Below, one piece after another: positions 1-64,000 of a DNA stretch of 64,000 bases. Position 1 is the first letter of the stretch, and the number at the start of each line of letters is the position of its first letter. The notes under the pieces are model-generated. The model was not told the DNA's origin. It did not search any database and was given only the letters and a program-made list of their open reading frames with translations. The position numbers were made by a program, and so were the translations under genes. The DNA comes from Halobacillus hunanensis (GTDB taxonomy: Bacteria; Bacillota; Bacilli; Bacillales; Halobacillaceae), in assembly GCF_900166655.1 (NCBI RefSeq), contig NZ_FVZB01000006.1:248001-312000 (forward strand), in the 5' to 3' direction.

Positions 1-3000
1 ACCCACCCCCCTGCTCCATAGCTAATTTCATACCAATCGTAATTCGTCCCATCTTTCGCTGGTGCTTTTGAGTAGATAGTTACTTTTTGCCCTGAACTAA
101 CTGTCCCAACTATCCAGTAATTCGTCCCAGGACCTCCTCTAACCCTCCAGCCAGAACCTTTGATAACAGCTTGGCTATCACTCGTGAAATTTAAAGCGTC
201 TTCTCTTATATAAACTTCGTATCGCTTGTCAGTCTGAGGATTCACACTCATCTGAGCGTTCACCATTTGATCAAGTGTTAAAGAGTATTCTTTATATTTT
301 TCAGTTATTTCTTTGGTTTCACTAGCTTTATAATTGAATTTAATATCAGCCCGTCCACTTTTTTCGAAATAGATGACTTCTATTAAATGAGAGCCTTTTG
401 ATATAGGATAATTTTCTTTTTTCCTAATACCGCTATTACTCGTTACCCAAGAATTTATAATTATCTCACCGTCAACTTTTACAATGACTCCATCATCCGC
501 ACTAACCTGAAAATCATATTGTCCACTTTCAGAAAAGTACTCTAGTTTTTGATAGACTGCTGAGAATTCATTAACAGGAATTTTTTTATGGGGTGAACCT
601 TCATTCCAATTTAGTTCCAACGACTCTTCTCGAGCTAATTGTGTTAACCCAGTAGCAGACTTTGGTGAATTCGGGTTAATAATATTTGGATAATATTCAG
701 CTAACCAGTCATCATTCGTGACAAATTCACTCTTATTAAATTTACTCATGGAAAATTCAATATTTGATTCTCCATAATATTCTTTATGTCGAACTTCAAT
801 CCAATGTATATTGCCATTATCACTATTCTTGATGTTTACTTTTACTTTGTTTTCTTGTTTTGCTGTTTTGGAATCAACGACTACTTTTCCATCAATTAAA
901 ACTTGAATATCATCGTCAGCTTTTGTGTCTATTAAATATTCACCTGGTTCAAGCCTCTTTGCTGTAATATAGTTGGCTGAATAATTATTACTCGGTACAC
1001 CTAAGGTTGGTGAGCCCAAACCAAGTTTTTCTGAAAAACCTATACCATTTGCTGACTGCAATACTTTCGTTGCTGCTGGTTTTCCCTTAAGATTTGTATT
1101 TGGGTAGTAGCTTACTGACCATTCCCCAAAAGGAACGACATTACTATGAATGAAAGCAGCTCCAGTATTTTCATAATATTGAACTTTAACAGTATTTTGA
1201 CCTGCACTAAGTTCAGTTAATAATGCTTTATAGGATTCACCTGATGAATCATGCCATTCATCAATTATCATATTGTCATTAACTGATACTTTCAGCCCGT
1301 CATCAGCGAATGCATTCACAAAGTACTCTCTATTACCAGATAAATTTTTAATATATTCTACCGAAAACTCATCTCTAGGTAGTTGTGAAAGCGGGCTCGC
1401 TGTTCCCCAGTCAAATGAAACTCTATTCAGCATTTCTTCCTGAGAAGATTTCCCCCCAACGACTAGAGGCATCCCAGATAAGTTTTTATTCGGATAGTAC
1501 AACCCTAACCAACTATCATAAGGAACATCCTCAATTGGTTTTAACAATTTGAAATCTAAACTGCTTGCACCCTCAGATTCCATATACTCAACCCGAATAG
1601 TATGAATGTCTTTCTGGTTACTAGATACATTATCCTTATCCTTGATCATTAAATCTTTGGCTATTTGACTGTTAAAATTCCCAGGTCCCCAACGGTCAAC
1701 AACTAATTTGTCATCAATGTAAACTCTTACACCATCGTCAGCCTTAAGCCTTAAAAGATAAGGACCGGCTTCTATTCTCTGACTAGAAGTATAAAGGGAA
1801 CTAAAATTATCATTCTGAATATCATCAACTGGGCTGCCTTTGTCGAAATCAAAAGAGAGTTTGCGATTTAGATTAGACAACTTTTCTCTGGCTGTAGGCA
1901 TTCCTTCTAGATTAGTATTGTTATAATGAAAAGCAATCCAATCCCCTAGTGGAGCTATATCTGCAACAACCTCAGCCCTTCCACTTTTTTCGGCATAATC
2001 AATTTGTAATAACTGATTGTTACTGCTAGTTCCAGTAATAATTTCATGGTTGATTTCACCCCAAGAATCGTCCCATCTATCGATCACTTTTTTTCCACCC
2101 ACGGTTGCTCTTAAGGAATCATCTGCGTAGGTCTGTAGAAAATAGTCCTCTCTTCCATCTATAAGTTTGTAAAAAGAAGCTGAAAAAGAATCTTTAGAAA
2201 TACTTTTCGGACCACCGTATCCCCAGTTAAAATTTATTTCCTTACTCCGTGATACTTTACCAGGGCCAGATAGATTTTGATTGTTGTATAAAGTTGTTAA
2301 CCATTTGTTACTTGATGAAGCTTCCTTAATAGATAGAATATTAAAGTCTATCTTACTGGCACCTGTTTTCTCAAAATACTCAATTCTAATTGTGTGAACA
2401 TCTTTTTCACTAGACTTAACATTTTTACGGTTATTTATTGTAATTACATTTGACTTAGTATTACCAAAGTTACTGGCACGCCAATCATTCACAACTAATT
2501 CACCGTCAATATAGACCCGAAGGCCATCATCTGCATCTCTATCGATAATATACTTACCTGGTTTCATCCTCTTAACAGTAGTAAAGACTGCAGAAAAATT
2601 ATCTTTTGGCACGTTACTACTTGGGCTTCCCATTTTATAGTTTAAGTTGAGTCTCTTCCCATCACCATCGATAACTTCTTTATCAGCTGGCTTACCTTTT
2701 AGCGAGGAATTATTGTAATAATAAGCTATCCATTCACCAAAAGGTGCTATGTCAGCCATTATCTCGGCACGTCCTCTCTTCTCGAGATAATCAACCTGTA
2801 ATAAGTGGGTGCCTTCTTGAAGACCCGTTATAATACCTGATTTTGTAGTCGCCCATGAATTGTCCCAACGATTAATTATCAGTTCGTTGTTAATAGTTGC
2901 CCGAACATTATCGTCAGCATAGGTTTGTAAGAAATAATCCTGTTTTCCTTCAATAAGTTTAAGGAAAGATGCAGAAAAACCATTGTTAGGTATAGAACTA

Positions 3001-4019
3001 TCGGGACTCTTATAACGCCAGTCCAAGTCTAATGACGGTATCGATACTAAAGAATTACTTCCACCGTAAACATCTGAAGTACCCTTGAAAGACTCATTTT
3101 TATAATAAAACGCCATCCAAGATTCAAGAGAAGCTGCTTCTTTAACAGGTTCAATGGTAAAGTCCATTTTACTAATACCAGTTTCCTCAAAATAATCTAC
3201 TCTCAGCCAATGAATATTATCAGGGTTTTTATTATGATCAGTAATTGTTACCTTTATAGCTTTCTCCCCATAGGAACTAGGATACCATTTATCTATAATT
3301 TCTTTGTCATCAATATATACCCTTGCACCATCATCAGCTTTCATTCTAATAACATACTCACCCTCCGGTAAATAAACTGCAGAAACATACCGAGATGAAA
3401 AATTATTATTATCTATTTGGCTATGCGGTGAACCATATCCATGATCAAAAGATAAGGTGGATGTTTTTTTGGGTTTAATAGATTCCGCCGCTATCGGCTT
3501 TCCACTCAAAGAAGCATTATTATAATGGTACGCTACCCATTCACCAAAAGGGCGCATAAATGAGAAATAGTTAGCTGTCCCACTTGCTTCGAAGTATTCT
3601 GAAGTTATGGTGTGACTTCCTGAGTTTAAACTTGGAAGAAGTACTTTGTCCATTTCGCCAGAAGATGGTTCCCACCTATCAATTTTCTCCTGACCATCCA
3701 CAGACAAACGAATACCATCATCTGCATATGTATGGAGGAAATAACCGGTCTTTCCATCCGTTGTTACTTGCTTTTGAAACTTAGCGCTGAAGTTATTAGC
3801 ATTAACTCCCTTTTTCGGAGAATTATAGCCCCAATTAAAGTACAAGCTCTCATAGCTCGCAGGTATAGGAGTACCAGTTAGGGATCGGTTATTGTAAAAA
3901 GCCCCTGACCAATTACTTTCTGCTGCCTGAACTGGCTTCCCCATTAGTGGAATGAGGATAATTATAAGAGCCAAAAACAAGGATACCTTCATATTCAATT
4001 TTAACTTTGAAACTATCAT
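1..4019 (-). CDS. Secreted multi-PA14 domain protein with SH3b domain (3' end outside window)
   Basis: Open reading frame on the minus strand with no stop before the window edge; 1339 codons are visible. The start ATG at 4019 has a GGAGGT ribosome site just upstream. Residues 1-33 form a signal peptide (basic N-terminus, long hydrophobic stretch, VQA cleavage-like site). Nine PA14-like units of about 130 residues follow, each with an ADDG/ADD core and a YxN-x-LxG motif; cores lie near nt 3717, 3332, 2910, 2525, 2115, 1733, 1295, 911 and 490. Units alternate between a YFLQTYADD type and a KADDGxRVYID type. The visible C-terminal part (about nt 300-1) is an SH3b-like domain (WRVRGGPGTNYWIVG). 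PA14 units usually bind carbohydrate and SH3b binds cell wall, so a cell-surface role is likely. The segment before SH3b (DQMVNAQMSVNPQTD) resembles that of Bacillus LytD-type glucosaminidases, so the missing part may hold a wall hydrolase; this is inference. Confidence 0.85.
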   Translation of the reverse strand, partial: MIVSKLKLNMKVSLFLALIIILIPLMGKPVQAAESNWSGAFYNNRSLTGTPIPASYESLYFNWGYNSPKKGVNANNFSAKFQKQVTTDGKTGYFLHTYADDGIRLSVDGQEKIDRWEPSSGEMDKVLLPSLNSGSHTITSEYFEASGTANYFSFMRPFGEWVAYHYNNASLSGKPIAAESIKPKKTSTLSFDHGYGSPHSQIDNNNFSSRYVSAVYLPEGEYVIRMKADDGARVYIDDKEIIDKWYPSSYGEKAIKVTITDHNKNPDNIHWLRVDYFEETGISKMDFTIEPVKEAASLESWMAFYYKNESFKGTSDVYGGSNSLVSIPSLDLDWRYKSPDSSIPNNGFSASFLKLIEGKQDYFLQTYADDNVRATINNELIINRWDNSWATTKSGIITGLQEGTHLLQVDYLEKRGRAEIMADIAPFGEWIAYYYNNSSLKGKPADKEVIDGDGKRLNLNYKMGSPSSNVPKDNFSAVFTTVKRMKPGKYIIDRDADDGLRVYIDGELVVNDWRASNFGNTKSNVITINNRKNVKSSEKDVHTIRIEYFEKTGASKIDFNILSIKEASSSNKWLTTLYNNQNLSGPGKVSRSKEINFNWGYGGPKSISKDSFSASFYKLIDGREDYFLQTYADDSLRATVGGKKVIDRWDDSWGEINHEIITGTSSNNQLLQIDYAEKSGRAEVVADIAPLGDWIAFHYNNTNLEGMPTAREKLSNLNRKLSFDFDKGSPVDDIQNDNFSSLYTSSQRIEAGPYLLRLKADDGVRVYIDDKLVVDRWGPGNFNSQIAKDLMIKDKDNVSSNQKDIHTIRVEYMESEGASSLDFKLLKPIEDVPYDSWLGLYYPNKNLSGMPLVVGGKSSQEEMLNRVSFDWGTASPLSQLPRDEFSVEYIKNLSGNREYFVNAFADDGLKVSVNDNMIIDEWHDSSGESYKALLTELSAGQNTVKVQYYENTGAAFIHSNVVPFGEWSVSYYPNTNLKGKPAATKVLQSANGIGFSEKLGLGSPTLGVPSNNYSANYITAKRLEPGEYLIDTKADDDIQVLIDGKVVVDSKTAKQENKVKVNIKNSDNGNIHWIEVRHKEYYGESNIEFSMSKFNKSEFVTNDDWLAEYYPNIINPNSPKSATGLTQLAREESLELNWNEGSPHKKIPVNEFSAVYQKLEYFSESGQYDFQVSADDGVIVKVDGEIIINSWVTSNSGIRKKENYPISKGSHLIEVIYFEKSGRADIKFNYKASETKEITEKYKEYSLTLDQMVNAQMSVNPQTDKRYEVYIREDALNFTSDSQAVIKGSGWRVRGGPGTNYWIVGTVSSGQKVTIYSKAPAKDGTNYDWYEISYGAGGW

Positions 4020-4263
4020 TAGCACCTCCAATATCAATTATTTGAAACATCGATAATTATACAAGATATTCTTATAAAATATAAGACTATTTTCGACTAT
4101 ATTTTTAAGTTTTTCCAAATATTCCACAATTAACGATGTTAATCATTTGGTACATATAGGTAAGGGTTGTGTTCCAAAGATGAAACAGTTAAAATGTTAC
4201 CGATGTACCTTTTTATTGTATCGGTCGAATTTTAGGGATTTTTAGGATTATTTTTAAATAAAT

Positions 4264-4291
4264 TGTTAAGTTGATGTTAACTTCATGTAAA
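4264..4291 (-). promoter_or_regulatory. PhoP-box-like triple direct repeat upstream of tagD
   Basis: On the minus strand the sequence reads TTTACA-N5-TTAACA-N5-TTAACA, three hexamers in exact 11-bp register. This matches the PhoP box of B. subtilis (TT[A/C/T]ACA direct repeats), where PhoP~P controls tag and tua genes during phosphate limitation. It lies just upstream of a TATAAT -10 element (4302-4307) that probably serves tagD, so a bound regulator would touch the -35 region. Binding itself is inferred. The rest of the 4020-4373 gap is AT-rich with no other clear feature. Confidence 0.5.
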
Positions 4292-4301
4292 AATAGGTTA
4301 T

Positions 4302-4307
4302 TATAAT
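4302..4307 (+). promoter_or_regulatory. Probable -10 element of the tagD promoter
   Basis: A perfect TATAAT lies 67 nt upstream of the tagD start codon. No good -35 exists at 17 nt; TTAACT at 19 nt spacing (4277-4282) is the nearest candidate and falls inside the PhoP-box-like repeat, which would fit a regulated promoter. Confidence 0.4.
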
Positions 4308-4373
4308 AGTAAGTTGTAAGCATATCTTTCTATTAGAGTACATGTGTTTATAAATTTTAGGAGGAATAATGTA

Positions 4374-4772
4374 ATGAAGAAAGTAATCACTTATGGGACA
4401 TTTGATTTGTTGCATTGGGGACATATAAATCTACTGAAACGCGCTGCAGATCTAGGAGACTATTTAATTGTAGCCATCTCTTCAGACGAATTTAATGCTA
4501 TTAAAAATAAAGAAGCTTATCACAGTTTTGAAAACCGCAAAATGATCTTAGAAGCCATTCGTTATGTTGATAAAGTCATCCCTGAAGATAATTGGGAGCA
4601 AAAAGTTAATGACGTTCAGGACCATGACATCGATGTTTTTGTCATGGGAGATGATTGGAAAGGTAAATTCGATCATTTGAAGGAATACTGTGAGGTTGTT
4701 TATCTTCCACGTACTGTAGGGATTTCAACGTCTAAAATAAAAGACGACTTGCTTGATGTGGAAAATGGTTAG
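4374..4772 (+). CDS. tagD: Glycerol-3-phosphate cytidylyltransferase
   Basis: Makes CDP-glycerol from CTP and glycerol 3-phosphate, the activated precursor of poly(glycerol phosphate) wall teichoic acid. The 132-residue product has the nucleotidyltransferase signature GTFDLLHWGH near the N-terminus and RTVGISTSKIK near the C-terminus, both hallmarks of the family; B. subtilis TagD is about the same length. An in-frame ATG at 4344 is less likely as start because AGGAGG at 4359-4364 is well placed for ATG 4374, giving the usual MKKVITYGTFD start. The next gene overlaps its end, so the two are probably cotranscribed. A PhoP-box-like repeat sits upstream. Confidence 0.93.
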   Translation: MKKVITYGTFDLLHWGHINLLKRAADLGDYLIVAISSDEFNAIKNKEAYHSFENRKMILEAIRYVDKVIPEDNWEQKVNDVQDHDIDVFVMGDDWKGKFDHLKEYCEVVYLPRTVGISTSKIKDDLLDVENG

Positions 4773-5955
4773 AGACCTTCTTGTAAGCATGTACTTGCTT
4801 ACAGTAAGAATTTTATTTGAAGTGTTTAAAATGAGTCCCCAACAGAGGAAAACGGTGTTTGTTTCTTCTTTTGGGGACAATATTTTGCATACTGTTGAAG
4901 CCTTAAGGAAACAGTACAGTGGAAATATAGTCATTTTAAAGGACGGAGGCTGTCATTATAGTTACAGAGAAGACTCCCAAACCTCCGTTCTTTCCTTTGA
5001 CATGAAAAAACCTTATGCTTTTATACTCTCTATCTATCATTTAGCTACTTGCGAAAAAGTATTTGTCGATAATTATTTTGGGTTCTTAGCGGCTACTGAT
5101 TTTCGCGAAAATGTAGAGTGCATCCAACTATGGCATGCCTCAGGTGCCGTAAAACGATTCGGTCTCAAAGACCCGTCCATCCTTACGAGAACCAAACATG
5201 CGAATGAGCGTTTTCGCAAGGTGTATAGTAAATTTGATCATGTTGTAGTGGGATCTGAAAAAATGGCGGATATATTTAAAGAAAGTTTCGGACTTTCTGA
5301 CACTCAAATCTTGAGAACTGGTGTGCCACGAACCGATTACTTTTTTAAAGACGAGGATAACGGAGATATCAAAGCTAGGATGGAGAAAAAACACCCTAGA
5401 ATTAAAGGTAAGAAGGTTATTTTATATGCCCCGACTTTTCGGGACAATAAATTAACCGATCCAGATATTCAATTAAATTTAAAGTTAATGTATGAGAATC
5501 TACAGGAAGACTATGTACTTCTTATGCGGCTTCATCCGGCAATTAGGACAAAATTCATGAACTCTTATCCTAACTTTATCATTGATGTTTCTACAGGCGA
5601 GAAAATTAATGAACTGTTAATGATTACGGATTTATTAATAACCGATTATTCTTCAATTCCTTATGAATTTTCTTTATTAAATAAACCAATGATCTTCTAT
5701 TCGTATGATCTTGAGGATTATTCGAGAGCAAGAGGTTTCTGGGAAGATTATCATTCAATGGTTCCTGGCCCAGTTGCTTATACAAGCGAAGAAATCATCG
5801 AAATTATTCTCAATGAGCCGTACGATATGAATGTTGTCAGTCAATTTGCTCAAGATTGGAATCAATATTCTAAAGGTCAATCCAGTCAGCAGCTAATCCA
5901 GGCTATTTATGGTGATGCTGCAGAGAAAGAAAAAGTATTACTTGAACAAAGATAG
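4756..5955 (+). CDS. CDP-glycerol glycerophosphotransferase, TagB/TagF family
   Basis: Transfers glycerol phosphate from CDP-glycerol onto a lipid-linked teichoic acid acceptor at the cytoplasmic membrane face. The 399-residue protein has the family motifs LWHASGAVKRFG (residues around 128) and TDYSSIPYEFSLL (around 296), which carry the conserved His and Asp/Ser region of the glycerophosphotransferase domain. Its length fits the single-addition primase TagB or TarF rather than the longer polymerase TagF (about 750 residues), so TagB is the best guess. It overlaps tagD by about 17 nt. The start is uncertain: TTG 4753, ATG 4756 and ATG 4765 are all possible and none has a clear ribosome site, suggesting translational coupling. 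A terminator overlaps the stop codon. Confidence 0.88.
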   Translation: MWKMVRDLLVSMYLLTVRILFEVFKMSPQQRKTVFVSSFGDNILHTVEALRKQYSGNIVILKDGGCHYSYREDSQTSVLSFDMKKPYAFILSIYHLATCEKVFVDNYFGFLAATDFRENVECIQLWHASGAVKRFGLKDPSILTRTKHANERFRKVYSKFDHVVVGSEKMADIFKESFGLSDTQILRTGVPRTDYFFKDEDNGDIKARMEKKHPRIKGKKVILYAPTFRDNKLTDPDIQLNLKLMYENLQEDYVLLMRLHPAIRTKFMNSYPNFIIDVSTGEKINELLMITDLLITDYSSIPYEFSLLNKPMIFYSYDLEDYSRARGFWEDYHSMVPGPVAYTSEEIIEIILNEPYDMNVVSQFAQDWNQYSKGQSSQQLIQAIYGDAAEKEKVLLEQR

Positions 5956-5996
5956 TCGTTAAGTGGATTACTCGACGTCTATCTTTGTTCTATTTT
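5944..5996 (+). terminator. Intrinsic terminator after the tagD operon
   Basis: A 12-bp stem, GAACAAAGATAG (5944-5955) with CTATCTTTGTTC (5979-5990), is followed by TATTTTT. The left arm includes the stop codon of the glycerophosphotransferase gene. It lies between convergent genes. Confidence 0.75.
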
Positions 5997-6036
5997 TAAC
6001 AGTTATGTTTTTCCTCAAGCCTATGATATACATCTG

Positions 6037-6750
6037 TTATCTCCTGCCTTCCCAAACTTTGAATAAAAACATTGGCAGCTTAATCTGTCTTTTAATTCTC
6101 CACGGTTCAAGAATCAATCGGTACAACCACTCTACTCCAAACCGTTGAAAAATCGCGGGCGCTCGCTTCACTTTACCAGATAATACATCAAAGGAACCTC
6201 CAACCCCTTGAAAAATTCGAACATTAAGATGCTTCATGTTTTCAACAATCCAGTGTTCCTGGCGTGGACTTCCTAAGGCCACAAATAAAATGTCTGGGTT
6301 AGCTGCATTAATTTCCTGCTTAATGAAATCCTGATCCTTTACGTAGCCATCCAGGACCCCGGCTATTTTTAAGTTAGGATATCTTCTCAATAGACCTTCT
6401 TTCGCTTTTTCAGCAACTCCCGGCTTAGCTCCATAAAGAAATACAGATTTATCATGGAGTGATGCCTGTTCACACAGTGTAAGGAACATATCGATTCCTG
6501 TAACACGCTGCGAAATGTTTCCGCCCTTTATTTTTGAAGCTAGCAGCACACCTACACCGTCAGGTATCTGGTATGTTGCTTGGTTTAACAAATGACGCAA
6601 TTCTACATCTTGCTGGGCCTTTAGAATCTTTTCAGGATTAATCGCTACAATATAAGATTGTCTCTTTTGCTCAATGTCCGACATTACTTTCTCCTTAAGC
6701 TGTTCATACGAATGACTGCTTACGTTAACCCCTAGAAACCTCTCCTTCAT
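6037..6750 (-). CDS. tagA: WecG/TagA/CpsF glycosyltransferase (N-acetylmannosaminyltransferase)
   Basis: Adds ManNAc from UDP-ManNAc to undecaprenyl-PP-GlcNAc, the second committed step of wall teichoic acid linkage-unit synthesis. The 237-residue protein shows the family features: LGVNVSSHSYEQL at the N-terminus, INPEKILKAQ, the IPDGVGVLLAS segment with the catalytic-type Asp, VALGSPRQEHWI, and the C-terminal RAPAIFQRFGVEWLYRL...EPWR segment that in TagA homologues contacts the membrane. It overlaps the upstream dehydrogenase gene by 4 nt (ATGA-type), so the two are translationally coupled. Because the neighbour makes UDP-ManNAcA, a WecG-like ManNAcA transferase role is an alternative. Confidence 0.85.
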   Translation of the reverse strand: MKERFLGVNVSSHSYEQLKEKVMSDIEQKRQSYIVAINPEKILKAQQDVELRHLLNQATYQIPDGVGVLLASKIKGGNISQRVTGIDMFLTLCEQASLHDKSVFLYGAKPGVAEKAKEGLLRRYPNLKIAGVLDGYVKDQDFIKQEINAANPDILFVALGSPRQEHWIVENMKHLNVRIFQGVGGSFDVLSGKVKRAPAIFQRFGVEWLYRLILEPWRIKRQIKLPMFLFKVWEGRR

Positions 6751-8042
6751 AATTTCACCTGAACTCTGTCATTTTTTGAATCTCCCAGCCTTTTCACAAG
6801 GAACCCTGTATTTTTCCATTTGCCTAAGTCAAGGACATTTTTCGTATCAAAGACAAGCTTATTCCTCATCGTATCCTTTACCAGTTCAGGGTCTAGTGTT
6901 TTAAATTCATCATGATCTGTTAAAAAGACTACAAGGTCTGCTTGATTCAAGGCTTCTTCCATATCCTGAGTTTGATTCATAACTACATTGTGTTTGATAT
7001 GGGGATCATAGGCTGTAAAGTCCATACCTCTTTCCACCATTTTTTCAATGACTTTCAGGGACGGGCTCTCCCGTTGATCATCAATATTGGCTTTGAACGA
7101 TATCCCAAACAGCGCTATTTTCGGATTTCCTATGAAGTTTTCTTGCAACAGTTCTTCGATTTTATTAGCTGTAAATACAGGCATATGATCATTTGTATTT
7201 CTTGAAAGCTGGATAATATTTGACAGCTCAGGTTCGATTTCAGCTAAAAACCATGGGTCAACGGCTATACAGTGTCCGCCTACACCTGGTCCCGGCGTAT
7301 GAATGTTTACACGAGGGTGGTAGTTGGCCAATCGAATCGCTTCCCACGAACTGACGCCAATTTTTTCACTTATTAAAGCAAGCTCATTAGCGAATGCAAT
7401 ATTGACATCACGATAAGTATTTTCAATTACTTTTGCCATTTCAGCTGTTGTGGCATCAGTCAGATGGATATTTCCCCGTACAAATGATTGATACAATTCT
7501 TTTGTCATTTGTGATGACTTCTGATCAATCCCGCCAACTATTCGGTCATTAACAACCAGTTCTTGAAAAACTTTTCCCGGAATAACACGTTCGGGTGAAT
7601 GAGAAACGAACAAGTCCTCCCCTAACCTCAATCCAGACTTGTGTAAAATAGGAAGCATTACATCCTCAACTGTTCGAGGTGGCACAGTTGATTCCAGAAT
7701 GACAAGGTTTCCTGGTTTTAGAAAAGGAATTATTGACTCTGTAGCGTTACGTATATAATCTAGATCGGCAGTTTTATCTGCCTTGATTGGAGAAGGTACA
7801 GCAATGATAAATACATCAGCTTCGGTTGGCTCTAAAGATGCTTTAAATGCCTTGGAATCAACTGCTTCTGTCAATCTTCCTGACAATCCGCATTCTTCAA
7901 TATGAAGCTGTCTATTATTGATCATCTCCACTACCCTAGGATTTACATCAACACCATGAACCTCGTGTCCATTCAAGGCAAACATGACTGATGTTGGCAA
8001 ACCTATATACCCTAATCCTATAACGCATAACGATTTCTTCAT
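6747..8042 (-). CDS. UDP-N-acetyl-D-mannosamine dehydrogenase (WecC family)
   Basis: NAD-dependent nucleotide-sugar dehydrogenase, probably oxidising UDP-ManNAc to UDP-ManNAcA for a surface polymer. The 431-residue product begins with a Rossmann motif (VIGLGYIGLPTS), has the central GPGVGGHCIAVDPWFL segment with the catalytic Cys, and the C-terminal FGISFKANIDDQRESPS segment typical of UDP-glucose/UDP-ManNAc dehydrogenases; the HCIAVDPWFL version points to the WecC/ManNAc branch. It overlaps the genes on both sides by 4 nt, giving a tight three-gene operon (CapK-like, this, tagA). Confidence 0.88.
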   Translation of the reverse strand: MKKSLCVIGLGYIGLPTSVMFALNGHEVHGVDVNPRVVEMINNRQLHIEECGLSGRLTEAVDSKAFKASLEPTEADVFIIAVPSPIKADKTADLDYIRNATESIIPFLKPGNLVILESTVPPRTVEDVMLPILHKSGLRLGEDLFVSHSPERVIPGKVFQELVVNDRIVGGIDQKSSQMTKELYQSFVRGNIHLTDATTAEMAKVIENTYRDVNIAFANELALISEKIGVSSWEAIRLANYHPRVNIHTPGPGVGGHCIAVDPWFLAEIEPELSNIIQLSRNTNDHMPVFTANKIEELLQENFIGNPKIALFGISFKANIDDQRESPSLKVIEKMVERGMDFTAYDPHIKHNVVMNQTQDMEEALNQADLVVFLTDHDEFKTLDPELVKDTMRNKLVFDTKNVLDLGKWKNTGFLVKRLGDSKNDRVQVKL

Positions 8043-9391
8043 TTCAGATACTCCCCTTCCAGTTCAGACACGTTGTTTATTACAAATTTATGCTTTCCAC
8101 CCTTGGTTTTTTCAAAATTATCTGTGATTTCTATATATACTTTATTTAATTCAGCTTGTTCCACAAGATTTTGTCTGACCCGTTCGATCCTTTGTTTAAA
8201 GTCAAGGTCTGATAATTTCAGCTTAATCAGCACTTCTCCAGCTTTATCTTGGATCACTTGGAATTGCTCAACGGCCTCATATTGTCTGAAAGTCGTTGAA
8301 AAAAATCCTCCGTGTACTTTTCGGTTTCCTGCTGCGTAGATAAATTCCTGCTGCCTGCCTTTAATATGTGTAAATCGTATTAAACCTCTTCCACAAGAGC
8401 ATGGTTTTGTAATGATAGCGCCATAGTCTCCTACTTCATATCGTATAAATGGCATCGCATAATTAGAAAGATCTGTGAGCAGGATTCTACCTTCCACACC
8501 TTCTGGAACAGGATTTCCTTCTTCATCGACGATTTCTACATAGCAGCGTTCCATTCCAATGTGTAATCCTTGATGCTGCTCACATTCAAAGGCTGTCACT
8601 CCGCCATCATTTGCCCCATACTGATCAAAGACCTTACATTGGAAAGCCTTCTCTATTGCAGTTCGATAATGAGGCAGTAGCACTTCTGATGTTGTGATCA
8701 CACCATTCAGTTGAATGGTTTCTCCTTTTTTAATCATGAAGTTTGCCAGTTCATAAGTTGATGATGAATAGCCATAAAGAAACTTCACTTTCCCCTTTTT
8801 CAGTTTCCTCATGTAAGAATTCATCGTATTCTCAGACATGTTATAGGATGAGAATGGAATCCAGTTATTTAGGAAATAATACAGTTTCCGCTTCACATCA
8901 AATCCTGATAATAATGACCCTCCAGCTAATACAGCGATTTTGTCACCTGGTTGGTAACCTGTAACGCTCCACCCCCGCCAAAGGTTCGCCCACATTAAGG
9001 AGTGAGATAATTTGGGGACAAAGTATGTTAACGGTTCTCCTGTAGAACCGCCTGTCCGCTTTTCCGACGCGTCATAGGTCTCTATATTATTTGTTACCAT
9101 CTCTTTTTTATGAAGTTTGATTTCTCCTTTATCTACAATTGGTAATTTACTTAAATCTTCTAAAGAGGTAAAATCATTGGGTTTAAAGCCTTTTCTTCTC
9201 ATATATCGGCTATAATATGGAACATGGTCATAAACGTGATTTAATAAACCCATTAATTGAGTGAATTGAGAAGATACCAATTGCTGTTGGCTGTTCCACT
9301 GGCTTTGTTTATGCTTTTTATAATAATGAATCCCATTTGTTTTTCTTATCTTTTCCATTAGAAAAATCTTCAACCTTTTGATCACATCCAC
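8039..9391 (-). CDS. CapK/PaaK-like adenylate-forming enzyme
   Basis: 450-residue member of the phenylacetate-CoA ligase-like family often found in capsule clusters (CapK). Visible motifs are the phosphate-binding loop RTGGSTGEPL (near residue 112), DQYGANDGG (around 258) and the acyl/AMP-binding GDYGAIITKPCSCGRGL region. Such proteins probably activate a carboxylic acid as an adenylate; the true substrate in polysaccharide clusters is not settled, and activation of an acyl group or of a uronic acid such as ManNAcA made by the next gene are both possible. First gene of the operon that continues with UDP-ManNAc dehydrogenase and tagA. Start supported by a GGAGAGAG-like ribosome site. Confidence 0.75.
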   Translation of the reverse strand: MDVIKRLKIFLMEKIRKTNGIHYYKKHKQSQWNSQQQLVSSQFTQLMGLLNHVYDHVPYYSRYMRRKGFKPNDFTSLEDLSKLPIVDKGEIKLHKKEMVTNNIETYDASEKRTGGSTGEPLTYFVPKLSHSLMWANLWRGWSVTGYQPGDKIAVLAGGSLLSGFDVKRKLYYFLNNWIPFSSYNMSENTMNSYMRKLKKGKVKFLYGYSSSTYELANFMIKKGETIQLNGVITTSEVLLPHYRTAIEKAFQCKVFDQYGANDGGVTAFECEQHQGLHIGMERCYVEIVDEEGNPVPEGVEGRILLTDLSNYAMPFIRYEVGDYGAIITKPCSCGRGLIRFTHIKGRQQEFIYAAGNRKVHGGFFSTTFRQYEAVEQFQVIQDKAGEVLIKLKLSDLDFKQRIERVRQNLVEQAELNKVYIEITDNFEKTKGGKHKFVINNVSELEGEYLK

Positions 9392-9568
9392 ATGTCTCTC
9401 TCCTTAAGCGGTTTTCTGTTTCTTTCGCAAAGGTTTATACCACTTTTCATAGTTCAGCTTAATTTATTTGGTTGATATGGATAATTTTAAGTTTAGCTAC
9501 TTTATAGATACAACATGGTTTTTGTAAAGATTTGTTTACGAATGTAAAATGACTTTACATACGGTTAA

Positions 9569-9597
9569 TAGACACTATGAAAATAATGGTTTATACT
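9569..9597 (+). promoter_or_regulatory. Sigma-A-type promoter of the wzy-like gene
   Basis: TAGACA (9569-9574), 17-nt spacer, TATACT (9592-9597), 44 nt upstream of the start codon. Each hexamer differs from consensus at one position. The 250-nt gap also carries the upstream region of the divergent capK-like operon, and an inverted repeat TGTAAA...TTTACA at 9543-9559. Confidence 0.55.
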
Positions 9598-9641
9598 TCA
9601 GGTGTCCGATTGAAACAATATTATTATTGAGGTGCTATTAG

Positions 9642-11060
9642 ATGCTGACAATGATCAATAAAGAATTTTATACAAAGCTTCTGTTACTCTTCATTATTAT
9701 CCAGCCTGTCCTGGATATACTTACATACTTTTCAATACAAGCATTAGAGACTAGTGTGACCATTGGGATCATTTTCAGGGTTTTGTTTATGCTTGTGTCT
9801 TTATGGTTTATCTTTTTTGGCAATTCAAGCCGACTGAAGAAATACGTCATTTTTTATCTAATGGCTATGTTCGTTGTTTTCGGTATAGGTCTTGTCTATA
9901 ATTTCTTTGCAAAACCCATCTTTGATCCTTTCGCAGAACTTCAGTTTCTTGCTAAAACCGTTTATTTCTCCATCATGCTTTGTTCTTACTTACTGCTATT
10001 CACAAACATCGATCACAAAAATGAAGTGAGTCACCGTATTCTCAAAGCTATATCGGCTGCTATGTTGATTGTGTCTGTAACCATGTTCATTGCAATATTA
10101 ACGGGTACCTCATCGAGTACTTATGAGTGGAATAAGTTCGGGTTTAAAGGTTGGTTTTTTTCCGGTAATGAGCTAGGTTCTATCGTTGCGATCAGCTTTC
10201 CTTTAGTTTACTTATATGCATTAATTAAATATGATCAATTGAAAAAAATTTACTATTTCATACCTGTTGTGATGCTGGCAGCGGTCTCTATTTTAATTGG
10301 GACAAAGGTAGGTTACTTCGCTGTTTTGGGTGCGGGTATCATGGTTTTCCTAACCTATCTAACCTACTGGATTATCCAGAAGATTCGTAAGGCAATAAAA
10401 CCGCTCACGGCTATGCATCTTACCTGTTCCTTTATATTTTTGCTGTTATTTTTACTGGTCACCCCCTTTTCACCGAGCTTTTCCAATGTATCAGGGGATG
10501 TTGATGCCATAAATGAACAGTCTGAACAAACTAGTGAGGAACAAAATAAAAATCAATCATCCGATGATTCCGGTGAGGATAACTCTGACAAGAATCAGGA
10601 TCAAGGCCAGCAACAATTAATGAAATCACCTATTTTAAAAATCATCCTAAGCTCTAGAAATGTCTACTTTACTGAAATTTATAATGATTATATGGATGCT
10701 TCCCCAATGCAGAAAATGTTTGGGATGGGCTATGCAGGCAATTACCGGGAAAGCCCAAAGTTAATTGAAATGGATTTCTTTGATTTATTCTTTTCCTATG
10801 GGATTATCGGATTTCTTTTCATCTTAGTCCCTTTTATCTTTATAGTAGGCTTATTTATAAAATTACTGTTTCAAGTGCCTGGACGCTTATTGCATCCCGA
10901 AAATATGCTCATCCTTCTTTCCATAGGATTAGGCACAGGCATCGCCTTCTTGGCAGGGCATGTATTGTATGCTCCAGCCGTTAATATTTACTTAGCAATT
11001 TCCATGGTGTTATTGATGATCAACATGATGAAAATGAATAAAGACCGTTCTGAAGCTTAA
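9642..11060 (+). CDS. O-antigen ligase/polymerase-like membrane protein (Wzy family)
   Basis: 472-residue integral membrane protein with about ten to twelve hydrophobic segments, consistent with a Wzy polysaccharide polymerase or an O-antigen-ligase-type transferase that joins lipid-linked repeat units outside the membrane. The large loop at residues about 287-325 is low complexity and very acidic (Glu, Gln, Asp, Asn, Ser rich), which is unusual within the family and may reflect a salty habitat. Start ATG 9642 is preceded by GAGGTG. A glycosyltransferase gene follows after 44 nt in the same direction, and a MurJ/Wzx-like flippase gene converges on it, so the three form a Wzx/Wzy-type surface polysaccharide unit. 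Confidence 0.75.
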   Translation: MLTMINKEFYTKLLLLFIIIQPVLDILTYFSIQALETSVTIGIIFRVLFMLVSLWFIFFGNSSRLKKYVIFYLMAMFVVFGIGLVYNFFAKPIFDPFAELQFLAKTVYFSIMLCSYLLLFTNIDHKNEVSHRILKAISAAMLIVSVTMFIAILTGTSSSTYEWNKFGFKGWFFSGNELGSIVAISFPLVYLYALIKYDQLKKIYYFIPVVMLAAVSILIGTKVGYFAVLGAGIMVFLTYLTYWIIQKIRKAIKPLTAMHLTCSFIFLLLFLLVTPFSPSFSNVSGDVDAINEQSEQTSEEQNKNQSSDDSGEDNSDKNQDQGQQQLMKSPILKIILSSRNVYFTEIYNDYMDASPMQKMFGMGYAGNYRESPKLIEMDFFDLFFSYGIIGFLFILVPFIFIVGLFIKLLFQVPGRLLHPENMLILLSIGLGTGIAFLAGHVLYAPAVNIYLAISMVLLMINMMKMNKDRSEA

Positions 11061-11104
11061 GCCGCATTTGCTTAAGCTTCACTACATGTTAGGAGATCAA
11101 CTAG

Positions 11105-12175
11105 ATGTCAAAAATCAAAATTTTACAAGTAGGACCTCTCCCCCCTCCCATTGGCGGGATGTCTGTATTTCTCAACAATCTAAAAAAGTTTAAAAGTAAT
11201 CGCTATGAATTAAACTTTTTTAATATTTTCCCTAAGAAAGACAGAAAACTTAATAAGGTTCTCTTTAATGTCTTTATATTAATCAAGTTTTTATGGACAA
11301 TTAAGAAGGATCAGCCTGAAATCATTCATATTCATACCGCGGCTTACCGGGCTTTTACGAAAAGTACGTTTTTCGTGAAGTTGGCAAAGTGGAATAAGAA
11401 GAAGGTCATTCTACATATTCATAGTGGTATGTTTGTTGAGTTTTATAACAAAAGCAGTAGCAAACGACAACAAAGGATAAATCATACCTTACAGCAGTGT
11501 GATCAAATTATTTGTTTGTCTGAGACCTGGAAGGATTTATTTATGCATACGTTTTCTGTGGAGGAGGAGAACTATGCTGTATTGCCAAATGCTATTTTTA
11601 TAGAGGAATTTAAGGAAGTAGAGCCGTTACCACCTGAGGAAGGAAAAACGATCCTTTTTGTTGGTAAACTGATTAAAATTAAAGGAGTACTTGATATAAT
11701 TGAGTTAGCCAAACGGCTGAAAGACAACTCCGAAATCAAGTTTCTAATCATGGGAGACGGACCTTTGAAACATGTGTTAGAGAAGGCAATTGACACCCAT
11801 GGCTTACATATGAACATGTTGGGAACACTTTCGGGAGAACAAAAGATCGAACAATTCGAACGCGCTAATCTCTTTCTTCTTCCTTCTTACTTTGAAGCAC
11901 TCGGACTATCTAACCTAGAGGGGATGGCGGCAGGACATGTGGTGCTTTCTACTAACGTTGGTGCGATTCCAGACATTGTCCGCGATGATCAAGAGGGGTA
12001 TTTATTTGAACCCGGTGATATTCAAGCTTTCGTGGATAAAATATTGGCACTGGACAAGGAAACAATGCAGAAGATTTCAAGGCATAATAAAGAGCATGCC
12101 AAGCAGTATGACTTTAGCAGACTAAACGAAAACCTTGAACAAGTATATGATGCCTTTTTAAACAATAGGAATTAG
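11105..12175 (+). CDS. Glycosyltransferase family 4
   Basis: 356-residue GT-B fold glycosyltransferase. The N-terminus has the glycine-rich acceptor loop GPLPPPIGGMSVFL, and the C-terminal half has the donor-site features of GT4 (ILFVGKLIKIKGVLDII, LLPSYFEALGLSNLEGMAAG with the EX7E-type pair). It probably adds a sugar to a lipid-linked intermediate at the inner membrane face, but donor and acceptor cannot be told from sequence. Preceded by AGGAGATC at good distance and placed 44 nt after the Wzy-like gene, so likely cotranscribed with it. Confidence 0.85.
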   Translation: MSKIKILQVGPLPPPIGGMSVFLNNLKKFKSNRYELNFFNIFPKKDRKLNKVLFNVFILIKFLWTIKKDQPEIIHIHTAAYRAFTKSTFFVKLAKWNKKKVILHIHSGMFVEFYNKSSSKRQQRINHTLQQCDQIICLSETWKDLFMHTFSVEEENYAVLPNAIFIEEFKEVEPLPPEEGKTILFVGKLIKIKGVLDIIELAKRLKDNSEIKFLIMGDGPLKHVLEKAIDTHGLHMNMLGTLSGEQKIEQFERANLFLLPSYFEALGLSNLEGMAAGHVVLSTNVGAIPDIVRDDQEGYLFEPGDIQAFVDKILALDKETMQKISRHNKEHAKQYDFSRLNENLEQVYDAFLNNRN

Positions 12176-12176
12176 T

Positions 12177-12211
12177 AAAAGCAGAGCGCGGGATTGCGCT
12201 CTGCTTCTTTT
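12177..12211. terminator. Bidirectional intrinsic terminator
   Basis: GCAGAGCGC (12181-12189) pairs with GCGCTCTGC (12196-12204) around a 6-nt loop, with AAAA on the left and TTCTTTT on the right. It separates the convergent GT4 and flippase genes. Confidence 0.8.
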
Positions 12212-13739
12212 ATCCACTACTCTTTTGATTACTTCGTTTAATGACAGACAGCATCTGCTGAAACCCTTCCCGATAAAAAAGATATAATCCAGCAATATAA
12301 AAAATCACACCAATAGGAACTAAGATTAGTAATTGATATAATGAGTAAATATGTTGTATGGGAGTCAACCATTGAATCAGCAGGATGGGAAGCGCCATGG
12401 CAGCTGTCGGAATACAGACTTTGACTACTAATGTAAGCAGTCTATATAACTCACTGCGTGGATACCCTTTATAAACAACCAGCGTGATAAATACTAAATA
12501 ATAGAAAGAAACAATTGTACTGGCCAACGCTAACCCCGGATAGCCTAACAGAATCAAGAGTACGTAGTTCAACACTATATTCAGAAGCACTGTTGTTGAA
12601 CTGATCTTAAGCAGGCTTTTTGTAGCTCCCTGTGCGTACATGGCTTTAACCGGTACCATAAGCATACCTTGTGTAACGATGAGAGGAATGTACATGTACA
12701 GGGCATCAAGTGTGTTCCTAGTATCCTCCGGCGTAAAAGCACCTCGTTCATATATAAATGAAATAGCCGCTTCGGCGACCAACAGAACTCCCACCGCTAT
12801 CGGGACTAATGCCATTAAGCCTACTTGATATCCCATATATAATGTGTCTTTAAATTTGTTTTTGTCATCACTTTGCTCAGACAGTAAAGTGAAAATGATC
12901 GCCACAATAGTTGTTTGAAAGATGGCACTTGGAATACTCATTAATAAAGAAGAGTTATTTAAATACGTAACGGCCCCCTTTACTGTTCCGGCAGCAAACA
13001 TTTTATCTACGAATACGTTGATATGCCCCACTGAGGAGTGCAAAATAGCAGGGATTAACAAAATACAAAATGTTTTCGCGAACTTTTTATCAAGAACAAG
13101 TGTAGGCCGCCACTTGTAATCGTATTTATATAAGTACCACAGTTGGATAAGCAGCCCTAACGAAAGCCCAAATAGAAATCCATAAGCAATACTGTATATT
13201 CCCCATCTATCAGCAAATAACAAAATAAATAAAGGAGCCATAATCGCACCTAATAAATTTACGATCTGGTTCGGTACAAAGCTGCGTACGGCTTGTAAGT
13301 AGGATTCCAAAATACTAGTCAGACCAATAACGAGCATGAATAGAAAGAAGATCTTAGTCATTTTGATTGCTACGGTTTCAGTGATTTCCGGCATATCACC
13401 AAAGATCGTCGTTACGATAAATGGTGTTGAGAAATAGGTGATTACCGTCAGAATGATCAATAGCAGAATCGAATAATTCAACAGACTGTTTGCATTGCGT
13501 TGGGCCAAGATATTATCTTCGCGCATCCCTTTTACATACTGCGGTAAAAAAACGGAGTTAAAACCATTTTTAATCAGTGTTTTCATTAACGTAACAAACG
13601 TGAAAGCTAGCAAAAACCCATCCGTATAAGCGTTAGCTCCAAACTCTTTTGCGATAAGACTTTCTCTTACGAAGCCAACAAATTTTAGGACTAAAGCCAA
13701 AATGGTGATCCACAACGCAGCCTTTTTTAGTTTGGACAT
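12210..13739 (-). CDS. MurJ/MviN/Wzx-family lipid flippase
   Basis: 509-residue polytopic membrane protein with the MurJ/MviN N-terminal signature (FVGFVRESLIAKEFGANAYTDGF, here quoted in part: RESLIAKEFGA) and about 14 predicted membrane segments. MurJ-family proteins flip lipid-linked sugars across the membrane; in this setting it more likely serves the neighbouring surface polysaccharide than peptidoglycan, although a lipid II flippase role cannot be excluded. The ATG at 13754 is in frame, but GAGGT inside those first codons is ideally placed for the ATG at 13739, which I take as start (MSKLKKAA). Ends at the shared bidirectional terminator. Confidence 0.82.
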   Translation of the reverse strand: MSKLKKAALWITILALVLKFVGFVRESLIAKEFGANAYTDGFLLAFTFVTLMKTLIKNGFNSVFLPQYVKGMREDNILAQRNANSLLNYSILLLIILTVITYFSTPFIVTTIFGDMPEITETVAIKMTKIFFLFMLVIGLTSILESYLQAVRSFVPNQIVNLLGAIMAPLFILLFADRWGIYSIAYGFLFGLSLGLLIQLWYLYKYDYKWRPTLVLDKKFAKTFCILLIPAILHSSVGHINVFVDKMFAAGTVKGAVTYLNNSSLLMSIPSAIFQTTIVAIIFTLLSEQSDDKNKFKDTLYMGYQVGLMALVPIAVGVLLVAEAAISFIYERGAFTPEDTRNTLDALYMYIPLIVTQGMLMVPVKAMYAQGATKSLLKISSTTVLLNIVLNYVLLILLGYPGLALASTIVSFYYLVFITLVVYKGYPRSELYRLLTLVVKVCIPTAAMALPILLIQWLTPIQHIYSLYQLLILVPIGVIFYIAGLYLFYREGFQQMLSVIKRSNQKSSG

Positions 13740-13818
13740 ATACGTATACCTCATTTTTTTCTATACTATATAAACACTATTTCCCATACTACCACTACTT
13801 ATTATAACTGAGAATGAA

Positions 13819-13847
13819 AAAAGAGCCCGCCTAAGGCTCTTTTATAT
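13819..13847 (-). terminator. Intrinsic terminator overlapping the stop of the PP-loop gene
   Basis: AAAAGAGCC (13819-13827) and GGCTCTTTT (13835-13843) form a 9-bp stem; on the minus strand it is followed by TTTTTCATTC. The stem overlaps the stop codon at 13842-13844. Confidence 0.7.
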
Positions 13848-14576
13848 AATCTTTTTCAGTCTTCTTTTAACTTTAAATAAAAAATAGCTAAATTCTTCTG
13901 CCTTACTTGGATCAGGCACCCTTCTTTGTAAACCTTCATTTCTTGTGTATTTACACGGGTTACACAATCCGCATGGAGTACCGTTCTTCTTTGGTGTATG
14001 GCAAAACCAGGTCATCTCCATTAAGTAGTGATAACCATTTTTCTTTGCTATCTTTTCCATATCTAACTTTGAATACTCCAGCAATGGAAAACGGTATGGA
14101 TGAAAGATATTATACTCGGGTCTGGAAGGTTGTTCTTTCACCCGATAATAATCATCATCACCTTCTTCTACTTTATAAGCATCATCCTGAATCAGCCCTT
14201 GCACCTTATCATGCAGATGTACAGATAATTCAAGATGATCAAGGCTCCGTGAAATTGCATATCTCCCTAACCAATCATATTGGTCACCGAGCCGGTCTGA
14301 TGAAGCGAGCTTATTGTATTCTCTCGTAAAATCATCACTCAGAGGAATATGCTCTTTTTTAATTTCAACAGTTGGATAAATATTTTTCCGAGCTTCTGGA
14401 AAATCTCTTTCTAACTGTTTTTTAATAGCTGTCATCGTCCGAAGTTCCATTTCCGTTGAAGGTCTTACTGGATCAAGTACATAATAAGGTTGTACTTTTT
14501 CATTTTTATCTATGACCAGGCTCAACACCCTAAATGTAGAATCCCATCCACCAGTCCATAAAACGTTGTGTGTCAT
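13842..14576 (-). CDS. QueC-like PP-loop ATPase of unknown substrate
   Basis: 244-residue protein with a PP-loop for ATP pyrophosphatase chemistry (WTGGWDSTFR, SGGxDS-like, at residues 8-17) and a C-terminal cysteine cluster (C-H-T-P...CGLCNPC near residues 204-218) like the zinc site of QueC, the preQ0 synthase. The middle part is not obviously QueC. No other queuosine genes are nearby; the gene stands between a flippase gene and tagO, so it may activate a carboxylate during sugar modification, as amidotransferase-type PP-loop proteins do in other polysaccharide clusters. That role is inference. Start chosen at ATG 14576 because a strong AAGGAGGATC precedes it; an upstream in-frame start at 14606 lacks one. 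Confidence 0.6.
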   Translation of the reverse strand: MTHNVLWTGGWDSTFRVLSLVIDKNEKVQPYYVLDPVRPSTEMELRTMTAIKKQLERDFPEARKNIYPTVEIKKEHIPLSDDFTREYNKLASSDRLGDQYDWLGRYAISRSLDHLELSVHLHDKVQGLIQDDAYKVEEGDDDYYRVKEQPSRPEYNIFHPYRFPLLEYSKLDMEKIAKKNGYHYLMEMTWFCHTPKKNGTPCGLCNPCKYTRNEGLQRRVPDPSKAEEFSYFLFKVKRRLKKII

Positions 14577-14622
14577 ACGATCCTCCTTATCCACGGTAAA
14601 ATCCAAATATTTTGTTGCTAAA

Positions 14623-15723
14623 TTATTCAGTATTACTATTTTTCTGCTTCTTGTTTTTTTTAGATCCTTGCTTCCTAATTGTGTCTAACAAAGGTCGTTT
14701 TCCTTTATACACAACCCCCGTTAATTCTGCGAATAAATGTAACAGAAAAATGAATATCAGCGTAATGATTAGAGATATTCCAAACGAAGTTAGCGAGAAT
14801 ATAATTGCCAGAAAGCCAAACACAGCACTAAAAGCATAAACAATTAATACAGTTGCTCGATGGCTAAACCCTTCCGCTAAAATTTGATAATGAATATGTT
14901 TATTGTCAGGCATCATGATCTTTTGTTTATTGATAATTCGTCTTATGATCGAGAAGACCGTATCGAACACTGGTACGGCTAGCACAATGATGGGAATAAC
15001 AAAGCTGAATAAAGTTACATTCTTAAACAATCCTACCGTGGAGATAATAGCCATACAGTAGCCGAGAAATAGCGAGCCTGTATCCCCCATATAAATTTTT
15101 GCAGGGTAGAAGTTATGGACCAGAAATCCTAAATTGCTTCCTATTAACACAACGCATAAATAGACGATGGATATTTGCGGTTCTATAGCTAAGGCCATAA
15201 TGGCAATACTTATTAAAGAAATGGTAGTTACACCTGTTGCTAAACCGTCAAGTCCATCTATTAAATTAATGGCATTGGTAATCCCGATAATCCAAAGGAA
15301 GGTAAAAATCACACTAATTGGTTCATTTAATGGGATCATCCCTATAAAAGGGATGGTAACAATATCAATCTTCAATCCAGGAATAATCACCACAAAGGCA
15401 GCAATAATTTGACCTGTTAGTTTTACTAGTGGATGAAGTTGGTACCGATCATCAAGCAAACCGGTAAGTACAATGATAAAAGCCCCCACACTGATTGGTG
15501 TTAAATAATCAATATCAGGTCTTATTATAAGAATACCTGCCACAACTCCCCCAAAGATGGCAATACCGCCCATCCTCGGAGTGATGATTTTATGGATTTT
15601 TCGTTCTTCTGGATAGTCCATCATTCGCCATTTTACGGCTAGTTTTAATACTGGAAATACAAGCAGATAACTCACAAGCATGGATATTGCGAGTGCTATT
15701 CCAATTTGGATGTATTCATTCAT
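14623..15723 (-). CDS. tagO: Undecaprenyl-phosphate GlcNAc-1-phosphate transferase
   Basis: Starts wall teichoic acid and related polymer synthesis by moving GlcNAc-1-P from UDP-GlcNAc to undecaprenyl phosphate in the membrane. The 366-residue protein has about 11 membrane segments and the MraY/WecA family motifs: PRMGGIAIF near residue 50, the NAINLIDGLDGLATG loop with catalytic aspartates near 151-165, YMGDTGSLFLGY near 211-222, and HIHYQI (HxH-type loop) near 276. The C-terminus is Lys/Asn-rich and cytoplasmic. It would supply the substrate of TagA. Start ATG 15723 has GAGGA upstream. Confidence 0.92.
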   Translation of the reverse strand: MNEYIQIGIALAISMLVSYLLVFPVLKLAVKWRMMDYPEERKIHKIITPRMGGIAIFGGVVAGILIIRPDIDYLTPISVGAFIIVLTGLLDDRYQLHPLVKLTGQIIAAFVVIIPGLKIDIVTIPFIGMIPLNEPISVIFTFLWIIGITNAINLIDGLDGLATGVTTISLISIAIMALAIEPQISIVYLCVVLIGSNLGFLVHNFYPAKIYMGDTGSLFLGYCMAIISTVGLFKNVTLFSFVIPIIVLAVPVFDTVFSIIRRIINKQKIMMPDNKHIHYQILAEGFSHRATVLIVYAFSAVFGFLAIIFSLTSFGISLIITLIFIFLLHLFAELTGVVYKGKRPLLDTIRKQGSKKNKKQKNSNTE

Positions 15724-15829
15724 TAAAAAATCCTCATTTTTTGTTAAAGTCTGTAGAATTTGGCACAGTTCCGTTTTATTATACCATAACCTTGTTTCCC
15801 TAAGCGGGCGGCCTCAGAACATATTTTCA

Positions 15830-16159
15830 CTAGGTCATGAGTAAACAAGATCCTATGATTATAAATAAAACTCCGATCAACTTCTTTCTCGAAATGATTT
15901 CATTTAAAAAAATATAAGAAATCAGCATTGTCCAAACATAGGTGATTGAAGTTAATGGAAAAACAATCGTATAAGGCAAGTATTTCAAAGCGATAATGTT
16001 CAAAATAGCCCCTGTTCCATAAAACAGCCCGCCTATGATAATATTTTTCATAACATGACCATTTATCGCAATACCATCGCTGGTTGCTCGTTTGAAAAAA
16101 TATCCTCCGATAGCTCCTAGTAAGGTGAAAACCATGATGAGACATACCCACTTAATCAT
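15830..16159 (-). CDS. EamA/SMR-like 4-TM protein, subunit B of probable lipid-sugar flippase
   Basis: 109-residue protein with four hydrophobic segments, resembling half of an EamA transporter or the ArnE/ArnF and EmrE-type proteins. With the preceding, similar 116-residue protein it probably forms a heterodimer. In-frame GTG 16168 is possible, but GGAGG 8 nt before ATG 16159 supports the latter; the two genes overlap by 8 nt. Context (GT2 and DUF6020 genes just upstream) suggests flipping of a polyprenyl-phosphate sugar rather than drug export; this is inferred. Confidence 0.7.
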   Translation of the reverse strand: MIKWVCLIMVFTLLGAIGGYFFKRATSDGIAINGHVMKNIIIGGLFYGTGAILNIIALKYLPYTIVFPLTSITYVWTMLISYIFLNEIISRKKLIGVLFIIIGSCLLMT

Positions 16160-16502
16160 GATCCCCACCTCCTATCAGGGCCGCACCTATCATAATAAAT
16201 AGTGTTCCAAGTAAATTGCTTTCGGTTATTGTTTCCTGCAGGACCAAACTTCCCAAAAACAGAGCAAACACGTATCCAATACTTAACAATGGATGAAGCA
16301 CTGATAAACTCCCAAAACGAAAGGCAATAATCATAAATACAGCACCGAGAAAATATAGAAAAAAGCCTAGAATTAAAGCTCCATTAAACTCTCCATTGGC
16401 CATCTTCCAGAACATTTGCCCCAGGGCTGTCTGAAGTGAAGCTAATACCATTAATACTATTCCTAACCCATTCTTTTTAAATGACTGTTTAAATTCATTC
16501 AT
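16152..16502 (-). CDS. EamA/SMR-like 4-TM protein, subunit A of probable lipid-sugar flippase
   Basis: 116-residue protein with four membrane segments and a EamA-type ending (LVLQETITESNLLGTLFIMIG). The pair of short, overlapping, related genes is the pattern of ArnE/ArnF, the two-subunit flippase for undecaprenyl-phosphate aminoarabinose. It overlaps the upstream DUF6020 gene by 8 nt and the downstream partner by 8 nt, so all belong to one operon. Confidence 0.7.
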   Translation of the reverse strand: MNEFKQSFKKNGLGIVLMVLASLQTALGQMFWKMANGEFNGALILGFFLYFLGAVFMIIAFRFGSLSVLHPLLSIGYVFALFLGSLVLQETITESNLLGTLFIMIGAALIGGGDHD

Positions 16503-18237
16503 GTTTTATCGTCCCACTATCAAATTTCAAGAAGACAACTGCCATCATCAGGAATGCTATAAACACGTTAGCCAATTGATAACGAAAGTCCTGTGCTGGT
16601 ATGGCCAAAAACATGGTTCCTGTATTGAGCAGCACTGGTAAGATGACCAGCAAAGAACGCGGACCGTTCTTTATAGCTGCTGCCACACCCGCAAGAATGA
16701 TAAAAAATGTATAAGTAGCTGGCCGTAAAATAAATTCACGAAAGTTCTGGTCAATCCACCCAAGACCATAATTGATATAACGATGTAAGGTGTTACTGAG
16801 CGGATCTGTTTTTAACCCATAATCATTGTACAAATACACATTCCTGGCATACGTACTCGTATAACCGTCATCCGGCTGATTGATTTGCCACAGAAGCGAA
16901 GTTTGGTCCAGATAAGCTTCTACTGCCAATCCAAAATTGTTCGATACAATTGACGCCCAAGTTTTTAGATAGTATGGGAAATCATTAAAAATAACCTCCT
17001 GATTATATTTCCCCGCGAACTTAATTGGGTTGGTTATATAAGGGTTATATTTTTCTTCCCATTTTTCTAGCGGCAAAATTTTATTAAGGTAAGTGCGCTG
17101 CTCTTTTGTAAGATCGCCATCTTCAACGATTACCTTTGCAATTTGCTGCGTTGGAATCCCCAGGGCTTCGTTTGGGCTTGTTGAACTCACATCCATATAC
17201 GAATAAAATGGCCCGGATACAACGAAATAGACCACCACTACTAAACCCAAAGTTAAGACTAACCGTTTCAAATACTTCCGAAAAGTAATCATCATAAGTA
17301 TAGCCATTACAATGAAAATTGGCAGGCCATTGTTACGCATAAAGCTAACGCCCAGCACCGTTAAACCAAGAATAAAAAGATGACCATTGGAAGCAAGCCA
17401 TTTTCCTTTTGTTGAAACAATATTGAACACGAGAATGGTAAAAAGGAAAAGGAATGCACTGAAAAAGATATCCTTCCACATAGCGATGGCGAAGATGCCG
17501 TTTAAAGGGAAAAGGGCGAACAGCATCAGACCTGGCCAAAGCCACCTTCTAGAAAATCCTCTTTTTTCCAAGCTGTACACCATATAACCACTTATAATCG
17601 CAATGACTACAATTTGGGAAAAAGCCACAATAGCTGGAGTCTCCCATATACTTGTAAGCCCAAGTATGTACCACGTATAAACAACCGGATGCCAATTACT
17701 AAAATCATAGGTATGGATTTGTTCCCAATGTGAAAATGAATCTGGCGTCATGGTTCCAGGAAAATAAGCAACCAAATAGAGCGACCAAATTAAGATTGAG
17801 GGAACGGCATATAACAATATTCTCCAACGTGATACTTCTCTCATCTTAAGATGGAATGAAGTATGTACTAGTGTATATAACAGCCAAGTTATGCCTATGA
17901 AAAGTAAGATATACGACATACTATAGACCATTGCTTGGAACAGCCACGGGTAAGAGGCCAAGTATTGATTGGTGTTTTTTAAACTAAAAACTAACAAGAA
18001 AGTAAATAAAGTTCCAAAGATGAGTACCACAGGTCTTTTGATGAATGTCTGAAATTCATTTTTTCTTCTATTATAAGAAAGTGAAATAATGAAACTTAAA
18101 GCAAAGAATCCAAAGTAACTCAGAATGATTATTTTCCATGAGGTAGCTGAAAGCTCCTGACATAATGAAATAAAAGATATCGTACTTATAAAACCAACTA
18201 TCATACTGATCATTGTGAGCATAACTATTTTCTTCAT
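16495..18237 (-). CDS. DUF6020-like polytopic membrane protein, probable GT-C glycosyltransferase
   Basis: 580-residue protein with about 12 or more membrane segments and a large outside loop (residues about 345-470). The first extracellular loop carries FPGTMTPDSFSHWEQ, an acidic motif placed as in GT-C enzymes that use lipid-phosphate sugars; I associate it with DUF6020 proteins. Overlaps the GT2 gene by 4 nt and the EamA-like gene by 8 nt. With these it makes a plausible three-component system: GT2 charges undecaprenyl phosphate, the EamA pair flips it, and this protein transfers the sugar outside. The acceptor (teichoic acid or other polymer) is unknown. Confidence 0.65.
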   Translation of the reverse strand: MKKIVMLTMISMIVGFISTISFISLCQELSATSWKIIILSYFGFFALSFIISLSYNRRKNEFQTFIKRPVVLIFGTLFTFLLVFSLKNTNQYLASYPWLFQAMVYSMSYILLFIGITWLLYTLVHTSFHLKMREVSRWRILLYAVPSILIWSLYLVAYFPGTMTPDSFSHWEQIHTYDFSNWHPVVYTWYILGLTSIWETPAIVAFSQIVVIAIISGYMVYSLEKRGFSRRWLWPGLMLFALFPLNGIFAIAMWKDIFFSAFLFLFTILVFNIVSTKGKWLASNGHLFILGLTVLGVSFMRNNGLPIFIVMAILMMITFRKYLKRLVLTLGLVVVVYFVVSGPFYSYMDVSSTSPNEALGIPTQQIAKVIVEDGDLTKEQRTYLNKILPLEKWEEKYNPYITNPIKFAGKYNQEVIFNDFPYYLKTWASIVSNNFGLAVEAYLDQTSLLWQINQPDDGYTSTYARNVYLYNDYGLKTDPLSNTLHRYINYGLGWIDQNFREFILRPATYTFFIILAGVAAAIKNGPRSLLVILPVLLNTGTMFLAIPAQDFRYQLANVFIAFLMMAVVFLKFDSGTIKHE

Positions 18238-19172
18238 TTTTGAAAGTCCTTCATATCTGTTTTGATCTTATTCAATTCGAGTTCATATTGTTTATTAAAA
18301 TTAGCAGCCACCGTGTCAAGAATCAGACCACAAACAAGTGATAACACGGATAAAATCACAAGACCTACAGCCAATATAGCAGAGGGCACTTTCGAGATAT
18401 ACCCCATATTAATAAATTCAACAATAACCGGTATACCTGCTGAGAGGCCTAATAGTAAGAACACCCCAGACCAAAAGGAGAAAAACAGTAAGGGTTTGTA
18501 TTCCTTAAATAAGTTGAAAATCTTATTCAACACCTTATAGCCATCACTAAATGTGTTTAATTTTGATTCACTTCCATCTGGGCGATCCTTATACTCAATC
18601 GGGATTTCTCTAATTGTAAAACGTTTATCCAAAGTATGAAGCGTCATTTCTGTCTCAATTTCAAACCCTGGACTCATAATAGGCATCGACTTAACAAATA
18701 ATCGATCGAAAGCGCGATATCCTGTCATAATGTCCTTCAAATCACTTTTATACAAAAAGTTAATCAGATTACGGACAAGGTTGTTCCCCAAATTATGAAA
18801 CTTTCTTTTATTTTCTTCTATATATGTACCGTTTGATAAACGATCTCCAATCACAATATTGGCTTCTTGATTTATCAAGGGTTCCAGCAATTGGTGAACA
18901 AATTTTGCAGGATAGGTCCGGTCTCCGTCAACCATCACGTAATAATCTGCTTCGATATCACGAAACATAGAACGTACAACGTTCCCTTTGCCTTGTTTGT
19001 ACTCCCTGCTGACGATAGCCCCGTTTTCTTCGGCCACTTTAGATGTTTGATCTTTAGAGTTATTATCATAGACATAAATGTCAGCTTGCGGGAGTTCCTT
19101 TCTGAAATCTTGAATAACGCTGCCTATTGTTTGTTCTTCATTATAGCAAGGTATTAATACAGCAACTCTCAC
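18234..19172 (-). CDS. DPM1-like family 2 glycosyltransferase (polyprenyl-phosphate sugar synthase)
   Basis: 312-residue protein with a GT-A domain at residues 1-215 (IPCYNEEQTIGSVI, YDNNSKDQT, the DGDRTYPA metal-binding motif, MTGYRAFDRLF) and two C-terminal membrane segments (about 225-245 and 260-290), the layout of undecaprenyl-phosphate sugar synthases such as GtrB and CsbB. It would make Und-P-sugar at the inner face of the membrane. First gene of a four-gene overlapping operon with DUF6020 and the EamA-like pair. A PhoP-box-like triple repeat lies just upstream. Confidence 0.82.
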   Translation of the reverse strand: MRVAVLIPCYNEEQTIGSVIQDFRKELPQADIYVYDNNSKDQTSKVAEENGAIVSREYKQGKGNVVRSMFRDIEADYYVMVDGDRTYPAKFVHQLLEPLINQEANIVIGDRLSNGTYIEENKRKFHNLGNNLVRNLINFLYKSDLKDIMTGYRAFDRLFVKSMPIMSPGFEIETEMTLHTLDKRFTIREIPIEYKDRPDGSESKLNTFSDGYKVLNKIFNLFKEYKPLLFFSFWSGVFLLLGLSAGIPVIVEFINMGYISKVPSAILAVGLVILSVLSLVCGLILDTVAANFNKQYELELNKIKTDMKDFQK

Positions 19173-19244
19173 AACGACGAACTCCTTTTACAAATCAATT
19201 TAAGTTATCGTTCTCCCAACACTTTAAAACATGAAACGACATAA

Positions 19245-19285
19245 TTTATACATCATTTTTGTTAAGTTTTGTTAAGTTGTGTAAA
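19245..19285 (-). promoter_or_regulatory. PhoP-box-like repeats and -10 element before the GT2 operon
   Basis: Reading the minus strand, TTTACA-N4-TTAACA-N4-TTAACA (19285-19260) stands 9 nt before TATAAA (19250-19245). The 10-bp period is one short of the usual 11-bp PhoP period. The position, over the -35 region, suits an activator, as PhoP is at the tua promoter of B. subtilis. Function is inferred. Confidence 0.4.
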
Positions 19286-19340
19286 GTTATACCCTGATAT
19301 ATTTCAAAGAAAGTAATCATTAGCTTTGTTTCCCACAAAA

Positions 19341-19377
19341 AAGCCCGATATACAGTTAACAAAACTGCTATCGGGAC
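19341..19377 (-). terminator. Intrinsic terminator after pgcA
   Basis: CCCGATA (19344-19350) pairs with TATCGGG (19369-19375), with an inner CAGTT/AACTG extension; on the minus strand the stem is followed by GCTTTTTTG. Confidence 0.75.
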
Positions 19378-19384
19378 ATTAATA

Positions 19385-21100
19385 TTAAAGATGATGCTGA
19401 ACTTTATGATTTACAGTTTCCTTCATTGCTTCAAGCAATTCACTACTATTTCTTCTGGAATCCGTCTTCACACCATAATAAAATTTAATTTTTGGCTCGG
19501 TGCCGGATGGACGAAGACAGAACCAGCAGTCATTCTCCAGGTTGAATTTAAGAACATTTGCTTTCGGTAAATGAATTGTCTCCACTTCTCCGTTTGCATT
19601 TGTTCTTTCAGATGAGGTGTAATCTTCAACAGATTCCACTTTTAATCCGCCAGCTTCCTTTAAAGGACTTTCACGAAAGTCATCCATGATAGCTTGGATT
19701 TGCTGTGATCCTGATATACCTTCCATTTTCAATGACTGAAGATCCTCAAGGAAATATCCATGCTTATTGTAAAGGCCTTCTAATGCTTGGAGTAAGGTTT
19801 TTCCTTTAGATTTCCAATAAGCTGCAACCTCTGCTGAGAGCATAGCTGCCTGGACAGCATCCTTGTCTCGGGCAAAGTCTTTTACGAGATAGCCATAGCT
19901 TTCTTCATAACCAAACAAGAATGTATGTTCACCGGTTTCCTCATATTCCTTTATTTTCTCACCAATAAACTTAAAGCCAGTTAGCGTATCTAATGAAGTT
20001 ACTCCATAATGGTTAGCAATGACCCGCCCAAATTCTGAGGTCACAATCGTCTTAATCATAATTCCATTACTCGGCAAATCTTTATTCTGGGAAAGAAGGT
20101 AATCCAGCAGTAGAGCACCCGTTTGGTTACCAGTTAAAACTTGATATTCTTCATTTTCATCCGGTACCGCTATCCCAAGCCGGTCAGCGTCTGGATCAGT
20201 TGCAATAAGGATATCAGCGTTTGTCTGTTTCCCTTTATTAATAGCTAACTCAAAAGCCTGGTGTTCCTCTGGGTTAGGTGAGGCAACGGTCGAAAATTCA
20301 GGGTCTGGCTCGGCTTGTGCGGCAACTGTATGGACATTAGTTAAACCAATCTGGCTTAGACCCTTTTCCACTAACATTTTTGCCGTTCCGTGAAGAGGAG
20401 TGAAAACGACACTAAAGTCTTCGGCAGTTTTCGTTACTTCAGGGTTTACATTGACCGTTTTTAATTCATCTAAATATGCTTGATCAACATCTTCATCAAT
20501 CCACTTCAATAAGCAGGATTGTTCAAGTTCTGCTTGGTGAGCCACTTCAACTGTCAATTCATTCTCTACTTGATTAACATAATTGATGACCGTTCCTGCT
20601 TCATCAGGAGGCATCTGCCCCCCATCACCGTTATAAACCTTGAATCCATTATATTCTGGTGGATTATGACTAGCTGTGATGACAACTCCTCCTGCTGCCC
20701 CCAGGTATCTAACGGCAAACGAAAGTTCTGGAGTCGGTCTTAAGGAAGAAAACACATAGGATTGAATGTCATGATTACCTAGTACCTTCGCAGTTTCAAC
20801 AGCAAATTCCTTTGACATATATCTGGAATCATAGGCAATAGCGACACCTTTTTCTTGCCCTTCTCTTTCCTCTATGTAAGACGCCAGTCCTTCTGCAGCT
20901 CGACGAATCGTATAAATATTCATACGGTTGGTCCCCGGTCCTAGTTTGCCGCGCATGCCTCCTGTACCAAATTCAAGGTTTTTGTAATAGGCATCCTCGA
21001 GGGATTGTTCATCATCTTGAAGTTGATTCAATTGAGTTCGAAGGTTATCTTCAAGAGATGCAAATGTCTGCCAGCGTTCAAATTCCTGTTTCCAGTTCAA
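19385..21100 (-). CDS. pgcA: Alpha-phosphoglucomutase / phospho-sugar mutase
   Basis: Interconverts glucose 6-phosphate and glucose 1-phosphate, feeding UDP-glucose for surface polymers. The 571-residue protein has the four family landmarks: the catalytic-serine loop TASHNPPEYNG (about residue 140), the metal loop ATDPDADRLGI (about 300), the sugar loop GYEESYGYLV (about 390) and the phosphate loop RPSGTEPKIKFY (about 540). Length matches B. subtilis PgcA. It stands alone between terminators at the end of the polymer island. Confidence 0.92.
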   Translation of the reverse strand: MNWKQEFERWQTFASLEDNLRTQLNQLQDDEQSLEDAYYKNLEFGTGGMRGKLGPGTNRMNIYTIRRAAEGLASYIEEREGQEKGVAIAYDSRYMSKEFAVETAKVLGNHDIQSYVFSSLRPTPELSFAVRYLGAAGGVVITASHNPPEYNGFKVYNGDGGQMPPDEAGTVINYVNQVENELTVEVAHQAELEQSCLLKWIDEDVDQAYLDELKTVNVNPEVTKTAEDFSVVFTPLHGTAKMLVEKGLSQIGLTNVHTVAAQAEPDPEFSTVASPNPEEHQAFELAINKGKQTNADILIATDPDADRLGIAVPDENEEYQVLTGNQTGALLLDYLLSQNKDLPSNGIMIKTIVTSEFGRVIANHYGVTSLDTLTGFKFIGEKIKEYEETGEHTFLFGYEESYGYLVKDFARDKDAVQAAMLSAEVAAYWKSKGKTLLQALEGLYNKHGYFLEDLQSLKMEGISGSQQIQAIMDDFRESPLKEAGGLKVESVEDYTSSERTNANGEVETIHLPKANVLKFNLENDCWFCLRPSGTEPKIKFYYGVKTDSRRNSSELLEAMKETVNHKVQHHL

Positions 21101-21175
21101 GCAATCACTCCTCTGAACATTTTTTACTATGTATTGGATATAAATTATATCATAATTTTATAAAGGTATAGACAT

Positions 21176-21201
21176 AAAAAAAGGACAGAATAAACTGTCC
21201 T
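21176..21201 (-). terminator. Intrinsic terminator after the 38-aa ORF
   Basis: AGGACAG (21182-21188) pairs with CTGTCCT (21195-21201); a run of seven A on the left gives TTTTTTT after the stem on the minus strand. Confidence 0.7.
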
Positions 21202-21208
21202 GCGTGTC

Positions 21209-21325
21209 TTAGCTTTGTAATTGTTGGATCAATCGATTAATTACGTCTTCTGAAGAAGCTAGTTCCGATTTTTCAGTTTGACTAATCACCGACTGGAGAA
21301 TTTCTTTCAGGTCTTCTGCTTTCAT
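21209..21325 (-). CDS. Small acidic protein of unknown function (38 aa)
   Basis: ATG 21325 is preceded by GGTGGGAATT, and the ORF ends just before a strong terminator, so it looks like a real small gene. The product is helical and polar (begins MKAEDLKEILQSVI, ends INRLIQQLQS), with no cysteines, signal or membrane segment. I do not recognise a family. Confidence 0.5.
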   Translation of the reverse strand: MKAEDLKEILQSVISQTEKSELASSEDVINRLIQQLQS

Positions 21326-21419
21326 AATTCCCACCTTTTCTAAATTGCTCGTTAGTGTTCCCTATTCCTCATTATTTCGATAATAAACTACTTTTTTCGT
21401 CGGTCTATTACAAGTCCGC

Positions 21420-21911
21420 CTAGCGTTGATTCCGATATCTAAAATAGTAAACGAGACTGATTAACATAACGGCAATCAAACCGCCAATTCCATCCAAGAC
21501 CACATCCCCATAATATGGAGTACGGTTTGGTGTAATCCCCTGGTGCAGCTCATCACTGATCGCATAAACTAATGTTGCAAACCACGCTATAATGATAGAC
21601 CATTGGAATGTTTCTCGAGTGGTTTTACGGATTGCATAGTAAATCAATACGGTTAACACTAAAAATACGGTTACATGAGCGCCTTTTCTAATAAAAAACT
21701 CGATAAATCCCGCTATCCCGCGGCTTTCGACACTAACCTCACTATAGTGATAAGTAAACGAGAACCCTTCGAATAAGGGGATGAGCCCTGAGAGGTCAAA
21801 CCAATTGCCTAATAAGGGCTTTACATTCTGCTCCTCGTAAGGAGTCGAGGATGAATAAAAGATGATCCCCATCCAGACGAGAGCTGGAACCCAATATATA
21901 AACTTTTTCAT
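21420..21911 (-). CDS. VanZ-like family membrane protein
   Basis: 163-residue protein with four to five membrane segments and the VanZ-family features FYSSSTPYEEQ at the N-terminal loop and SDELHQGITPNRTPYYGDVVLDGIGG near the C-terminus (quoted in part: DELHQGITPNR). VanZ relatives confer low-level teicoplanin resistance in enterococci, but in bacilli the role is unknown. GTG 21923 is in frame, but GTGAGG then precedes ATG 21911 at good spacing, so I take the ATG. Confidence 0.8.
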   Translation of the reverse strand: MKKFIYWVPALVWMGIIFYSSSTPYEEQNVKPLLGNWFDLSGLIPLFEGFSFTYHYSEVSVESRGIAGFIEFFIRKGAHVTVFLVLTVLIYYAIRKTTRETFQWSIIIAWFATLVYAISDELHQGITPNRTPYYGDVVLDGIGGLIAVMLISLVYYFRYRNQR

Positions 21912-22056
21912 AGATTTCCTCACAATTTGTAAAACTTGTTCTTATTTTAGCATATTTCCTCATAGATTGTGAGTTTTTTACAAAAAATAATAGACTCTTT
22001 ACATGATTGTAAAATCATCTCCAAATAGCGGGTGATGATAGGTTTTCCGCATAAAA

Positions 22057-22082
22057 AAACAGGCTTCCTAAAGAGCCTGTTT
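22057..22082 (-). terminator. Intrinsic terminator after the sinR-sinI-hypothetical group
   Basis: AAACAGGCT (22057-22065) pairs with AGCCTGTTT (22074-22082); on the minus strand TTTTATG follows. It stands directly after the stop of the 199-aa gene. Confidence 0.75.
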
Positions 22083-22084
22083 CT

Positions 22085-22684
22085 CTAATTGAATCCGATT
22101 CGATTCCAGATGAACGATGATTCATCATTCAAAGCGATCATTCTACTATGTGTTTTCAATTCATAGCCTTCGTAATCAAAACGGTGAAGGTGTTTAATAA
22201 TACTCTCCCCATCAGTACTTTGATACGTATAGAAAATGACAACAGGATGATGAAGGGGATCATAAAAGAAAATCGGATCTAAACTTCGAATCATTTTTTT
22301 AAAAGGCCACAAACCCAGGCGAGACATCTTCTCAATGTACTGATCATCGAGAATCCTTTGAGAATCCCATTGTATGTTTTTGTAGTAACTGTACTGCTGT
22401 AATTCATGATAGCAGACAGATGCCTGAAGATAAGAGAGCGGGGATTCATCTCCTTTTATCGCTGCCATCGGATTTTGCTGTGCTTTCTCTTTTTGATTAT
22501 ACGAATGCAAATGTCCAGCACGGCTCCAAATATAACTGTTCGAACTCATTATAAGTTGGGAAAATTGCTGTACAACTGGAGTTAAGTCGCAAATTATATT
22601 ATCCCCCTCCAGGTGCGGTGGAACAGCCCACCCCAATCTATTCGGGTGGGCAGCTAACCGTGTGAACCTATACTTCCCCTTCAT
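22085..22684 (-). CDS. Hypothetical protein downstream of sinI
   Basis: 199-residue soluble protein, not recognised. It is rich in aromatic residues (many Tyr, Trp, His) and has no signal peptide or membrane segment. GAGGTGAGAGG stands directly before ATG 22684. It lies 75 nt after the SinI-like gene in the same direction with no terminator between, so it may be part of the sinR-sinI transcript and be linked to biofilm control; that link rests on position only. Confidence 0.55.
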   Translation of the reverse strand: MKGKYRFTRLAAHPNRLGWAVPPHLEGDNIICDLTPVVQQFSQLIMSSNSYIWSRAGHLHSYNQKEKAQQNPMAAIKGDESPLSYLQASVCYHELQQYSYYKNIQWDSQRILDDQYIEKMSRLGLWPFKKMIRSLDPIFFYDPLHHPVVIFYTYQSTDGESIIKHLHRFDYEGYELKTHSRMIALNDESSFIWNRIGFN

Positions 22685-22759
22685 CCTCTCACCTCTTCCT
22701 GCGGCCCATTCCTGCAGGCACTTTAATTAGAAAAAATGCAGTCAGGATCAAGCCGCAGT

Positions 22760-22882
22760 TTAGGCTCGTTCTCCTGAAATGAATTGTTTAATTTCTTCAA
22801 TGCTGAGTCCAATATGTCTGGCTTCTTCTATTAGCTCGATCCATTCCTGATCTAGTTGTTCTTGTACATTCGATTCTGCCAT
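22760..22882 (-). CDS. SinI-like SIN-domain protein (40 aa)
   Basis: The product is almost only a SIN domain: LDQEWIELIEEARHIGLS then IEEIKQFI, which matches the SinR-binding helix pair of B. subtilis SinI and the C-terminal dimerisation segment of SinR. SinI binds SinR and lifts repression of matrix genes. It begins 18 nt after the SinR-like HTH gene, with GAAGGGA as ribosome site. In B. subtilis sinI precedes sinR; here the order is reversed and the SinR-like protein has no SIN segment, so this ORF could also act as the detached C-terminal half of SinR. Confidence 0.75.
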   Translation of the reverse strand: MAESNVQEQLDQEWIELIEEARHIGLSIEEIKQFISGERA

Positions 22883-22900
22883 ATGATTCCCTTCTCTCAT

Positions 22901-23131
22901 TTATTTTGCTTGATAATTGTTATATGTCTGATTTATTAATAATAATTCCTCGAGCGGAACGTTTAATGTATCTGCAAATTTTTTCATAACAATAAGGGAA
23001 GGATTCCTTTGAATTCCTCGTTCGATATTGCTTATATATGACTTTGAAACGCCTGACATTTTAGCGAATTGATTTACGGTATATCCTTGTCCAAGACGCA
23101 AGACTCGTATTCTTTCTCCAATGGTTGTCAC
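22901..23131 (-). CDS. SinR-like XRE-family repressor, HTH domain only
   Basis: 76-residue protein with an HTH_3 domain (IGERIRVLRLGQGYTVNQFA, SGVSKSYISNIERG) very like the N-terminal DNA-binding half of SinR. B. subtilis SinR is 111 residues with a C-terminal SIN domain for oligomerisation and SinI binding; that part is missing here and appears as the next ORF. Start is a GTG (23131). Expected targets are the SinR-box-like sites before tapA 3 kb upstream. Preceded by the terminator of the tasA operon, so it probably has its own promoter. Confidence 0.78.
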   Translation of the reverse strand: MTTIGERIRVLRLGQGYTVNQFAKMSGVSKSYISNIERGIQRNPSLIVMKKFADTLNVPLEELLLINQTYNNYQAK

Positions 23132-23182
23132 GTCTTTCTTGACCCCCGCTTCCTCCCCGGATATATTCGGTTATTTGTTTAA

Positions 23183-23220
23183 AAAAGCAGACACAAGCTG
23201 TTGTGCTTATGTCTGCTTGG
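23183..23220 (-). terminator. Intrinsic terminator between the tasA operon and sinR
   Basis: AAGCAGACA (23186-23194) pairs with TGTCTGCTT (23210-23218), extended by AAGC/GCTT inside; on the minus strand the stem is followed by TTTTTTAAAC. Confidence 0.75.
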
Positions 23221-23251
23221 TAAAAAAAGTGCGATTTAAATTTTATTAAAG

Positions 23252-24067
23252 CTATTCTGGCCGCTTCGGATTACCTTCCTCAGAATAAGACTTTTTATTG
23301 GTTTTAATGGAACCATCATCATTCAAATCGCTATCACGTACATCCAATCCACCCCATTGACGGGCTTCAAGAGTGAAGGTTACATTGGCTGAGTCGCCTT
23401 GAAATTTGTTTTGCTTATAATAACCATCTTTCTTAACTTTATTTGTATTATCTTTAAACTTCACGCCAAGTATGACGTTATCCGGATCATTAGGTGATTT
23501 GGGTATCCCTGTCCATCTATCAGGGTTAACGGTTGCGATATTGATTCTTCCATCTTCCATTACGTGATTGGCAGCAACATAACTTCTAATTTTATTGATA
23601 GATTCATCCTTACCTTCAGATGCTCTATAAATATCAGCTAGAGTTATACCATCATCTTCTTCAATGATATCAAGTGGATGAAGATCGCCATCTCCTTCTG
23701 CACCAACTGTTAGAACAGTAACCAGGAATTGGTCAAGATAATCGTATTTACTCTCATTATCTCCCATATCACTATCTCCGGGTTCCCCGTCAATGAATTT
23801 CACACTATCTATGGACAACAATACGTCTTTGATTGCTAGAGACCCCGCGTTTTTCATTTTGATCGTCCTGGTTGCATAGTCACCCGGTTTTAAGTCTGAC
23901 AATTGGAATTTCTCAGATCCAGCTAAACTCAAATCCAAAGTTCCTGCAGCAAAATGGTTATCTAATGCTTCTACGTCATTAAAGGCGGCAAACGTTCCGC
24001 CTCCCACTAAAGCTAATCCCATTGTTGCAGCTAGAGCACCATTTGTTAGTTTCTTTTTAATACCCAT
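23252..24067 (-). CDS. TasA/camelysin-family matrix fibre protein, second copy
   Basis: 271-residue secreted protein of the TasA/CalY family, which forms amyloid-like fibres of the biofilm matrix. N-terminal residues 1-30 are a SipW-type signal peptide (MGIKKKLTNG...GGGTFA before AFNDVEALDNHF), followed by the AGTLDLSL and LKPGDYATRTIKMKNAGSL segments typical of the family. Rich in Asp and Glu. ATG 24067 has GGGAGGGG upstream; the in-frame start at 24085 lies before it. Its length is closest to B. subtilis TasA (261 aa). Last gene of the tapA-sipW operon, 54 nt after the first copy. Confidence 0.85.
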   Translation of the reverse strand: MGIKKKLTNGALAATMGLALVGGGTFAAFNDVEALDNHFAAGTLDLSLAGSEKFQLSDLKPGDYATRTIKMKNAGSLAIKDVLLSIDSVKFIDGEPGDSDMGDNESKYDYLDQFLVTVLTVGAEGDGDLHPLDIIEEDDGITLADIYRASEGKDESINKIRSYVAANHVMEDGRINIATVNPDRWTGIPKSPNDPDNVILGVKFKDNTNKVKKDGYYKQNKFQGDSANVTFTLEARQWGGLDVRDSDLNDDGSIKTNKKSYSEEGNPKRPE

Positions 24068-24121
24068 GGCATCCCCTCCCTTCATATTTTAAGTAATGTA
24101 TTCTTCAAATCACTTTATTTG

Positions 24122-24748
24122 TTATTTAGCAACAGGGTCGTTCTGGGGCGTAAGGTTTTCTCCAGCTTGCTGAGTTGCTTCGAAGTTCATAACGACATCT
24201 ACGCTATCCCCTTGATATACATTTTGAACATATTCTCCTGATTCTTTATCTGGGTCATTCTCAAATGTGATAGTAAATTCAAAATTAGTTTCTTGGCCTG
24301 ATGATAATCCACTTGCGATAGGGTATCCACTAGCGCTATGCGTTTGTAGAGCAGTTAAAGGAATATTATTATCCACAAGAGTTCCATCCTGTTTAATATC
24401 AACCGTAAATTGACTTAAAAACTCTTCTGCACTATTTTCTCCACCTTCAGGAGCATCTTTCCCATTCTTAAAATTCTCAAAGGTTACTTCAGCAATAATA
24501 TCCTTAAAAGTAAGTGATCCATCATTTTTAAGAACTACTTTTTCTGTAAAGTGATCTCCTGGTTTTAGGTTACTAAGGTCAAATACTCTCTCCGCACCAT
24601 CATTCACAGTGAGGTCTAGCGTCCCAGCCTTAAAATTACTGTCCAATGCTTCAACATCATTAAACGCCGCAAATGAACCTCCACCTACAAGTGCTAATCC
24701 AAGTGCTCCGGTTGCAATGCCCATACCCATTTTCTTTTTAATACTCAT
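24122..24748 (-). CDS. TasA/camelysin-family matrix fibre protein, first copy
   Basis: 208-residue TasA/CalY-family protein directly after sipW, the position of tasA in B. subtilis. Signal peptide at residues 1-29 (MSIKKKMGMGIATGALG...) followed by AFNDVEALDSNFKAGTLDLTV and LKPGDHFTEKVVLKNDGSL. It shares its N-terminal third with the second copy, but the C-terminal two thirds differ and it is shorter, nearer in size to camelysin CalY. Both copies should be processed by the SipW-type peptidase encoded upstream. Confidence 0.85.
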   Translation of the reverse strand: MSIKKKMGMGIATGALGLALVGGGSFAAFNDVEALDSNFKAGTLDLTVNDGAERVFDLSNLKPGDHFTEKVVLKNDGSLTFKDIIAEVTFENFKNGKDAPEGGENSAEEFLSQFTVDIKQDGTLVDNNIPLTALQTHSASGYPIASGLSSGQETNFEFTITFENDPDKESGEYVQNVYQGDSVDVVMNFEATQQAGENLTPQNDPVAK

Positions 24749-24810
24749 TTTACTTCCTCCCTAAAAATAATTTTTTTATATATTGAAGTCCCTATCCAAG
24801 AGACGCTCAA

Positions 24811-25371
24811 TCATGAAGGTGTTGATTCTTCTTTTCTTTTCGGATCAATCTCTCGCAGTGCCCCTAAGATCGAGAAGAAGGCATAGCCTATGAGAAGTAA
24901 TCCTGGAACAATAAGCAGTAAAGCCGTTCCCATTTGTGAGTTGGAAAAGTCTAAGAAGTATCCTATATAAGGAACAGTCACGCCTGTATATTCAGCAACG
25001 ACATTATCAGCAAGGACTAGCTGCTGATCTGGGTTCTCGTTGTTATCCCCTTTGGTTTGAAACATTAATGCATCACCCTGTTGCACGACATCGATAATTC
25101 TGTGGGTGACAAGTTTATTTTCTGACTCAGCAAATGTAATAACGTCACCTTTTTCAAGGTTCGCTGTATCGATTTCAGAGTCTACGGCAATGACCGATCC
25201 TGTTTGGAAGGTTGGTTCCATCGATCCTGAGAGGACTACTTTAAATTGATGGCCGAACAGGGTCGGTTCTCCGCCTGATGCCCTCGAGATAATGACAAGG
25301 AACACCATGGCGATTAGGAGGGTAAACAAGATTACGTTGACAGACATGCTAAGTATTTTCTTTACTTTCAC
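24811..25371 (-). CDS. sipW: SipW-type (ER-type) signal peptidase I
   Basis: 186-residue membrane protease that removes the special signal peptides of TasA and TapA. It has an N-terminal membrane segment, the catalytic-serine motif SGSMEPTFQTGSVI (around residue 50), the ER-type VTHRII motif in which His replaces the usual bacterial Lys, a GDNNENPD box (around 105-113), and a second membrane segment at about 150-172 before a charged tail. The His variant and the place between tapA and tasA identify SipW. Follows tapA after 17 nt. Confidence 0.92.
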   Translation of the reverse strand: MKVKKILSMSVNVILFTLLIAMVFLVIISRASGGEPTLFGHQFKVVLSGSMEPTFQTGSVIAVDSEIDTANLEKGDVITFAESENKLVTHRIIDVVQQGDALMFQTKGDNNENPDQQLVLADNVVAEYTGVTVPYIGYFLDFSNSQMGTALLLIVPGLLLIGYAFFSILGALREIDPKRKEESTPS

Positions 25372-25388
25372 TGCACTCTCTCCCTTTC

Positions 25389-26312
25389 TTATTTTTCTTC
25401 AGTAGACGTTTGGTCCGATTTTTCTTGTTTTTTCTGTTCACTTTCAGGTGATTGAGATTCTTTCTTTACCTTTTCTTTCGTATCAGCCGTCTGTGCTGAC
25501 TTTGGTTGAGGTTCATCATTCTCGTCCTTGGTCTTCACCTTCGAATTGGATGGCGAAGATTGAGGAGACTCAGTTTTCTTCTTCTGAGTTTTTTCTGATT
25601 CAGGTTCTGGTTGAGATTGTTTCTCTTCAGCTTCTTCTTTTTTCTGTTTTTGAGCGGGTTCTGAATCGGCTTCTTGTTCTTTGTTGGTTTGTTCATTTTT
25701 CTTCGGCGGTGTTGACTCTTGATCTTTCATGTTTTCTATGGTGGACTTCTGTTTTTCTTCTTGAACAGGTTCTTTTTCAACTTCCTGCTCACTCAAGTTC
25801 GGTACAATGAACTCAATAGATTCACTCCACAATTCGCCCTTACCTGGATGACCTTTACTTTGGTAAGCCTTAAACATATAGTTACCAGGCTTTGTAGCTG
25901 AAAATGTGATGCGGAACGTTTCTCCCTGATCCAGAATCGGGATTATACCCTCAGCAACCTTCTCACCCTTTTTGGGATTTCCTCTTTCAACAAAATACAC
26001 TTCATAAGTCGTGGTACGCTCCATGGCTTTAGAATCACCACCGTTTTTCACAATGGCGTACAGCAAGCTTTTGTCTGCTCCTTCCTTGCCTTCAATAAAT
26101 TCCAGGGAGCTCTTATCCCACCCTTGATCTTGTTCTATATCTGCTTGTATGGAAAAATTCACGGATTCAATATCGTTAAAAGCTGCGTTCGTTGGAACGG
26201 ACAGAAGCGACTGACCTGTTAATGGAGCACTCATAATAGTGACCGTTACTAATAGGAGACTGCATTTGTGTTTATAAGATTTTAAATGAGTCTTGGTCCG
26301 TTTCTTTCGCAT
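25389..26312 (-). CDS. tapA: TapA-like TasA anchoring/assembly protein
   Basis: 307-residue secreted protein, first gene of the matrix operon. A hydrophobic segment (about residues 14-40) ends at NAAFNDIESVNFSI, the same AFND-type site as in the TasA copies, so SipW processing is likely. Residues about 45-165 form a TapA-like beta domain; the last 130 residues are low complexity, dominated by Lys, Glu, Gln, Ser, Pro and Thr, longer and more charged than I expect from B. subtilis TapA (253 aa). The start is ATG 26312 because AAAGGAG stands 7 nt before it; upstream in-frame TTG 26336 is unlikely. SinR-box-like sites lie upstream. Confidence 0.8.
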   Translation of the reverse strand: MRKKRTKTHLKSYKHKCSLLLVTVTIMSAPLTGQSLLSVPTNAAFNDIESVNFSIQADIEQDQGWDKSSLEFIEGKEGADKSLLYAIVKNGGDSKAMERTTTYEVYFVERGNPKKGEKVAEGIIPILDQGETFRITFSATKPGNYMFKAYQSKGHPGKGELWSESIEFIVPNLSEQEVEKEPVQEEKQKSTIENMKDQESTPPKKNEQTNKEQEADSEPAQKQKKEEAEEKQSQPEPESEKTQKKKTESPQSSPSNSKVKTKDENDEPQPKSAQTADTKEKVKKESQSPESEQKKQEKSDQTSTEEK

Positions 26313-26341
26313 CTCCCCACTCCTTTCGCGATGCAACCTTT

Positions 26342-26520
26342 GTTCTTTATAACGAATTTATAATTTGAGTATAGGTTGTTCGAATCAAAATAGAAAACCC
26401 TAAAATCGACGAAAATTTCTCTAAAAAGAACAAAATGATGTGATTTGCTCACGTTATCTAATAATTTCTTAGTTTTTCATTCTTTTTAATGAACAAATAA
26501 CCATCATAAAGAACAAATAA
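26342..26520 (-). promoter_or_regulatory. SinR-box-like operator region before tapA
   Basis: Three matches to the SinR box GTTCTYT occur in the intergenic region: GTTCTTT on the plus strand at 26342-26348, and AAAGAAC (the reverse complement) at 26425-26431 and 26508-26514. A near-match repeat AATGAACAAATAA precedes AAAGAACAAATAA by 20 nt. In B. subtilis SinR represses tapA through several such sites in both orientations. The sites fit the adjacent SinR-like gene; binding is inferred. The region also holds palindrome copy 1. Confidence 0.5.
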
Positions 26521-26531
26521 GGAAAAATCTG

Positions 26532-26570
26532 CCACCTCAGGTCATCCAATATTTGGATGACCTGAGGTGG
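26532..26570. repeat. 39-bp REP-like palindrome, copy 1
   Basis: Left arm CCACCTCAGGTCATCC, loop AATATTT, perfect right arm. First (leftmost) copy of the family. Lies between the tapA operator region and the terminator of the IDEAL-domain gene. Followed by AATCTTTTAG. Confidence 0.93.
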
Positions 26571-26593
26571 AATCTTTTAGGTATTTTTCCCAT

Positions 26594-26624
26594 TAAAAAA
26601 AGCGCTACATGGTGTAGCGCTTTC
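26594..26624 (-). terminator. Intrinsic terminator after the IDEAL-domain gene
   Basis: AAAGCGCTACA pairs with TGTAGCGCTTT around a 3-nt loop; on the minus strand TTTTAATGG follows. Lies 20 nt after the stop of the gene at 26643. Confidence 0.75.
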
Positions 26625-26642
26625 TCAAGCGTAGGTTATTTA

Positions 26643-27098
26643 TCAGCCGTATTCAGAATGCAAGGTTTTCGTTAAAGTTGTGAACGCATCTTGATCACGG
26701 AGATCCAGCGACTGATCAATTAAACGTTGGAGATTATTTTTCTCAAGTTCACCGATGATCGCTGCTATGTCTGTTTTTTCTTCAATTAGATTCTCAACAT
26801 CTTCTTTATAATAAGGTGCCGTTATCGAATGTAAATGAGTTAAAAAGTCAGGAAGCGCAATCAAATCCGCCACAGAGACATAAACAATACGTTTGCCCCG
26901 TTGAAAAACAAAAATATCAAACACATTATGAACACGCTTACGTTTTCGATCGATAATAATTTCACGCGACTCTTTTGGAATAAATTGATACAGTTCGTCA
27001 TCAATAAACAGGGAGAAATATTGGTAGGCTAAAACAACTCGTATAAACCGCTTATCTTCTTTAACGTAATATGGTTTTAACATTTTTACATTTAGCAT
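26643..27098 (-). CDS. IDEAL-domain protein
   Basis: 151-residue cytoplasmic protein. The C-terminal 35 residues fit an IDEAL domain (LQRLIDQSLDLRDQDAFTTL), a short helical domain found in Bacillaceae proteins such as YpiB and YozD. The N-terminal 85 residues look like a small beta domain (YYVKEDKRFIRVVLAYQYF, RKRVHNVFDIFVFQRGKRI) that I cannot name. In-frame GTG 27107 is possible, but AAGGGG precedes ATG 27098 at good distance. Single-gene unit with its own terminator. Cellular role unknown. Confidence 0.65.
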   Translation of the reverse strand: MLNVKMLKPYYVKEDKRFIRVVLAYQYFSLFIDDELYQFIPKESREIIIDRKRKRVHNVFDIFVFQRGKRIVYVSVADLIALPDFLTHLHSITAPYYKEDVENLIEEKTDIAAIIGELEKNNLQRLIDQSLDLRDQDAFTTLTKTLHSEYG

Positions 27099-27281
27099 AT
27101 CACCCACCCCTTTGTATCAGAATATTCAGTATTTTACTCTATTATCTCTCATTTTCTAAAAAATTGAAAGGATTTTGTGTAAACGGATTCATAAGTATTT
27201 GTGACGCGTTTATAATTTGTTTATTCCTCATTAGAAATTTTGTGAAACGGTTTTGTACAAATTTTTTAACAACGAGTAATT

Positions 27282-27491
27282 CTAATCATGAATGACGACT
27301 AACGAACGTAAATGGTTACGAACGGCTAAACCAATAAGGTATGGTGTACATTGATGTTCATCAGGATGTTTTACTTTAAATTTATGTATAGCCAATAACC
27401 CTTCCTCCATGAAATCATCCTTTTTACCTAGTAACCCCATATCCGAAATCGCCTGCAGAACAACAGCTTCGAAGACTTTCATGCTTGTCAT
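27282..27491 (-). CDS. Small protein with sigma-factor region-2-like motif (69 aa)
   Basis: The product contains DDFMEEGLLAIHKF and ends PYLIGLAVRNHLRSLVV, which together recall the core-binding part of sigma-70 region 2 (D-L-x-Q-E-G-x-L-G-L-x-K-A pattern), but it has no region 4 and is too short for a sigma factor. It might be a sigma cofactor such as RsoA, or something unrelated. AAAGGAG stands 9 nt before ATG 27491; the in-frame TTG at 27512 is not needed. It lies divergent to the threonine operon with 257 nt between. Confidence 0.5.
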   Translation of the reverse strand: MTSMKVFEAVVLQAISDMGLLGKKDDFMEEGLLAIHKFKVKHPDEHQCTPYLIGLAVRNHLRSLVVIHD

Positions 27492-27668
27492 TGTTCTTTT
27501 CTCCTTTATCAAATTAAATTTTAGGTATTTATGAATAGGTAATTATATTCATAAATTAATTATAATAATAAGTTAATTTTTAACAACTATTATCGTTCGC
27601 CTTTATTCTACAATTTCCGCAACAATTAAAATATCTGCTTTCTTTTTAGAAATTAAGACGTTTCTTCC

Positions 27669-27697
27669 TTGTTAAGATTCTCACTTTCCGTTACAAT
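27669..27697 (+). promoter_or_regulatory. Probable sigma-A promoter of hom-thrC-thrB
   Basis: TTGTTA (27669-27674), 17-nt spacer, TACAAT (27692-27697), about 50 nt before the hom start. I saw no threonine-rich leader peptide or T-box-like structure in the short leader. Confidence 0.5.
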
Positions 27698-27748
27698 GTC
27701 CATTATACAAAAATATATGTTTATTTCAGGTGGACAGGAGTGTGAACA

Positions 27749-29044
27749 ATGAAGAATACCATTTCGGTGGGATTATTAGGTTTAGGTACAGTCGGCAGTG
27801 GGGTTATTGAGATTCTTGATGATCATAAAGAAAGTATTCAGCATAAAACAGGGTGTGACGTCACCATTAAAAAGGTTCTCGTCCATGACTTATCCAAGCC
27901 GCGACAATTACCTGCTGAAGCGACTCAATTGACAGATCGCTATCAGGATATTACGGAGGACCCTGAAATTGATGTCGTTGTCGAAGTAATGGGAGGAATT
28001 GATCACACTTTATCAATCGTGCTTGAAGCGATGGAACACGGAAAACACATTGTAACAGCCAATAAAGATTTGATTGCGCAGCATGGTGCGCAGCTTTTTC
28101 AAACAAGTCAGCGAAATAGCTGTGATTTATATTATGAAGCAAGTGTTGCTGGAGGAACGCCCATTATTCGTCCGATTCTCGATGGTTTATCTTCCGATCG
28201 CATCAGTAAAATGATGGGAATTGTAAATGGAACTACAAATTTCATTTTAGATAAGATGACTAGGGATGGTGCTGATTTTGATTCCGTATTGAAAGAAGCT
28301 CAGGATCTAGGTTTCGCTGAAGCTGATCCGACGGCTGATGTGGATGGGCTTGACGCTGCCCGGAAAATGGCGATTCTATCAATCTTAGGTTTTTCCATGC
28401 CCTTTAATTTAGAAGATGTTTCCGTAAAAGGAATCCGCGGAACATCTTTATCTGATATAAAATACGCCAAGCAATTAGGTTATTCTATTAAACTTATAGG
28501 GATTGCTGATCATAATGAGGACGGGGCTTCTGTTAGTGTTGAACCAACGCTTCTCCCTGTTGAACATCCGCTTTCCTCTGTTCATGATGAGTACAATGCG
28601 GTCTATGTCTATGGAGATGCAGTCGGAGAAACGATGTTTTACGGGCCTGGAGCAGGAAAGCTTCCTACTGCGACTGCAGTTGTTTCTGATTTAATAGCTG
28701 TCATCAAAAACTTCCGTCTCGGTGTATCTGGTTCGGCTTACGTACAGCCACAGTTTCCGAAACAATTGAAATCTCGAAAAGATCAGCTTACTAAAAAATA
28801 CATCCGCCTTCATGTCATGGATCAGCCAGGCATGCTGATGGAGCTGACAAAGATTTTTGCCCAATACGGCATCTCTTTTGATCAAATCATTCAGCGACAG
28901 GCGGATCAGAACGATGAACGGGAATTAATGATGATCACGCACCAAGTAAGTGAAGAGGATTTTGATCAAGCTTACAATGAACTGGAAGCTCTGGACACCA
29001 TTCGATCAATTGACAGCGTGTTCCGAGTAGATGGAGGGAAATAA
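27749..29044 (+). CDS. hom: Homoserine dehydrogenase
   Basis: Reduces aspartate semialdehyde to homoserine, the branch point to threonine and methionine. The 431-residue protein has an N-terminal Rossmann motif ([16 protein letters not shown]), the family signature with catalytic Lys around [13 protein letters not shown] (residues 210-222), [11 protein letters not shown], and a C-terminal ACT domain (residues about 350-425, [14 protein letters not shown]) that usually senses threonine. First gene of hom-thrC-thrB, the same order as in B. subtilis; thrC starts inside or just after its last codons. Confidence 0.95.
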
Positions 29045-29045
29045 A

Positions 29046-30101
29046 ATGTGGAAAGGATTACTACATCACTATAATGAACTTTTACCTATTAATGAACAAA
29101 CACCAAGCTTGACGTTGCACGAGGGAAACACCCCCCTTCTTCCGATCCCGACGATTTCAGAAAAATTGGGGATCGAGGCTTATGTGAAAATTGAAGGAGC
29201 TAACCCGACTGGATCGTTTAAAGACAGAGGGATGGTGCTCGCCATGGCAAAAGCGATTGAAGAAGGGTCAGAAGCTGTCATTTGCGCGTCAACTGGCAAC
29301 ACCTCTGCATCTGCTGCTGCCTTTGCAGCCCGGGCTGGACTGCGATGCATCGTCGTCATTCCTGATGGAAAAATTGCAGAAGGAAAGCTTGCGCAGGCAG
29401 TTATGTACGGCGCTGAAATTTTTGCGATCAAAGGAAACTTTGACCAAGCTTTAAAAATGGTCCGGGAGATTGCCGAAAAAGAACCCGTTACTCTTGTTAA
29501 CTCAGTAAATCCATACAGAATTGAAGGCCAGAAGACGGCTGCTTTTGAAGTCTGTGACACGCTGGGCAAAGCTCCTGACTTTTTATCCATCCCAGTAGGC
29601 AATGCGGGGAACATTACTGCCTACTGGCGCGGATTTAAGGAATACCATGAGCAGCACGGCTATCAGCTTCCGCAAATGATTGGATTTGAAGCAAGCGGAT
29701 CAGCAGCGATTGTTCGGAATCAAGTTGTTGAGCATCCCGAAACACTGGCTACAGCAATCAGAATAGGAAACCCGGCAAGCTGGCAGCCGGCTGTTGCTGC
29801 AGCAAGTGAATCAAACGGCAGCATCAATGAAGTGAGTGATGATGAGATCATCGAGGCCTATCAATGGCTGGCCCAAACTGAGGGAGTATTCGCAGAACCC
29901 GCCTCCTGCGCTTCTTTAGCTGGCACGATTAAAAAAGTAAAGGATGGCACAATTCCTAAGGGTTCAAGTGTAGTTCATGTCCTGACAGGCAACGGGTTAA
30001 AAGACCCTGCAACAGCCATTGATACAAGTTTGATCAAACCTACCGTTATCGAAAATGATATCAAGCAATTTTCTGATGCTATCTCAGGTGTTCACTCATG
30101 A
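29046..30101 (+). CDS. thrC: Threonine synthase
   Basis: PLP enzyme that makes threonine from O-phosphohomoserine. The 351-residue protein has the PLP lysine motif [11 protein letters not shown] (about residue 52), the [17 protein letters not shown] phosphate-binding region, [14 protein letters not shown] and the C-terminal [17 protein letters not shown] within the last codons of hom precedes ATG 29046 by 7 nt, so this start is preferred to in-frame ATG 29031. Translationally coupled to hom; overlaps thrB by 4 nt. Confidence 0.95.
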
Positions 30102-31006
30102 ATAGCGTCACTATCCGAGTCCCAGCCACTTCGGCCAACCTTGGTCCTGGGTTCGATTCGATAGGAATGGCCCTTTCAAAATATGTCACTCTGGAGTGTC
30201 AGCCAGCTGAACAATGGTCTTTTTCTGTAGCAGAAAAAGATCAGCCTTATATTCCAAGTGATGAAAAGAACCTAATATATAAGACAACACTTTTTACAGC
30301 TTATCACTATGGAATCGAGGAATTGCCTCCTTATCATGTATCGATGGTAAATGATGTCCCTGTTGCACGTGGACTTGGCAGTTCTTCAACGGCGGTTGTT
30401 GCCGGGATCGAGCTTGCTAATGCCCTCCTTCATCTAGAGCTAAATAAGCAGGATAAGCTGAAAATCGCCTGCAAAATTGAAGGACATCCCGATAACGTAG
30501 CTCCAGCAATACTAGGCGGTGTGGTCATTTCAAGTTATACGGGTGAAGACCTCGATTACGTTCGCTTTACTAAAGGTCTGAAGGATCTCTCTTTTGTTAC
30601 GGTTATTCCAAGTTACCACGTGGAAACGGAGAAGGCTCGTTTGGTCCTGCCTGATGCGCTGAATTATAAGGCAGCAGTGTTGGCCAGTGGAACGGCAAAC
30701 GTATTGGTTGCTGCTTTAGCTGAGCAAGACTGGACTGTAGTGGGTAAAATGATGAAACGTGATCAGTGGCACCAGCCTTATCGCAGGGAGCTTATTCCGG
30801 ACTTCCCACTCGTATCGAAGACATTTGAAGAGAATGGATCCTACGGCAGTTATATTAGCGGGGCGGGGCCAACAATGATAGGCTTGTTTCCGAAGTTAAC
30901 CCCAGATCAACGCAAAGCATTAATTCATCAATTTCCCGAACATCATGTAGAGGTTTTAACAATAGATACAAAAGGTTTAGAAACGGCCGTACATGTGGAT
31001 CAGTGA
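30098..31006 (+). CDS. thrB: Homoserine kinase
   Basis: GHMP-family kinase that phosphorylates homoserine for ThrC. The 302-residue protein has [18 protein letters not shown] at the N-terminus, the ATP loop [16 protein letters not shown] (about residues 87-102), [13 protein letters not shown], and the C-terminal [12 protein letters not shown] motif. ATGA overlap with thrC. The stop codon lies within the left arm of a terminator, ending the operon. Confidence 0.95.
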
Positions 31007-31028
31007 TTTTTCACTGATCTTATTTTTT
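30998..31028 (+). terminator. Intrinsic terminator of the threonine operon
   Basis: GATCAGTGA (30998-31006) pairs with TCACTGATC (31011-31019), followed by TTATTTTTTG. The left arm contains the thrB stop codon. Confidence 0.8.
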
Positions 31029-31203
31029 GAAAGAATAACTTCTTTTTCTCAAAGTTGATAATTAGTTAAATTATAATTCATACCAATGAATGGATTTTTC
31101 TGAAAAATATTTGCTCATATGAAAAAAATTCGAGAAATTCTACTATAAAAATGGTGAATAATTGGATACAATAGAATTAGAGAATTCATAAAGGGGTTAG
31201 ACG

Positions 31204-31578
31204 ATGATGGCAAAAAAAAGTAAGCAATATGACTATGACTTAAAAGAAGTAAAACGACTAATTGAGGAGACCGATAAAAACTATCGGGAAATTTCTCAGG
31301 ATACCGGATGTCCTTACGCAAGTGTTGTGTATCATGGTCGAAAAATTCGCGGCCGAGTCAATCGAAGCAAACATGACATGATCACTGAATTACCACAGTC
31401 TACACTTTTTCCATCGGAAGAAAAGATCCAGGAGCCAATGCCGTTATTCGATGGCACTACTTTAAACATCTCGAGAAACAATATTCCCATTCATGATGCT
31501 GAACAAGAAGCAGCCAGGATGATTAAAGCGGCCAGAGCTCTCGGATTGAGCAAAATTAACATAACGATCGAGAAATAA
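31204..31578 (+). CDS. Hypothetical protein with possible N-terminal HTH (124 aa)
   Basis: Basic, soluble 124-residue protein. Residues about 12-50 (YDLKEVKRLIEETDKNYREI, then TGCPYASVVYHGRKIRGR) have the shape of a short helix-turn-helix; the C-terminal part (HDAEQEAARMIKAARALGLS) is a helix followed by a short strand. I do not recognise the family. AAAGGGG precedes the tandem ATG codons at 31204/31207. It is a single-gene unit with a strong terminator and palindrome copy 2 behind it. Confidence 0.6.
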   Translation: MMAKKSKQYDYDLKEVKRLIEETDKNYREISQDTGCPYASVVYHGRKIRGRVNRSKHDMITELPQSTLFPSEEKIQEPMPLFDGTTLNISRNNIPIHDAEQEAARMIKAARALGLSKINITIEK

Positions 31579-31601
31579 ACATAACCAATACCCCTAAACT
31601 G

Positions 31602-31643
31602 AGCATCCCCCATTTTTTCTAAAAAATAGGGGATGCTTTTTGT
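31602..31643 (+). terminator. Intrinsic terminator with long AT-rich loop
   Basis: AGCATCCCC (31602-31610) pairs with GGGGATGCT (31629-31637), extended inside by ATTTTTT/AAAAAAT, followed by TTTTTGTTTTG. Confidence 0.8.
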
Positions 31644-31667
31644 TTTGTCTCCGTCTTCCATATTTCC

Positions 31668-31706
31668 CCACCTCAGGTCATCCAAATAATGGATGACCTG
31701 AGGTGG
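31668..31706. repeat. 39-bp REP-like palindrome, copy 2
   Basis: Perfect 16-bp arms with loop AAATAAT. Base pairing extends outward to CCCC/GGGG (31666-31708), and a T6 run follows on the right. Downstream of the 124-aa gene and its own terminator. Same loop as copy 3. Confidence 0.93.
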
Positions 31707-31828
31707 GGATTTTTTGTAAATATAGCAGCAGATAGGATAATACATGCTTTTGATGGGCATAGCTTTTCTAGTAAAACACTGATCCTCTATGTTATTTTTA
31801 TATAGTGAAAAGAAAGGAAGATCGCATC

Positions 31829-31993
31829 ATGTTTTATTTATTATTCGCTGCCTTTTTCGTCATTTACTTAATAGCAGGTTATGTTACACCACTCGAGCTT
31901 TCTACGTTTACAGTTGTACTATCTGTTGCGCTTATTTGTTCAAATCTATATATGTTTTTCAAAAGCCGCAAAGAAGAAAAAGAAAACAAATAG
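31829..31993 (+). CDS. Small two-TM membrane protein (54 aa)
   Basis: The product consists of two hydrophobic segments (residues 2-20 and 25-46) and a Lys/Glu-rich C-terminal tail (KSRKEEKENK). AAAGGAAG stands 9 nt before ATG 31829, so this start is preferred to in-frame GTG 31805. Single gene between palindrome copies 2 and 3. Function unknown; small proteins of this shape are common in Bacillaceae. Confidence 0.55.
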   Translation: MFYLLFAAFFVIYLIAGYVTPLELSTFTVVLSVALICSNLYMFFKSRKEEKENK

Positions 31994-32010
31994 TAATTTC
32001 CAGTTTATTC

Positions 32011-32049
32011 CCACCTCAGGTCATCCAAATAATGGATGACCTGAGGTGG
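32011..32049. repeat. 39-bp REP-like palindrome, copy 3
   Basis: Perfect arms, loop AAATAAT, pairing extends to ATTCC/GGAAT-like flanks and a T4 run follows. Sits exactly between the convergent 54-aa gene and the AEC carrier gene (14 nt before its stop), replacing a conventional terminator. Confidence 0.93.
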
Positions 32050-32062
32050 AAATTTTCTGCCA

Positions 32063-32959
32063 CTACGTTAGGATATTTAATACAATGGGAATCGTAATGA
32101 TACTCAAAATCGTAGTAACCAGGGTGATACTGGATACGAGATCCGGCTTTGAGTCAAACTGAACGGCATACATTGTCGTTGTTGCGGCAGATGGCATCGC
32201 TGCTGAAATAATTAAGACATTAGCCATTAAATCACTCATTGGCAACAGAACCGTTAACCCCCAGGCAATAAGAGGTGATCCCACCAATCTCAGGGTAGCG
32301 GCATAAGAAATTCTGCCCCACTCTAGATGTTTCACGGTAATATTGGCAAGCTGCATTCCCAAAAGAATCATTACTGTTGGGATGGTAGCGTCCCCGACTA
32401 TAGAAACACTCGACATCAAATTCTCCGGGATCGAAACAGAGGAAAGTTTCATAATTAGTGCTGCAACTACCGCATAAGTTGGTGGCATTTTTAGTACTGT
32501 TGAAATGGCCAATCGTACGCCTGCTGAGCCTTTTGCTGCGTAATATACGCCAAAGAAGTTCATGACAATCTGCTGCAGTACCATGAAGGACACGGAATAC
32601 ACAAATCCCGCTTCCCCAAATGCAAATAACACGATCGGCGCCCCATAATTACCTGCATTCATAAACGCTGTAGAGAGGATCATGCCACTTTCCACCGAAG
32701 AATCAAGTTTCATAACTTTAGCTGTAACTTTATTGATCAATAGAATAAGAAAAAGTAATAGAATCGAAAAGAACAGCATCATTAAATATTCACTATTAAA
32801 TTCAGCCTGATAGAACGTTTCAAAGACAAGACACGGTAGCATTATGTACAGGGTTACCGTAGAAAGTGATTTAATTTCAAGGCGCAGGAACTTCTGCAAA
32901 ACGAACCCAGCTATAAAGACAATGATGACAGGAAGAACGACTTGGAAGAATATCGTCAT
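32063..32959 (-). CDS. AEC-family transporter (auxin efflux carrier type)
   Basis: 298-residue membrane protein with about ten segments in the two-halves layout of the AEC family, with the typical asparagine-containing STAFMNAGNYGAPIVLFAFG (about residues 97-116) and C-terminal ISAAMPSAATTTMYA. Bacterial members move malate, malonate or other organic acids; the substrate here is not evident. ATG 32959 follows a GGAGG-type site. Its promoter region shares the 200-nt gap with the RAYT gene and palindrome copy 4. Confidence 0.8.
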   Translation of the reverse strand: MTIFFQVVLPVIIVFIAGFVLQKFLRLEIKSLSTVTLYIMLPCLVFETFYQAEFNSEYLMMLFFSILLLFLILLINKVTAKVMKLDSSVESGMILSTAFMNAGNYGAPIVLFAFGEAGFVYSVSFMVLQQIVMNFFGVYYAAKGSAGVRLAISTVLKMPPTYAVVAALIMKLSSVSIPENLMSSVSIVGDATIPTVMILLGMQLANITVKHLEWGRISYAATLRLVGSPLIAWGLTVLLPMSDLMANVLIISAAMPSAATTTMYAVQFDSKPDLVSSITLVTTILSIITIPIVLNILT

Positions 32960-33029
32960 AGAGCTAAGCCTCCAATAATAATTTTAACTTTATAAGTTTA
33001 TCAAAAATGAAGTCATCATACATAATATG

Positions 33030-33068
33030 CCACCTCAGGTCATCCAGAAACTGGATGACCTGAGGTGG
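33030..33068. repeat. 39-bp REP-like palindrome, copy 4 (5' flank of RAYT)
   Basis: Perfect arms with loop AGAAACT; pairing extends outward through TATGCC/GGCATA (33026-33072). About 93 nt upstream of the RAYT start codon in a divergent promoter region. Confidence 0.93.
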
Positions 33069-33161
33069 CATATTTATCCTTTTTCTAATTATGCAGGATT
33101 TTCAGGATAAAAGTCGAATAGTAACTAAGTGTTTATGTACTAATTTAGAGAGGATGTTGTT

Positions 33162-33713
33162 ATGGCTAACCCGAAACGAATATGGTTTCCTCATGCCAGC
33201 TATCACATTACGGCGCGCGGAAATCGAAAAGCAGATATTTTCTATGATTATCACGATCGCTATTATTATCTTGAACTTCTTGCCCAGAACAAACAAAGCT
33301 ACCCCTTCCACCTCCATGCCTATTGCCTCATGACTAACCACGTACATTTGCTCATCGAAACGGTCGACCACCCTCCCGGTATCTTCATGAAAGAACTTCA
33401 TTCCAATTATGCCATGTATTTTAATAAGAAATATGACTATGCGGGCCACCTTTTTCAAGGACCATACAAGGCGGATCTCCAGGATGATGTGCAAGTCAGC
33501 CGCTATATTCATTTAAACCCCTGCCGCGCCAACCTTACTCACTCTCCTGAAGACTATCGTTGGAACAGTTACCCACACTACATGTCAACAAATTCACCCA
33601 ACACACTTGTGACAACCTCAAAACTACTTTCTTACTTCAAGAATCCAGCAGAATACGACTGGTTTGTTAAATTACCATTAAAAACCACCTCAGGTCATCC
33701 AGAAATTGGATGA
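33162..33713 (+). CDS. REP-associated tyrosine transposase (RAYT, IS200-like Y1 family)
   Basis: 183-residue single-strand transposase of the Y1/HUH group. It has the HUH metal motif in MTNHVHLLIE (residues about 57-66), the N-terminal HASYHITARGNRK strand, and the DVQVSRYIHLNPCRANL helix (about 113-129) with the expected catalytic Tyr. RAYTs mobilise or maintain short palindromic REP repeats. The gene is bounded by palindrome copies 4 and 5, and copy 5 encodes its last nine codons and TGA stop. No inverted-repeat IS ends or second ORF (TnpB) are seen, so it is a domesticated-type RAYT, not a free IS200. GAGAGGATG precedes ATG 33162. Confidence 0.9.
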   Translation: MANPKRIWFPHASYHITARGNRKADIFYDYHDRYYYLELLAQNKQSYPFHLHAYCLMTNHVHLLIETVDHPPGIFMKELHSNYAMYFNKKYDYAGHLFQGPYKADLQDDVQVSRYIHLNPCRANLTHSPEDYRWNSYPHYMSTNSPNTLVTTSKLLSYFKNPAEYDWFVKLPLKTTSGHPEIG

Positions 33714-33723
33714 CCTGAGGTGG
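33685..33723. repeat. 39-bp REP-like palindrome, copy 5 (3' end of RAYT)
   Basis: Perfect arms with loop AGAAATT. The left arm and loop are read through as the RAYT C-terminus TTSGHPEIG and TGA. Only copy of the family that overlaps a coding sequence. It lies between the convergent RAYT and symporter genes. Confidence 0.95.
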
Positions 33724-33743
33724 TAAAATTCTTCTAAAAATCT

Positions 33744-35396
33744 CTATTCTTTAAGCCAAACTTCTCCATTTTTGTATTGTACTTGTTCTGGATAGCGTAA
33801 GTCTGTGACTTCATCTTGAGTTTCCTGTGACGGCGGTTTAGTAGCCAGTGAGACGACTATATTCGTAATGATGGCTGCAGTAGCTCCAAATACTCCAGCG
33901 CCTGTGTCGATGATTCCCAAAATCGTAAACCCTCCGTACTTAGCAGCGAATATATAGCCTAGCGTAACGGTTAAACCAACGATCATTCCAGCAACAACCC
34001 CCGGACCATTCGCACGTTTCCACCATACTCCAAGGAATAAAGCCGGGAAAAAGGATCCCGAAGCTAAGGCAAATGCCCAGGCCACAATTTGTGTAATCGC
34101 ACCTGGTGGATTTAACGCAAGTAGGCCTGCACAAACGGTCGCCAGAATAATGGACCATCTTCCTACTGCGAGGCGTTTCTTTTCACTGGCATTAGGATTA
34201 ATGGATCTGAAATAGATATCGTGGGACAACGCAGCTGATATCGCAATCATAAGTCCGCCAGCGGTCGATAATGCAGCAGCCATGGCACCTGCAGCCATTA
34301 ATCCTACAACAAATATACCTAAGTTTGCAATTTCAGGTGTAGCCATAACCACAATGTCGTTACTGATCATGATCTCTGTCCATTGTAAAATTCCATCACC
34401 ATTGTTATCAGCTAATGATAGCTCACCCGTATTAATCCATGGCTGAGTCCAGGCTGGCAGATTGCTCAATGAGGAACCCGCCACTTCAGTCATTAGGATG
34501 AATCGGGAAAAGGCAGCATAGGCTGGTGCAGATAAATAAAGAAGGCCGATAAAGAGAAGCGCCCAGGCCCCGCTCCAACGTGCAGCTTTCATAGTAGCAA
34601 CGGTGTAAAACCGGACAATAACATGAGGCAGCCCTGCAGTGCCGGCCATTAAAGTAAACATTAACGCTAGAAACTGCCATTTTGTTGCCCCTGTAAAAGG
34701 AACAATATATTCAGTAATCCCAAGTTGTTGATCAAGGATCTGCAGTTCCTCGATAATTTGACCGTAAGATAACCAGGGAGCCGGATTCTGAGTCAATTGC
34801 AATGACATGAAAATTACCGGGATTAAATAGGCAACGATTAAGACAAGATATTGAGCTACTTGTGTCCAGGTGATCCCTTTCATACCACCCATAGCCGAAT
34901 AAAAAGCAATCAGCACGACCCCAATTAAAGTACCTGTAGCTGTGTTCACTTCGAGCAAGCGTCCAATAACAACCCCTGATCCAGATAACTGGCCGACAGA
35001 ATACGTAAAACTGATTATAATCGTAGCGATCGCAGCAATGATTCGTGCTGTATTACTACGATAACGATCCCCAATAAACTCCGGGACCGTGTAACGCCCG
35101 TATTTTCGAAGCTGAGGGGCCAACAAGAAGGTTAAGAGTAAGTAACCGCCTGTCCAGCCCATTATATAGGCAAGTCCATCATAACCGAGAGCCATTACAG
35201 TACCGGCCATTCCAATAAATGAGGCCGCACTCATCCAATCTGCGCCGATAGCCATCCCGTTAAATACAGGTGGAACGCCGCGACCAGCAACATAGAAGTC
35301 CGACGTGGCGCGTGCTTTGTTAAAAACCGCAATACCGATGTATAAAGAAAAGGTCGCGATTATGAGGATGAGAGATACAATAAACTGTCCATCCAC
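33744..35396 (-). CDS. Sodium:solute symporter, VC_2705-like subfamily
   Basis: 550-residue symporter with about 13 membrane segments and family motifs (GADWMSAASFIGMAG near residue 52, GGMKGITWTQVAQYLVL, FALASGSFFPALFLGVWW). It is related to acetate permease ActP; the partner DUF4212 gene places it in the VC_2705 type, whose substrate is probably a short carboxylate. An outside loop near residue 330 carries DNNGDGILQWTE, a complete EF-hand-like calcium loop. Start is GTG 35396 with GGAGGGG upstream. Third gene of a three-gene operon with a cre site. Confidence 0.85.
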   Translation of the reverse strand: MDGQFIVSLILIIATFSLYIGIAVFNKARATSDFYVAGRGVPPVFNGMAIGADWMSAASFIGMAGTVMALGYDGLAYIMGWTGGYLLLTFLLAPQLRKYGRYTVPEFIGDRYRSNTARIIAAIATIIISFTYSVGQLSGSGVVIGRLLEVNTATGTLIGVVLIAFYSAMGGMKGITWTQVAQYLVLIVAYLIPVIFMSLQLTQNPAPWLSYGQIIEELQILDQQLGITEYIVPFTGATKWQFLALMFTLMAGTAGLPHVIVRFYTVATMKAARWSGAWALLFIGLLYLSAPAYAAFSRFILMTEVAGSSLSNLPAWTQPWINTGELSLADNNGDGILQWTEIMISNDIVVMATPEIANLGIFVVGLMAAGAMAAALSTAGGLMIAISAALSHDIYFRSINPNASEKKRLAVGRWSIILATVCAGLLALNPPGAITQIVAWAFALASGSFFPALFLGVWWKRANGPGVVAGMIVGLTVTLGYIFAAKYGGFTILGIIDTGAGVFGATAAIITNIVVSLATKPPSQETQDEVTDLRYPEQVQYKNGEVWLKE

Positions 35397-35411
35397 AATA
35401 TTTCCCCTCCA

Positions 35412-35708
35412 TTAATGATCTTCTGTGTGTGTGTTTGTATCCACAAACTCAGGATCAAAGCCAAATTTTTTATCGATCTTGTCGCTCATAACCGCATTAA
35501 CAAAAAGCAAAATGATGAAAGTTAAGACCGCCCCCTGCGATCCCATATAATAATGGAAAGGAATACCTAGAACCGTTATGGATGATAGGTCTCGTGCAAA
35601 AAATACAATAACATAAGATGCTAAAAAGCCTATCGCTAAATAAATACAAATCATAGTTGTCCGATATTTAAAATAAGCCTCTGCTTTAGCTGGATCCATT
35701 TTTTTCAT
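35412..35708 (-). CDS. DUF4212 small subunit of sodium:solute symporter
   Basis: 98-residue protein with two membrane segments (about residues 18-40 and 55-80; YFKYRTTMICIYLAIGF, MGSQGAVLTFIILLF). DUF4212 proteins are encoded next to VC_2705-type symporters and are regarded as a small subunit. GGAGG stands 8 nt before ATG 35708, preferred to in-frame GTG 35717. Followed 15 nt later by the symporter gene. Confidence 0.82.
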   Translation of the reverse strand: MKKMDPAKAEAYFKYRTTMICIYLAIGFLASYVIVFFARDLSSITVLGIPFHYYMGSQGAVLTFIILLFVNAVMSDKIDKKFGFDPEFVDTNTHTEDH

Positions 35709-35741
35709 CTCTCCCACCTCCCTTCAACCGAATAAAGAATT

Positions 35742-35927
35742 TCAGCCACGTAAATTAAAAATAAAGCGAACGGTATCCCAAAAGGGCATAGGAACCATGA
35801 TTATTTTCACTAAAGCAAAGCTAAACAAGCCAAGTAATGGAACGAGCATAAAGATTAATTTCTTTCTTCTCAATGCAAATATGACGGAAATAACTGTAAT
35901 AAGTGAAAGAATGATGACTGGCATCAT
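35742..35927 (-). CDS. Small membrane protein heading the symporter operon (61 aa)
   Basis: Two hydrophobic segments (residues 2-19 and 23-46) and a short basic end; no known family recognised. GGGAGGG stands 7 nt before ATG 35927. It is first in the operon with the DUF4212 and symporter genes (33 nt gap), so it may be an accessory subunit. Confidence 0.55.
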   Translation of the reverse strand: MMPVIILSLITVISVIFALRRKKLIFMLVPLLGLFSFALVKIIMVPMPFWDTVRFIFNLRG

Positions 35928-35947
35928 GGCTAGTCCCTCCCCAAAAT

Positions 35948-35961
35948 TGTAAACGTTATCA
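35948..35961 (-). promoter_or_regulatory. cre site (CcpA operator) before the symporter operon
   Basis: TGTAAACGTTATCA fits the cre consensus TGWNANCGNTNWCA at every defined position. It lies 21-34 nt upstream of the first start codon, downstream of any promoter, a position that gives carbon catabolite repression. Fits uptake of a secondary carbon source. Confidence 0.65.
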
Positions 35962-36105
35962 TTTTACGCAAAAGAAAAAGAGGTTATGATTCCTCTTTCC
36001 CATTATTTCTAATTATTTAAATTTACAGAATATTATGTTTGTTATTATTAGACATATATCGATAAAAGTCAACCATGAAAAATGCCCCATACTATCCAAA
36101 AAGCC

Positions 36106-36144
36106 CCACCTCAGGTCACCCAAAATATGGGTGACCTGAGGTGG
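36106..36144. repeat. 39-bp REP-like palindrome, copy 6 (variant arms)
   Basis: Arms read CCACCTCAGGTCACCC and GGGTGACCTGAGGTGG, loop AAAATAT: both arms carry the same A-to-G/T-to-C change, so pairing is kept. Pairing extends outward through CCAAAAAGCC/GGCTTTTTGG (36096-36154), making a terminator-like stem with T5. Lies between murQ and the symporter operon. Confidence 0.93.
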
Positions 36145-36162
36145 GGCTTTTTGGAAATTTAT

Positions 36163-37068
36163 TTAGTTAGATTCGGCGTGAATGGATTTCCCTATGTGAC
36201 CGTTATATTTGGCTAAAGAAGCGTGTACTTGCTTCCCTTTAAGAGAGGTTAATAGTGCTAAAATAGCTGGTTTAACTGCGCCATATTCGTGAAGCACCTG
36301 CTCTGCCTTCTTCTCAGAAACACCTGTTGCCTCCATAATGATATGCTTCGAGCGAATCTGCAACTTTTGATTAGTCGGCTGCAAATCAACCATTAAATTG
36401 CTGTACACTTTTCCTTGTTTAATCATCGTACCTGTCGACAGCATATTTAAAATTAACTTTTGAGCCGTCCCAGCCTTTAACCGGGTGGAACCTGTAAGGA
36501 CCTCTGGACCTACATCCGCAACCATCGTAAGGTCTGCTTCCTCCTCCATGTCTGATCCCAGTGAGCATACGACCGCCAGCACAAGAGCTCCATGGTTCTT
36601 GGCCTCTTTCATTGCTCCAATCGTATATGGGGTCCGGCCACTTGCCGCAATCCCGATGACCACATCCTGTTGATTCACATTCTTGGCGTTTATGTCCAAT
36701 CGACCTTGTTCCACATCATCCTCGGCTCCTTCAAAAGCACTTGTAATGGCTGCCGGTCCACCAGCAATAAGTGCTTGAACATGTTCAGGGTCTGCACTGA
36801 ATGTGGGAGGACATTCCGAGGCATCAAGAACACCGAGCCGCCCGCTGGTGCCAGCTCCAACGTATATCAAACGCCCCCCTAGCGACATACGTTCGGTAAT
36901 CCTGTCGATAGCGGTGGCAAGCTGAGGAAGAATCTTTCCGATTGCTTGCGGTACAGCATAATCTTCCTCGTTCATCAATTTCACGATTTCCAAACTGCTA
37001 GCCTGGTCAATCTTCAACGTACTTGAGTTTCTTTGCTCTGTAGAAATTTCCTTTATATTCATAGACAA
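36163..37068 (-). CDS. murQ: N-acetylmuramic acid 6-phosphate etherase
   Basis: Cleaves the lactyl ether of MurNAc 6-phosphate to GlcNAc 6-phosphate and lactate in cell-wall recycling. The 301-residue protein has a SIS domain with GRLIYVGAGTSGRLGVLDASE (quoted in part: AGTSGRLGVLDASE) followed by CPPTFS, and the GIAASGRTPYTIGAM and GSTRLKAGTAQKLILNML segments typical of MurQ. Follows the kinase gene by 9 nt in the same operon, opposite a MurR-type regulator. Confidence 0.93.
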   Translation of the reverse strand: MSMNIKEISTEQRNSSTLKIDQASSLEIVKLMNEEDYAVPQAIGKILPQLATAIDRITERMSLGGRLIYVGAGTSGRLGVLDASECPPTFSADPEHVQALIAGGPAAITSAFEGAEDDVEQGRLDINAKNVNQQDVVIGIAASGRTPYTIGAMKEAKNHGALVLAVVCSLGSDMEEEADLTMVADVGPEVLTGSTRLKAGTAQKLILNMLSTGTMIKQGKVYSNLMVDLQPTNQKLQIRSKHIIMEATGVSEKKAEQVLHEYGAVKPAILALLTSLKGKQVHASLAKYNGHIGKSIHAESN

Positions 37069-37077
37069 ATCCCTCTC

Positions 37078-37986
37078 TTATTCAAAAATGCTATGTGAAC
37101 TAGGCGAACTACAGTTTTTCTTTTTCCCAGCCAGCGAATAAGCTCCCATATAAGCGGGCCGTTTAAGATGTCTCACCTCACGAAAAGGGCAGGTGATTTT
37201 CTTAGAAAAAGCAGAAAAAAACTGTTCACTGCCTAGCAATACGTTTCCTGCCACCACAAGTACGGCTTCTTCATCAAGCTCCATCCTGCAGTAAAGCTGT
37301 TCAACCTGTCTGGAAAGTTCACAAGCACCTTCCTGAAGCAGCTGCCATGCCTCCTGATCTCCTTCTATCGCTAATTGATCAATAAATTTAGCAAGAGCAG
37401 CCACACTTGTTTTATCCTGGGCATAAAACCAGCTCTTTATCTCATTTACATCGTAAGCCTCTATAAAGGACATAACTTTTTCACAAAAAGGAGTTTGATC
37501 CAGGTCCATTTCAAGGGTATAGAGTACACGTTTGACAGCAGACCTGCCAAGAGTGTACCCTCCTCCTTCATCTCCAAGTAAGTGGCCCCAGCCCCCTCTG
37601 ATAAACAGTCTTTTGTTTTTTTTGCCTGCATGGACCGTGCCTGTTCCTGCAATCGTAAGAATTCCCTCTTGATCAGGCAAACCTGCTTCATAAGCGAGTT
37701 CCACATCACTAATTACATCTATGTTAGGATTATTCTGCCACGACTTCGGCAGCGTGAGAGAGTCTTTCATCGTCCGATAGCCAGCCATACCGATGACGAT
37801 GTGTTGAATTGGCTGCTTAGACGCTTTCTTGCACGCATCCATCACATTTTCAATATGCTCAAATGCCTTTTGTTCATTAATCAATGGATTCCCATAACCT
37901 GACTCAAAGGTAAAAAGCACCTCTTCTTCATTACTGATCAGCGCGCCTTTCGTTGCTGTGCCGCCCGCATCTATCCCAATAATCAT
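37078..37986 (-). CDS. BadF/BadG-type amino-sugar kinase (MurK/NagK-like)
   Basis: 302-residue ASKHA-fold kinase with phosphate loop GIDAGGTATKGALI at residues 4-17, VIGMAGYRTM, the ADP-binding TIAGTGTVHAG and GGWGHLLGDEGGGY motifs. In this operon it probably phosphorylates MurNAc and/or GlcNAc released from the wall, as MurK does in clostridia. The in-frame ATG at 38118 gives an odd N-terminal extension; AAAGGGAT precedes ATG 37986, which is the family-like start. No MurNAc PTS permease gene is present here. Confidence 0.82.
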   Translation of the reverse strand: MIIGIDAGGTATKGALISNEEEVLFTFESGYGNPLINEQKAFEHIENVMDACKKASKQPIQHIVIGMAGYRTMKDSLTLPKSWQNNPNIDVISDVELAYEAGLPDQEGILTIAGTGTVHAGKKNKRLFIRGGWGHLLGDEGGGYTLGRSAVKRVLYTLEMDLDQTPFCEKVMSFIEAYDVNEIKSWFYAQDKTSVAALAKFIDQLAIEGDQEAWQLLQEGACELSRQVEQLYCRMELDEEAVLVVAGNVLLGSEQFFSAFSKKITCPFREVRHLKRPAYMGAYSLAGKKKNCSSPSSHSIFE

Positions 37987-38081
37987 GAATGTATCCCTTT
38001 GCAAAGTTGAAGCCGTTTTTGTTTCATTAAAGTTATTCGTCCTCTTTTTCTCATGAAAAACGCCTCCTACAGCATATAATT

Positions 38082-38117
38082 TCAAACTATACAAATTATT
38101 ATTGAAATTTAATTTCA
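38082..38117. promoter_or_regulatory. Candidate operator of the murK-murQ / murR divergent region
   Basis: AATTTCAA at 38082-38089 and TGAAATTTAATTTCA at 38103-38117 form inverted repeats in the divergent gap. An RpiR-type regulator encoded next door could bind here. Based on symmetry and place only. Confidence 0.3.
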
Positions 38118-38238
38118 TTATACCATATACTTATTCTATGATGTAAGCGTTTTTATTTGCTACTATGTTTATAGATCTTCAGAAAGATGAACTACAGTAA
38201 CGGCAACATTAGAATAGATTGTATGAGGAGGAATAGTC

Positions 38239-39090
38239 ATGGCCTACATATCAGGCGGACTCGCCATGTTGAGAAGTGTGGTAAGCGACCTCCCCACTTC
38301 CGAACAAAAAATCGCCAACTATATTTTATCTACACCAGAAACTGTCGTAACCATGACCGTAAAACAATTAGCAGAACAAAGTAAGACAAGCTCTGCTGCT
38401 GTTATACGTTTATGTAAATCACTTGATTTAAAAGGATTTCAGGAACTAAAGATGAGAATCGCCGGGGATGTACAGAAGCAATCCACATCGGAATACAGGG
38501 ATATAAACGAAGGAGAGTCTGTGCACCACATCATTGGTCAAATGACTCAGAATGGGATTGAAATCATAAAGGAAACGGAAGAAATGCTGCGACTTGAGGA
38601 TGTAGAGGAAGCGGTTGCCACCATTCATGAAGCGGGTTCCATTCACCTGTTTGGAATTGGGGCATCAGGTCTTGTGGCAGCAGATGGCCAGCAGAAATTC
38701 CTGCGTGCCGGTCGATATGTTTTTTGTTTACAGGACCCACACATGGCCTATACCACACTCTCAAATGCGAAAGAAAAGGATGTCGCGATTGCCGTTTCAT
38801 TTTCAGGTGAGACGAATGAAGTGATCCAATTCTTACGGCTGGCCAAAAAAAACGGCATGAAAACAATTAGCATTACCAAATATGGATCTTCAACAATATC
38901 CCAACTTGCTGATATCCCTCTCTACACATCCGCAACCCAGGAGGCGATGATCCGCAGTGCCGCGACAAGTTCCAGGCTCGCCCAGCTTCACGTAGTGGAC
39001 ATCTTATTTATGAGTTATGTGTCCAACTACTATGAAGAAGTCGTTGAATATCTGGACCGCTCCCGAGCAGCCATCGACGAACAAAAATAA
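38239..39090 (+). CDS. MurR/RpiR-family transcriptional regulator
   Basis: 283-residue regulator with an N-terminal RpiR HTH (residues 1-75; LPTSEQKIANYILSTPE, then TSSAAVIRLCKSLDLKGFQEL) and a C-terminal SIS domain (about 125-255; HLFGIGASGLVAADGQQKF, SFSGETNEVI) that senses a sugar phosphate. Divergent from murK-murQ, so it most likely controls them in response to MurNAc 6-phosphate. AGGAGG precedes ATG 38239. A palindrome copy follows in place of a terminator. Confidence 0.88.
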   Translation: MAYISGGLAMLRSVVSDLPTSEQKIANYILSTPETVVTMTVKQLAEQSKTSSAAVIRLCKSLDLKGFQELKMRIAGDVQKQSTSEYRDINEGESVHHIIGQMTQNGIEIIKETEEMLRLEDVEEAVATIHEAGSIHLFGIGASGLVAADGQQKFLRAGRYVFCLQDPHMAYTTLSNAKEKDVAIAVSFSGETNEVIQFLRLAKKNGMKTISITKYGSSTISQLADIPLYTSATQEAMIRSAATSSRLAQLHVVDILFMSYVSNYYEEVVEYLDRSRAAIDEQK

Positions 39091-39104
39091 CATGGAAAAA
39101 AACA

Positions 39105-39143
39105 CCACCTCAGGTCATCCAAAATTTGGATGACCTGAGGTGG
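39105..39143. repeat. 39-bp REP-like palindrome, copy 7
   Basis: Perfect arms with loop AAAATTT. An A7 run on the left (T7 on the minus strand) makes it a terminator-like hairpin for the convergent nuclease gene, whose stop is 14 nt to the right. Confidence 0.93.
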
Positions 39144-39157
39144 TTAATTTAGGTAAT

Positions 39158-42100
39158 TTACTTGTGAAAGTCGGGGTGAGTGCCTTTACCTTTTTTCACA
39201 TGAATCTGGGCAACCATTGGATCGTGGTCACTGGCACGCCCACTTGCTTCAGAAAAATCAGCATTGATATGAACAGCATCTATTTTTGTATCTTTTGCTA
39301 AATGATCACTGACAAGAATGTGATCGAGTACTTGCGAGTTCCCCTGGTAAATATAAGAGTAGCGATCTTCAGTCGGGAGTTGCTTAACCATATTGGTTAG
39401 ATCATCGCCTGCAAGTGTTTGCAATGGATTTGAGAACACAAAGTCATTCAAATCCCCGAGCACCACTACATTCTCACGCTTCACTTCCTCATCGACCTCT
39501 TCAACAAAATTATTTACGACCTCAGCCTGCTCAATACGCTGCTCTTCACTTCCCAGCACAACAGGATGTTCAGCTCCAAACAACGCACCATCACCGCCTT
39601 TTGAATTAAAGTGATTGGCGATAACGATCACTTTTTCACCATTAAAATTGAATTCTGCAGCCAGCGGCTTACGAGAATCATCAAACGCGTCATTCAGTGG
39701 ATCAATACGGCCCGGGTTTAGCGTCAACCCATTTTCGTTGACATCAACAGCCGTGACCGCGTCGCCCTTCGGCTTATCAGTCAGCGATACACGCTCTGGA
39801 TTATAAAGAAAACCTACACGAATATTTCCACCAGGCTGCCCGCCGTCCATCTTATCAACTGGATTAATATTCACGAACTTATAGCTTGGCCCGCCAGCAG
39901 CTTCAATGGCTTCAATCAATTCTTGATAACTCTTATTTGCAGCAACCGTTCCATCATCTGTCGGTCCATTATTATCCTGAATTTCAGTCAGCCCGACAAT
40001 ATCAGGACTGTTCAAGTTTTTCACCAATGCCTCGCCCAATCGAGCGGCCTTCTCCGGATCACCCGCGGCGGAGAAATTTTCAACGTTATAACCTGCCACA
40101 GTCAGCTTTTGTTTCGAACTCTTAAGATCCGTCACTTCCCGCTCTGTGCCGCCATCCTTCAATTCAGGAAAATCTCCTGTCGGACGAATCTTGAAATTAC
40201 TATAGTCATAGCTGACCACACCCGTGATCATTTCCGTAAAGTAATCCCCAGTAACAGCGTCAATCCCAAGCCCATCCACATCTATCAAGAGACGCTCAGG
40301 ATTATAATCATTCGGTGAAATGAGCAGACCCTCAGCACGAGTAAGCCGCTGATCTTCACTAGTTTCCCCATACACCGCGAGCTCTTCATATTTTACAGGA
40401 GCGGCAACCGTAGCATCCTTAATCCCAATTAACATCCCTTCAAGACTTTCGTAAAAGTCCAAGCCATCCTCTTTCGCATCGAACGACTCCATGCCATCAT
40501 TTTCAATTACTTCCGTAGGCTGATTCCGGTCCACCCCTAACACGATTGGATCCGGAAGTTCGGTTCCACCCTTTGTTACGCTTACTTCTGACGCACTAAT
40601 TTGAGTTGTTAATAAATCCTCTGCATCAGAGTAGCCTTCTTCCCGCCATTCAGTTACTTCACCAGCTACCTCTACATGATCGCCCACCTCTGCTGTACCT
40701 GATCGGTCATACACATAGATCCCTTCAGATGTAGCCACGTTGTCATCAGGGTTAAGACTTTGCATGTAGAAACCATTTGATCCATCAAGTTTTGTTACAA
40801 CACCTGCTACATGCTCAACGACATTACCTTCGTATGGGGACGTATGACTCGCACCTTGAATGTCATGGATCTCAACATCATCCAGTGGCTTCAGCACCTC
40901 GTACTCAAAGGTTGAAATTGGACTTACTTCCCCTGTTTCTTTTACAACAACTGCCTTAATGGTTGTATCCTGCTCAATTGTAATTGGCTCAGTATACGTA
41001 ATACTGCTTGGCGTTGGTTTTGAGCCATCTTTTGTATAATGGATGGCCGCATTTGATTGGGCAGTGTACAGTTCCACTGCCTCACCCTCTACAAGGGAAC
41101 CTGACGATGGATTAGCCTGAACAGCAAACACTTCTTTGACAATATCCCGTGCATTACGAGGAACCAGTCGATATTCATTAAAACTGTAATTGACGACACC
41201 AGCAATTTGCTCATATGTTTTTCCAACTTCTAATGCATTTTCGTCGTTAGGTGTAATCGTAAATGTTCCTGCTGCGTCCTGTACGGTGAAATCACCGTAA
41301 CTATTTTTGGATAGAACCTCTACCCCACTCACCTGAACGAACTCACCCTCAATCGTTTCACCTTCATTTTGGGAAAATTGTTGAGAAGTTACGTTCTGGG
41401 GAGCAGGGAGACCAGCCTCCTCCGTGACGACTTCTACATTCGCTGACGAAGCAAGAATCTGCTGCATCCCATAATAATCAGAGAACTCGCCTGTGGCGGT
41501 CACTTCATCGCCTGCCTCAGCAGATAAACCGGGAGCACGAACAATAATGCCTCCTGTTTCATCCTGAATGTACAGATTTGTTTGACCGCCAGTTTCAAAA
41601 GCAGCCGTTGCAATTCCTTTTACCTTAACAGTTGCTCCTGGTTCACTTGTCCGCGCATCCTCAATTGATTGCAGCTCTACTTCAGGAACCTCCGGCATTT
41701 GATAGCTTCCTAGATACTCCGCCGTGTCCTTGGCATAGCTGTCCCATTCCTCTGCTGTTTCAAAAGTGTCGCCTGAATTTTTGTCCCCCGCCGTTACAGA
41801 TTCCTTACGAACAAGTGTGACATCACCTGCAAACGATTCTTCGCTGCCAATTTGACCGATTGAATCAACTACCATGCCCTCTTTCTTTAGGACAAGGGGA
41901 TCATTTCCATTAAAATTAACCGCAGAATTGTTAGTGGCATCCGCACTTGCTAAAATCTCTTGATTCGCCCGACTATTAGCTGCCACGAAAACTTCACCGC
42001 TTGGAAGTGTACCAGATAATTCGAAAGTACCCGTCGGCTCCTGGGAGCCGTTTGCATACATTTCGATGGTGTAGGCAGACAAATCTATTGTACTGCCCGT

Positions 42101-42268
42101 TCCGTTATAGATTTCTATCGCTTTATTATAACTGCTTCCCTCTATGTATTCTGAGAAAAATAAGTCGTTTGGTGCTTCCGCAGCGTGACTTTGAGAAACC
42201 GAACCTGCAAATGGACTTAATGCTATTACAGCTGCCAGGCCAGTGACAACCGTCTTTTTAATACTCAT
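39158..42268 (-). CDS. Large secreted nuclease with lamin-tail, OB-fold and EEP domains
   Basis: 1036-residue secreted protein. Residues 1-29 are a signal peptide (MSIKKTVVTGLAAVIAL...SHAAE). Then come a lamin-tail domain (about 30-145; LFFSEYIEGSSYNKAIEIYN), YhcR-type OB-fold domains (about 195-390 and 480-590), a chitobiase/hexosaminidase C-terminal-like unit (about 395-475; IHYTKDGSKPTPSS), and a C-terminal endonuclease/exonuclease/phosphatase domain (about 725-1025; AGYNVENFSA, GLTEIQDN, ANHFNSKGGD, LGDLNDF, ASDHDPM). It resembles extracellular DNases that recover phosphate or remodel biofilm DNA. AGGAGG lies just before ATG 42268; the ORF extends upstream without support. No LPXTG anchor. 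Confidence 0.85.
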   Translation of the reverse strand: MSIKKTVVTGLAAVIALSPFAGSVSQSHAAEAPNDLFFSEYIEGSSYNKAIEIYNGTGSTIDLSAYTIEMYANGSQEPTGTFELSGTLPSGEVFVAANSRANQEILASADATNNSAVNFNGNDPLVLKKEGMVVDSIGQIGSEESFAGDVTLVRKESVTAGDKNSGDTFETAEEWDSYAKDTAEYLGSYQMPEVPEVELQSIEDARTSEPGATVKVKGIATAAFETGGQTNLYIQDETGGIIVRAPGLSAEAGDEVTATGEFSDYYGMQQILASSANVEVVTEEAGLPAPQNVTSQQFSQNEGETIEGEFVQVSGVEVLSKNSYGDFTVQDAAGTFTITPNDENALEVGKTYEQIAGVVNYSFNEYRLVPRNARDIVKEVFAVQANPSSGSLVEGEAVELYTAQSNAAIHYTKDGSKPTPSSITYTEPITIEQDTTIKAVVVKETGEVSPISTFEYEVLKPLDDVEIHDIQGASHTSPYEGNVVEHVAGVVTKLDGSNGFYMQSLNPDDNVATSEGIYVYDRSGTAEVGDHVEVAGEVTEWREEGYSDAEDLLTTQISASEVSVTKGGTELPDPIVLGVDRNQPTEVIENDGMESFDAKEDGLDFYESLEGMLIGIKDATVAAPVKYEELAVYGETSEDQRLTRAEGLLISPNDYNPERLLIDVDGLGIDAVTGDYFTEMITGVVSYDYSNFKIRPTGDFPELKDGGTEREVTDLKSSKQKLTVAGYNVENFSAAGDPEKAARLGEALVKNLNSPDIVGLTEIQDNNGPTDDGTVAANKSYQELIEAIEAAGGPSYKFVNINPVDKMDGGQPGGNIRVGFLYNPERVSLTDKPKGDAVTAVDVNENGLTLNPGRIDPLNDAFDDSRKPLAAEFNFNGEKVIVIANHFNSKGGDGALFGAEHPVVLGSEEQRIEQAEVVNNFVEEVDEEVKRENVVVLGDLNDFVFSNPLQTLAGDDLTNMVKQLPTEDRYSYIYQGNSQVLDHILVSDHLAKDTKIDAVHINADFSEASGRASDHDPMVAQIHVKKGKGTHPDFHK

Positions 42269-42434
42269 TTCATTCCTCCTAAATAAGTTATAAAAATCTA
42301 TCAATCTTTCCCAAGTATAAAAGATAATCCTCCCCCATATTGACCTTTTTTCTGTAAAAATTACAAATTGCGCCAAAAGACACAACACAAGACGTCTGAC
42401 CACTAGAACCATCCAGCCTATTTATATCCATTAT

Positions 42435-42452
42435 CTGGATGACCTGAGGTGG
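42435..42452. repeat. Partial REP-like palindrome, copy 8 (right arm only)
   Basis: CTGGATGACCTGAGGTGG, an intact right arm with two loop bases. The left arm is nearly lost; only an ATCCAG (42411-42416) remains about 18 nt to the left. Lies in the 312-nt gap between the divergent nuclease and DsbA-like genes, where I see no other gene. Confidence 0.8.
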
Positions 42453-42581
42453 AATTATATTCCAATAATAAGTATTACCTGTTTTTCTAGGTGTTTCACG
42501 ACTTCTCGATCAGATTAATGGCATTTCACTTAATTGCCTCGTAAAATAAATGTGTGAAGAATTAACTATGAGGTGATCAAC

Positions 42582-43310
42582 ATGAAAATAGAAATTTGGT
42601 CGGACTTTGTTTGTCCGTTTTGTTATATTGGAAAGCGTCGACTTGAAGAGGCTCTTTCACAGATAGCTGAAGGTGAACAGACAGAGATCGTCTATAAGAG
42701 CTTTGAGCTTGACCCGCAAGCAGAGAAAAACACAGGAATGTCTAATGCTGAAAAATTGGCTTCCAAGTATGGGAAAAGCATGGAAGAGGCCAAGCAAATG
42801 AATAAAAACATGGAACAACAAGCGACCAGCGTTGGGTTGAAATACAACTTGGACACAGCAGTTCCTACTAATACATTCGACGCCCACCGCTTAGCTAAAT
42901 TCGCGGAGAGTAGGGGGCTTGGTAAGGAAGCAACAGAACGATTTTTCCAAGCTGTTCTCACCGATTCAGAGGATGTTGGTGATCACGATACACTAATCAA
43001 ACTTGCACAAGACATAGGACTTCACAAGACTGATGTCAGTGATGTACTTTCAAGTGAACAATTTGGTGAGCTGGTTCGTGCGGAGGAAGCAGAAGCAAGA
43101 GAAATAGGCGTTCAAGGCGTGCCTTTTTTCGTCATTAACAGAAAGTATGCTATTTCTGGAGCTCAGCCTACCGAAGTTTTTGTACAAAGCTTACAGAAAG
43201 TGATGGAGGAAGAAAAGCAATCGCCTGCCTTTCAAAACTTAACTGATGACAAACAGGGAGAAGCCTGTACAGATGAAAGCTGCGACGTCCCGCCGAAAAA
43301 CGACAACTAA
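42582..43310 (+). CDS. DsbA-family FrnE-like oxidoreductase
   Basis: 242-residue thioredoxin-fold protein without a signal peptide. It has the active-site CPFC motif in SDFVCPFCYIGKRRL (residues 8-22), an all-helical insertion, and the cis-Pro loop QGVPFFVINRKYAISGAQP near residue 185. This is the 2-hydroxychromene-2-carboxylate isomerase/FrnE branch of DsbA, cytoplasmic thiol-redox enzymes linked to oxidative stress. A second Cys pair near the C-terminus (CTDESC) is notable. GAGGTG precedes ATG 42582. Confidence 0.85.
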   Translation: MKIEIWSDFVCPFCYIGKRRLEEALSQIAEGEQTEIVYKSFELDPQAEKNTGMSNAEKLASKYGKSMEEAKQMNKNMEQQATSVGLKYNLDTAVPTNTFDAHRLAKFAESRGLGKEATERFFQAVLTDSEDVGDHDTLIKLAQDIGLHKTDVSDVLSSEQFGELVRAEEAEAREIGVQGVPFFVINRKYAISGAQPTEVFVQSLQKVMEEEKQSPAFQNLTDDKQGEACTDESCDVPPKNDN

Positions 43311-43322
43311 TCCCAATTAATT

Positions 43323-43361
43323 CCACCTCAGGTCATCCAGAATCTGGATGACCTGAGGTGG
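43323..43361. repeat. 39-bp REP-like palindrome, copy 9
   Basis: Perfect arms with loop AGAATCT, pairing extended by AATTCC-like/GGAAATT flanks, and T6 on the right. Exactly between the convergent DsbA-like and thioesterase genes, 13 nt from each stop. Loop shared with copies 11 and 12. Confidence 0.93.
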
Positions 43362-43374
43362 AAATTTTTTCTTT

Positions 43375-43848
43375 TTATCGTAAACTGGCACGACTGCGGC
43401 GATACTCTTTTCTCGCAGGAGCTGTTTGATGCAACCTTATTTCTTCACTCGTTTCAGGGATGACTTGTGGAACTGGTGTTGGTTTTCCTTCTGAATCTAC
43501 AGCAACCATCGTTAAGAACGATTCAGTTGTCACCATCTTCTCCCCCTTTAATAAGTCATCAGCAAACACCTTTACATACACTTCCATTGATGACCTTCCC
43601 GCTGACGTAACAAACGCTTCCAAAGTCAGCGCATCGCCTACCTTAGCCGAAGATAGGAAATCCACGGAGTCAATCGATGCCGTAACAACAACACAATTAG
43701 AGTGTTTCATAGCCGTTAAAGCTGCAATTTCATCGATATAAGCAAGCACTTTCCCTCCAAAAATCGTATCCAGATGATTGGTATCTGGAGGCAGAACTAA
43801 ACGTGTTTGTGTCATTTTCGAAGCATTTACCGGTAAAGCACTTTTCAC
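43375..43848 (-). CDS. Acyl-CoA thioesterase, YkhA-like hotdog fold
   Basis: 157-residue hotdog-fold hydrolase of acyl-CoA thioesters. Motifs: VLPPDTNHLDTIFGGKVLAYIDEIAALTA near residues 16-45 (quoted in part: PPDTNHLDTIFGGKVLAYID), the segment with the catalytic Asp in VVTASIDSVDFL. The ORF is open upstream to TTG 43893; GAGAGGGTGG stands before GTG 43848, giving an N-terminus like B. subtilis YkhA, so I choose that. A cobalamin riboswitch and terminator lie upstream on the same strand; whether they control this gene is unclear. Confidence 0.85.
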   Translation of the reverse strand: MKSALPVNASKMTQTRLVLPPDTNHLDTIFGGKVLAYIDEIAALTAMKHSNCVVVTASIDSVDFLSSAKVGDALTLEAFVTSAGRSSMEVYVKVFADDLLKGEKMVTTESFLTMVAVDSEGKPTPVPQVIPETSEEIRLHQTAPARKEYRRSRASLR

Positions 43849-43914
43849 TACTTTCCACCCTCTCAAGTTAGCTCTTACGCTGTTTTCTTCCAAAAAGACA
43901 ACTCAAAACGCAAT

Positions 43915-43940
43915 AAAAAACATCTTCCTGGAGAAGATGC
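43915..43940 (-). terminator. Terminator between cobalamin riboswitch and thioesterase gene
   Basis: On the minus strand CATCTTC-TCCAG-GAAGATG is followed by TTTTTTATTG. It stands about 100 nt after the riboswitch aptamer, and may be the expression platform or the end of a former transcript. Confidence 0.65.
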
Positions 43941-44035
43941 GGTTTTATCATGAGCAGTTATAAGGGATCAGCAAGAAAAAATAGATACCTCATCACGTAA
44001 CACCCTCCTATCTCCCGTAGGATTAACATGTTCTT

Positions 44036-44198
44036 CTTTATGGCAGGTCTCCTGGCTCAGAATCAACAGCCTTTTCTCCTTCCCGTCTCGGTTAAGAAAC
44101 AGTGGAATTCAGAAATGCCTCCTCTATACAGTGGCGGGACCGCGTTGGAATTGCACCAATCTTCCCTTTTCAGCTTCAATCATGAAGCCACCATAAAG
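44036..44198 (-). ncRNA. Cobalamin riboswitch (AdoCbl-type)
   Basis: The minus strand shows the B12 box GAGCCAGGAGACCTGCC (44045-44061), the conserved core GGTGCAATTCC and GCGGTCCCGCCACTGT, and a closing P1 stem formed by CTTTATGG (44198-44191) and CCATAAAG (44043-44036). These are the hallmarks of the cobalamin aptamer. Normally it controls vitamin B12 uptake or synthesis genes, or B12-independent enzymes. Here the next items downstream are an 11-codon ORF with a GGAGG site (43993-43958), a terminator and then a thioesterase gene, so the usual target is missing. Confidence 0.92.
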
Positions 44199-44237
44199 CC
44201 TATTAAATTTTGTTTGAGGATAATTGTCCTCCTCTTC

Positions 44238-44266
44238 ACTATCGTCGAGAACCAGTCAGTTGTCAA
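44238..44266 (-). promoter_or_regulatory. Promoter of the riboswitch transcript
   Basis: On the minus strand TTGACA (44266-44261), 17-nt spacer, GATAGT (44243-44238). Perfect -35; transcription would start around 44231, about 33 nt before the aptamer. Confidence 0.6.
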
Positions 44267-44413
44267 TAAGAATGGATCAACATTAAAATATTTACACTAA
44301 AACACTTGAGTCACTGAACTATTTATTTTAACTTTTTGTTCTACAAAAAAATCAGACGTATATAATAAATTGCTGACTTTGACTTCATTGATTTATCAGA
44401 AAGGAGTCTGTGA

Positions 44414-45931
44414 ATGGTAAAAAAAGCAGGAATCTTACTGCTGGTAGCTATTCTCCTATTGCCGTTACAAGTTTACGCAGGTTCATTTGGCAAAGGAGAT
44501 ACCTCTGGAACGCCTGGGCAGTGGTACGTCGGTCTCACTCCCACTGATGTTGATTCTTCCAAGTCTCCTGTTGTGTTTGTGCATGGGTTAAACAGTTCCT
44601 CTCACACCTGGTGGAAGGACAATGATATGTATCAAATCGCCTATAACCATGGTTTTGAAACGGCATTTATAAATTTATATCCTACTAAAAACATGTGGGA
44701 CAACGGAAAGTTATTAGCTGAAAAACTAAAGCAAATTTACGAGTATTTTGGCGAGGAATTGGTAGTCGTTGCCCATAGTAAAGGTGGCATCGATGCTCAG
44801 TCCGCCCTTGTACATTACCAGGCATCCCCTTACGTTGACCGTTTGATTACCCTCTCTACCCCTCATCATGGTTCGCAGCTTGCCGATCTTGCCTATAGCA
44901 GTTGGGCAGGGTGGCTGGCAGATATACTCGGAAGTAAAAACCCTGCCGTCTATTCGCTCCAAACCGGCTATATGAACAATTTCCGCAGCCAAACCGACAG
45001 CCATGCTAATGTCTATAAAGATCCCATTTTTACTTTCGGCGGAACAGGGTGGGGAACCTTTGGAACTTCGCTCTATTGGGGCGGTTTATATCTGAGCAGC
45101 TACGGAGCGAATGACGGCGCAGTCACTGTAGCCAACTCACGACTTCCTTACGCCCAGGAAGTTAAAGTAGCTGACTGGAATCACTCAGAAATCCGCTTAG
45201 GCAGTTCAACGTTTCGTTTATTTGACCAATACCTTTATGAAAACCAAACCGTAACGGCTTACAAAACGTTAGCAGAACCAATGGATCGGCAAAAGCATCA
45301 GACTTCCCCTCCTACAGACCGCTACTATCGCGGCGGAACCTATAAAGGATCAACTTCTGAAAACTTCGCAGTTGAAAATCATGTGACTGAGGCTACAGTG
45401 AACTGGATCAGCGAAAGAGAAAACACAGAATTAACGCTCATAGGACCAGATGGTAACAAACATTCATCCTTCGAAGTCACACCAGCTTCGTCAAAAATTT
45501 TCCAAGGTGCTTATCATCATTCTATTCAACTAAACCAACCCGCTAAAGGTGAATGGACACTTCAAGCAGCTTCACCTGAGGAACACTACCTTCTATCCGT
45601 ACATTATCAGAGCCCTGTTAATCAGGACTTAGACTTGACAGTAAATAAAAATATGGAAGTATCTATACTCGCACAGCATCAACAAACGATCGATCAAAAC
45701 AAAGTAAAAGCAGATATTCGTTTAGACTATTATAAGAAAGGTAAACAAAAGACTAAAAGCCTAAAGTGGAATGACCTGAACGGCTCCTCTTCTAAAAAGT
45801 TAGCAAAACTCGGAGAAGGCACCTACAATCTTACTATTAACCTTAAAGGAATAACGAAAGCAAACGTTCCATTTAACCGCACCATTGTGACCTCCGTCTA
45901 CATTGATAGTAATGGAAGAGTTATAAAATAA
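44414..45931 (+). CDS. Secreted alpha/beta hydrolase (lipase/esterase-like)
   Basis: 505-residue secreted enzyme. Residues 1-22 form a signal peptide (MVKKAGILLLVAILLLPLQV, YAG). The hydrolase domain (about 45-280) has an oxyanion-type VVFVHGLNSSSHTWW and the nucleophile elbow VVAHSKGGID (Ser near residue 122), followed by LSTPHHGSQLADLA, as in class-2/triacylglycerol-type lipases and PGAP1-like esterases. The C-terminal 190 residues look like beta-sandwich material. AAAGGAG precedes ATG 44414. A TATAAT at 44361-44366 may be its -10 element, but no strong -35 is seen. Substrate not determinable. Confidence 0.82.
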   Translation: MVKKAGILLLVAILLLPLQVYAGSFGKGDTSGTPGQWYVGLTPTDVDSSKSPVVFVHGLNSSSHTWWKDNDMYQIAYNHGFETAFINLYPTKNMWDNGKLLAEKLKQIYEYFGEELVVVAHSKGGIDAQSALVHYQASPYVDRLITLSTPHHGSQLADLAYSSWAGWLADILGSKNPAVYSLQTGYMNNFRSQTDSHANVYKDPIFTFGGTGWGTFGTSLYWGGLYLSSYGANDGAVTVANSRLPYAQEVKVADWNHSEIRLGSSTFRLFDQYLYENQTVTAYKTLAEPMDRQKHQTSPPTDRYYRGGTYKGSTSENFAVENHVTEATVNWISERENTELTLIGPDGNKHSSFEVTPASSKIFQGAYHHSIQLNQPAKGEWTLQAASPEEHYLLSVHYQSPVNQDLDLTVNKNMEVSILAQHQQTIDQNKVKADIRLDYYKKGKQKTKSLKWNDLNGSSSKKLAKLGEGTYNLTINLKGITKANVPFNRTIVTSVYIDSNGRVIK

Positions 45932-45936
45932 AGAGA

Positions 45937-45974
45937 AACATTCCCCTTCCTTTTAAAGCAGGAAGGGGGATGTT
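45937..45974. terminator. Bidirectional intrinsic terminator
   Basis: AACATTCCCCTTCC (45937-45950) pairs with GGAAGGGGGATGTT (45961-45974). It lies between the convergent lipase-like gene and the 126-aa gene and touches the stop codon of the latter. Confidence 0.65.
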
Positions 45975-46353
45975 ACCTTGTTCGAATCCATTTTGCTATT
46001 ATTTTTATGAAAAAGTAAACAACACAAAAGGCTAAAAATCCAAGTACGCTTATGGCGGCATCATTAAATTCCATAGCTCCTCTACCTGTAATCTTCTGCT
46101 GAATTTCTACAGCCAGCACAAAAACGAGAATCATAGAGAGTGTAAACAAAAATGAAATAATCGTAATACTCCATCTAGCAATCATATGAAATAGTACATC
46201 TACAAAAATCAATCCTATGATCCCCAGTATTCCGATAATCCAGAAATGAAGCTCCTTATCAGTCAGATTCCATCCAGATGATTGGGAGACTTCTAACAAC
46301 AGATCATGGAATACATTAACAATTTCAGCTAAAAACACAATCACTTCTTTCAT
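45973..46353 (-). CDS. Uncharacterised membrane protein (126 aa)
   Basis: Three or four hydrophobic segments (about residues 38-58, 62-84, 97-118) after a polar N-terminus (SSGWNLTDKELHFW). No family recognised. The start region has an AGGAAG-like site. Its upstream gap holds palindrome copy 10 and the promoter of the divergent LCP gene. Confidence 0.6.
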   Translation of the reverse strand: MKEVIVFLAEIVNVFHDLLLEVSQSSGWNLTDKELHFWIIGILGIIGLIFVDVLFHMIARWSITIISFLFTLSMILVFVLAVEIQQKITGRGAMEFNDAAISVLGFLAFCVVYFFIKIIAKWIRTR

Positions 46354-46408
46354 CTTCTTCCCCCTACTTCCTGTCCAATTTCATAGTAGCACACCAAATC
46401 GCTCCGCC

Positions 46409-46447
46409 CCACCTCAGGTCAACCAATATTTGGATGACCTGAGGTGG
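46409..46447. repeat. 39-bp REP-like palindrome, copy 10 (one mismatch)
   Basis: Left arm has AACC where the family has ATCC, so one pair is broken; loop AATATTT as in copy 1. T6 follows on the right. One of the few copies in a divergent gene gap (126-aa gene and LCP gene). Confidence 0.92.
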
Positions 46448-46548
46448 AGCTTTTTTCCAAATTATTCATCATTACTTTTACAAGATTCACCATTACAAGT
46501 ATAATAGATAATTAGTTCGATGCTATTCTACATAATTGAGGTGGAGTT

Positions 46549-47481
46549 ATGGGACGAAAAGAAATCAAGAAAAGGAAGAGGAAAAAGGGGCGCTGGTGGA
46601 AAGTCGTCCTGCTCATTGTAGTGCTCCTGCTCATTGGAGGAGGCGTTTATGCATTTACGGTTTTCAATAACGTCAAACAAACAGTTAACAGCCAACTTCA
46701 CGAAAATGTACCTTCCATAGATACAGAATTAACGGATAAAAAAGTTGACAATAAAGAGCCTATCAATATCCTTTTGCTAGGTGTAGATGAGCGTGAAAAT
46801 GATCAGGGACGTTCAGATACAATGATTGTCATGACCCTTGATCCAGCTAATAATCAAATGCAACTGGTCAGTATTCCCCGCGATACTAAAGTGAAAATTG
46901 CAGGTGATGGGCGTGTAACCCGAATCAATCATGCTTATGCTTATGGTGGAAGTGATATGTCTGTTAAGACCGTTGAAAACTTCCTTGATATTCATATTGA
47001 TTATTATGTAACGATGAATATGGAAGGGCTGGCACAGTTGGTCAATGCTGTGGATGGAATCACTGTTAATAATGATATGGCCTTTACCCAAGATGGCTTC
47101 CATTTTCCAAAAGGTCAATTACATCTCTCGGGCGAAGAAGCCCTTGCCTATGTGCGTATGCGTAAAGAAGATCCTAAAGGGGACCTTGGACGTAATCAAC
47201 GTCAGCGTCAAGTGATTCAAGGTGTCATAGATAAAGCTGCCGGATTAAATATGATCAATCAAATTGATGAAGTGATGGAAGTATTAGGGAACAATATGAA
47301 AACAAATATGGAATTTGGGGATATGCGACGGCTCGCCATGAATTATAGCAGTGCGCGTAAAAACATCTCTACTTACCAAATGTCCGGGAATCCTATAACT
47401 AGTTCTGGGATGTATTTAATAGAGATGCCGCCATCAGAAATTCAAAAAACGCATGACTTGATTGTTAATTTTGGTTCTTAG
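46549..47481 (+). CDS. LytR-CpsA-Psr (LCP) family cell-wall polymer ligase, copy 1
   Basis: 310-residue membrane-anchored protein: a very basic N-terminus (residues 1-15), one membrane segment (about 16-38) and an extracellular LCP domain. Conserved residues are visible in RSDTMIVMTLDP, VSIPRDTKVKI, INHAYAYGG and DLGRNQRQRQVIQ. LCP proteins (TagT/U/V in B. subtilis) move teichoic acids or capsules from undecaprenyl pyrophosphate to peptidoglycan, completing the pathway coded in the left half of the window. Closely similar to the LCP gene at 54165-55091. GAGGTGGAG precedes ATG 46549. Confidence 0.9.
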   Translation: MGRKEIKKRKRKKGRWWKVVLLIVVLLLIGGGVYAFTVFNNVKQTVNSQLHENVPSIDTELTDKKVDNKEPINILLLGVDERENDQGRSDTMIVMTLDPANNQMQLVSIPRDTKVKIAGDGRVTRINHAYAYGGSDMSVKTVENFLDIHIDYYVTMNMEGLAQLVNAVDGITVNNDMAFTQDGFHFPKGQLHLSGEEALAYVRMRKEDPKGDLGRNQRQRQVIQGVIDKAAGLNMINQIDEVMEVLGNNMKTNMEFGDMRRLAMNYSSARKNISTYQMSGNPITSSGMYLIEMPPSEIQKTHDLIVNFGS

Positions 47482-47517
47482 AATAAACCGTCTTGCAGGA
47501 AGACGGTTTATTCTTTT
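47481..47517 (+). terminator. Intrinsic terminator after LCP copy 1
   Basis: GAATAAACCGTCTT (47481-47494) pairs perfectly with AAGACGGTTTATTC (47500-47513), followed by TTTT. Confidence 0.85.
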
Positions 47518-47538
47518 GCCTGAATATGTTAATTTCAC

Positions 47539-47577
47539 CCACCTCAGGTCATCCAGAATCTGGATGGCCTGAGGTGG
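47539..47577. repeat. 39-bp REP-like palindrome, copy 11 (one mismatch)
   Basis: Right arm has GGATGGCC in place of GGATGACC (G:T pair); loop AGAATCT. Pairing extends outward through AATTTCACCC/GGGCGAAATT with one mismatch. Between the convergent LCP and formamidase genes; the LCP gene already has a separate terminator. Confidence 0.92.
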
Positions 47578-47609
47578 GCGAAATTGGTTAAAATCCTCTG
47601 AAGGCTATT

Positions 47610-48518
47610 TTATTTCCTAAATAACTTCAGTCCATATCCATCCAATATCTTTCTTGGCACAAAAAAACGTGCGGTCTTTAATGGATCAACGATTTGGCTT
47701 ATTTGAACTTCTCCAGCTGCACTCATGAGCATCGTAAACTCAGCAAGGGTTAGATCGGTTTGTGGCTGCAGTAGATCAATCATTTTTTCCACCGCAAGAT
47801 CAGCAGCCTCATCTAAAGATTCTCTAGAAACAAGTGATGCTGCCCCCGCTTTATTCTCAATATAAGGATAATCAATTGAGTATCCCTTAATCACATCTAA
47901 TGTCACCGTCACTTTCGCTGAAATCTCAACTCCTGACACACATACCTCGCCATCCCCCATGGCCGCATGTACATCTCCTAATGAAAAAAGTCCACCTTCT
48001 TGAAAAATTGGGAAATACAACGTTGCACCGGTTGTTATAAGCTTAGTATCCATATTTCCCCCATGAGCTCCCGGCGTCCCACATGAAACAGCTTCGTTCT
48101 CTGGAGCAACTCCAATCACGCCAATCATCGGTTGTAAAGACAGTTTAATTCTGTTATCAAACACTAATTCGTTTTCTTTTATTTCAATCATTTTTATTTT
48201 AAATTCATCTATTCGATGCCCCATGACACCAAGTTTCGGACCTGTTGCCATCACACCTCGTTCACCAAGCTCAATCCCATCTATTCTTACTTGCAAAATA
48301 TCACCTGTCTGGGCACCTTCCACGTATACTGGTCCCGTAGCCGGGTTAATGCGCTCCCAGTCAATGCTCGAAAATGTTTCTTCCTCCGACTGAATTTGAT
48401 TTTCAAAGCAATCATACGTATCCATAACTACTTGCTCACCGGCACGAACCTTCAAAGCTGGTTTGTTCTCCTTACTCATCGCGTACACAAAAGAATCTTT
48501 CTCTAACTTCTGAACCAT
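47610..48518 (-). CDS. Acetamidase/formamidase family protein
   Basis: 302-residue amidase of the FmdA_AmdA family, hydrolysing formamide or acetamide to ammonia and the acid. Features: FVYAMSKENKPALKVRAGEQVVMDTYD at the N-terminus (quoted in part: MSKENKPALKVRAGEQV), GPVYVEGAQTGDILQV, GVIGVAPENEAVSCGTPGAHGGNMD region with the conserved Gly-rich GTPGAHGGNMD, and GDVHAAMGDGEV. The ORF is open to TTG 48608, but GGAGAGG stands 9 nt before ATG 48518 and gives the usual family start. The EamA exporter gene lies 99 nt upstream on the same strand. Confidence 0.85.
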   Translation of the reverse strand: MVQKLEKDSFVYAMSKENKPALKVRAGEQVVMDTYDCFENQIQSEEETFSSIDWERINPATGPVYVEGAQTGDILQVRIDGIELGERGVMATGPKLGVMGHRIDEFKIKMIEIKENELVFDNRIKLSLQPMIGVIGVAPENEAVSCGTPGAHGGNMDTKLITTGATLYFPIFQEGGLFSLGDVHAAMGDGEVCVSGVEISAKVTVTLDVIKGYSIDYPYIENKAGAASLVSRESLDEAADLAVEKMIDLLQPQTDLTLAEFTMLMSAAGEVQISQIVDPLKTARFFVPRKILDGYGLKLFRK

Positions 48519-48617
48519 ATCCTTCATCCTCTCCATGTTATTACCATCCATTTTAACAGAATAATCAGACAATCCGTCATGGAACAGCCCCAACACCAAT
48601 CGATCCAAGGAGCTGTT

Positions 48618-49523
48618 TTATGTTGACCTCTTCAAATTGAGTCTTTTATTCAATCCCCTGCTGTTATTTAAGAAAATTGCAGCAATGATTAGGACTACAC
48701 CGCCCCATTGTAAGGCAGTAACGGATTCAGAGAGTATTAAGCTTGCTGAGATGAGCGCTACAGGAAGTTCAATCGCACTAAGTACGTTAGCCAATCCATC
48801 TGACAGCATCGGAGCTCCAATTGCAAAGAACAATGGTGGAATCACAGCACCAAACAAGGCTACTCCTCCCCCTACAATCCACAATCTCACATCTCCAGCC
48901 GGTAAGGTAGGGATATCTTTTACAAAGGTAAGGGTAACTAAGATCAGCGAACCAGTCACCATAATCGGACTCCGAGCCCAGGGATCAACATCCACAGCGA
49001 TTTGCCCGCTAAAAAATATGAATCCTGCATAAGTAAATGCTGATAACATACCAAATATCAAGCCTATGGCAGGCAGTTCTACTATACCCGTGATTAGAAT
49101 ATTAGAAGCGAAAAACACACCAATCAAAGTGATTGCCATCGAACAAATGGCCAGCACAGTCGGCTTTCTGCGATTAAACACCCACTCAAAAAAGAACCCC
49201 ATCCATACAAATTGAAATAACAAAATAATAGCTAAGGATGCAGACAGATAATGGATAGCTCCATAATAAAAAATACTCGTTAACCCTACGAAACTGCCCG
49301 TAGCCATTATTTTAAGGACTCTCTTTCTAGTTAAACGGCTCAGCTTTACTCGTAAAAGAAACGCTATCCCCCAAAGAGTTATGAAAGCAATAATCATTTG
49401 AATAATATTTATTTCTCCAAGTGTATATCCATTACTGAACCCCAATTTCACAAAGACAGGAGTGAACCCGAAGCTTCCCGCCCCTGCCAACACAAATAAC
49501 ATCCCTTTATTCCTAGACACCAC
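48618..49523 (-). CDS. EamA/DMT-family transporter
   Basis: 301-residue membrane protein with ten segments arranged as two EamA repeats (GSFGFTPVFVKLGF early; LSAIELPVALISASLILSES late). Exports or imports small metabolites; the substrate is unknown. Starts at GTG 49523, or the next codon GTG 49520, with GGAGAGGG upstream. May share a transcript with the formamidase gene downstream. Confidence 0.85.
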   Translation of the reverse strand: MVSRNKGMLFVLAGAGSFGFTPVFVKLGFSNGYTLGEINIIQMIIAFITLWGIAFLLRVKLSRLTRKRVLKIMATGSFVGLTSIFYYGAIHYLSASLAIILLFQFVWMGFFFEWVFNRRKPTVLAICSMAITLIGVFFASNILITGIVELPAIGLIFGMLSAFTYAGFIFFSGQIAVDVDPWARSPIMVTGSLILVTLTFVKDIPTLPAGDVRLWIVGGGVALFGAVIPPLFFAIGAPMLSDGLANVLSAIELPVALISASLILSESVTALQWGGVVLIIAAIFLNNSRGLNKRLNLKRST

Positions 49524-49588
49524 TACTCACACCCTCTCCATTACGTCCCCATTCTATCATAAAGCACTTGATTCCATGTAAAAATAAC

Positions 49589-49627
49589 CCACCTCAGGTC
49601 ATCCAGAATCTGGATGACCTGAGGTGG
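49589..49627. repeat. 39-bp REP-like palindrome, copy 12
   Basis: Perfect arms with loop AGAATCT and T5 on the right. In the 312-nt divergent gap between the EamA and formaldehyde dehydrogenase genes. Otherwise this gap holds AT-rich promoter sequence and AGGAGGAG before the next start. Confidence 0.93.
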
Positions 49628-49835
49628 ATATTTTTCTCAGTTATGTTTAAGGTACTCCTTTTATAGGGTATGAAAAAGTTAAATCTAACAAAGCGTTTCT
49701 TTTTAGACATACAGTTTCCGATCCCATATTAATGCTCGTTAACCACTCTGCAAATAAAGATGAAGTTGTCTCATAAAGGGGAAGTAGAATGTCGTTCTGT
49801 CCATAAGCCATACATTTTAGGAGGAGGCATATATA

Positions 49836-51050
49836 ATGGCCACAAATAATCGTGCAGTAGCCTATAACGGTGAAGGAAGCGTAGTCGTAAAGGATATTGA
49901 TTTTCCAGAATTAGTGTTAAGAGATGGTCCTGGGGTCAATCCAGCTAATGTTGGACGCAAATGTGAGCATGGTGTGATTTTGAAAGTCGTATCTACAAAC
50001 ATTTGCGGCAGCGACCAGCACATGGTTCGTGGACGCACTACAGCACCAGAAGGATTAGTTCTTGGTCATGAAATCACCGGCGAAGTTATTGAAACGGGAC
50101 GAGACGTTGAATTTGTACACAAAGGTGATCTTGTTTCCGTCCCATTTAATATTGCCTGCGGACGCTGTGTTAACTGTATTGAAGGAAAAACACATATCTG
50201 TCTTAATGTAAATCCGGATCGTCCCGGTTCCGCTTACGGGTATGTCGACATGGGAGGCTGGGTCGGCGGGCAAGCCGAATACGTTATGGTTCCCTATGCG
50301 GATTTCCAAGTGTTGAAATTTCCTGACAAAGACCAGGCGATGGAAAAAATGCTTGACCTGACCATGCTCTCTGATATTTTCCCAACTGGATTTCATGGGG
50401 TGTATTCAGCAGGTGTTCAAATAGGCTCTACAGTATATATTGCGGGTGCCGGCCCAGTTGGATTAGCAGCTGCTCACTCTGCCCAGCTGCTAGGTGCATC
50501 AGTCGTGATCGTTGGCGATTTAATTGAGGAACGGCTTGAACAGGCACGCAGTTTTGGCTGTGAAACCATCAATATTAGTGAGCATGATAATATTTCTGAA
50601 CAAATAGAACAAATCTTAGGCGTGCCTGAAGTCGACGCTGCAGTGGACTGTGTTGGATTTGAAGCACATGGACATAGTCACGAGGAAGCACCTGCCGTAG
50701 TCTTGAATTCCATTATGGAAGCGACAAAAGCAGGCGGCGGTCTTGGAATCCCCGGTCTTTATGTCACAGAAGATCCGGGAGCTTCAGATGAGGATGCCCG
50801 TCAAGGTGCCTTAAAACTCAATTTTGGCTTAGGGTGGGCAAAAGCTCAATCCTTTGTAACCGGACAAACCCCTGTCATGCGTTATCACAGAGGTTTGATG
50901 CAAGCTATCCTTAACGATAAAGCTGACATTGCAAAAGCTGTTAATGCAACGGTTATAGGACTGGAAGACGCTCCGAAAGGATACAGTGAATTCGACAGTG
51001 GTGTCCCTAGAAAATTTGTCCTCGACCCACACGGATCACTAGAGAACTAA
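49836..51050 (+). CDS. fdhA: Glutathione-independent formaldehyde dehydrogenase (zinc ADH family)
   Basis: 404-residue zinc-dependent medium-chain dehydrogenase that oxidises formaldehyde to formate with NAD. It shows the catalytic-zinc site NICGSDQHMVRG and GHEITGEVIE, the structural-zinc cysteines in CGRCVNCIEGKTHIC, the Rossmann motif GAGPVGLAAAHSAQLLGA, and the PDH-like insertion CVGFEAHGHSHEE typical of FdhA and formaldehyde dismutase. AGGAGGAG precedes ATG 49836. Single gene with its own terminator; likely for aldehyde detoxification. Confidence 0.9.
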   Translation: MATNNRAVAYNGEGSVVVKDIDFPELVLRDGPGVNPANVGRKCEHGVILKVVSTNICGSDQHMVRGRTTAPEGLVLGHEITGEVIETGRDVEFVHKGDLVSVPFNIACGRCVNCIEGKTHICLNVNPDRPGSAYGYVDMGGWVGGQAEYVMVPYADFQVLKFPDKDQAMEKMLDLTMLSDIFPTGFHGVYSAGVQIGSTVYIAGAGPVGLAAAHSAQLLGASVVIVGDLIEERLEQARSFGCETINISEHDNISEQIEQILGVPEVDAAVDCVGFEAHGHSHEEAPAVVLNSIMEATKAGGGLGIPGLYVTEDPGASDEDARQGALKLNFGLGWAKAQSFVTGQTPVMRYHRGLMQAILNDKADIAKAVNATVIGLEDAPKGYSEFDSGVPRKFVLDPHGSLEN

Positions 51051-51053
51051 CCA

Positions 51054-51090
51054 AAAAATCCCTCGCCCATATCTGGCGAGGGATTTTTCC
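51054..51090 (+). terminator. Intrinsic terminator after fdhA
   Basis: AAAAATCCCTCGCC (51054-51067) pairs with GGCGAGGGATTTTT (51075-51088). Strong, usable from both sides. Confidence 0.85.
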
Positions 51091-51099
51091 ACATTTCTT

Positions 51100-51111
51100 C
51101 CACCTCAGGTC
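51100..51111. repeat. Partial REP-like palindrome, copy 13 (left arm fragment)
   Basis: CCACCTCAGGTC, the first 12 bases of the family left arm, ends abruptly 7 nt before the stop codon of the SEC-C gene. The rest of the element is absent, as if removed by a deletion reaching the gene end. Confidence 0.7.
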
Positions 51112-51117
51112 TTACAT

Positions 51118-53037
51118 TCATTTCCATTTCAAAATCGGGTTCAGTTGTTCGAGGTGCGGCTCCCATAAGTGTCCATTGCGATGTACATAAATGACCGCTT
51201 CCTCAAATGAACCGCGACTAAATAATTCGGGAAGTTCTTCTGGCATCGATTCCTTCCCAGTAAGCAATCCCCCTATAAACTCATTATTGTCATGAGCTAG
51301 TTGGAGTTGAGATCTTATATCCTTTCCATCCATTTTCAACATAATCATTAGCAGGGCAATGGTCATCGTCTGCTCTAAAGAATCATTCTCAGGATAAGAA
51401 TCTAACAATTTCTGAACATCAAGATACCTTTCCTCCCCTACATAAAGAGGGATTAATCGCGAACGAATTCCTTGATTGTCCTGTGGATTCAACTCAAGAA
51501 GTTCCTCATACCACTCAATCACCTTACCGATTTCTTCTTTTTCCTCATACAATTCTGCTAAAAACTCAATAGCCCTCAACAGAGGACGGGCCTCAATAAC
51601 TTGCCACAGACTAACATCCTCATCAGTATCAAGGCGATTATAACCAGAATGAACAGCCTCTATCACAGATATGAGTTTTTCTGTCTCATCATTTGTAAAG
51701 CGCGCCCTGAGTACAAGTCCATCCACACTGTTTTTATCAAGTGACAACACTTCATCTACTAATCTTCTTTTCTCTTCATCATTCCTAGTTTCATAGGCTT
51801 CGTACGCCTTTACCTGTGCAAGTTCTCTGTCATTTGCCGGAACAAACGGATCATTCCTATGGTAGTTCATATATTCATTAATCTCATCAATAGAATGGAA
51901 GCTCATTTGTTCAATCTTTTTATTCAATTCGTACGTATGTCTCTCAACACTTATTTGAGCACTTGGCTTTACATAGAAATTCATTTCCGGATCCTCGCTA
52001 TGGTCCTCATAATTCCGGATTAGTTTATAAAAAATTTCTATTAACTCTTTATACCGTCTAGACAGACTGTTTGAACTGATTCTATATTTTTTGGCTACTT
52101 GTTTCTGAGTAACTATTTGATCTCCACCAAAATAAGGGACCTCATAGAAGAAATATTCAAGTGCTGCAGCAAATACAGCAGGCTTCCTGATTATCGGATC
52201 TTGTTCCTCACAATACCTCAGCCACAACCCTTTTAATGTGACATAGGCTTCAAGCTGTTGATCCGAATAGTCTACATGTTCGTCTAGAACCTCGAATACT
52301 TCAAGCTGCTTTTCGGATAACTCAGAGCTTTCTTCAAACGAATCTGCCGGTTCCATGTAAAGCCACTTAGGGAAGGACCTTAGAAAATTGTGATGCAGGT
52401 AATCACTGAGCTCACCAGCCCTTGATTGATTATTGAATTCCGCTTGTAATTCAGAAATGAAATAGTCACAGCCTGCTTTAGTATTTGGCAGTGCAAGAGG
52501 AATAAAATTATAAAAGTTCCCCCAATTCATTAAAATACCCATGTAATAAGGGAAGTGCGGTAGGTCTTCATTATCCAATGGGATCCGATCTCTTCCTACC
52601 TTAAATTGACCATCTTTTAGTACATCTTCAACATATACAAACTCATCGGAATCTTCTTCTAAAAGACGAAAGATACTCGTATGTGAAGAACCCCAAGTCT
52701 TAAGAGCCTTTGTTGTGGCAGGCCGGATCATTGATTTCTGCTTTTGTTTAAAAAAGTGTTGAAAGACAGTTTCTCCATCAGTCTGTGGTACAAATAGACC
52801 TTTATAAAGAAGACGAACAAAATGTTCTATCTCTTCTTCTTGAGACGAAGCCTTTGTGGAGGGGAATAAATGAGGGTAATGGTCGTACATGTAATCCTGA
52901 AATTGAAGCAAATACCGGTCCAATTCCTCTTCAACTTTTTTTGAAGGGAATTCGATTACATTCGTCTTACCGTGGCATTTTTTATATTTCTTTCCACTTC
53001 CGCAAGGGCACGGATCATTTCTACCAACCTTCTCCAT
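51118..53037 (-). CDS. SEC-C zinc-motif and TPR-containing protein
   Basis: 639-residue cytoplasmic protein. Residues 5-22 form a SEC-C zinc motif ([19 protein letters not shown]), as at the C-terminus of SecA but here at the N-terminus. The middle (about 90-400) is helical and unrecognised; a short HTH-like part ([20 protein letters not shown], about 310-330) is present. The last 200 residues look like TPR repeats ([20 protein letters not shown]). The combination suggests a scaffold or regulatory adaptor, but no function can be assigned. GGAGAGTTGA-like site before ATG 53037. Confidence 0.7.
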
Positions 53038-53131
53038 ATCAACTCTCCTTTCCTACTATACTCTCCCATCTATTATAAAGGTTTTTCAGAACTAAAGAAA
53101 AACAATAAAATCCATACATTTACAAATAATC

Positions 53132-53170
53132 CCACCTTAGGTCATCCAAATACTGGATGACCTGAGGTGG
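53132..53170. repeat. 39-bp REP-like palindrome, copy 14 (one mismatch)
   Basis: Left arm CCACCTTAGGTCATCC has T for C (G:T pair); loop AAATACT. Rightmost copy of the family. Between the SEC-C gene and the dehydrogenase gene, both on the minus strand, so just 3' of the dehydrogenase stop. Confidence 0.92.
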
Positions 53171-53190
53171 AAGTTTAATCCATCCCTATA

Positions 53191-54069
53191 CTATCCTTTG
53201 TAATATTGATAAAGGGCCTGGGTGCCGCTGTTGGCATAGCCATCCGCTGAAATTTGATCGTACAATTGCTTGGCAAGTTTTAGTCCTGGCAGGTCGAGTT
53301 CCATTTTTTCTGCGGATTCGATAGCGATTTTCATATCTTTAATAAAATGCTTCACATAAAATCCGGGTTCTAAATCTCCTTTGATGACGCGAGGAGTAAG
53401 GTTACTAAGTGACCAGCTTCCTGCAGCACCACCGCTTATACTTTCAAGAACGGTGGATGGGTCAAGACCCGCAGCCTCCGCATAGATTAATGCTTCGGAA
53501 ACTCCCATCATATTGGATGCAATAGCAATTTGGTTGCTCATTTTTGTAAATTGCCCAGCACCGGCTGGCCCCTGCCATACAATCTGATTCCCTAGTACAT
53601 CCAGTATTGGCCAGATATACTCCACTGGCTTTTCTTCACCACCGACCATAATCGAAAGTGTCCCCTGCTTCGCACCGACGTCACCACCAGATACCGGAGC
53701 ATCCAATGCATACGAACGGCGTTCTTCAGCCTTTTTAGTAATTTTCTTCGCAAGGTCCGGAGAAGATGTCGTTAAATCAATCATATAGGTACCTTCACCT
53801 GAATGTTCCAGAATACCGTTCTCACCAAAATAAATCTCTTCCACGTCAGACGGATAGCCGACCATTGTAAAAATAATATCAGATTCCTTTGCTAGATTCC
53901 TCACATTGTCCTGCCAGCGGGCGCCTTTTTCAATCAATTCATCCGCCTTTGACGGAGTACGAGTAAAAACATTTACCTCATAGCCTTCCATCAGCAAACG
54001 CTCCACCATGCTTTTCCCCATTACTCCCGTACCAATCCAACCGATTCTAGCATTCTTCAATTCAGCCAT
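53191..54069 (-). CDS. 3-hydroxyisobutyrate dehydrogenase-family oxidoreductase
   Basis: 292-residue beta-hydroxyacid dehydrogenase using NAD(P). It has the N-terminal Rossmann motif IGWIGTGVMGKSMVERL, the substrate loop DAPVSGGDVGAKQGTLSIMVGG (quoted in part: APVSGGDVGAKQGTL), and the catalytic Lys in GQFTKMSNQIAIASNM. Candidates are 3-hydroxyisobutyrate, tartronate semialdehyde or glyoxylate/succinic semialdehyde reductases; sequence alone does not decide. The in-frame ATG at 54108 is less likely; GGGAGG stands before ATG 54069. Confidence 0.88.
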   Translation of the reverse strand: MAELKNARIGWIGTGVMGKSMVERLLMEGYEVNVFTRTPSKADELIEKGARWQDNVRNLAKESDIIFTMVGYPSDVEEIYFGENGILEHSGEGTYMIDLTTSSPDLAKKITKKAEERRSYALDAPVSGGDVGAKQGTLSIMVGGEEKPVEYIWPILDVLGNQIVWQGPAGAGQFTKMSNQIAIASNMMGVSEALIYAEAAGLDPSTVLESISGGAAGSWSLSNLTPRVIKGDLEPGFYVKHFIKDMKIAIESAEKMELDLPGLKLAKQLYDQISADGYANSGTQALYQYYKG

Positions 54070-54164
54070 TTCAAGTCCTCCCTTTGCCTTTATGTAATAA
54101 AAAGGCAAGACTCCCTTTTTGAGCCCTGCCTGTCCATTTGTTAGTTAAAACTTCTGATACCCCT

Positions 54165-55091
54165 CTAAGAACTATACTCTTTAATCATCTCATGCGTTTT
54201 CTTCACTTCTGACTGCGGTACCTGCAGATAGTAAATATCATTGATCCTTGTGCCCTGCCCAGTCATCTGGTATGTCGTTAAGTTCTCCCTGGCACTCCGA
54301 TAATTCATAGCCAGATTTCTCATATCTTCAAACTTCATATTGGTTGCCACGTTTTCACCAAAAACATCCATAATTGAACCGATATTATTCACTACATTAA
54401 TCGATGAGCCTTTATTAATAACACCTTGAATAACCTGCCGCTGACGTTCATTACGCCCGGCATCCCCTTGAGGATCATCATAACGCATCCGAACCCATGC
54501 AAGAGCTTCATTTCCTTCAAGCTCAATTTGCCCCTTAGGGAAATTGTAACCTCCCTGTGTAAAGGCAAAATCATTTTGGACAGTAATCCCGCCTACTAAA
54601 TCAACCATCTGAGATAAGCCTTCCATATTCATGCGCACATAATAATCCAAATTTATATCTAGAAAATTTTCTACTGTGTTGACAGACATATCGCTTCCGC
54701 CAAACGCGTAGGCATGATTAATTTTATCCATAATACCTTTCCCGATAATTTTTGTTCTAGTATCCCTCGGAATACTGACCATCTGCATCCTGTCATTTGC
54801 CGGATCAAGTGTCATCACAATCATCGTGTCGGAACGTCCGGTATCATGTTCACGTTCATCTACACCAAGCAGCAAAACATTGATCGGCTCTTCATCTTCT
54901 ACTTTCTTTTTAGTAGCCTGATGATCAATGCCCGAAACTTTTTTATGGATTTCACTATCAACTGTTGTTTTCACATTATGGTAAATGGAATATAAGTAAG
55001 CTGCACTGCCACCGGCTGCAAGTATTACTACAGCCAGTGAAACCCAGAGCCATTTTCTTTTCTTTTTTCGTCGATCTTTTCTCGTTGCCAT
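54165..55091 (-). CDS. LytR-CpsA-Psr (LCP) family cell-wall polymer ligase, copy 2
   Basis: 308-residue LCP protein: basic N-terminus (RKDRRKKKRK), one membrane segment (about 13-33), then the LCP domain with RSDTMIVMTLDPAND, VSIPRDTRTKI, INHAYAFGG and GDAGRNERQRQVIQ, the usual Asp and Arg ligands of the polyprenyl phosphate. It aligns with copy 1 along its whole length, so the two are paralogues. Probably anchors teichoic acid or another polymer to peptidoglycan. AAAGGGTG precedes ATG 55091. Confidence 0.9.
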   Translation of the reverse strand: MATRKDRRKKKRKWLWVSLAVVILAAGGSAAYLYSIYHNVKTTVDSEIHKKVSGIDHQATKKKVEDEEPINVLLLGVDEREHDTGRSDTMIVMTLDPANDRMQMVSIPRDTRTKIIGKGIMDKINHAYAFGGSDMSVNTVENFLDINLDYYVRMNMEGLSQMVDLVGGITVQNDFAFTQGGYNFPKGQIELEGNEALAWVRMRYDDPQGDAGRNERQRQVIQGVINKGSSINVVNNIGSIMDVFGENVATNMKFEDMRNLAMNYRSARENLTTYQMTGQGTRINDIYYLQVPQSEVKKTHEMIKEYSS

Positions 55092-55225
55092 TTCTACACC
55101 CTTTCATCCCTATTCCCTGTATCTTTCATTAACCTCATAATAATACCTATTATCTCATAATCTGACTTTTTATTTTACACGTTTCCTTCCATTTTGCAAA
55201 ATTTAGATAAAAAGTAATTTGAAAT

Positions 55226-55272
55226 AAAAAAGCTGCACTTTGTGATCTAACCTCACAAAGTGCAGCTTTTTA
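55226..55272 (-). terminator. Intrinsic terminator after the peptide transporter
   Basis: AAAAGCTGCACTTTGTGA and TCACAAAGTGCAGCTTTT form an 18-bp perfect stem around a 7-nt loop, ended by T-runs on both sides, 13 nt after the stop of the transporter gene. Confidence 0.85.
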
Positions 55273-55284
55273 GTGAAATAGGTG

Positions 55285-56775
55285 TTATAAAACACCCTTC
55301 ATTAATTTAGAAATCTTAGGTGAGAACAAAAATAGAATAACTCCTAATAAGACAGAAACTCCTCCAAGAACACCAAAATAAGCAATTTCAGTATTGATAT
55401 TGTAAAGTTTCACAAGCTGAGCATTCATCGCTTGTCCTGCTGCATTAGAGAGAAACCATAGGCTCATCGTTTGTGAGGCAAAGGCTGCAGGTGCCAGTTT
55501 TGTTGTGGCTGACAAGCCGACAGGGGATAATAGCAATTCCCCAATGACAACGATAAAGAAGCTGACCACAAGCCATAATGGATTTACCAAATTATCCCCA
55601 TTGGTTAAAGCAGGAATAACCAGTATTAGAAAAGAAACTCCGGCAAACATTAAACCGAATGCAAACTTCTGTGGTGTGCTTGGCTGCTTTCTTTTTAATC
55701 TAATCCATAACCAGGCAAATACAGGAGCCAGGAAGATAATAAATAATGGATTTAAGGATTGGAACCATGAAGATTGAATAGCAAACCCGCTAAGGCTTAA
55801 GTCTACACGCTGGTCAGCATACTGAGCTAGAATAATGGATCCTTGCTCCTGGATTGACCAGAATATCATTGACGCAACAAACAACGGAATATAAGCAAGC
55901 AGTCTTGATTTTTCATCTTTCGTTGTCTTTTTATTTCGATACATAACAATAAAATAGGCCGTTGGAATCGAAAGACCTAGAAAACTGACAAGATAGGTTA
56001 AGCGATTGATCGTCATGATCCCGGTCGGAATAGTTATAGCAAAAAAGGCAATGACAATGACTGCACCAATACCTGCACGTTTGTAAGTTTTGCTCCGTTC
56101 CACTTTCGTTAATGGATTCGGAACATTCTTACCTGCTAAACCTAAGTACTTTTTCTTTGTCACCATAAAGGTAATTAACCCGAAGAACATACCTACAGCA
56201 GCGATGGCAAATCCTGCATGGAAGTTAATTTCCTGTCCAACTGTTCCTACGATTAAAGGAGATAAGAAGGCACCGAGGTTAATTCCCATATAAAAAATAC
56301 TAAAGCCTGAATCTCTGCGATAATCCTCTGGAGCATAAAGATCTCCCACTACATTGGATACGTTTGGTTTTAATAAACCGGTACCGATAATAATCAGAGC
56401 CATCGAAATGAAAAAGGCTGTTAAACTTCCTGGTAAAGATAAAGCAATGTGTCCAAACATAATGAGGACACCGCCATAAAACACAGTGGATGTACCACCT
56501 AGCAATCTATCTGCGATCCAACCTCCAATTATTCCGGACATATATACGAGTGCCCCATAAATGGCCATAATAGAAGCTGCGGTTCCCTCGTCTAAACCAA
56601 GGCCGCCCTTCGACACCTCATAATACATATAAAATAATAGAATTGCGCGCATTCCATAATAAGAAAAACGCTCCCAGAATTCGGTGAAGAATAGTGTAAA
56701 CAATCCCTTTGGATGTCCAAAGAACCCTTTTTGAGGAACGCTGTTTACAATATCTTCCTTACTGTATTGCGCCAC
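55285..56775 (-). CDS. POT/PTR-family proton-dependent oligopeptide transporter
   Basis: 496-residue symporter with about 14 membrane segments, importing di- and tripeptides with protons (DtpT-like). The N-terminal signature EFWERFSYYGMRAILLFYM (ExxERFxYYG) and GGWIADRLLGG near residue 80 are diagnostic, as is FSIFYMGINLGAFLSP around 160. Start is GTG 56775 with GGAGG 9 nt upstream. A promoter with TATAAT lies about 110 nt upstream, leaving a leader of about 100 nt. Confidence 0.92.
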   Translation of the reverse strand: MAQYSKEDIVNSVPQKGFFGHPKGLFTLFFTEFWERFSYYGMRAILLFYMYYEVSKGGLGLDEGTAASIMAIYGALVYMSGIIGGWIADRLLGGTSTVFYGGVLIMFGHIALSLPGSLTAFFISMALIIIGTGLLKPNVSNVVGDLYAPEDYRRDSGFSIFYMGINLGAFLSPLIVGTVGQEINFHAGFAIAAVGMFFGLITFMVTKKKYLGLAGKNVPNPLTKVERSKTYKRAGIGAVIVIAFFAITIPTGIMTINRLTYLVSFLGLSIPTAYFIVMYRNKKTTKDEKSRLLAYIPLFVASMIFWSIQEQGSIILAQYADQRVDLSLSGFAIQSSWFQSLNPLFIIFLAPVFAWLWIRLKRKQPSTPQKFAFGLMFAGVSFLILVIPALTNGDNLVNPLWLVVSFFIVVIGELLLSPVGLSATTKLAPAAFASQTMSLWFLSNAAGQAMNAQLVKLYNINTEIAYFGVLGGVSVLLGVILFLFSPKISKLMKGVL

Positions 56776-56884
56776 GATTTCTAACCTCCTTGATATTTAA
56801 GCAGGTAATGCATATGTAATAAAACATTACCACTTAAAGGAATTTTCAGAAAAATAATTGTCGAAAATCCTCTAACACTGTCAA

Positions 56885-56914
56885 ATTATAGTCCTATTTA
56901 GAGGTAAAAATCAA
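56885..56914 (-). promoter_or_regulatory. Probable promoter of the peptide transporter gene
   Basis: On the minus strand TTGATT (56914-56909), 18-nt spacer, TATAAT (56890-56885). The remaining parts of the 56776-57142 gap are AT-rich; I see only the abrB terminator otherwise. Confidence 0.5.
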
Positions 56915-57095
56915 TCGATTGTAATAAATTCCAAATAGGTATTATATTCACACAAAAGAGAATTATTTTTCATTTGAGGACTATACTCTTATATTAAATA
57001 AGATTGCACTAGTCGTTAAACCATCATTTATAAGACGAAAGTCTCCGTAAAATGCAGCTTGAAGTTTTTCATTAATTGAGCAAAATTCCATACAA

Positions 57096-57126
57096 AAAAC
57101 CGTTCCTGTAAAAAGAACGGTTTTCT
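57096..57126 (-). terminator. Intrinsic terminator after abrB
   Basis: AAAACCGTTC (57096-57105) pairs with GAACGGTTTT (57115-57124); TTTTTTGT follows on the minus strand. Confidence 0.8.
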
Positions 57127-57142
57127 ATAGCATTCTACTATA

Positions 57143-57415
57143 TTATTTAGTGACCTTTTCTAACTCTTCTTTTAGTAATTCTAAACCTCTCTGGCTCAGA
57201 ACAAGGCCGTTAAAGAATTCACGGTTATCCTCGCTAACTTCTCCAGTTATCACACACTCTTTATTGGCTTTATATTTCTTCAAAACAATTTTGTCATCTT
57301 CAACAAATATTTCAAGCGGAGTTTTCTCCTCTACTTGTAACGTGCGACGCAGCTCTTTAGGAATAACAATTCTTCCAAGCTCATCTACTTTTCGAACAAC
57401 GCCAGTGCTCTTCAT
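57143..57415 (-). CDS. abrB: Transition-state regulator AbrB
   Basis: 90-residue DNA-binding protein with the SpoVT-AbrB swapped-hairpin domain at residues 1-50 (MKSTGVVRKVDELGRIVIP, KELRRTL) and a C-terminal multimerisation part, close to B. subtilis AbrB or its paralogue Abh in length and sequence. AbrB represses many post-exponential genes, including biofilm operons such as tapA-sipW-tasA. AGGGG precedes ATG 57415; an in-frame TTG at 57424 is less likely. Single gene with terminator. Confidence 0.9.
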   Translation of the reverse strand: MKSTGVVRKVDELGRIVIPKELRRTLQVEEKTPLEIFVEDDKIVLKKYKANKECVITGEVSEDNREFFNGLVLSQRGLELLKEELEKVTK

Positions 57416-57581
57416 TCTATTCAACCCCTAATGACATTATAGTTTTCTCATTCCTAGTAAGACTAGGATACTATTCACTTTTCAACAAGTCTAACACAAA
57501 TTTGAATCAGGGTGTACTAGTACAAATTCCTGTTAATCCCACTACAATTACTGACCGCAGATACAATATGTTGCATAAATA

Positions 57582-57624
57582 TAGTTTAGGGTGTAAACTA
57601 TATTTTGGTTTAGGGAATAAACTA
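57582..57624 (+). promoter_or_regulatory. Twin palindromic operator before the MarR-MMPL pair
   Basis: TAGTTTA-GGGTG-TAAACTA (57582-57600) is a perfect 7-bp-arm palindrome; TGGTTTA-GGGAA-TAAACTA (57606-57624) is a one-mismatch copy 24 bp further on. They lie 25-67 nt before the MarR start codon, the place of an autoregulatory MarR operator. A weak TTGCAT/TAAACT promoter would overlap the first palindrome. Confidence 0.55.
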
Positions 57625-57648
57625 CTTTTTTGCCTGGGGGTTTTAATA

Positions 57649-58095
57649 GTGAATGATCGTTTAGATAAAGCTGTAGATCTTTTTAAAGAAGTCATGATCT
57701 TTGGTACCGAGAGAATAATAAAATCGATTGACCACGAAATTTATGATCTTTATTCTCCAGAACAAATTCATATGCTTCAAATTCTGTTCAAGTTAGAAAA
57801 AGTATCACCGGGGAGACTTGCTGAATTACAAGGGGTCCATAAGAGTGCCGTTTCTAACAGACTGAAAAAATTGAGCCAAAACGGCTTAATAGATGTTGTG
57901 GGCTCTGAAAAGGACCACCGAGGAAAAACACTTACTTTGACCGACAAAGGAAAATCTATCATCCATCAGTCTAACGAGCTTATTTCCAGCCATATAGAAG
58001 AACTACTTGCTGGAGAACTTAAAGATTCTGAAATCGATGAATTCATTCGGATATTCGATAAAGTAAAAGCAATTCTAAGAGTAGAGGAAGATTAA
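57649..58095 (+). CDS. MarR-family transcriptional regulator
   Basis: 148-residue winged-helix regulator (LQILFKLEKVSPGRLAELQG, then HKSAVSNRLKKLSQNGLIDV and the wing DHRGKTLTLTDKG). The ORF is open to 57502 but the upstream codons lie within the operator palindromes; GGGGG stands 8 nt before GTG 57649, which I take as start. Two nt separate its stop from the MMPL transporter gene, so it most likely represses itself and the transporter and responds to a compound that the transporter exports. Confidence 0.85.
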   Translation: MNDRLDKAVDLFKEVMIFGTERIIKSIDHEIYDLYSPEQIHMLQILFKLEKVSPGRLAELQGVHKSAVSNRLKKLSQNGLIDVVGSEKDHRGKTLTLTDKGKSIIHQSNELISSHIEELLAGELKDSEIDEFIRIFDKVKAILRVEED

Positions 58096-58097
58096 TA

Positions 58098-60755
58098 ATG
58101 AAAATCATATTAAAGTATAAATGGATCATTGTGACACTCATGATCTTATTAACGGCAGGCTTATTTATAGTGTCACCTAATTTAACTCAACAAGCTGAAG
58201 AAGCTGGAAATTTACAACTTCCCGAAGGTACAGATTCTCAGAAGGCTGCAGCGATCTTAGAAAAGGCCGGGGCGGATGCTGACACCATATCCCTTGTATT
58301 CACGCTTGATGAACCAGTTGATCAGCATGTCAAACAAACCATTACTTCCACAGTCGACGAGTTGAAGAATTTGGAAGGCTCCATTACTAATGTGGTTGCA
58401 CCTTTTGAAAGTAAGGAGACAACTGACCAGCTTGTTTCACAAGATGAGAAAACGATCCTTATTCCCATCACAGTGGATGGTACAGACGAAGAAATTAATG
58501 AGCTTGCAGACCACATTAAATCTAATATACTGTCGGGTGATCACACAGTTTATATTACTGGGGAAGCGATCATTAACCAGGATGTAAACGAAAGCAGTCA
58601 AGAGGGGCTGGAGCGGACTGAAATCATAACAGTAGTTCTGATCTTTGTCCTCCTGCTTGCCGTCTTCCGTTCTATTATCACACCTTTTATTCCACTAGTT
58701 GCAGTTGGGATTACCTATTTACTTAGCCAGTCACTTGTGTCCTTTTTTATCGAGTGGTTTAGCTTCCCGGTTTCAAACTATACACAAATATTTCTAGTTG
58801 CCGTCCTATTTGGAATCGGAACAGATTATTGTATATTACTGTTGAGCCGCTATAAAGAAGAACTTACAAATGGACACTCTACTGAAACTGCCATAGTGAA
58901 TACGTATAAAACCGCCGGTCGAACTCTTTTAATTAGCGGCATTGCTGTTTTTATCGGCTTTGTTGCCATCGGTTTTGCTGAATTTACTATTTTCAAGTCA
59001 GCAGTCGGTGTTGCTGTGGGGATCGCTGTATTAATGGTTGTGCTATTCACAATTATTCCTTTTTTCATGGCTGTCTTAAAGGATAAGCTATTTTGGCCAT
59101 CTAAAAAATCGGCTTCCCACAAAGATAGTAAATTGTGGACGCTGCTCGGACGATTCTCAGTTCATAGACCTATTTGGTCCCTAGTGTTTGTTGCCATCAT
59201 TACTGTTCCATTTCTTCTAACATATAATGGACAATTATCGTTTAATACAGTGGATGAAATCGGTGATGATTATGGTTCAGTTAAAGGACTAAAAGCAATT
59301 GAAGAGGGCTTTGGCAAGGGTGAATCACTCCCTCTAAATATCGTCATTAAAGCTGAGAATGATACGGTTACGAGAGAGGCTATCCCTTATGTTGAAGAAT
59401 TGAGTTCGGAAATAGCTAAAAATGAAGAAGTCGATTCCATTCGAACGATCTCAAGACCTACTGGAGAAATTCTTGAAGAATTATATATTGACTATCAACT
59501 TCGACAAGTGTCCGACGGTTTGAATCAAGCTCGTGAAGGGATCAATAAAACAAAATCCGGGTTAACCGAGATTGAAGCTGGATTAAATAACCTATCAAAC
59601 CAGCTCCCATCGGGCACGAGAACCAACGCAAATGGTCTAGGTGAGGCTGCTAATGCACTTAAGCAAATAAATCAGCAGCTTACCTCCATAAATCAAGGAC
59701 TTAGTCAGTCAGGAAATGTGGCTCAAGCTTCTAAACAATTAGCCCAAGTACAGCAACAACTTGGCCAAATTCGGCAGTCACTCGCTGGTGCATCCTCCAG
59801 TTTACAAGCAAAAACGAGTCAAGTCAGCAGGCTCAAAGACGGACTTGCAGAATTAGCTAGTGGAGTTGGTGCCTCAATCGATGGACTCGAAGATATCGAG
59901 TCAGGTCTAAAAGATGCTGAAGAAATCACTAGAGCGATGGGAGAATCAAATTCGCTTGCCGAAACAGGTGTATTCATTCCAGATGGCACCCTTGATAACG
60001 AAGAGTTCCAGCCAGCAATTGATCGTTATTCTTTTGCTAATGAAAAAGGAATTAAAATGGAAGTCATTCTAAAGAATGACCCTTATTCTAAAGAAGCAAT
60101 TGATACGACTGAGGCCATTAAACAAACCGTGCAAGATCAAGTTAAAGGAACGCCTTTAGAAGATATGACCATTGCGTACAGTGGCATTCCAGCTACGAAT
60201 GATGATCTTTCAGAGATCTCCAAAAATGATTTTACAAGAACAATGATCATTATTTTAAGCGGATTATTTATTGTCCTTACAATCTTATTCCGTTCTATGA
60301 TCATGCCGCTTTATATGATTGGATCTCTTTTGCTGACTTACTACACATCTGTTTCTATCGCAGAATTGATTTTCGTCAATCTATTAAACTATGACGGGAT
60401 CAGCTGGGCCGTTCCATTTTTCGGTTTTGTTATGCTTGTCGCACTTGGGGTGGACTACTCCATCTTCTTGCTTGATCGTTTCAATGAAGAGGCTAAAATG
60501 GATGTGAAAGAAGCCATGATGACCTCAATGGCCAAAATGGGAACTGTTGTCATTACCGCAGCCATTATCCTGGCGGGGACATTCGGTGCCATGATGCCAT
60601 CTGGGGTGCTAAGCTTAATTCAAATTGCTACAATCGTCATTACTGGTCTTCTCCTATATGGCTTAATAATCCTGCCATTACTCATTCCGGCGATTACCGT
60701 TTCCTTTGGGAATGGAGTATGGTGGCCATTTACACGTAAAAATAAACAAAACTAA
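58098..60755 (+). CDS. MMPL-family RND transporter
   Basis: 885-residue inner-membrane exporter with the MMPL double layout: membrane segment 1, an extracellular domain (about 35-165), segments 2-6 (FGIGTDYCILLLSRYKEEL near 236-254), a second extracellular domain (about 370-690) and segments 7-12 (LGVDYSIFLLDRFNEEA near 790-806). Paired Asp/Tyr residues in the GxDY motifs are the proton-relay sites. The second extracellular domain contains a coiled-coil-like stretch rich in Gln, Leu and Ser (about 475-620), as in YdfJ-type proteins. Likely exports lipids or drugs under MarR control. Confidence 0.9.
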   Translation: MKIILKYKWIIVTLMILLTAGLFIVSPNLTQQAEEAGNLQLPEGTDSQKAAAILEKAGADADTISLVFTLDEPVDQHVKQTITSTVDELKNLEGSITNVVAPFESKETTDQLVSQDEKTILIPITVDGTDEEINELADHIKSNILSGDHTVYITGEAIINQDVNESSQEGLERTEIITVVLIFVLLLAVFRSIITPFIPLVAVGITYLLSQSLVSFFIEWFSFPVSNYTQIFLVAVLFGIGTDYCILLLSRYKEELTNGHSTETAIVNTYKTAGRTLLISGIAVFIGFVAIGFAEFTIFKSAVGVAVGIAVLMVVLFTIIPFFMAVLKDKLFWPSKKSASHKDSKLWTLLGRFSVHRPIWSLVFVAIITVPFLLTYNGQLSFNTVDEIGDDYGSVKGLKAIEEGFGKGESLPLNIVIKAENDTVTREAIPYVEELSSEIAKNEEVDSIRTISRPTGEILEELYIDYQLRQVSDGLNQAREGINKTKSGLTEIEAGLNNLSNQLPSGTRTNANGLGEAANALKQINQQLTSINQGLSQSGNVAQASKQLAQVQQQLGQIRQSLAGASSSLQAKTSQVSRLKDGLAELASGVGASIDGLEDIESGLKDAEEITRAMGESNSLAETGVFIPDGTLDNEEFQPAIDRYSFANEKGIKMEVILKNDPYSKEAIDTTEAIKQTVQDQVKGTPLEDMTIAYSGIPATNDDLSEISKNDFTRTMIIILSGLFIVLTILFRSMIMPLYMIGSLLLTYYTSVSIAELIFVNLLNYDGISWAVPFFGFVMLVALGVDYSIFLLDRFNEEAKMDVKEAMMTSMAKMGTVVITAAIILAGTFGAMMPSGVLSLIQIATIVITGLLLYGLIILPLLIPAITVSFGNGVWWPFTRKNKQN

Positions 60756-60769
60756 TCAGTATTAAACAT

Positions 60770-60803
60770 GAGGTCATTCTAAAAACAGATTGGCCTCTTT
60801 TTT
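60770..60803 (+). terminator. Intrinsic terminator after the MMPL gene
   Basis: GAGGTCA and TGGCCTC pair with one G:T, around a long loop, followed by TTTTTTCC. Confidence 0.6.
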
Positions 60804-60811
60804 CCTACACG

Positions 60812-61009
60812 TCATGTTTTTGCATAGTCTTTCTTGTGCTCCTTATGAAAAGCTAAACAATCCTGACAATACTCAACCCATGAAGTACGCCCATCTGTTA
60901 CAGCTACGATGTCTTGTTCCTCGACCAACTCTTTACACTTCCAACACATTACCAGATGTGAATCCAGGAGATTCCTGACATTTCGATTCAAACTTTCAAA
61001 ATGATTCAT
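60812..61009 (-). CDS. Small protein with two CxxC pairs (65 aa)
   Basis: Two cysteine pairs, CWKC (residues 22-25) and CQDC (48-51), suggest a zinc-ribbon or treble-clef-like fold. No other family feature is recognised. GGAGGGAAAG lies upstream of ATG 61009. Single gene on the minus strand between the MMPL and Rap-like genes. Confidence 0.55.
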   Translation of the reverse strand: MNHFESLNRNVRNLLDSHLVMCWKCKELVEEQDIVAVTDGRTSWVEYCQDCLAFHKEHKKDYAKT

Positions 61010-61184
61010 ATTGACTAACTTTCCCTCCTTACTATTTATTAAAAACTATACATTTTGTCGATTTGGGTGTCGAATAGGGATTTTCACATATTCATACCTT
61101 CTCTGTAATAACTTTTTAAAGAACCTACTGCTTAATTATTACTTTTTACAGCTTCCTAATACAGGGGTTTTAAAATTTACACAT

Positions 61185-61198
61185 TATTACGCGTAATA
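61185..61198. promoter_or_regulatory. Perfect palindrome in the rap-phr upstream region
   Basis: TATTACGCGTAATA, a 14-bp perfect palindrome 87 nt before the Rap-like start codon; the only GC-centred symmetric site in this AT-rich 275-nt gap. A TATACT at 61252-61257 may be the -10 element of rap; its -35 is poor, so an activator may be needed. Confidence 0.3.
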
Positions 61199-61284
61199 TG
61201 AATTTTTAGAAAATAGTAATAATTTCCCATGGAAAATATAAGGGAGTACGATATACTATAGGAAAATAATAGAAGGAGATTTGC

Positions 61285-62364
61285 ATGGTTGCTCAAGTAC
61301 ATACGGTTGATTTGTTTAGTGAACTTACAAATGCGTTAAGAAACTATAATCAGGAAGAAAGTGCTCAATTGTTAGCTGATTTAGAAAAAGAATTTCCAGA
61401 TTCATCTCTCCCTGAAGATAGTGAAGCTTTGTGTGCAAAATATATATTAACAGCCAGATACCATATACAATATGGGAATATTCAAGCCGCCTACACAAAA
61501 CTATTGTTAGCGAAAAACCAAAACTTTAAATTTAATGAAAATCTCAACTATATGTACGCATATGTTTCTGCATTGTATGAGGTTAATAAGAAAAATTATA
61601 CTAAAGCTTTAAATTGGTACACCCAAGCAGAGAAATATCTTTATCACAATAAGGACCCCCTAGAAACAGCTGATTTTTATTACAAAAAAGCAACTTTGCA
61701 TTATTTTATGGAAAGTGCCATTGAGTCTATGTTTTGCTTAGAGCAGGCAATAAGGATTTATAAAGATGATTCCATCTTTCATAGGTCTAAGATCGCTCAT
61801 TGTGAATTAATCCAAGGTTTAAATTATATTGATTTAAAAAACTATGATCTTGCAGAAGAATTTTTTCACTTAGCTTTGAGTCATAAGGGAAATGATACAG
61901 AATTTGAAACCTCCATTTATCATAATTTGGCCCATTTGTATTCTAAGAAAAACTTACCTAAGACTTCCCTCAGATATATAGAAAAATCGTTAGAAAGAGA
62001 AGATTCACACCCTGATTTATCAATGGCTTATTTTTTATTAACAAAGGAATACCTTAAAATTAATAACCGAAAAAAAGGCAAGGAATTGTGTGAAAGGGGT
62101 TTAGCACATAGTAAAAAAGCCAATGATTTAATCCACTTCCATTTATATACCATACTTAAAGAGCTCTATCTTTCAAAGGATGCAGAAGAAAGATCTTTAA
62201 ATTACGCCATATCATTTTTACAAAAAAATGATAAGTGGATCACATTAGAAGATTTCTCAGACGAAATTGGTTCCTATTATTATGATAGGGATGAATACAA
62301 GCTAGCCAGCAAATATTTCAATATTTCTATAAAAGCAAAGCACACACGTTATGGGAGGTGTTAA
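61285..62364 (+). CDS. Rap-like TPR regulator of the RRNPP type
   Basis: 359-residue all-helical protein made of tetratricopeptide-like repeats (KALNWYTQAEKYLYHN, AEEFFHLALSH, SLRYIEKSLERE, LASKYFNISIKAK). Rap proteins dephosphorylate Spo0F or block response regulators and are inhibited by a secreted Phr peptide coded directly downstream; that arrangement is present here, with the phr-like ORF starting 1 nt after this stop. No HTH is seen at the N-terminus, which argues against NprR/PlcR-type members. AGAAGGAG precedes ATG 61285. Codon use is AT-rich compared with neighbours. Confidence 0.72.
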   Translation: MVAQVHTVDLFSELTNALRNYNQEESAQLLADLEKEFPDSSLPEDSEALCAKYILTARYHIQYGNIQAAYTKLLLAKNQNFKFNENLNYMYAYVSALYEVNKKNYTKALNWYTQAEKYLYHNKDPLETADFYYKKATLHYFMESAIESMFCLEQAIRIYKDDSIFHRSKIAHCELIQGLNYIDLKNYDLAEEFFHLALSHKGNDTEFETSIYHNLAHLYSKKNLPKTSLRYIEKSLEREDSHPDLSMAYFLLTKEYLKINNRKKGKELCERGLAHSKKANDLIHFHLYTILKELYLSKDAEERSLNYAISFLQKNDKWITLEDFSDEIGSYYYDRDEYKLASKYFNISIKAKHTRYGRC

Positions 62365-62365
62365 A

Positions 62366-62500
62366 ATGAAGAAAAAGTTGGTAGTCACGGCATTTGCAGC
62401 TGCTTTAGTAGTTAGTGTACTAAGTGGATTTGCAAACACTCAAACAGTCGAGGAAGCTCATAGAGGAGTGATCCCTGGTTCTACTGTAGAACTCAGCTAA
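62366..62500 (+). CDS. Phr-like signalling peptide precursor (44 aa)
   Basis: GGGAGGTG within the end of the Rap-like gene serves ATG 62366. The product has a basic start and hydrophobic core (MKKKLVVTAFAAALVVSVLS) typical of a Sec signal, then a short polar tail ending GVIPGSTVELS. Phr precursors have this size and layout; the active peptide of 5-6 residues is cut from the C-terminal part after export and re-imported by Opp. Which residues form the signal here is unknown. A strong terminator follows. Confidence 0.72.
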   Translation: MKKKLVVTAFAAALVVSVLSGFANTQTVEEAHRGVIPGSTVELS

Positions 62501-62502
62501 CC

Positions 62503-62537
62503 AAAAAGGAGCAGCCATCACTTGGCTGCTCCTTTTT
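62503..62537 (+). terminator. Intrinsic terminator of the rap-phr operon
   Basis: AAAAAGGAGCAGCCA (62503-62517) pairs perfectly with TGGCTGCTCCTTTTT (62523-62537). Confidence 0.88.
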
Positions 62538-62586
62538 CATTCCCTTTTTACAGACTATTAATAAAGGCTTTAAAAGCCGCTTTCCC

Positions 62587-62702
62587 TTACTTAGTCCGCT
62601 TAAACACTCCTGCATGTTCCAATGCCTCAACAAATCTCATTCTGATCTCTTGTAGAATCTCTTTTCCATTCTCTTCTTTGGCTAGATTGACCAGTGAAAT
62701 AT
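62587..62702 (-). pseudogene. Possible remnant: C-terminal end of a lost gene
   Basis: One minus-strand frame reads SLVNLAKEENGKEILQEI then RMRFVEALEHAGVFKRTK and stop, a protein-like stretch of about 36 residues with no start codon or ribosome site. It begins right after the terminator of the immune inhibitor A gene. It may be the end of a gene removed by deletion; chance is possible. Confidence 0.3.
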
Positions 62703-62705
62703 AAC

Positions 62706-62752
62706 AAAAACAGGCTGACCACCTATTGTTAAATAGTGATCAGCCTGTTTAT
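62706..62752 (-). terminator. Intrinsic terminator after the immune inhibitor A gene
   Basis: AAACAGGCTGACCAC pairs with GTGATCAGCCTGTTT (one mismatch) around an AT-rich loop; T-runs lie on the minus-strand side. Confidence 0.75.
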
Positions 62753-62779
62753 GATTAACAAGTTAATTTCTTCTTCTGC

Positions 62780-64000
62780 CTATTTATAAATAAGCACTTT
62801 TCCTACAGTACCATCTTTACTTTGACCTGCAACGCGGAATTTCAACCCATACTCAGGAACATTACGTCCCGCATCAACTAGCCCTTCGTTCAGGTAGTTT
62901 TCACTATCATCAAATAATGGGATGCGCTTCGTATGGTTATCTTTCATAGTTCTTCCGAGAAGCTCGCTGTAATCAATGAACATTTTATCTTTCTTGTCTA
63001 TGGTGAACGCAGCATCGTGCACCTGGTAACGAGTAGAAGCTACCGTACCATCACTCCAATAAATTGCTTTCTGATCCGAATCGACGACACCAAGGAAGCC
63101 TTCGCCTGGGTGGAAACCTGTCCAGTTTTCCGTGTACTTGTTATCTACATACCATACAACTAAGCCTGGATCATATTCCATTAGACTGTCTCCACGGCGT
63201 AGGTTAGCAAGTCCGCGGTCGACACCGTTATGACTGCGCCATTCTAGTAAATAATAATGCTCGGACATCTTGATTCCATCTTCCTTAGTAAATCCGCTTA
63301 GCTCGAAACTGCTTTCACCTTCTGCATCGTCAAAAACAATTTCTTCTCCGTCAGCTGCGATACTAATATCGTCAGCATAAAAACCTGGTAGAATAGCAGC
63401 CGCATCGGTTTTATACTTAAATCCGACTTCTACTTTTTCCCCTGCAAATGCAGAAAGATCAAAGGTTACTTCTTTCCAGCCATCTGAACTACCTGTAATC
63501 CCATTGCCTAAGTTATTCCCGTGCGGATTCTCATCTGTAGTAATCGCACCTTCAATAGGTTCACCATTGACGGTTACATAAGCATAGTCCCAATTCGTTT
63601 CAATGTCATACCATGCCTGGAAGGTCAACTCGGCACTAGCAGCATTTGTAAGGTCAACCGTTCTCGTCATTGTATTTGTGAGACTATTGTCACTGCCGCT
63701 GAAGTACTCATATTGACCGCTGACAGGTTCATTAATAACTGTCTTCTTATCTGGCAACGTGACTTTTACAGCATCATTATTGGTACCTTTTGTAACACCT
63801 TCATCCAAAAGTACTTCAAAACCTTGTTCTGTCACTTCGCTCATACTGATCTCGGAACCGGTCAGCCAGTTTCCACCGGCAGTTCCTTGAAGCATTTCTT
63901 TCGCATATGGACTGAAACCTGTTGGCATCGTTCCAGGAATATCTCCTGCCCAGCTTCCACTTGCCATAATAGACCAGTAGGCTACGGGTTCACCGGCTCC
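62780..64000 (-). CDS. Immune inhibitor A metalloprotease, C-terminal part (5' end outside window)
   Basis: 406 codons of a minus-strand gene that enters from the right edge, starting within GAGEPVAYWSIMASGSWAGD. This matches the M6 peptidase InhA just C-terminal of its HEXXH zinc site (the active site itself is outside the window). The remaining part holds a jelly-roll-like domain (WKEVTFDLSAFAGEKVEVGF) and the conserved HYYLLEWRSHNGVDRGLAN and YDPGLVVWYVDNKYTENW segments of the family. InhA proteases are secreted, calcium-dependent and degrade host or environmental proteins; in B. subtilis-like bacteria they may act in matrix or nutrient turnover. Followed by a terminator. Confidence 0.88.
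   Translation of the reverse strand, partial: GAGEPVAYWSIMASGSWAGDIPGTMPTGFSPYAKEMLQGTAGGNWLTGSEISMSEVTEQGFEVLLDEGVTKGTNNDAVKVTLPDKKTVINEPVSGQYEYFSGSDNSLTNTMTRTVDLTNAASAELTFQAWYDIETNWDYAYVTVNGEPIEGAITTDENPHGNNLGNGITGSSDGWKEVTFDLSAFAGEKVEVGFKYKTDAAAILPGFYADDISIAADGEEIVFDDAEGESSFELSGFTKEDGIKMSEHYYLLEWRSHNGVDRGLANLRRGDSLMEYDPGLVVWYVDNKYTENWTGFHPGEGFLGVVDSDQKAIYWSDGTVASTRYQVHDAAFTIDKKDKMFIDYSELLGRTMKDNHTKRIPLFDDSENYLNEGLVDAGRNVPEYGLKFRVAGQSKDGTVGKVLIYK

Follow-up and report, generated by a model that had tools for sequence, protein, structure and literature searches.

How RAYT proteins choose their palindromes and how REP families persist over long periods are open questions, and both bear on a locus of Halobacillus hunanensis at which one palindrome family lies dispersed around a RAYT-type transposase gene. 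Within the window, by which we mean the whole 64,000-nt stretch of DNA analysed, we asked whether repeat and protein form a pair and what keeps the repeat so uniform.

Results

The palindrome family

Searching the window with the 16-nt arm at up to three mismatches gave 26 matches, against 0.25 expected from dinucleotide shuffles (at most 2 in 100), and these resolved into 12 full-length palindromes plus two half copies, exactly the count of the original prediction (Table 1). That prediction had also described a nearly symmetric 39-bp palindrome with a 7-nt loop; the symmetry stands, while the symmetric arm is in fact 17 nt long (CCACCTCAGGTCATCCA), the loop 5 nt, and the repeat reaches past 39 bp through a stem extension that differs from copy to copy. 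On 75–91% of sides in five genomes a T occupies position +8 beside the palindrome. The whole 3.98-Mb genome holds 53 copies of this palindrome, hereafter palindrome A, at up to three arm mismatches (none for the reversed-pattern control), and 47 of the 53 are exact in the site table. Window copies are single units spaced 343–5136 nt apart, with no inverted doublets (REPIN/BIME) at fixed spacing among them. The lack of an obvious GTAG-type head, noted at the outset, was borne out: on the 5' side of the hairpin foot, GTAG or GTGG occurred at 0 of 546 sides against 7.7 expected. On inspection, neither the A arms nor the arms of palindrome B (see below) contained the motif GGGGWSAS, and GGGGWSAS-like motifs were seen in palindromes that lie close to other RAYTs in the order. 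An oriented head and tail defined by flank motifs was rejected, as types I and II were nearly independent between sides (119 of 273 mixed against about 100 expected, by hand). The palindrome was not found in viral contigs.

Table 1. Palindrome copies and RAYT features in the window.
Feature	Position	Strand	Remarks or evidence
Palindrome copy 1	26532..26570		Loop ATATT; arm search
Palindrome copy 2	31668..31706		Loop AATAA; absent from G005 along with ~110 nt around it
Palindrome copy 3	32011..32049		Loop AATAA; orthologous copies in G005 (3 changes), G006 and G001
Palindrome copy 4, upstream of RAYT	33030..33068		Loop GAAAC; stem extension AATATG/CATATT
RAYT-type Y1/HUH transposase gene (P0001), 183 aa, single copy in genome	33162..33713	+	Pfam, NCBIfam, dN/dS
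HUH motif codons H60 V61 H62	33339..33347	+	Both H invariant in 12-protein alignment
Presumed catalytic tyrosine Y115 codon (SRYIHLNP)	33504..33506	+	Invariant in 12-protein alignment
Palindrome copy 5, overlapping RAYT gene 3' end	33685..33723		Left arm encodes C-terminus; stop codon within palindrome
Palindrome copy 6	36106..36144		One change mirrored in both arms
Palindrome copy 7	39105..39143		Loop AAATT; arm search
Decayed copy (half palindrome)	42414..42452		Right arm 42437-42452 intact, matched on - strand
Palindrome copy 8	43323..43361		Loop GAATC; arm search
Palindrome copy 9	46409..46447		Single one-sided change
Palindrome copy 10	47539..47577		Single one-sided change
Palindrome copy 11	49589..49627		Loop GAATC; arm search
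Half copy (left arm, 2 changes)	51100..51115	+	Same half copy in G005, G006 and G001
Palindrome copy 12	53132..53170		Single one-sided change

The RAYT protein

P0001 matched Pfam Y1_Tnp (E = 7.8e-12) and nothing else in Pfam at E 0.001, a C-terminal HTH not being detected, and reached 57.3 bits against NCBIfam REP_Tyr_transpos, under the cut-off of 80. An IS200/IS605 insertion sequence was rejected because the transposase occurs once in the genome and its transpos_IS200 score (15.1 bits) falls under the cut-off of 55. The protein carries the motifs NHVH, FQ and YIHLNP, and the RAYT is under purifying selection, with dN/dS of 0.01–0.07 in all pairs for which dS was finite (8 of 11). P0001 lacks four residues directly before Y115 that close relatives have, and the window's own RAYT might be impaired. 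The gene had been described as bounded by copies 4 and 5, and this placement holds except that copy 5 overlaps the last codons and contains the stop codon; the cognate palindrome overlaps the RAYT stop at 9 of 9 A loci and 8 of 8 B loci. A structure prediction (mean pLDDT 46.5) was set aside, and solved structures searched by RAYT sequence gave no meaningful match. No RAYT relatives were found in viral contigs, the 20 plasmid records with matches were all below 60% identity (best 42% among the matches listed), and a named genome collection gave one distant match at 36%.

Pairing of palindrome and RAYT across genomes

Palindrome A was found in 10 of 44 family genomes, namely in all nine whose RAYT reaches 70% identity and in one of the remaining 35; copies are thus not equally common without this RAYT. 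Across the order only 3 of 397 genomes hold A, though a RAYT homologue of some kind is present in 234 of them, in line with the original view that repeat and RAYT belong together. Eight genomes with 65–68% identical RAYTs lack A and carry another palindrome, B. Their eight proteins form one clade in the RAYT tree (support 0.992), next joined by that of G021, an A genome (0.990), and the B clade is nested inside A; the G021 RAYT is 80% identical to that of G018 (B) and 69% to that of G000 (A). Palindrome version and RAYT version are paired as cognates, and the palindrome switch maps to a single branch of the RAYT tree, the genomes compared being few and related and the sample containing this one switch. 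At two orthologous sites G021 has A and other genomes have B. Ten substitution positions outside the palindrome-coded tail are fixed differently between A and B RAYTs, including Y47/H, A53/S, Y54/F and H or T70/I or L (P0001 numbering).

The tenth A genome, G030, is a fragmented assembly (1000 contigs, 6% contamination) in which no RAYT was seen, and given this poor assembly we treat it as a lead only for natural RAYT loss. Unmirrored inner changes occurred in 7 of its 28 copies, whereas six genomes with a RAYT had them in 21 of 286 copies (Fisher p = 0.0067), as counted by eye among the copies listed and with mismatch criteria that differ between genomes.

Conserved stems and flipping loops at orthologous sites

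Counterparts in G001 exist for 33 of the 51 G006 copies collected, and in G013 for 25 of 32 G016 copies, so most palindrome copies are inherited at fixed sites. The site of copy 4 is common to G005, G006 and G001, and to G013 by its flanks, the site of the decayed copy holds full palindromes in G006 and G001, and one flank of copy 9 resembles a site holding palindrome B in B genomes. At orthologous sites the arms differ by 0.2–1.2%, a range biased low because copies were found by near-identity, pairs with more than two arm mismatches were dropped and damaged copies were under-sampled, while the flanks differ by 9–22% and RAYT synonymous sites by 23–76% (computed for six of the arm/flank pairs). 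In the one 60-kb stretch searched to 8 mismatches, the arms show 32 differences in 408 positions between G000 and G005 (7.8%, a figure raised by indels in two copies) and 7 in 408 between G006 and G001. At the copies collected, the stems are far better kept than the flanks or RAYT synonymous sites. G005 was also considered as a natural loss of function, as 8 of 13 copies in one stretch are damaged; yet it has 52 copies in all (up to three mismatches), and 41 of 50 listed copies are exact.

The 5-nt loop, in turn, flips in place: orthologous loops either matched or were each other's reverse complement in 9 of 24, 10 of 17 and 11 of 33 pairs, against 3.1, 2.8 and 2.4 after shuffling (p ≤ 0.001), while in distant pairs this site memory was weak or absent (p = 0.0445, 0.0885, 0.017, 0.159 and 0.46). 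Mirrored arm changes were seen 14 times (4 being one site in four genomes) against 0.04 expected, and flipped loops together with mirrored arm changes are what template switching predicts. Replacement of one copy by another as the main process is ruled out in close pairs, where, with inversion allowed, loops retain a memory of their site. Loop hypermutation is needless, the inversion-allowed loop difference being 18% (biased down, as the smaller of two readings was taken) against RAYT synonymous differences of 23% (G013/G016) and 34% (G006/G001). Outside the family, the search yielded 35 control palindromes, of which one proved to be a variant copy of the family itself; among the nine with a comparable orthologous loop, one was the same, six were closer direct, one was closer inverted and one was a tie, and none was exactly inverted, a sample too small for comparing flipping rates.

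Discussion

We consider the locus to be, probably, a RAYT/REP-like pair in which a single-copy domesticated nuclease-ligase recognises a hairpin and this recognition keeps the stem fixed. The hairpin, with its fixed 17-bp stem and free 5-nt loop, would form in single-stranded DNA, most likely the lagging-strand template; the Y1/HUH protein would bind it there, and the constancy of the stem at about 50 sites would reflect that binding. Loop flipping and arm mirroring would be products of template switching at the hairpin during replication, and the copies themselves would once have been spread by the RAYT. A bolder version, in which the RAYT no longer transposes the repeat and instead maintains the copies already present and rewrites them in situ, a changed protein having rewritten the palindrome family of its genome, seems to us unlikely. 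It would have the protein process each hairpin at the replication fork, so that loops flip and arm changes are mirrored, and all copies, the one in its own gene included, would be pulled towards whatever stem its present specificity requires.

Were the palindromes instead sites of host function, for instance terminators acting in both directions or sites bound by some other protein, the link to the RAYT would reflect shared ancestry, the same clades having inherited both. Such an origin would suit copies that are largely inherited at shared sites, of which several look terminator-like on both strands (stretch scanned, 31000-50500), and a T-rich flank (four or more T among positions +4 to +8) accompanies 37 of 51 G000 copies on one or both sides, although this T tract begins at +4 and not at the stem. 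Judged by eye and in the window only, 6 of 14 copies lie between convergent genes, as terminators might, but 4 of 14 lie between divergent ones. Terminators keep base pairing rather than a single 17-nt sequence, and the switch from A to B follows the RAYT subclade even inside the RAYT gene, so that we regard this explanation as rather improbable. It is very unlikely that the palindromes are ordinary mobile repeats, actively copied by the RAYT to new sites and uniform because young: arms are uniform at orthologous sites whose flanks have diverged by 9–22%, which makes those copies old, the loop site memory in close pairs speaks against recent wholesale replacement, and alignment of nine window sites, with one genome per species, showed no clean empty site. 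A family of about 50 copies would nevertheless agree with mobility, as would 21 of 23 B site groups without an A orthologue in the DNA compared (partial coverage), and the unmixed subfamilies of G021 (20 copies with CCTCAGG, 12 with CCTCAAG, none mixed) suggest some spread within that genome.

About 50 near-perfect palindromes that occur almost only with one RAYT version make the proposed hairpin-recognising pair well suited to studying how such proteins recognise repeats and perhaps maintain them. Two palindrome families whose RAYTs are as little as 20% apart, and which have no GTAG guide, offer a natural system for the recognition code, and the flipping loop would keep an internal record of template switching at about 50 sites in each genome.

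Comparison with known systems

The original prediction had seen here the REP signature known mostly from Gammaproteobacteria; the pairing of RAYT and repeat agrees with this, the enzyme type does not, as the motifs match TnpA-Y1 subclass 2.1 (NHVH, W[EQ] or FQ, and YIELNP or Y[IV]HLNP; Table 1 of PMC6006769). This subclass (Quentin 2018, PMC6006769) corresponds to the TIRYT/TIRtron (Di Nocera 2013, PMC3733652) and to group 1 of Bertels (Table 1 of PMC6006769), and our best reading is that the pair is of TIRYT (subclass 2.1-like) type, its palindromes being symmetric and without GTAG. Inverted repeats without GTAG also flank TIRYT genes and may overlap them (3'ov), and moderately abundant repeat families are possible there, some self-complementary (S. 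maltophilia 1152). P0001 differs in its length of 183 aa against a subclass median of 238 aa (PMC6006769) and in having no detected C-terminal HTH; the TIR motif GGGGWSAS, reported for some TIRYT members and not all, is missing from the A and B arms, which form perfect palindromes around a free 5-nt loop. No REP-like sequences were reported near subclass 2.1 genes (Quentin 2018, PMC6006769).

With the RAYT/REP systems (REPtrons) and REPINs of Gammaproteobacteria (PMC2817692, PMC3116915 and PMC8266576) the locus shares a single-copy domesticated Y1/HUH protein, dispersed palindromes that are mostly intergenic (judged by eye within the window) and a palindrome specific to its RAYT. Such specificity, and with it coevolution, has already been reported (PMC2817692), and one REP group has perfect palindromes (PMC8266576). 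Here, however, there is no GTAG guide and no inverted doublet, the unit is symmetric without clear strand polarity, the RAYT belongs to a different subclass and the phylum is probably different. Arm homogenisation and in-place spacer inversion are likewise known from template switching at inverted repeats (PMC8604942, PMC8794818), where they are general mutation processes at unrelated inverted repeats, whereas the family on which they would act here has a stem of fixed sequence.

Palindrome family and RAYT gene

The original prediction that one repeat family runs through this stretch was borne out: the window carries 12 complete and two half copies of a single palindrome (palindrome A), and a search with 16-nt arms returned 26 arm matches against 0.25 expected. 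The stem comprises 17 conserved nt, CCACCTCAGGTCATCCA, around an AT-rich loop of 5 nt, and the whole genome holds 53 copies at ≤3 arm mismatches, compared with none for a reversed-pattern control. Window copies are single units spaced 343–5136 nt apart; judged by eye from the ORF list, the 14 copies lie between convergent (6), divergent (4) or tandem (4) genes, and one of them overlaps the RAYT gene. Flanking sequence lengthens the palindrome differently from copy to copy, and a T is found at +8 on both sides (in five genomes, 75–91% of sides), with GG, GT or xCC, xAC frequently coming next; this T might mark a cut site. GTAG or GTGG at the hairpin foot occurred on 0 of 546 sides (273 copies).

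The RAYT (P0001) has its HUH motif at H60-V-H62 and its tyrosine at Y115. It scored 57.3 bits with the NCBIfam model for REP-associated tyrosine transposases, under the cut-off of 80, and 15.1 bits with the IS200 model, far under the cut-off of 55. Values of dN/dS were 0.01–0.07 in the 8 of 11 pairs with finite dS. The window's protein lacks four residues present in close relatives immediately ahead of QVSRY, and its activity is uncertain for this reason. The left arm of copy 5 codes for TTSGHP at the end of the protein, and the stop codon falls within the right arm or, where the loop is TAA (genomes G006, G013, G016 and G017), in the loop; a loop flip would therefore alter the last residues of the RAYT.

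Coordinates of features in the window
Feature	Position	Strand	Observation
Repeat region	346-3743		several diverged direct-repeat families, spacings ~390 and ~800 nt; probably encodes a repeat-rich protein
Palindrome A sites	26532 and 46409		orthologous sites in G005 (L028-L030) carry short within-arm duplications
RAYT gene	33162-33713	+	183 aa, Y1_Tnp domain; one copy in the genome
ORF	39158-42412	-	1084 aa; lamin-tail, chitobiase C-terminal-like and endonuclease/exonuclease/phosphatase domains
Cobalamin riboswitch	44025-44210	-	119 bits vs gathering score of 31.5
ORF pair	46549-47481 and 54165-55091	opposite orientation	310 and 308 aa; long stretches of 72-77% DNA identity; likely paralogues
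Half copy CCACCTCAGGT	51100-51115		other arm absent, same place in four species

Pairing of palindrome and RAYT version

Palindrome A and one version of the RAYT are strongly paired. Within the genus, four of the 11 genomes contain the palindrome (52–64 copies each) and their RAYTs are 84–100% identical to P0001, whereas the remaining seven have RAYTs of ~50% identity (one broken) and no copies. Across the family it occurs in 10 of 44 genomes with 442 copies in total; nine of these ten have a RAYT of at least 70% identity (rounded, as G021 reaches 69.0% in the trimmed alignment), and the tenth, G030, is an assembly of 1000 contigs in which the RAYT was not found. The other 34 family genomes lack palindrome A, a distribution in agreement with the original prediction, which had tied the repeats to this RAYT. 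An even sample of 397 genomes of the order, drawn from a larger group, includes 234 with a RAYT homologue; palindrome A occurs in just three of the 397, G000, G016 and G021.

Eight family genomes with RAYTs of 65–68% identity carry palindrome B instead, GTAAGACCTGGTCAYCCA around a 5-nt loop, with 51 copies in total and never in one genome with A. The nine loop-proximal bases are common to both (position 4 being T or C), while the outer stems differ at most positions. A third palindrome near the RAYT of G043 (61%) also has CCA-N5-TGG at the loop. Four genomes with RAYTs of ~50% identity (loci L022, L023, L024 and L025, near 1272-1331) show an upstream palindrome, ATAACCG...CGGTTAT, ~170–230 nt from the gene.

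A tree was built from 27 RAYT proteins of the 28 loci tried (all but G002). It unites the eight B RAYTs in a single clade (0.992), joined next by the A RAYT of G021 (0.990) and then, with weaker support (0.740), by that of G028 (A). With more distant RAYTs as outgroup, the B clade is nested in A, which suggests that A is ancestral to B. The G021 RAYT is 80% identical to that of G018 (B) and 69% to that of G000 (A), and palindrome identity thus does not track overall RAYT identity. Outside the palindrome-coded tail, ten substitution positions are fixed differently between nine A and eight B RAYTs, including Y47/H, A53/S, Y54/F and H or T70/I or L (P0001 numbering; the tree alignment counts one residue more), together with a two-residue difference at the N-terminus. 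Gene clusters neighbouring the RAYT recur between A and B genomes, lying on its other side in 6 of 8 B genomes. An A site matching at both flanks was found for 2 of 23 B site groups: the RAYT 3' end (seven B genomes) and the site at G021_L300_1015 (four B genomes), one flank of which window copy 9 resembles. The fetched DNA, which is incomplete, yielded no A orthologue for the remaining 21 groups.

Evolution at shared sites

Orthologous copies were matched through their 450-nt flanks, and a pair was excluded when either copy had >2 arm mismatches (one each for G013/G016, G016/G017, G013/G017, G000/G006 and G000/G001, none for G006/G001; exclusions not counted for comparisons with G005). In the retained pairs arms differ by 0.17–1.18% vs 9–22% for flanks, the arm figures being biased downward, since the copies had been detected through their near-identity. 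When a 60-kb stretch was searched to 8 mismatches, 7 of 408 arm positions differed at 12 sites in G006/G001 and 32 of 408 at 12 sites in G000/G005, the latter inflated by two copies with indels. The within-arm duplications of G005, in one arm of each of two copies, look as if they came from slippage at the hairpin.

Loops, read directly, differ in 26–51% between orthologous copies. Loops that were the same or inverted exceeded shuffles in G013/G016 (9/24 vs 3.1, p = 0.001), G016/G017 (10/17 vs 2.8, 0 of 2000), G006/G001 (11/33 vs 2.4, 0 of 2000) and G013/G017 (5/13 vs 2.3, p = 0.049), inverted (20) and same (15) being about equally common across these four comparisons, whose genomes overlap; the signal was weaker in five more distant comparisons (p = 0.0445, 0.0885, 0.017, 0.159 and 0.46). 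Arm changes were surveyed in 282 copies from nine genomes, of which seven with >4 mismatches were removed; 244 of the 275 kept have exact arms and 31 are changed, at 14 mirrored positions against 0.04 expected and at 22 that are one-sided. Eleven of the 14 mirrored changes fall at the two outermost positions, and four represent one site in four genomes.

Mirrored arms and inverted spacers are the characteristic pattern that PMC8604942 and PMC8794818 attribute to template switching between the arms of inverted repeats. Such switching would keep the arms alike, yet it leaves the fixed sequence of the inner stem unexplained, which is probably held through recognition by the RAYT; the mechanism is partly inferred.

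At 5 of the 14 window sites a copy is present in all four genomes compared (G000, G001, G005 and G006). The remaining nine were aligned across these genomes wherever their flanks allowed, and here copies are shared, damaged or lost with larger flank changes (copy 2, for example, is absent in G005 along with ~110 nt), and no clean empty site was seen; several genome-site combinations had flanks too different for alignment. The copies of G021 fall into two subfamilies by their stems, one of 20 and one of 12, and none of them mixes the two. RAYT-driven spread is inferred rather than observed, as it rests on these subfamilies and on the family's existence.

Comparison with known systems

Palindrome A falls outside canonical REPs. 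In its motifs P0001 comes nearest to the TIRYTs of subclass 2.1 (PMC3733652; PMC6006769), for which inverted repeats without GTAG, 3' overlaps and some self-complementary families are already on record. Other RAYTs of the order (L232, L234, L235, L243-L246) have upstream palindromes with GGGGTCAGGC or close variants, which fit or resemble GGGGWSAS, the motif in the TIRs of Di Nocera. The RAYT/REP literature compared includes PMC8266576 and PMC3116915, and the comparison also drew on PMC8049555. Among the matches listed from the open-access literature, none described a RAYT together with its palindrome family in Bacillota, the host's presumed phylum, in keeping with the impression from its gene content. 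RayT-annotated genes as such are reported for Geobacillus (PMC9693769), and one match, PMC6776889, concerned the name of a company. Coevolution of RAYTs and REPs is already reported for Stenotrophomonas in passages of PMC2817692; what the present case adds to this is the specific pair, with the form it takes, and the A/B switch.
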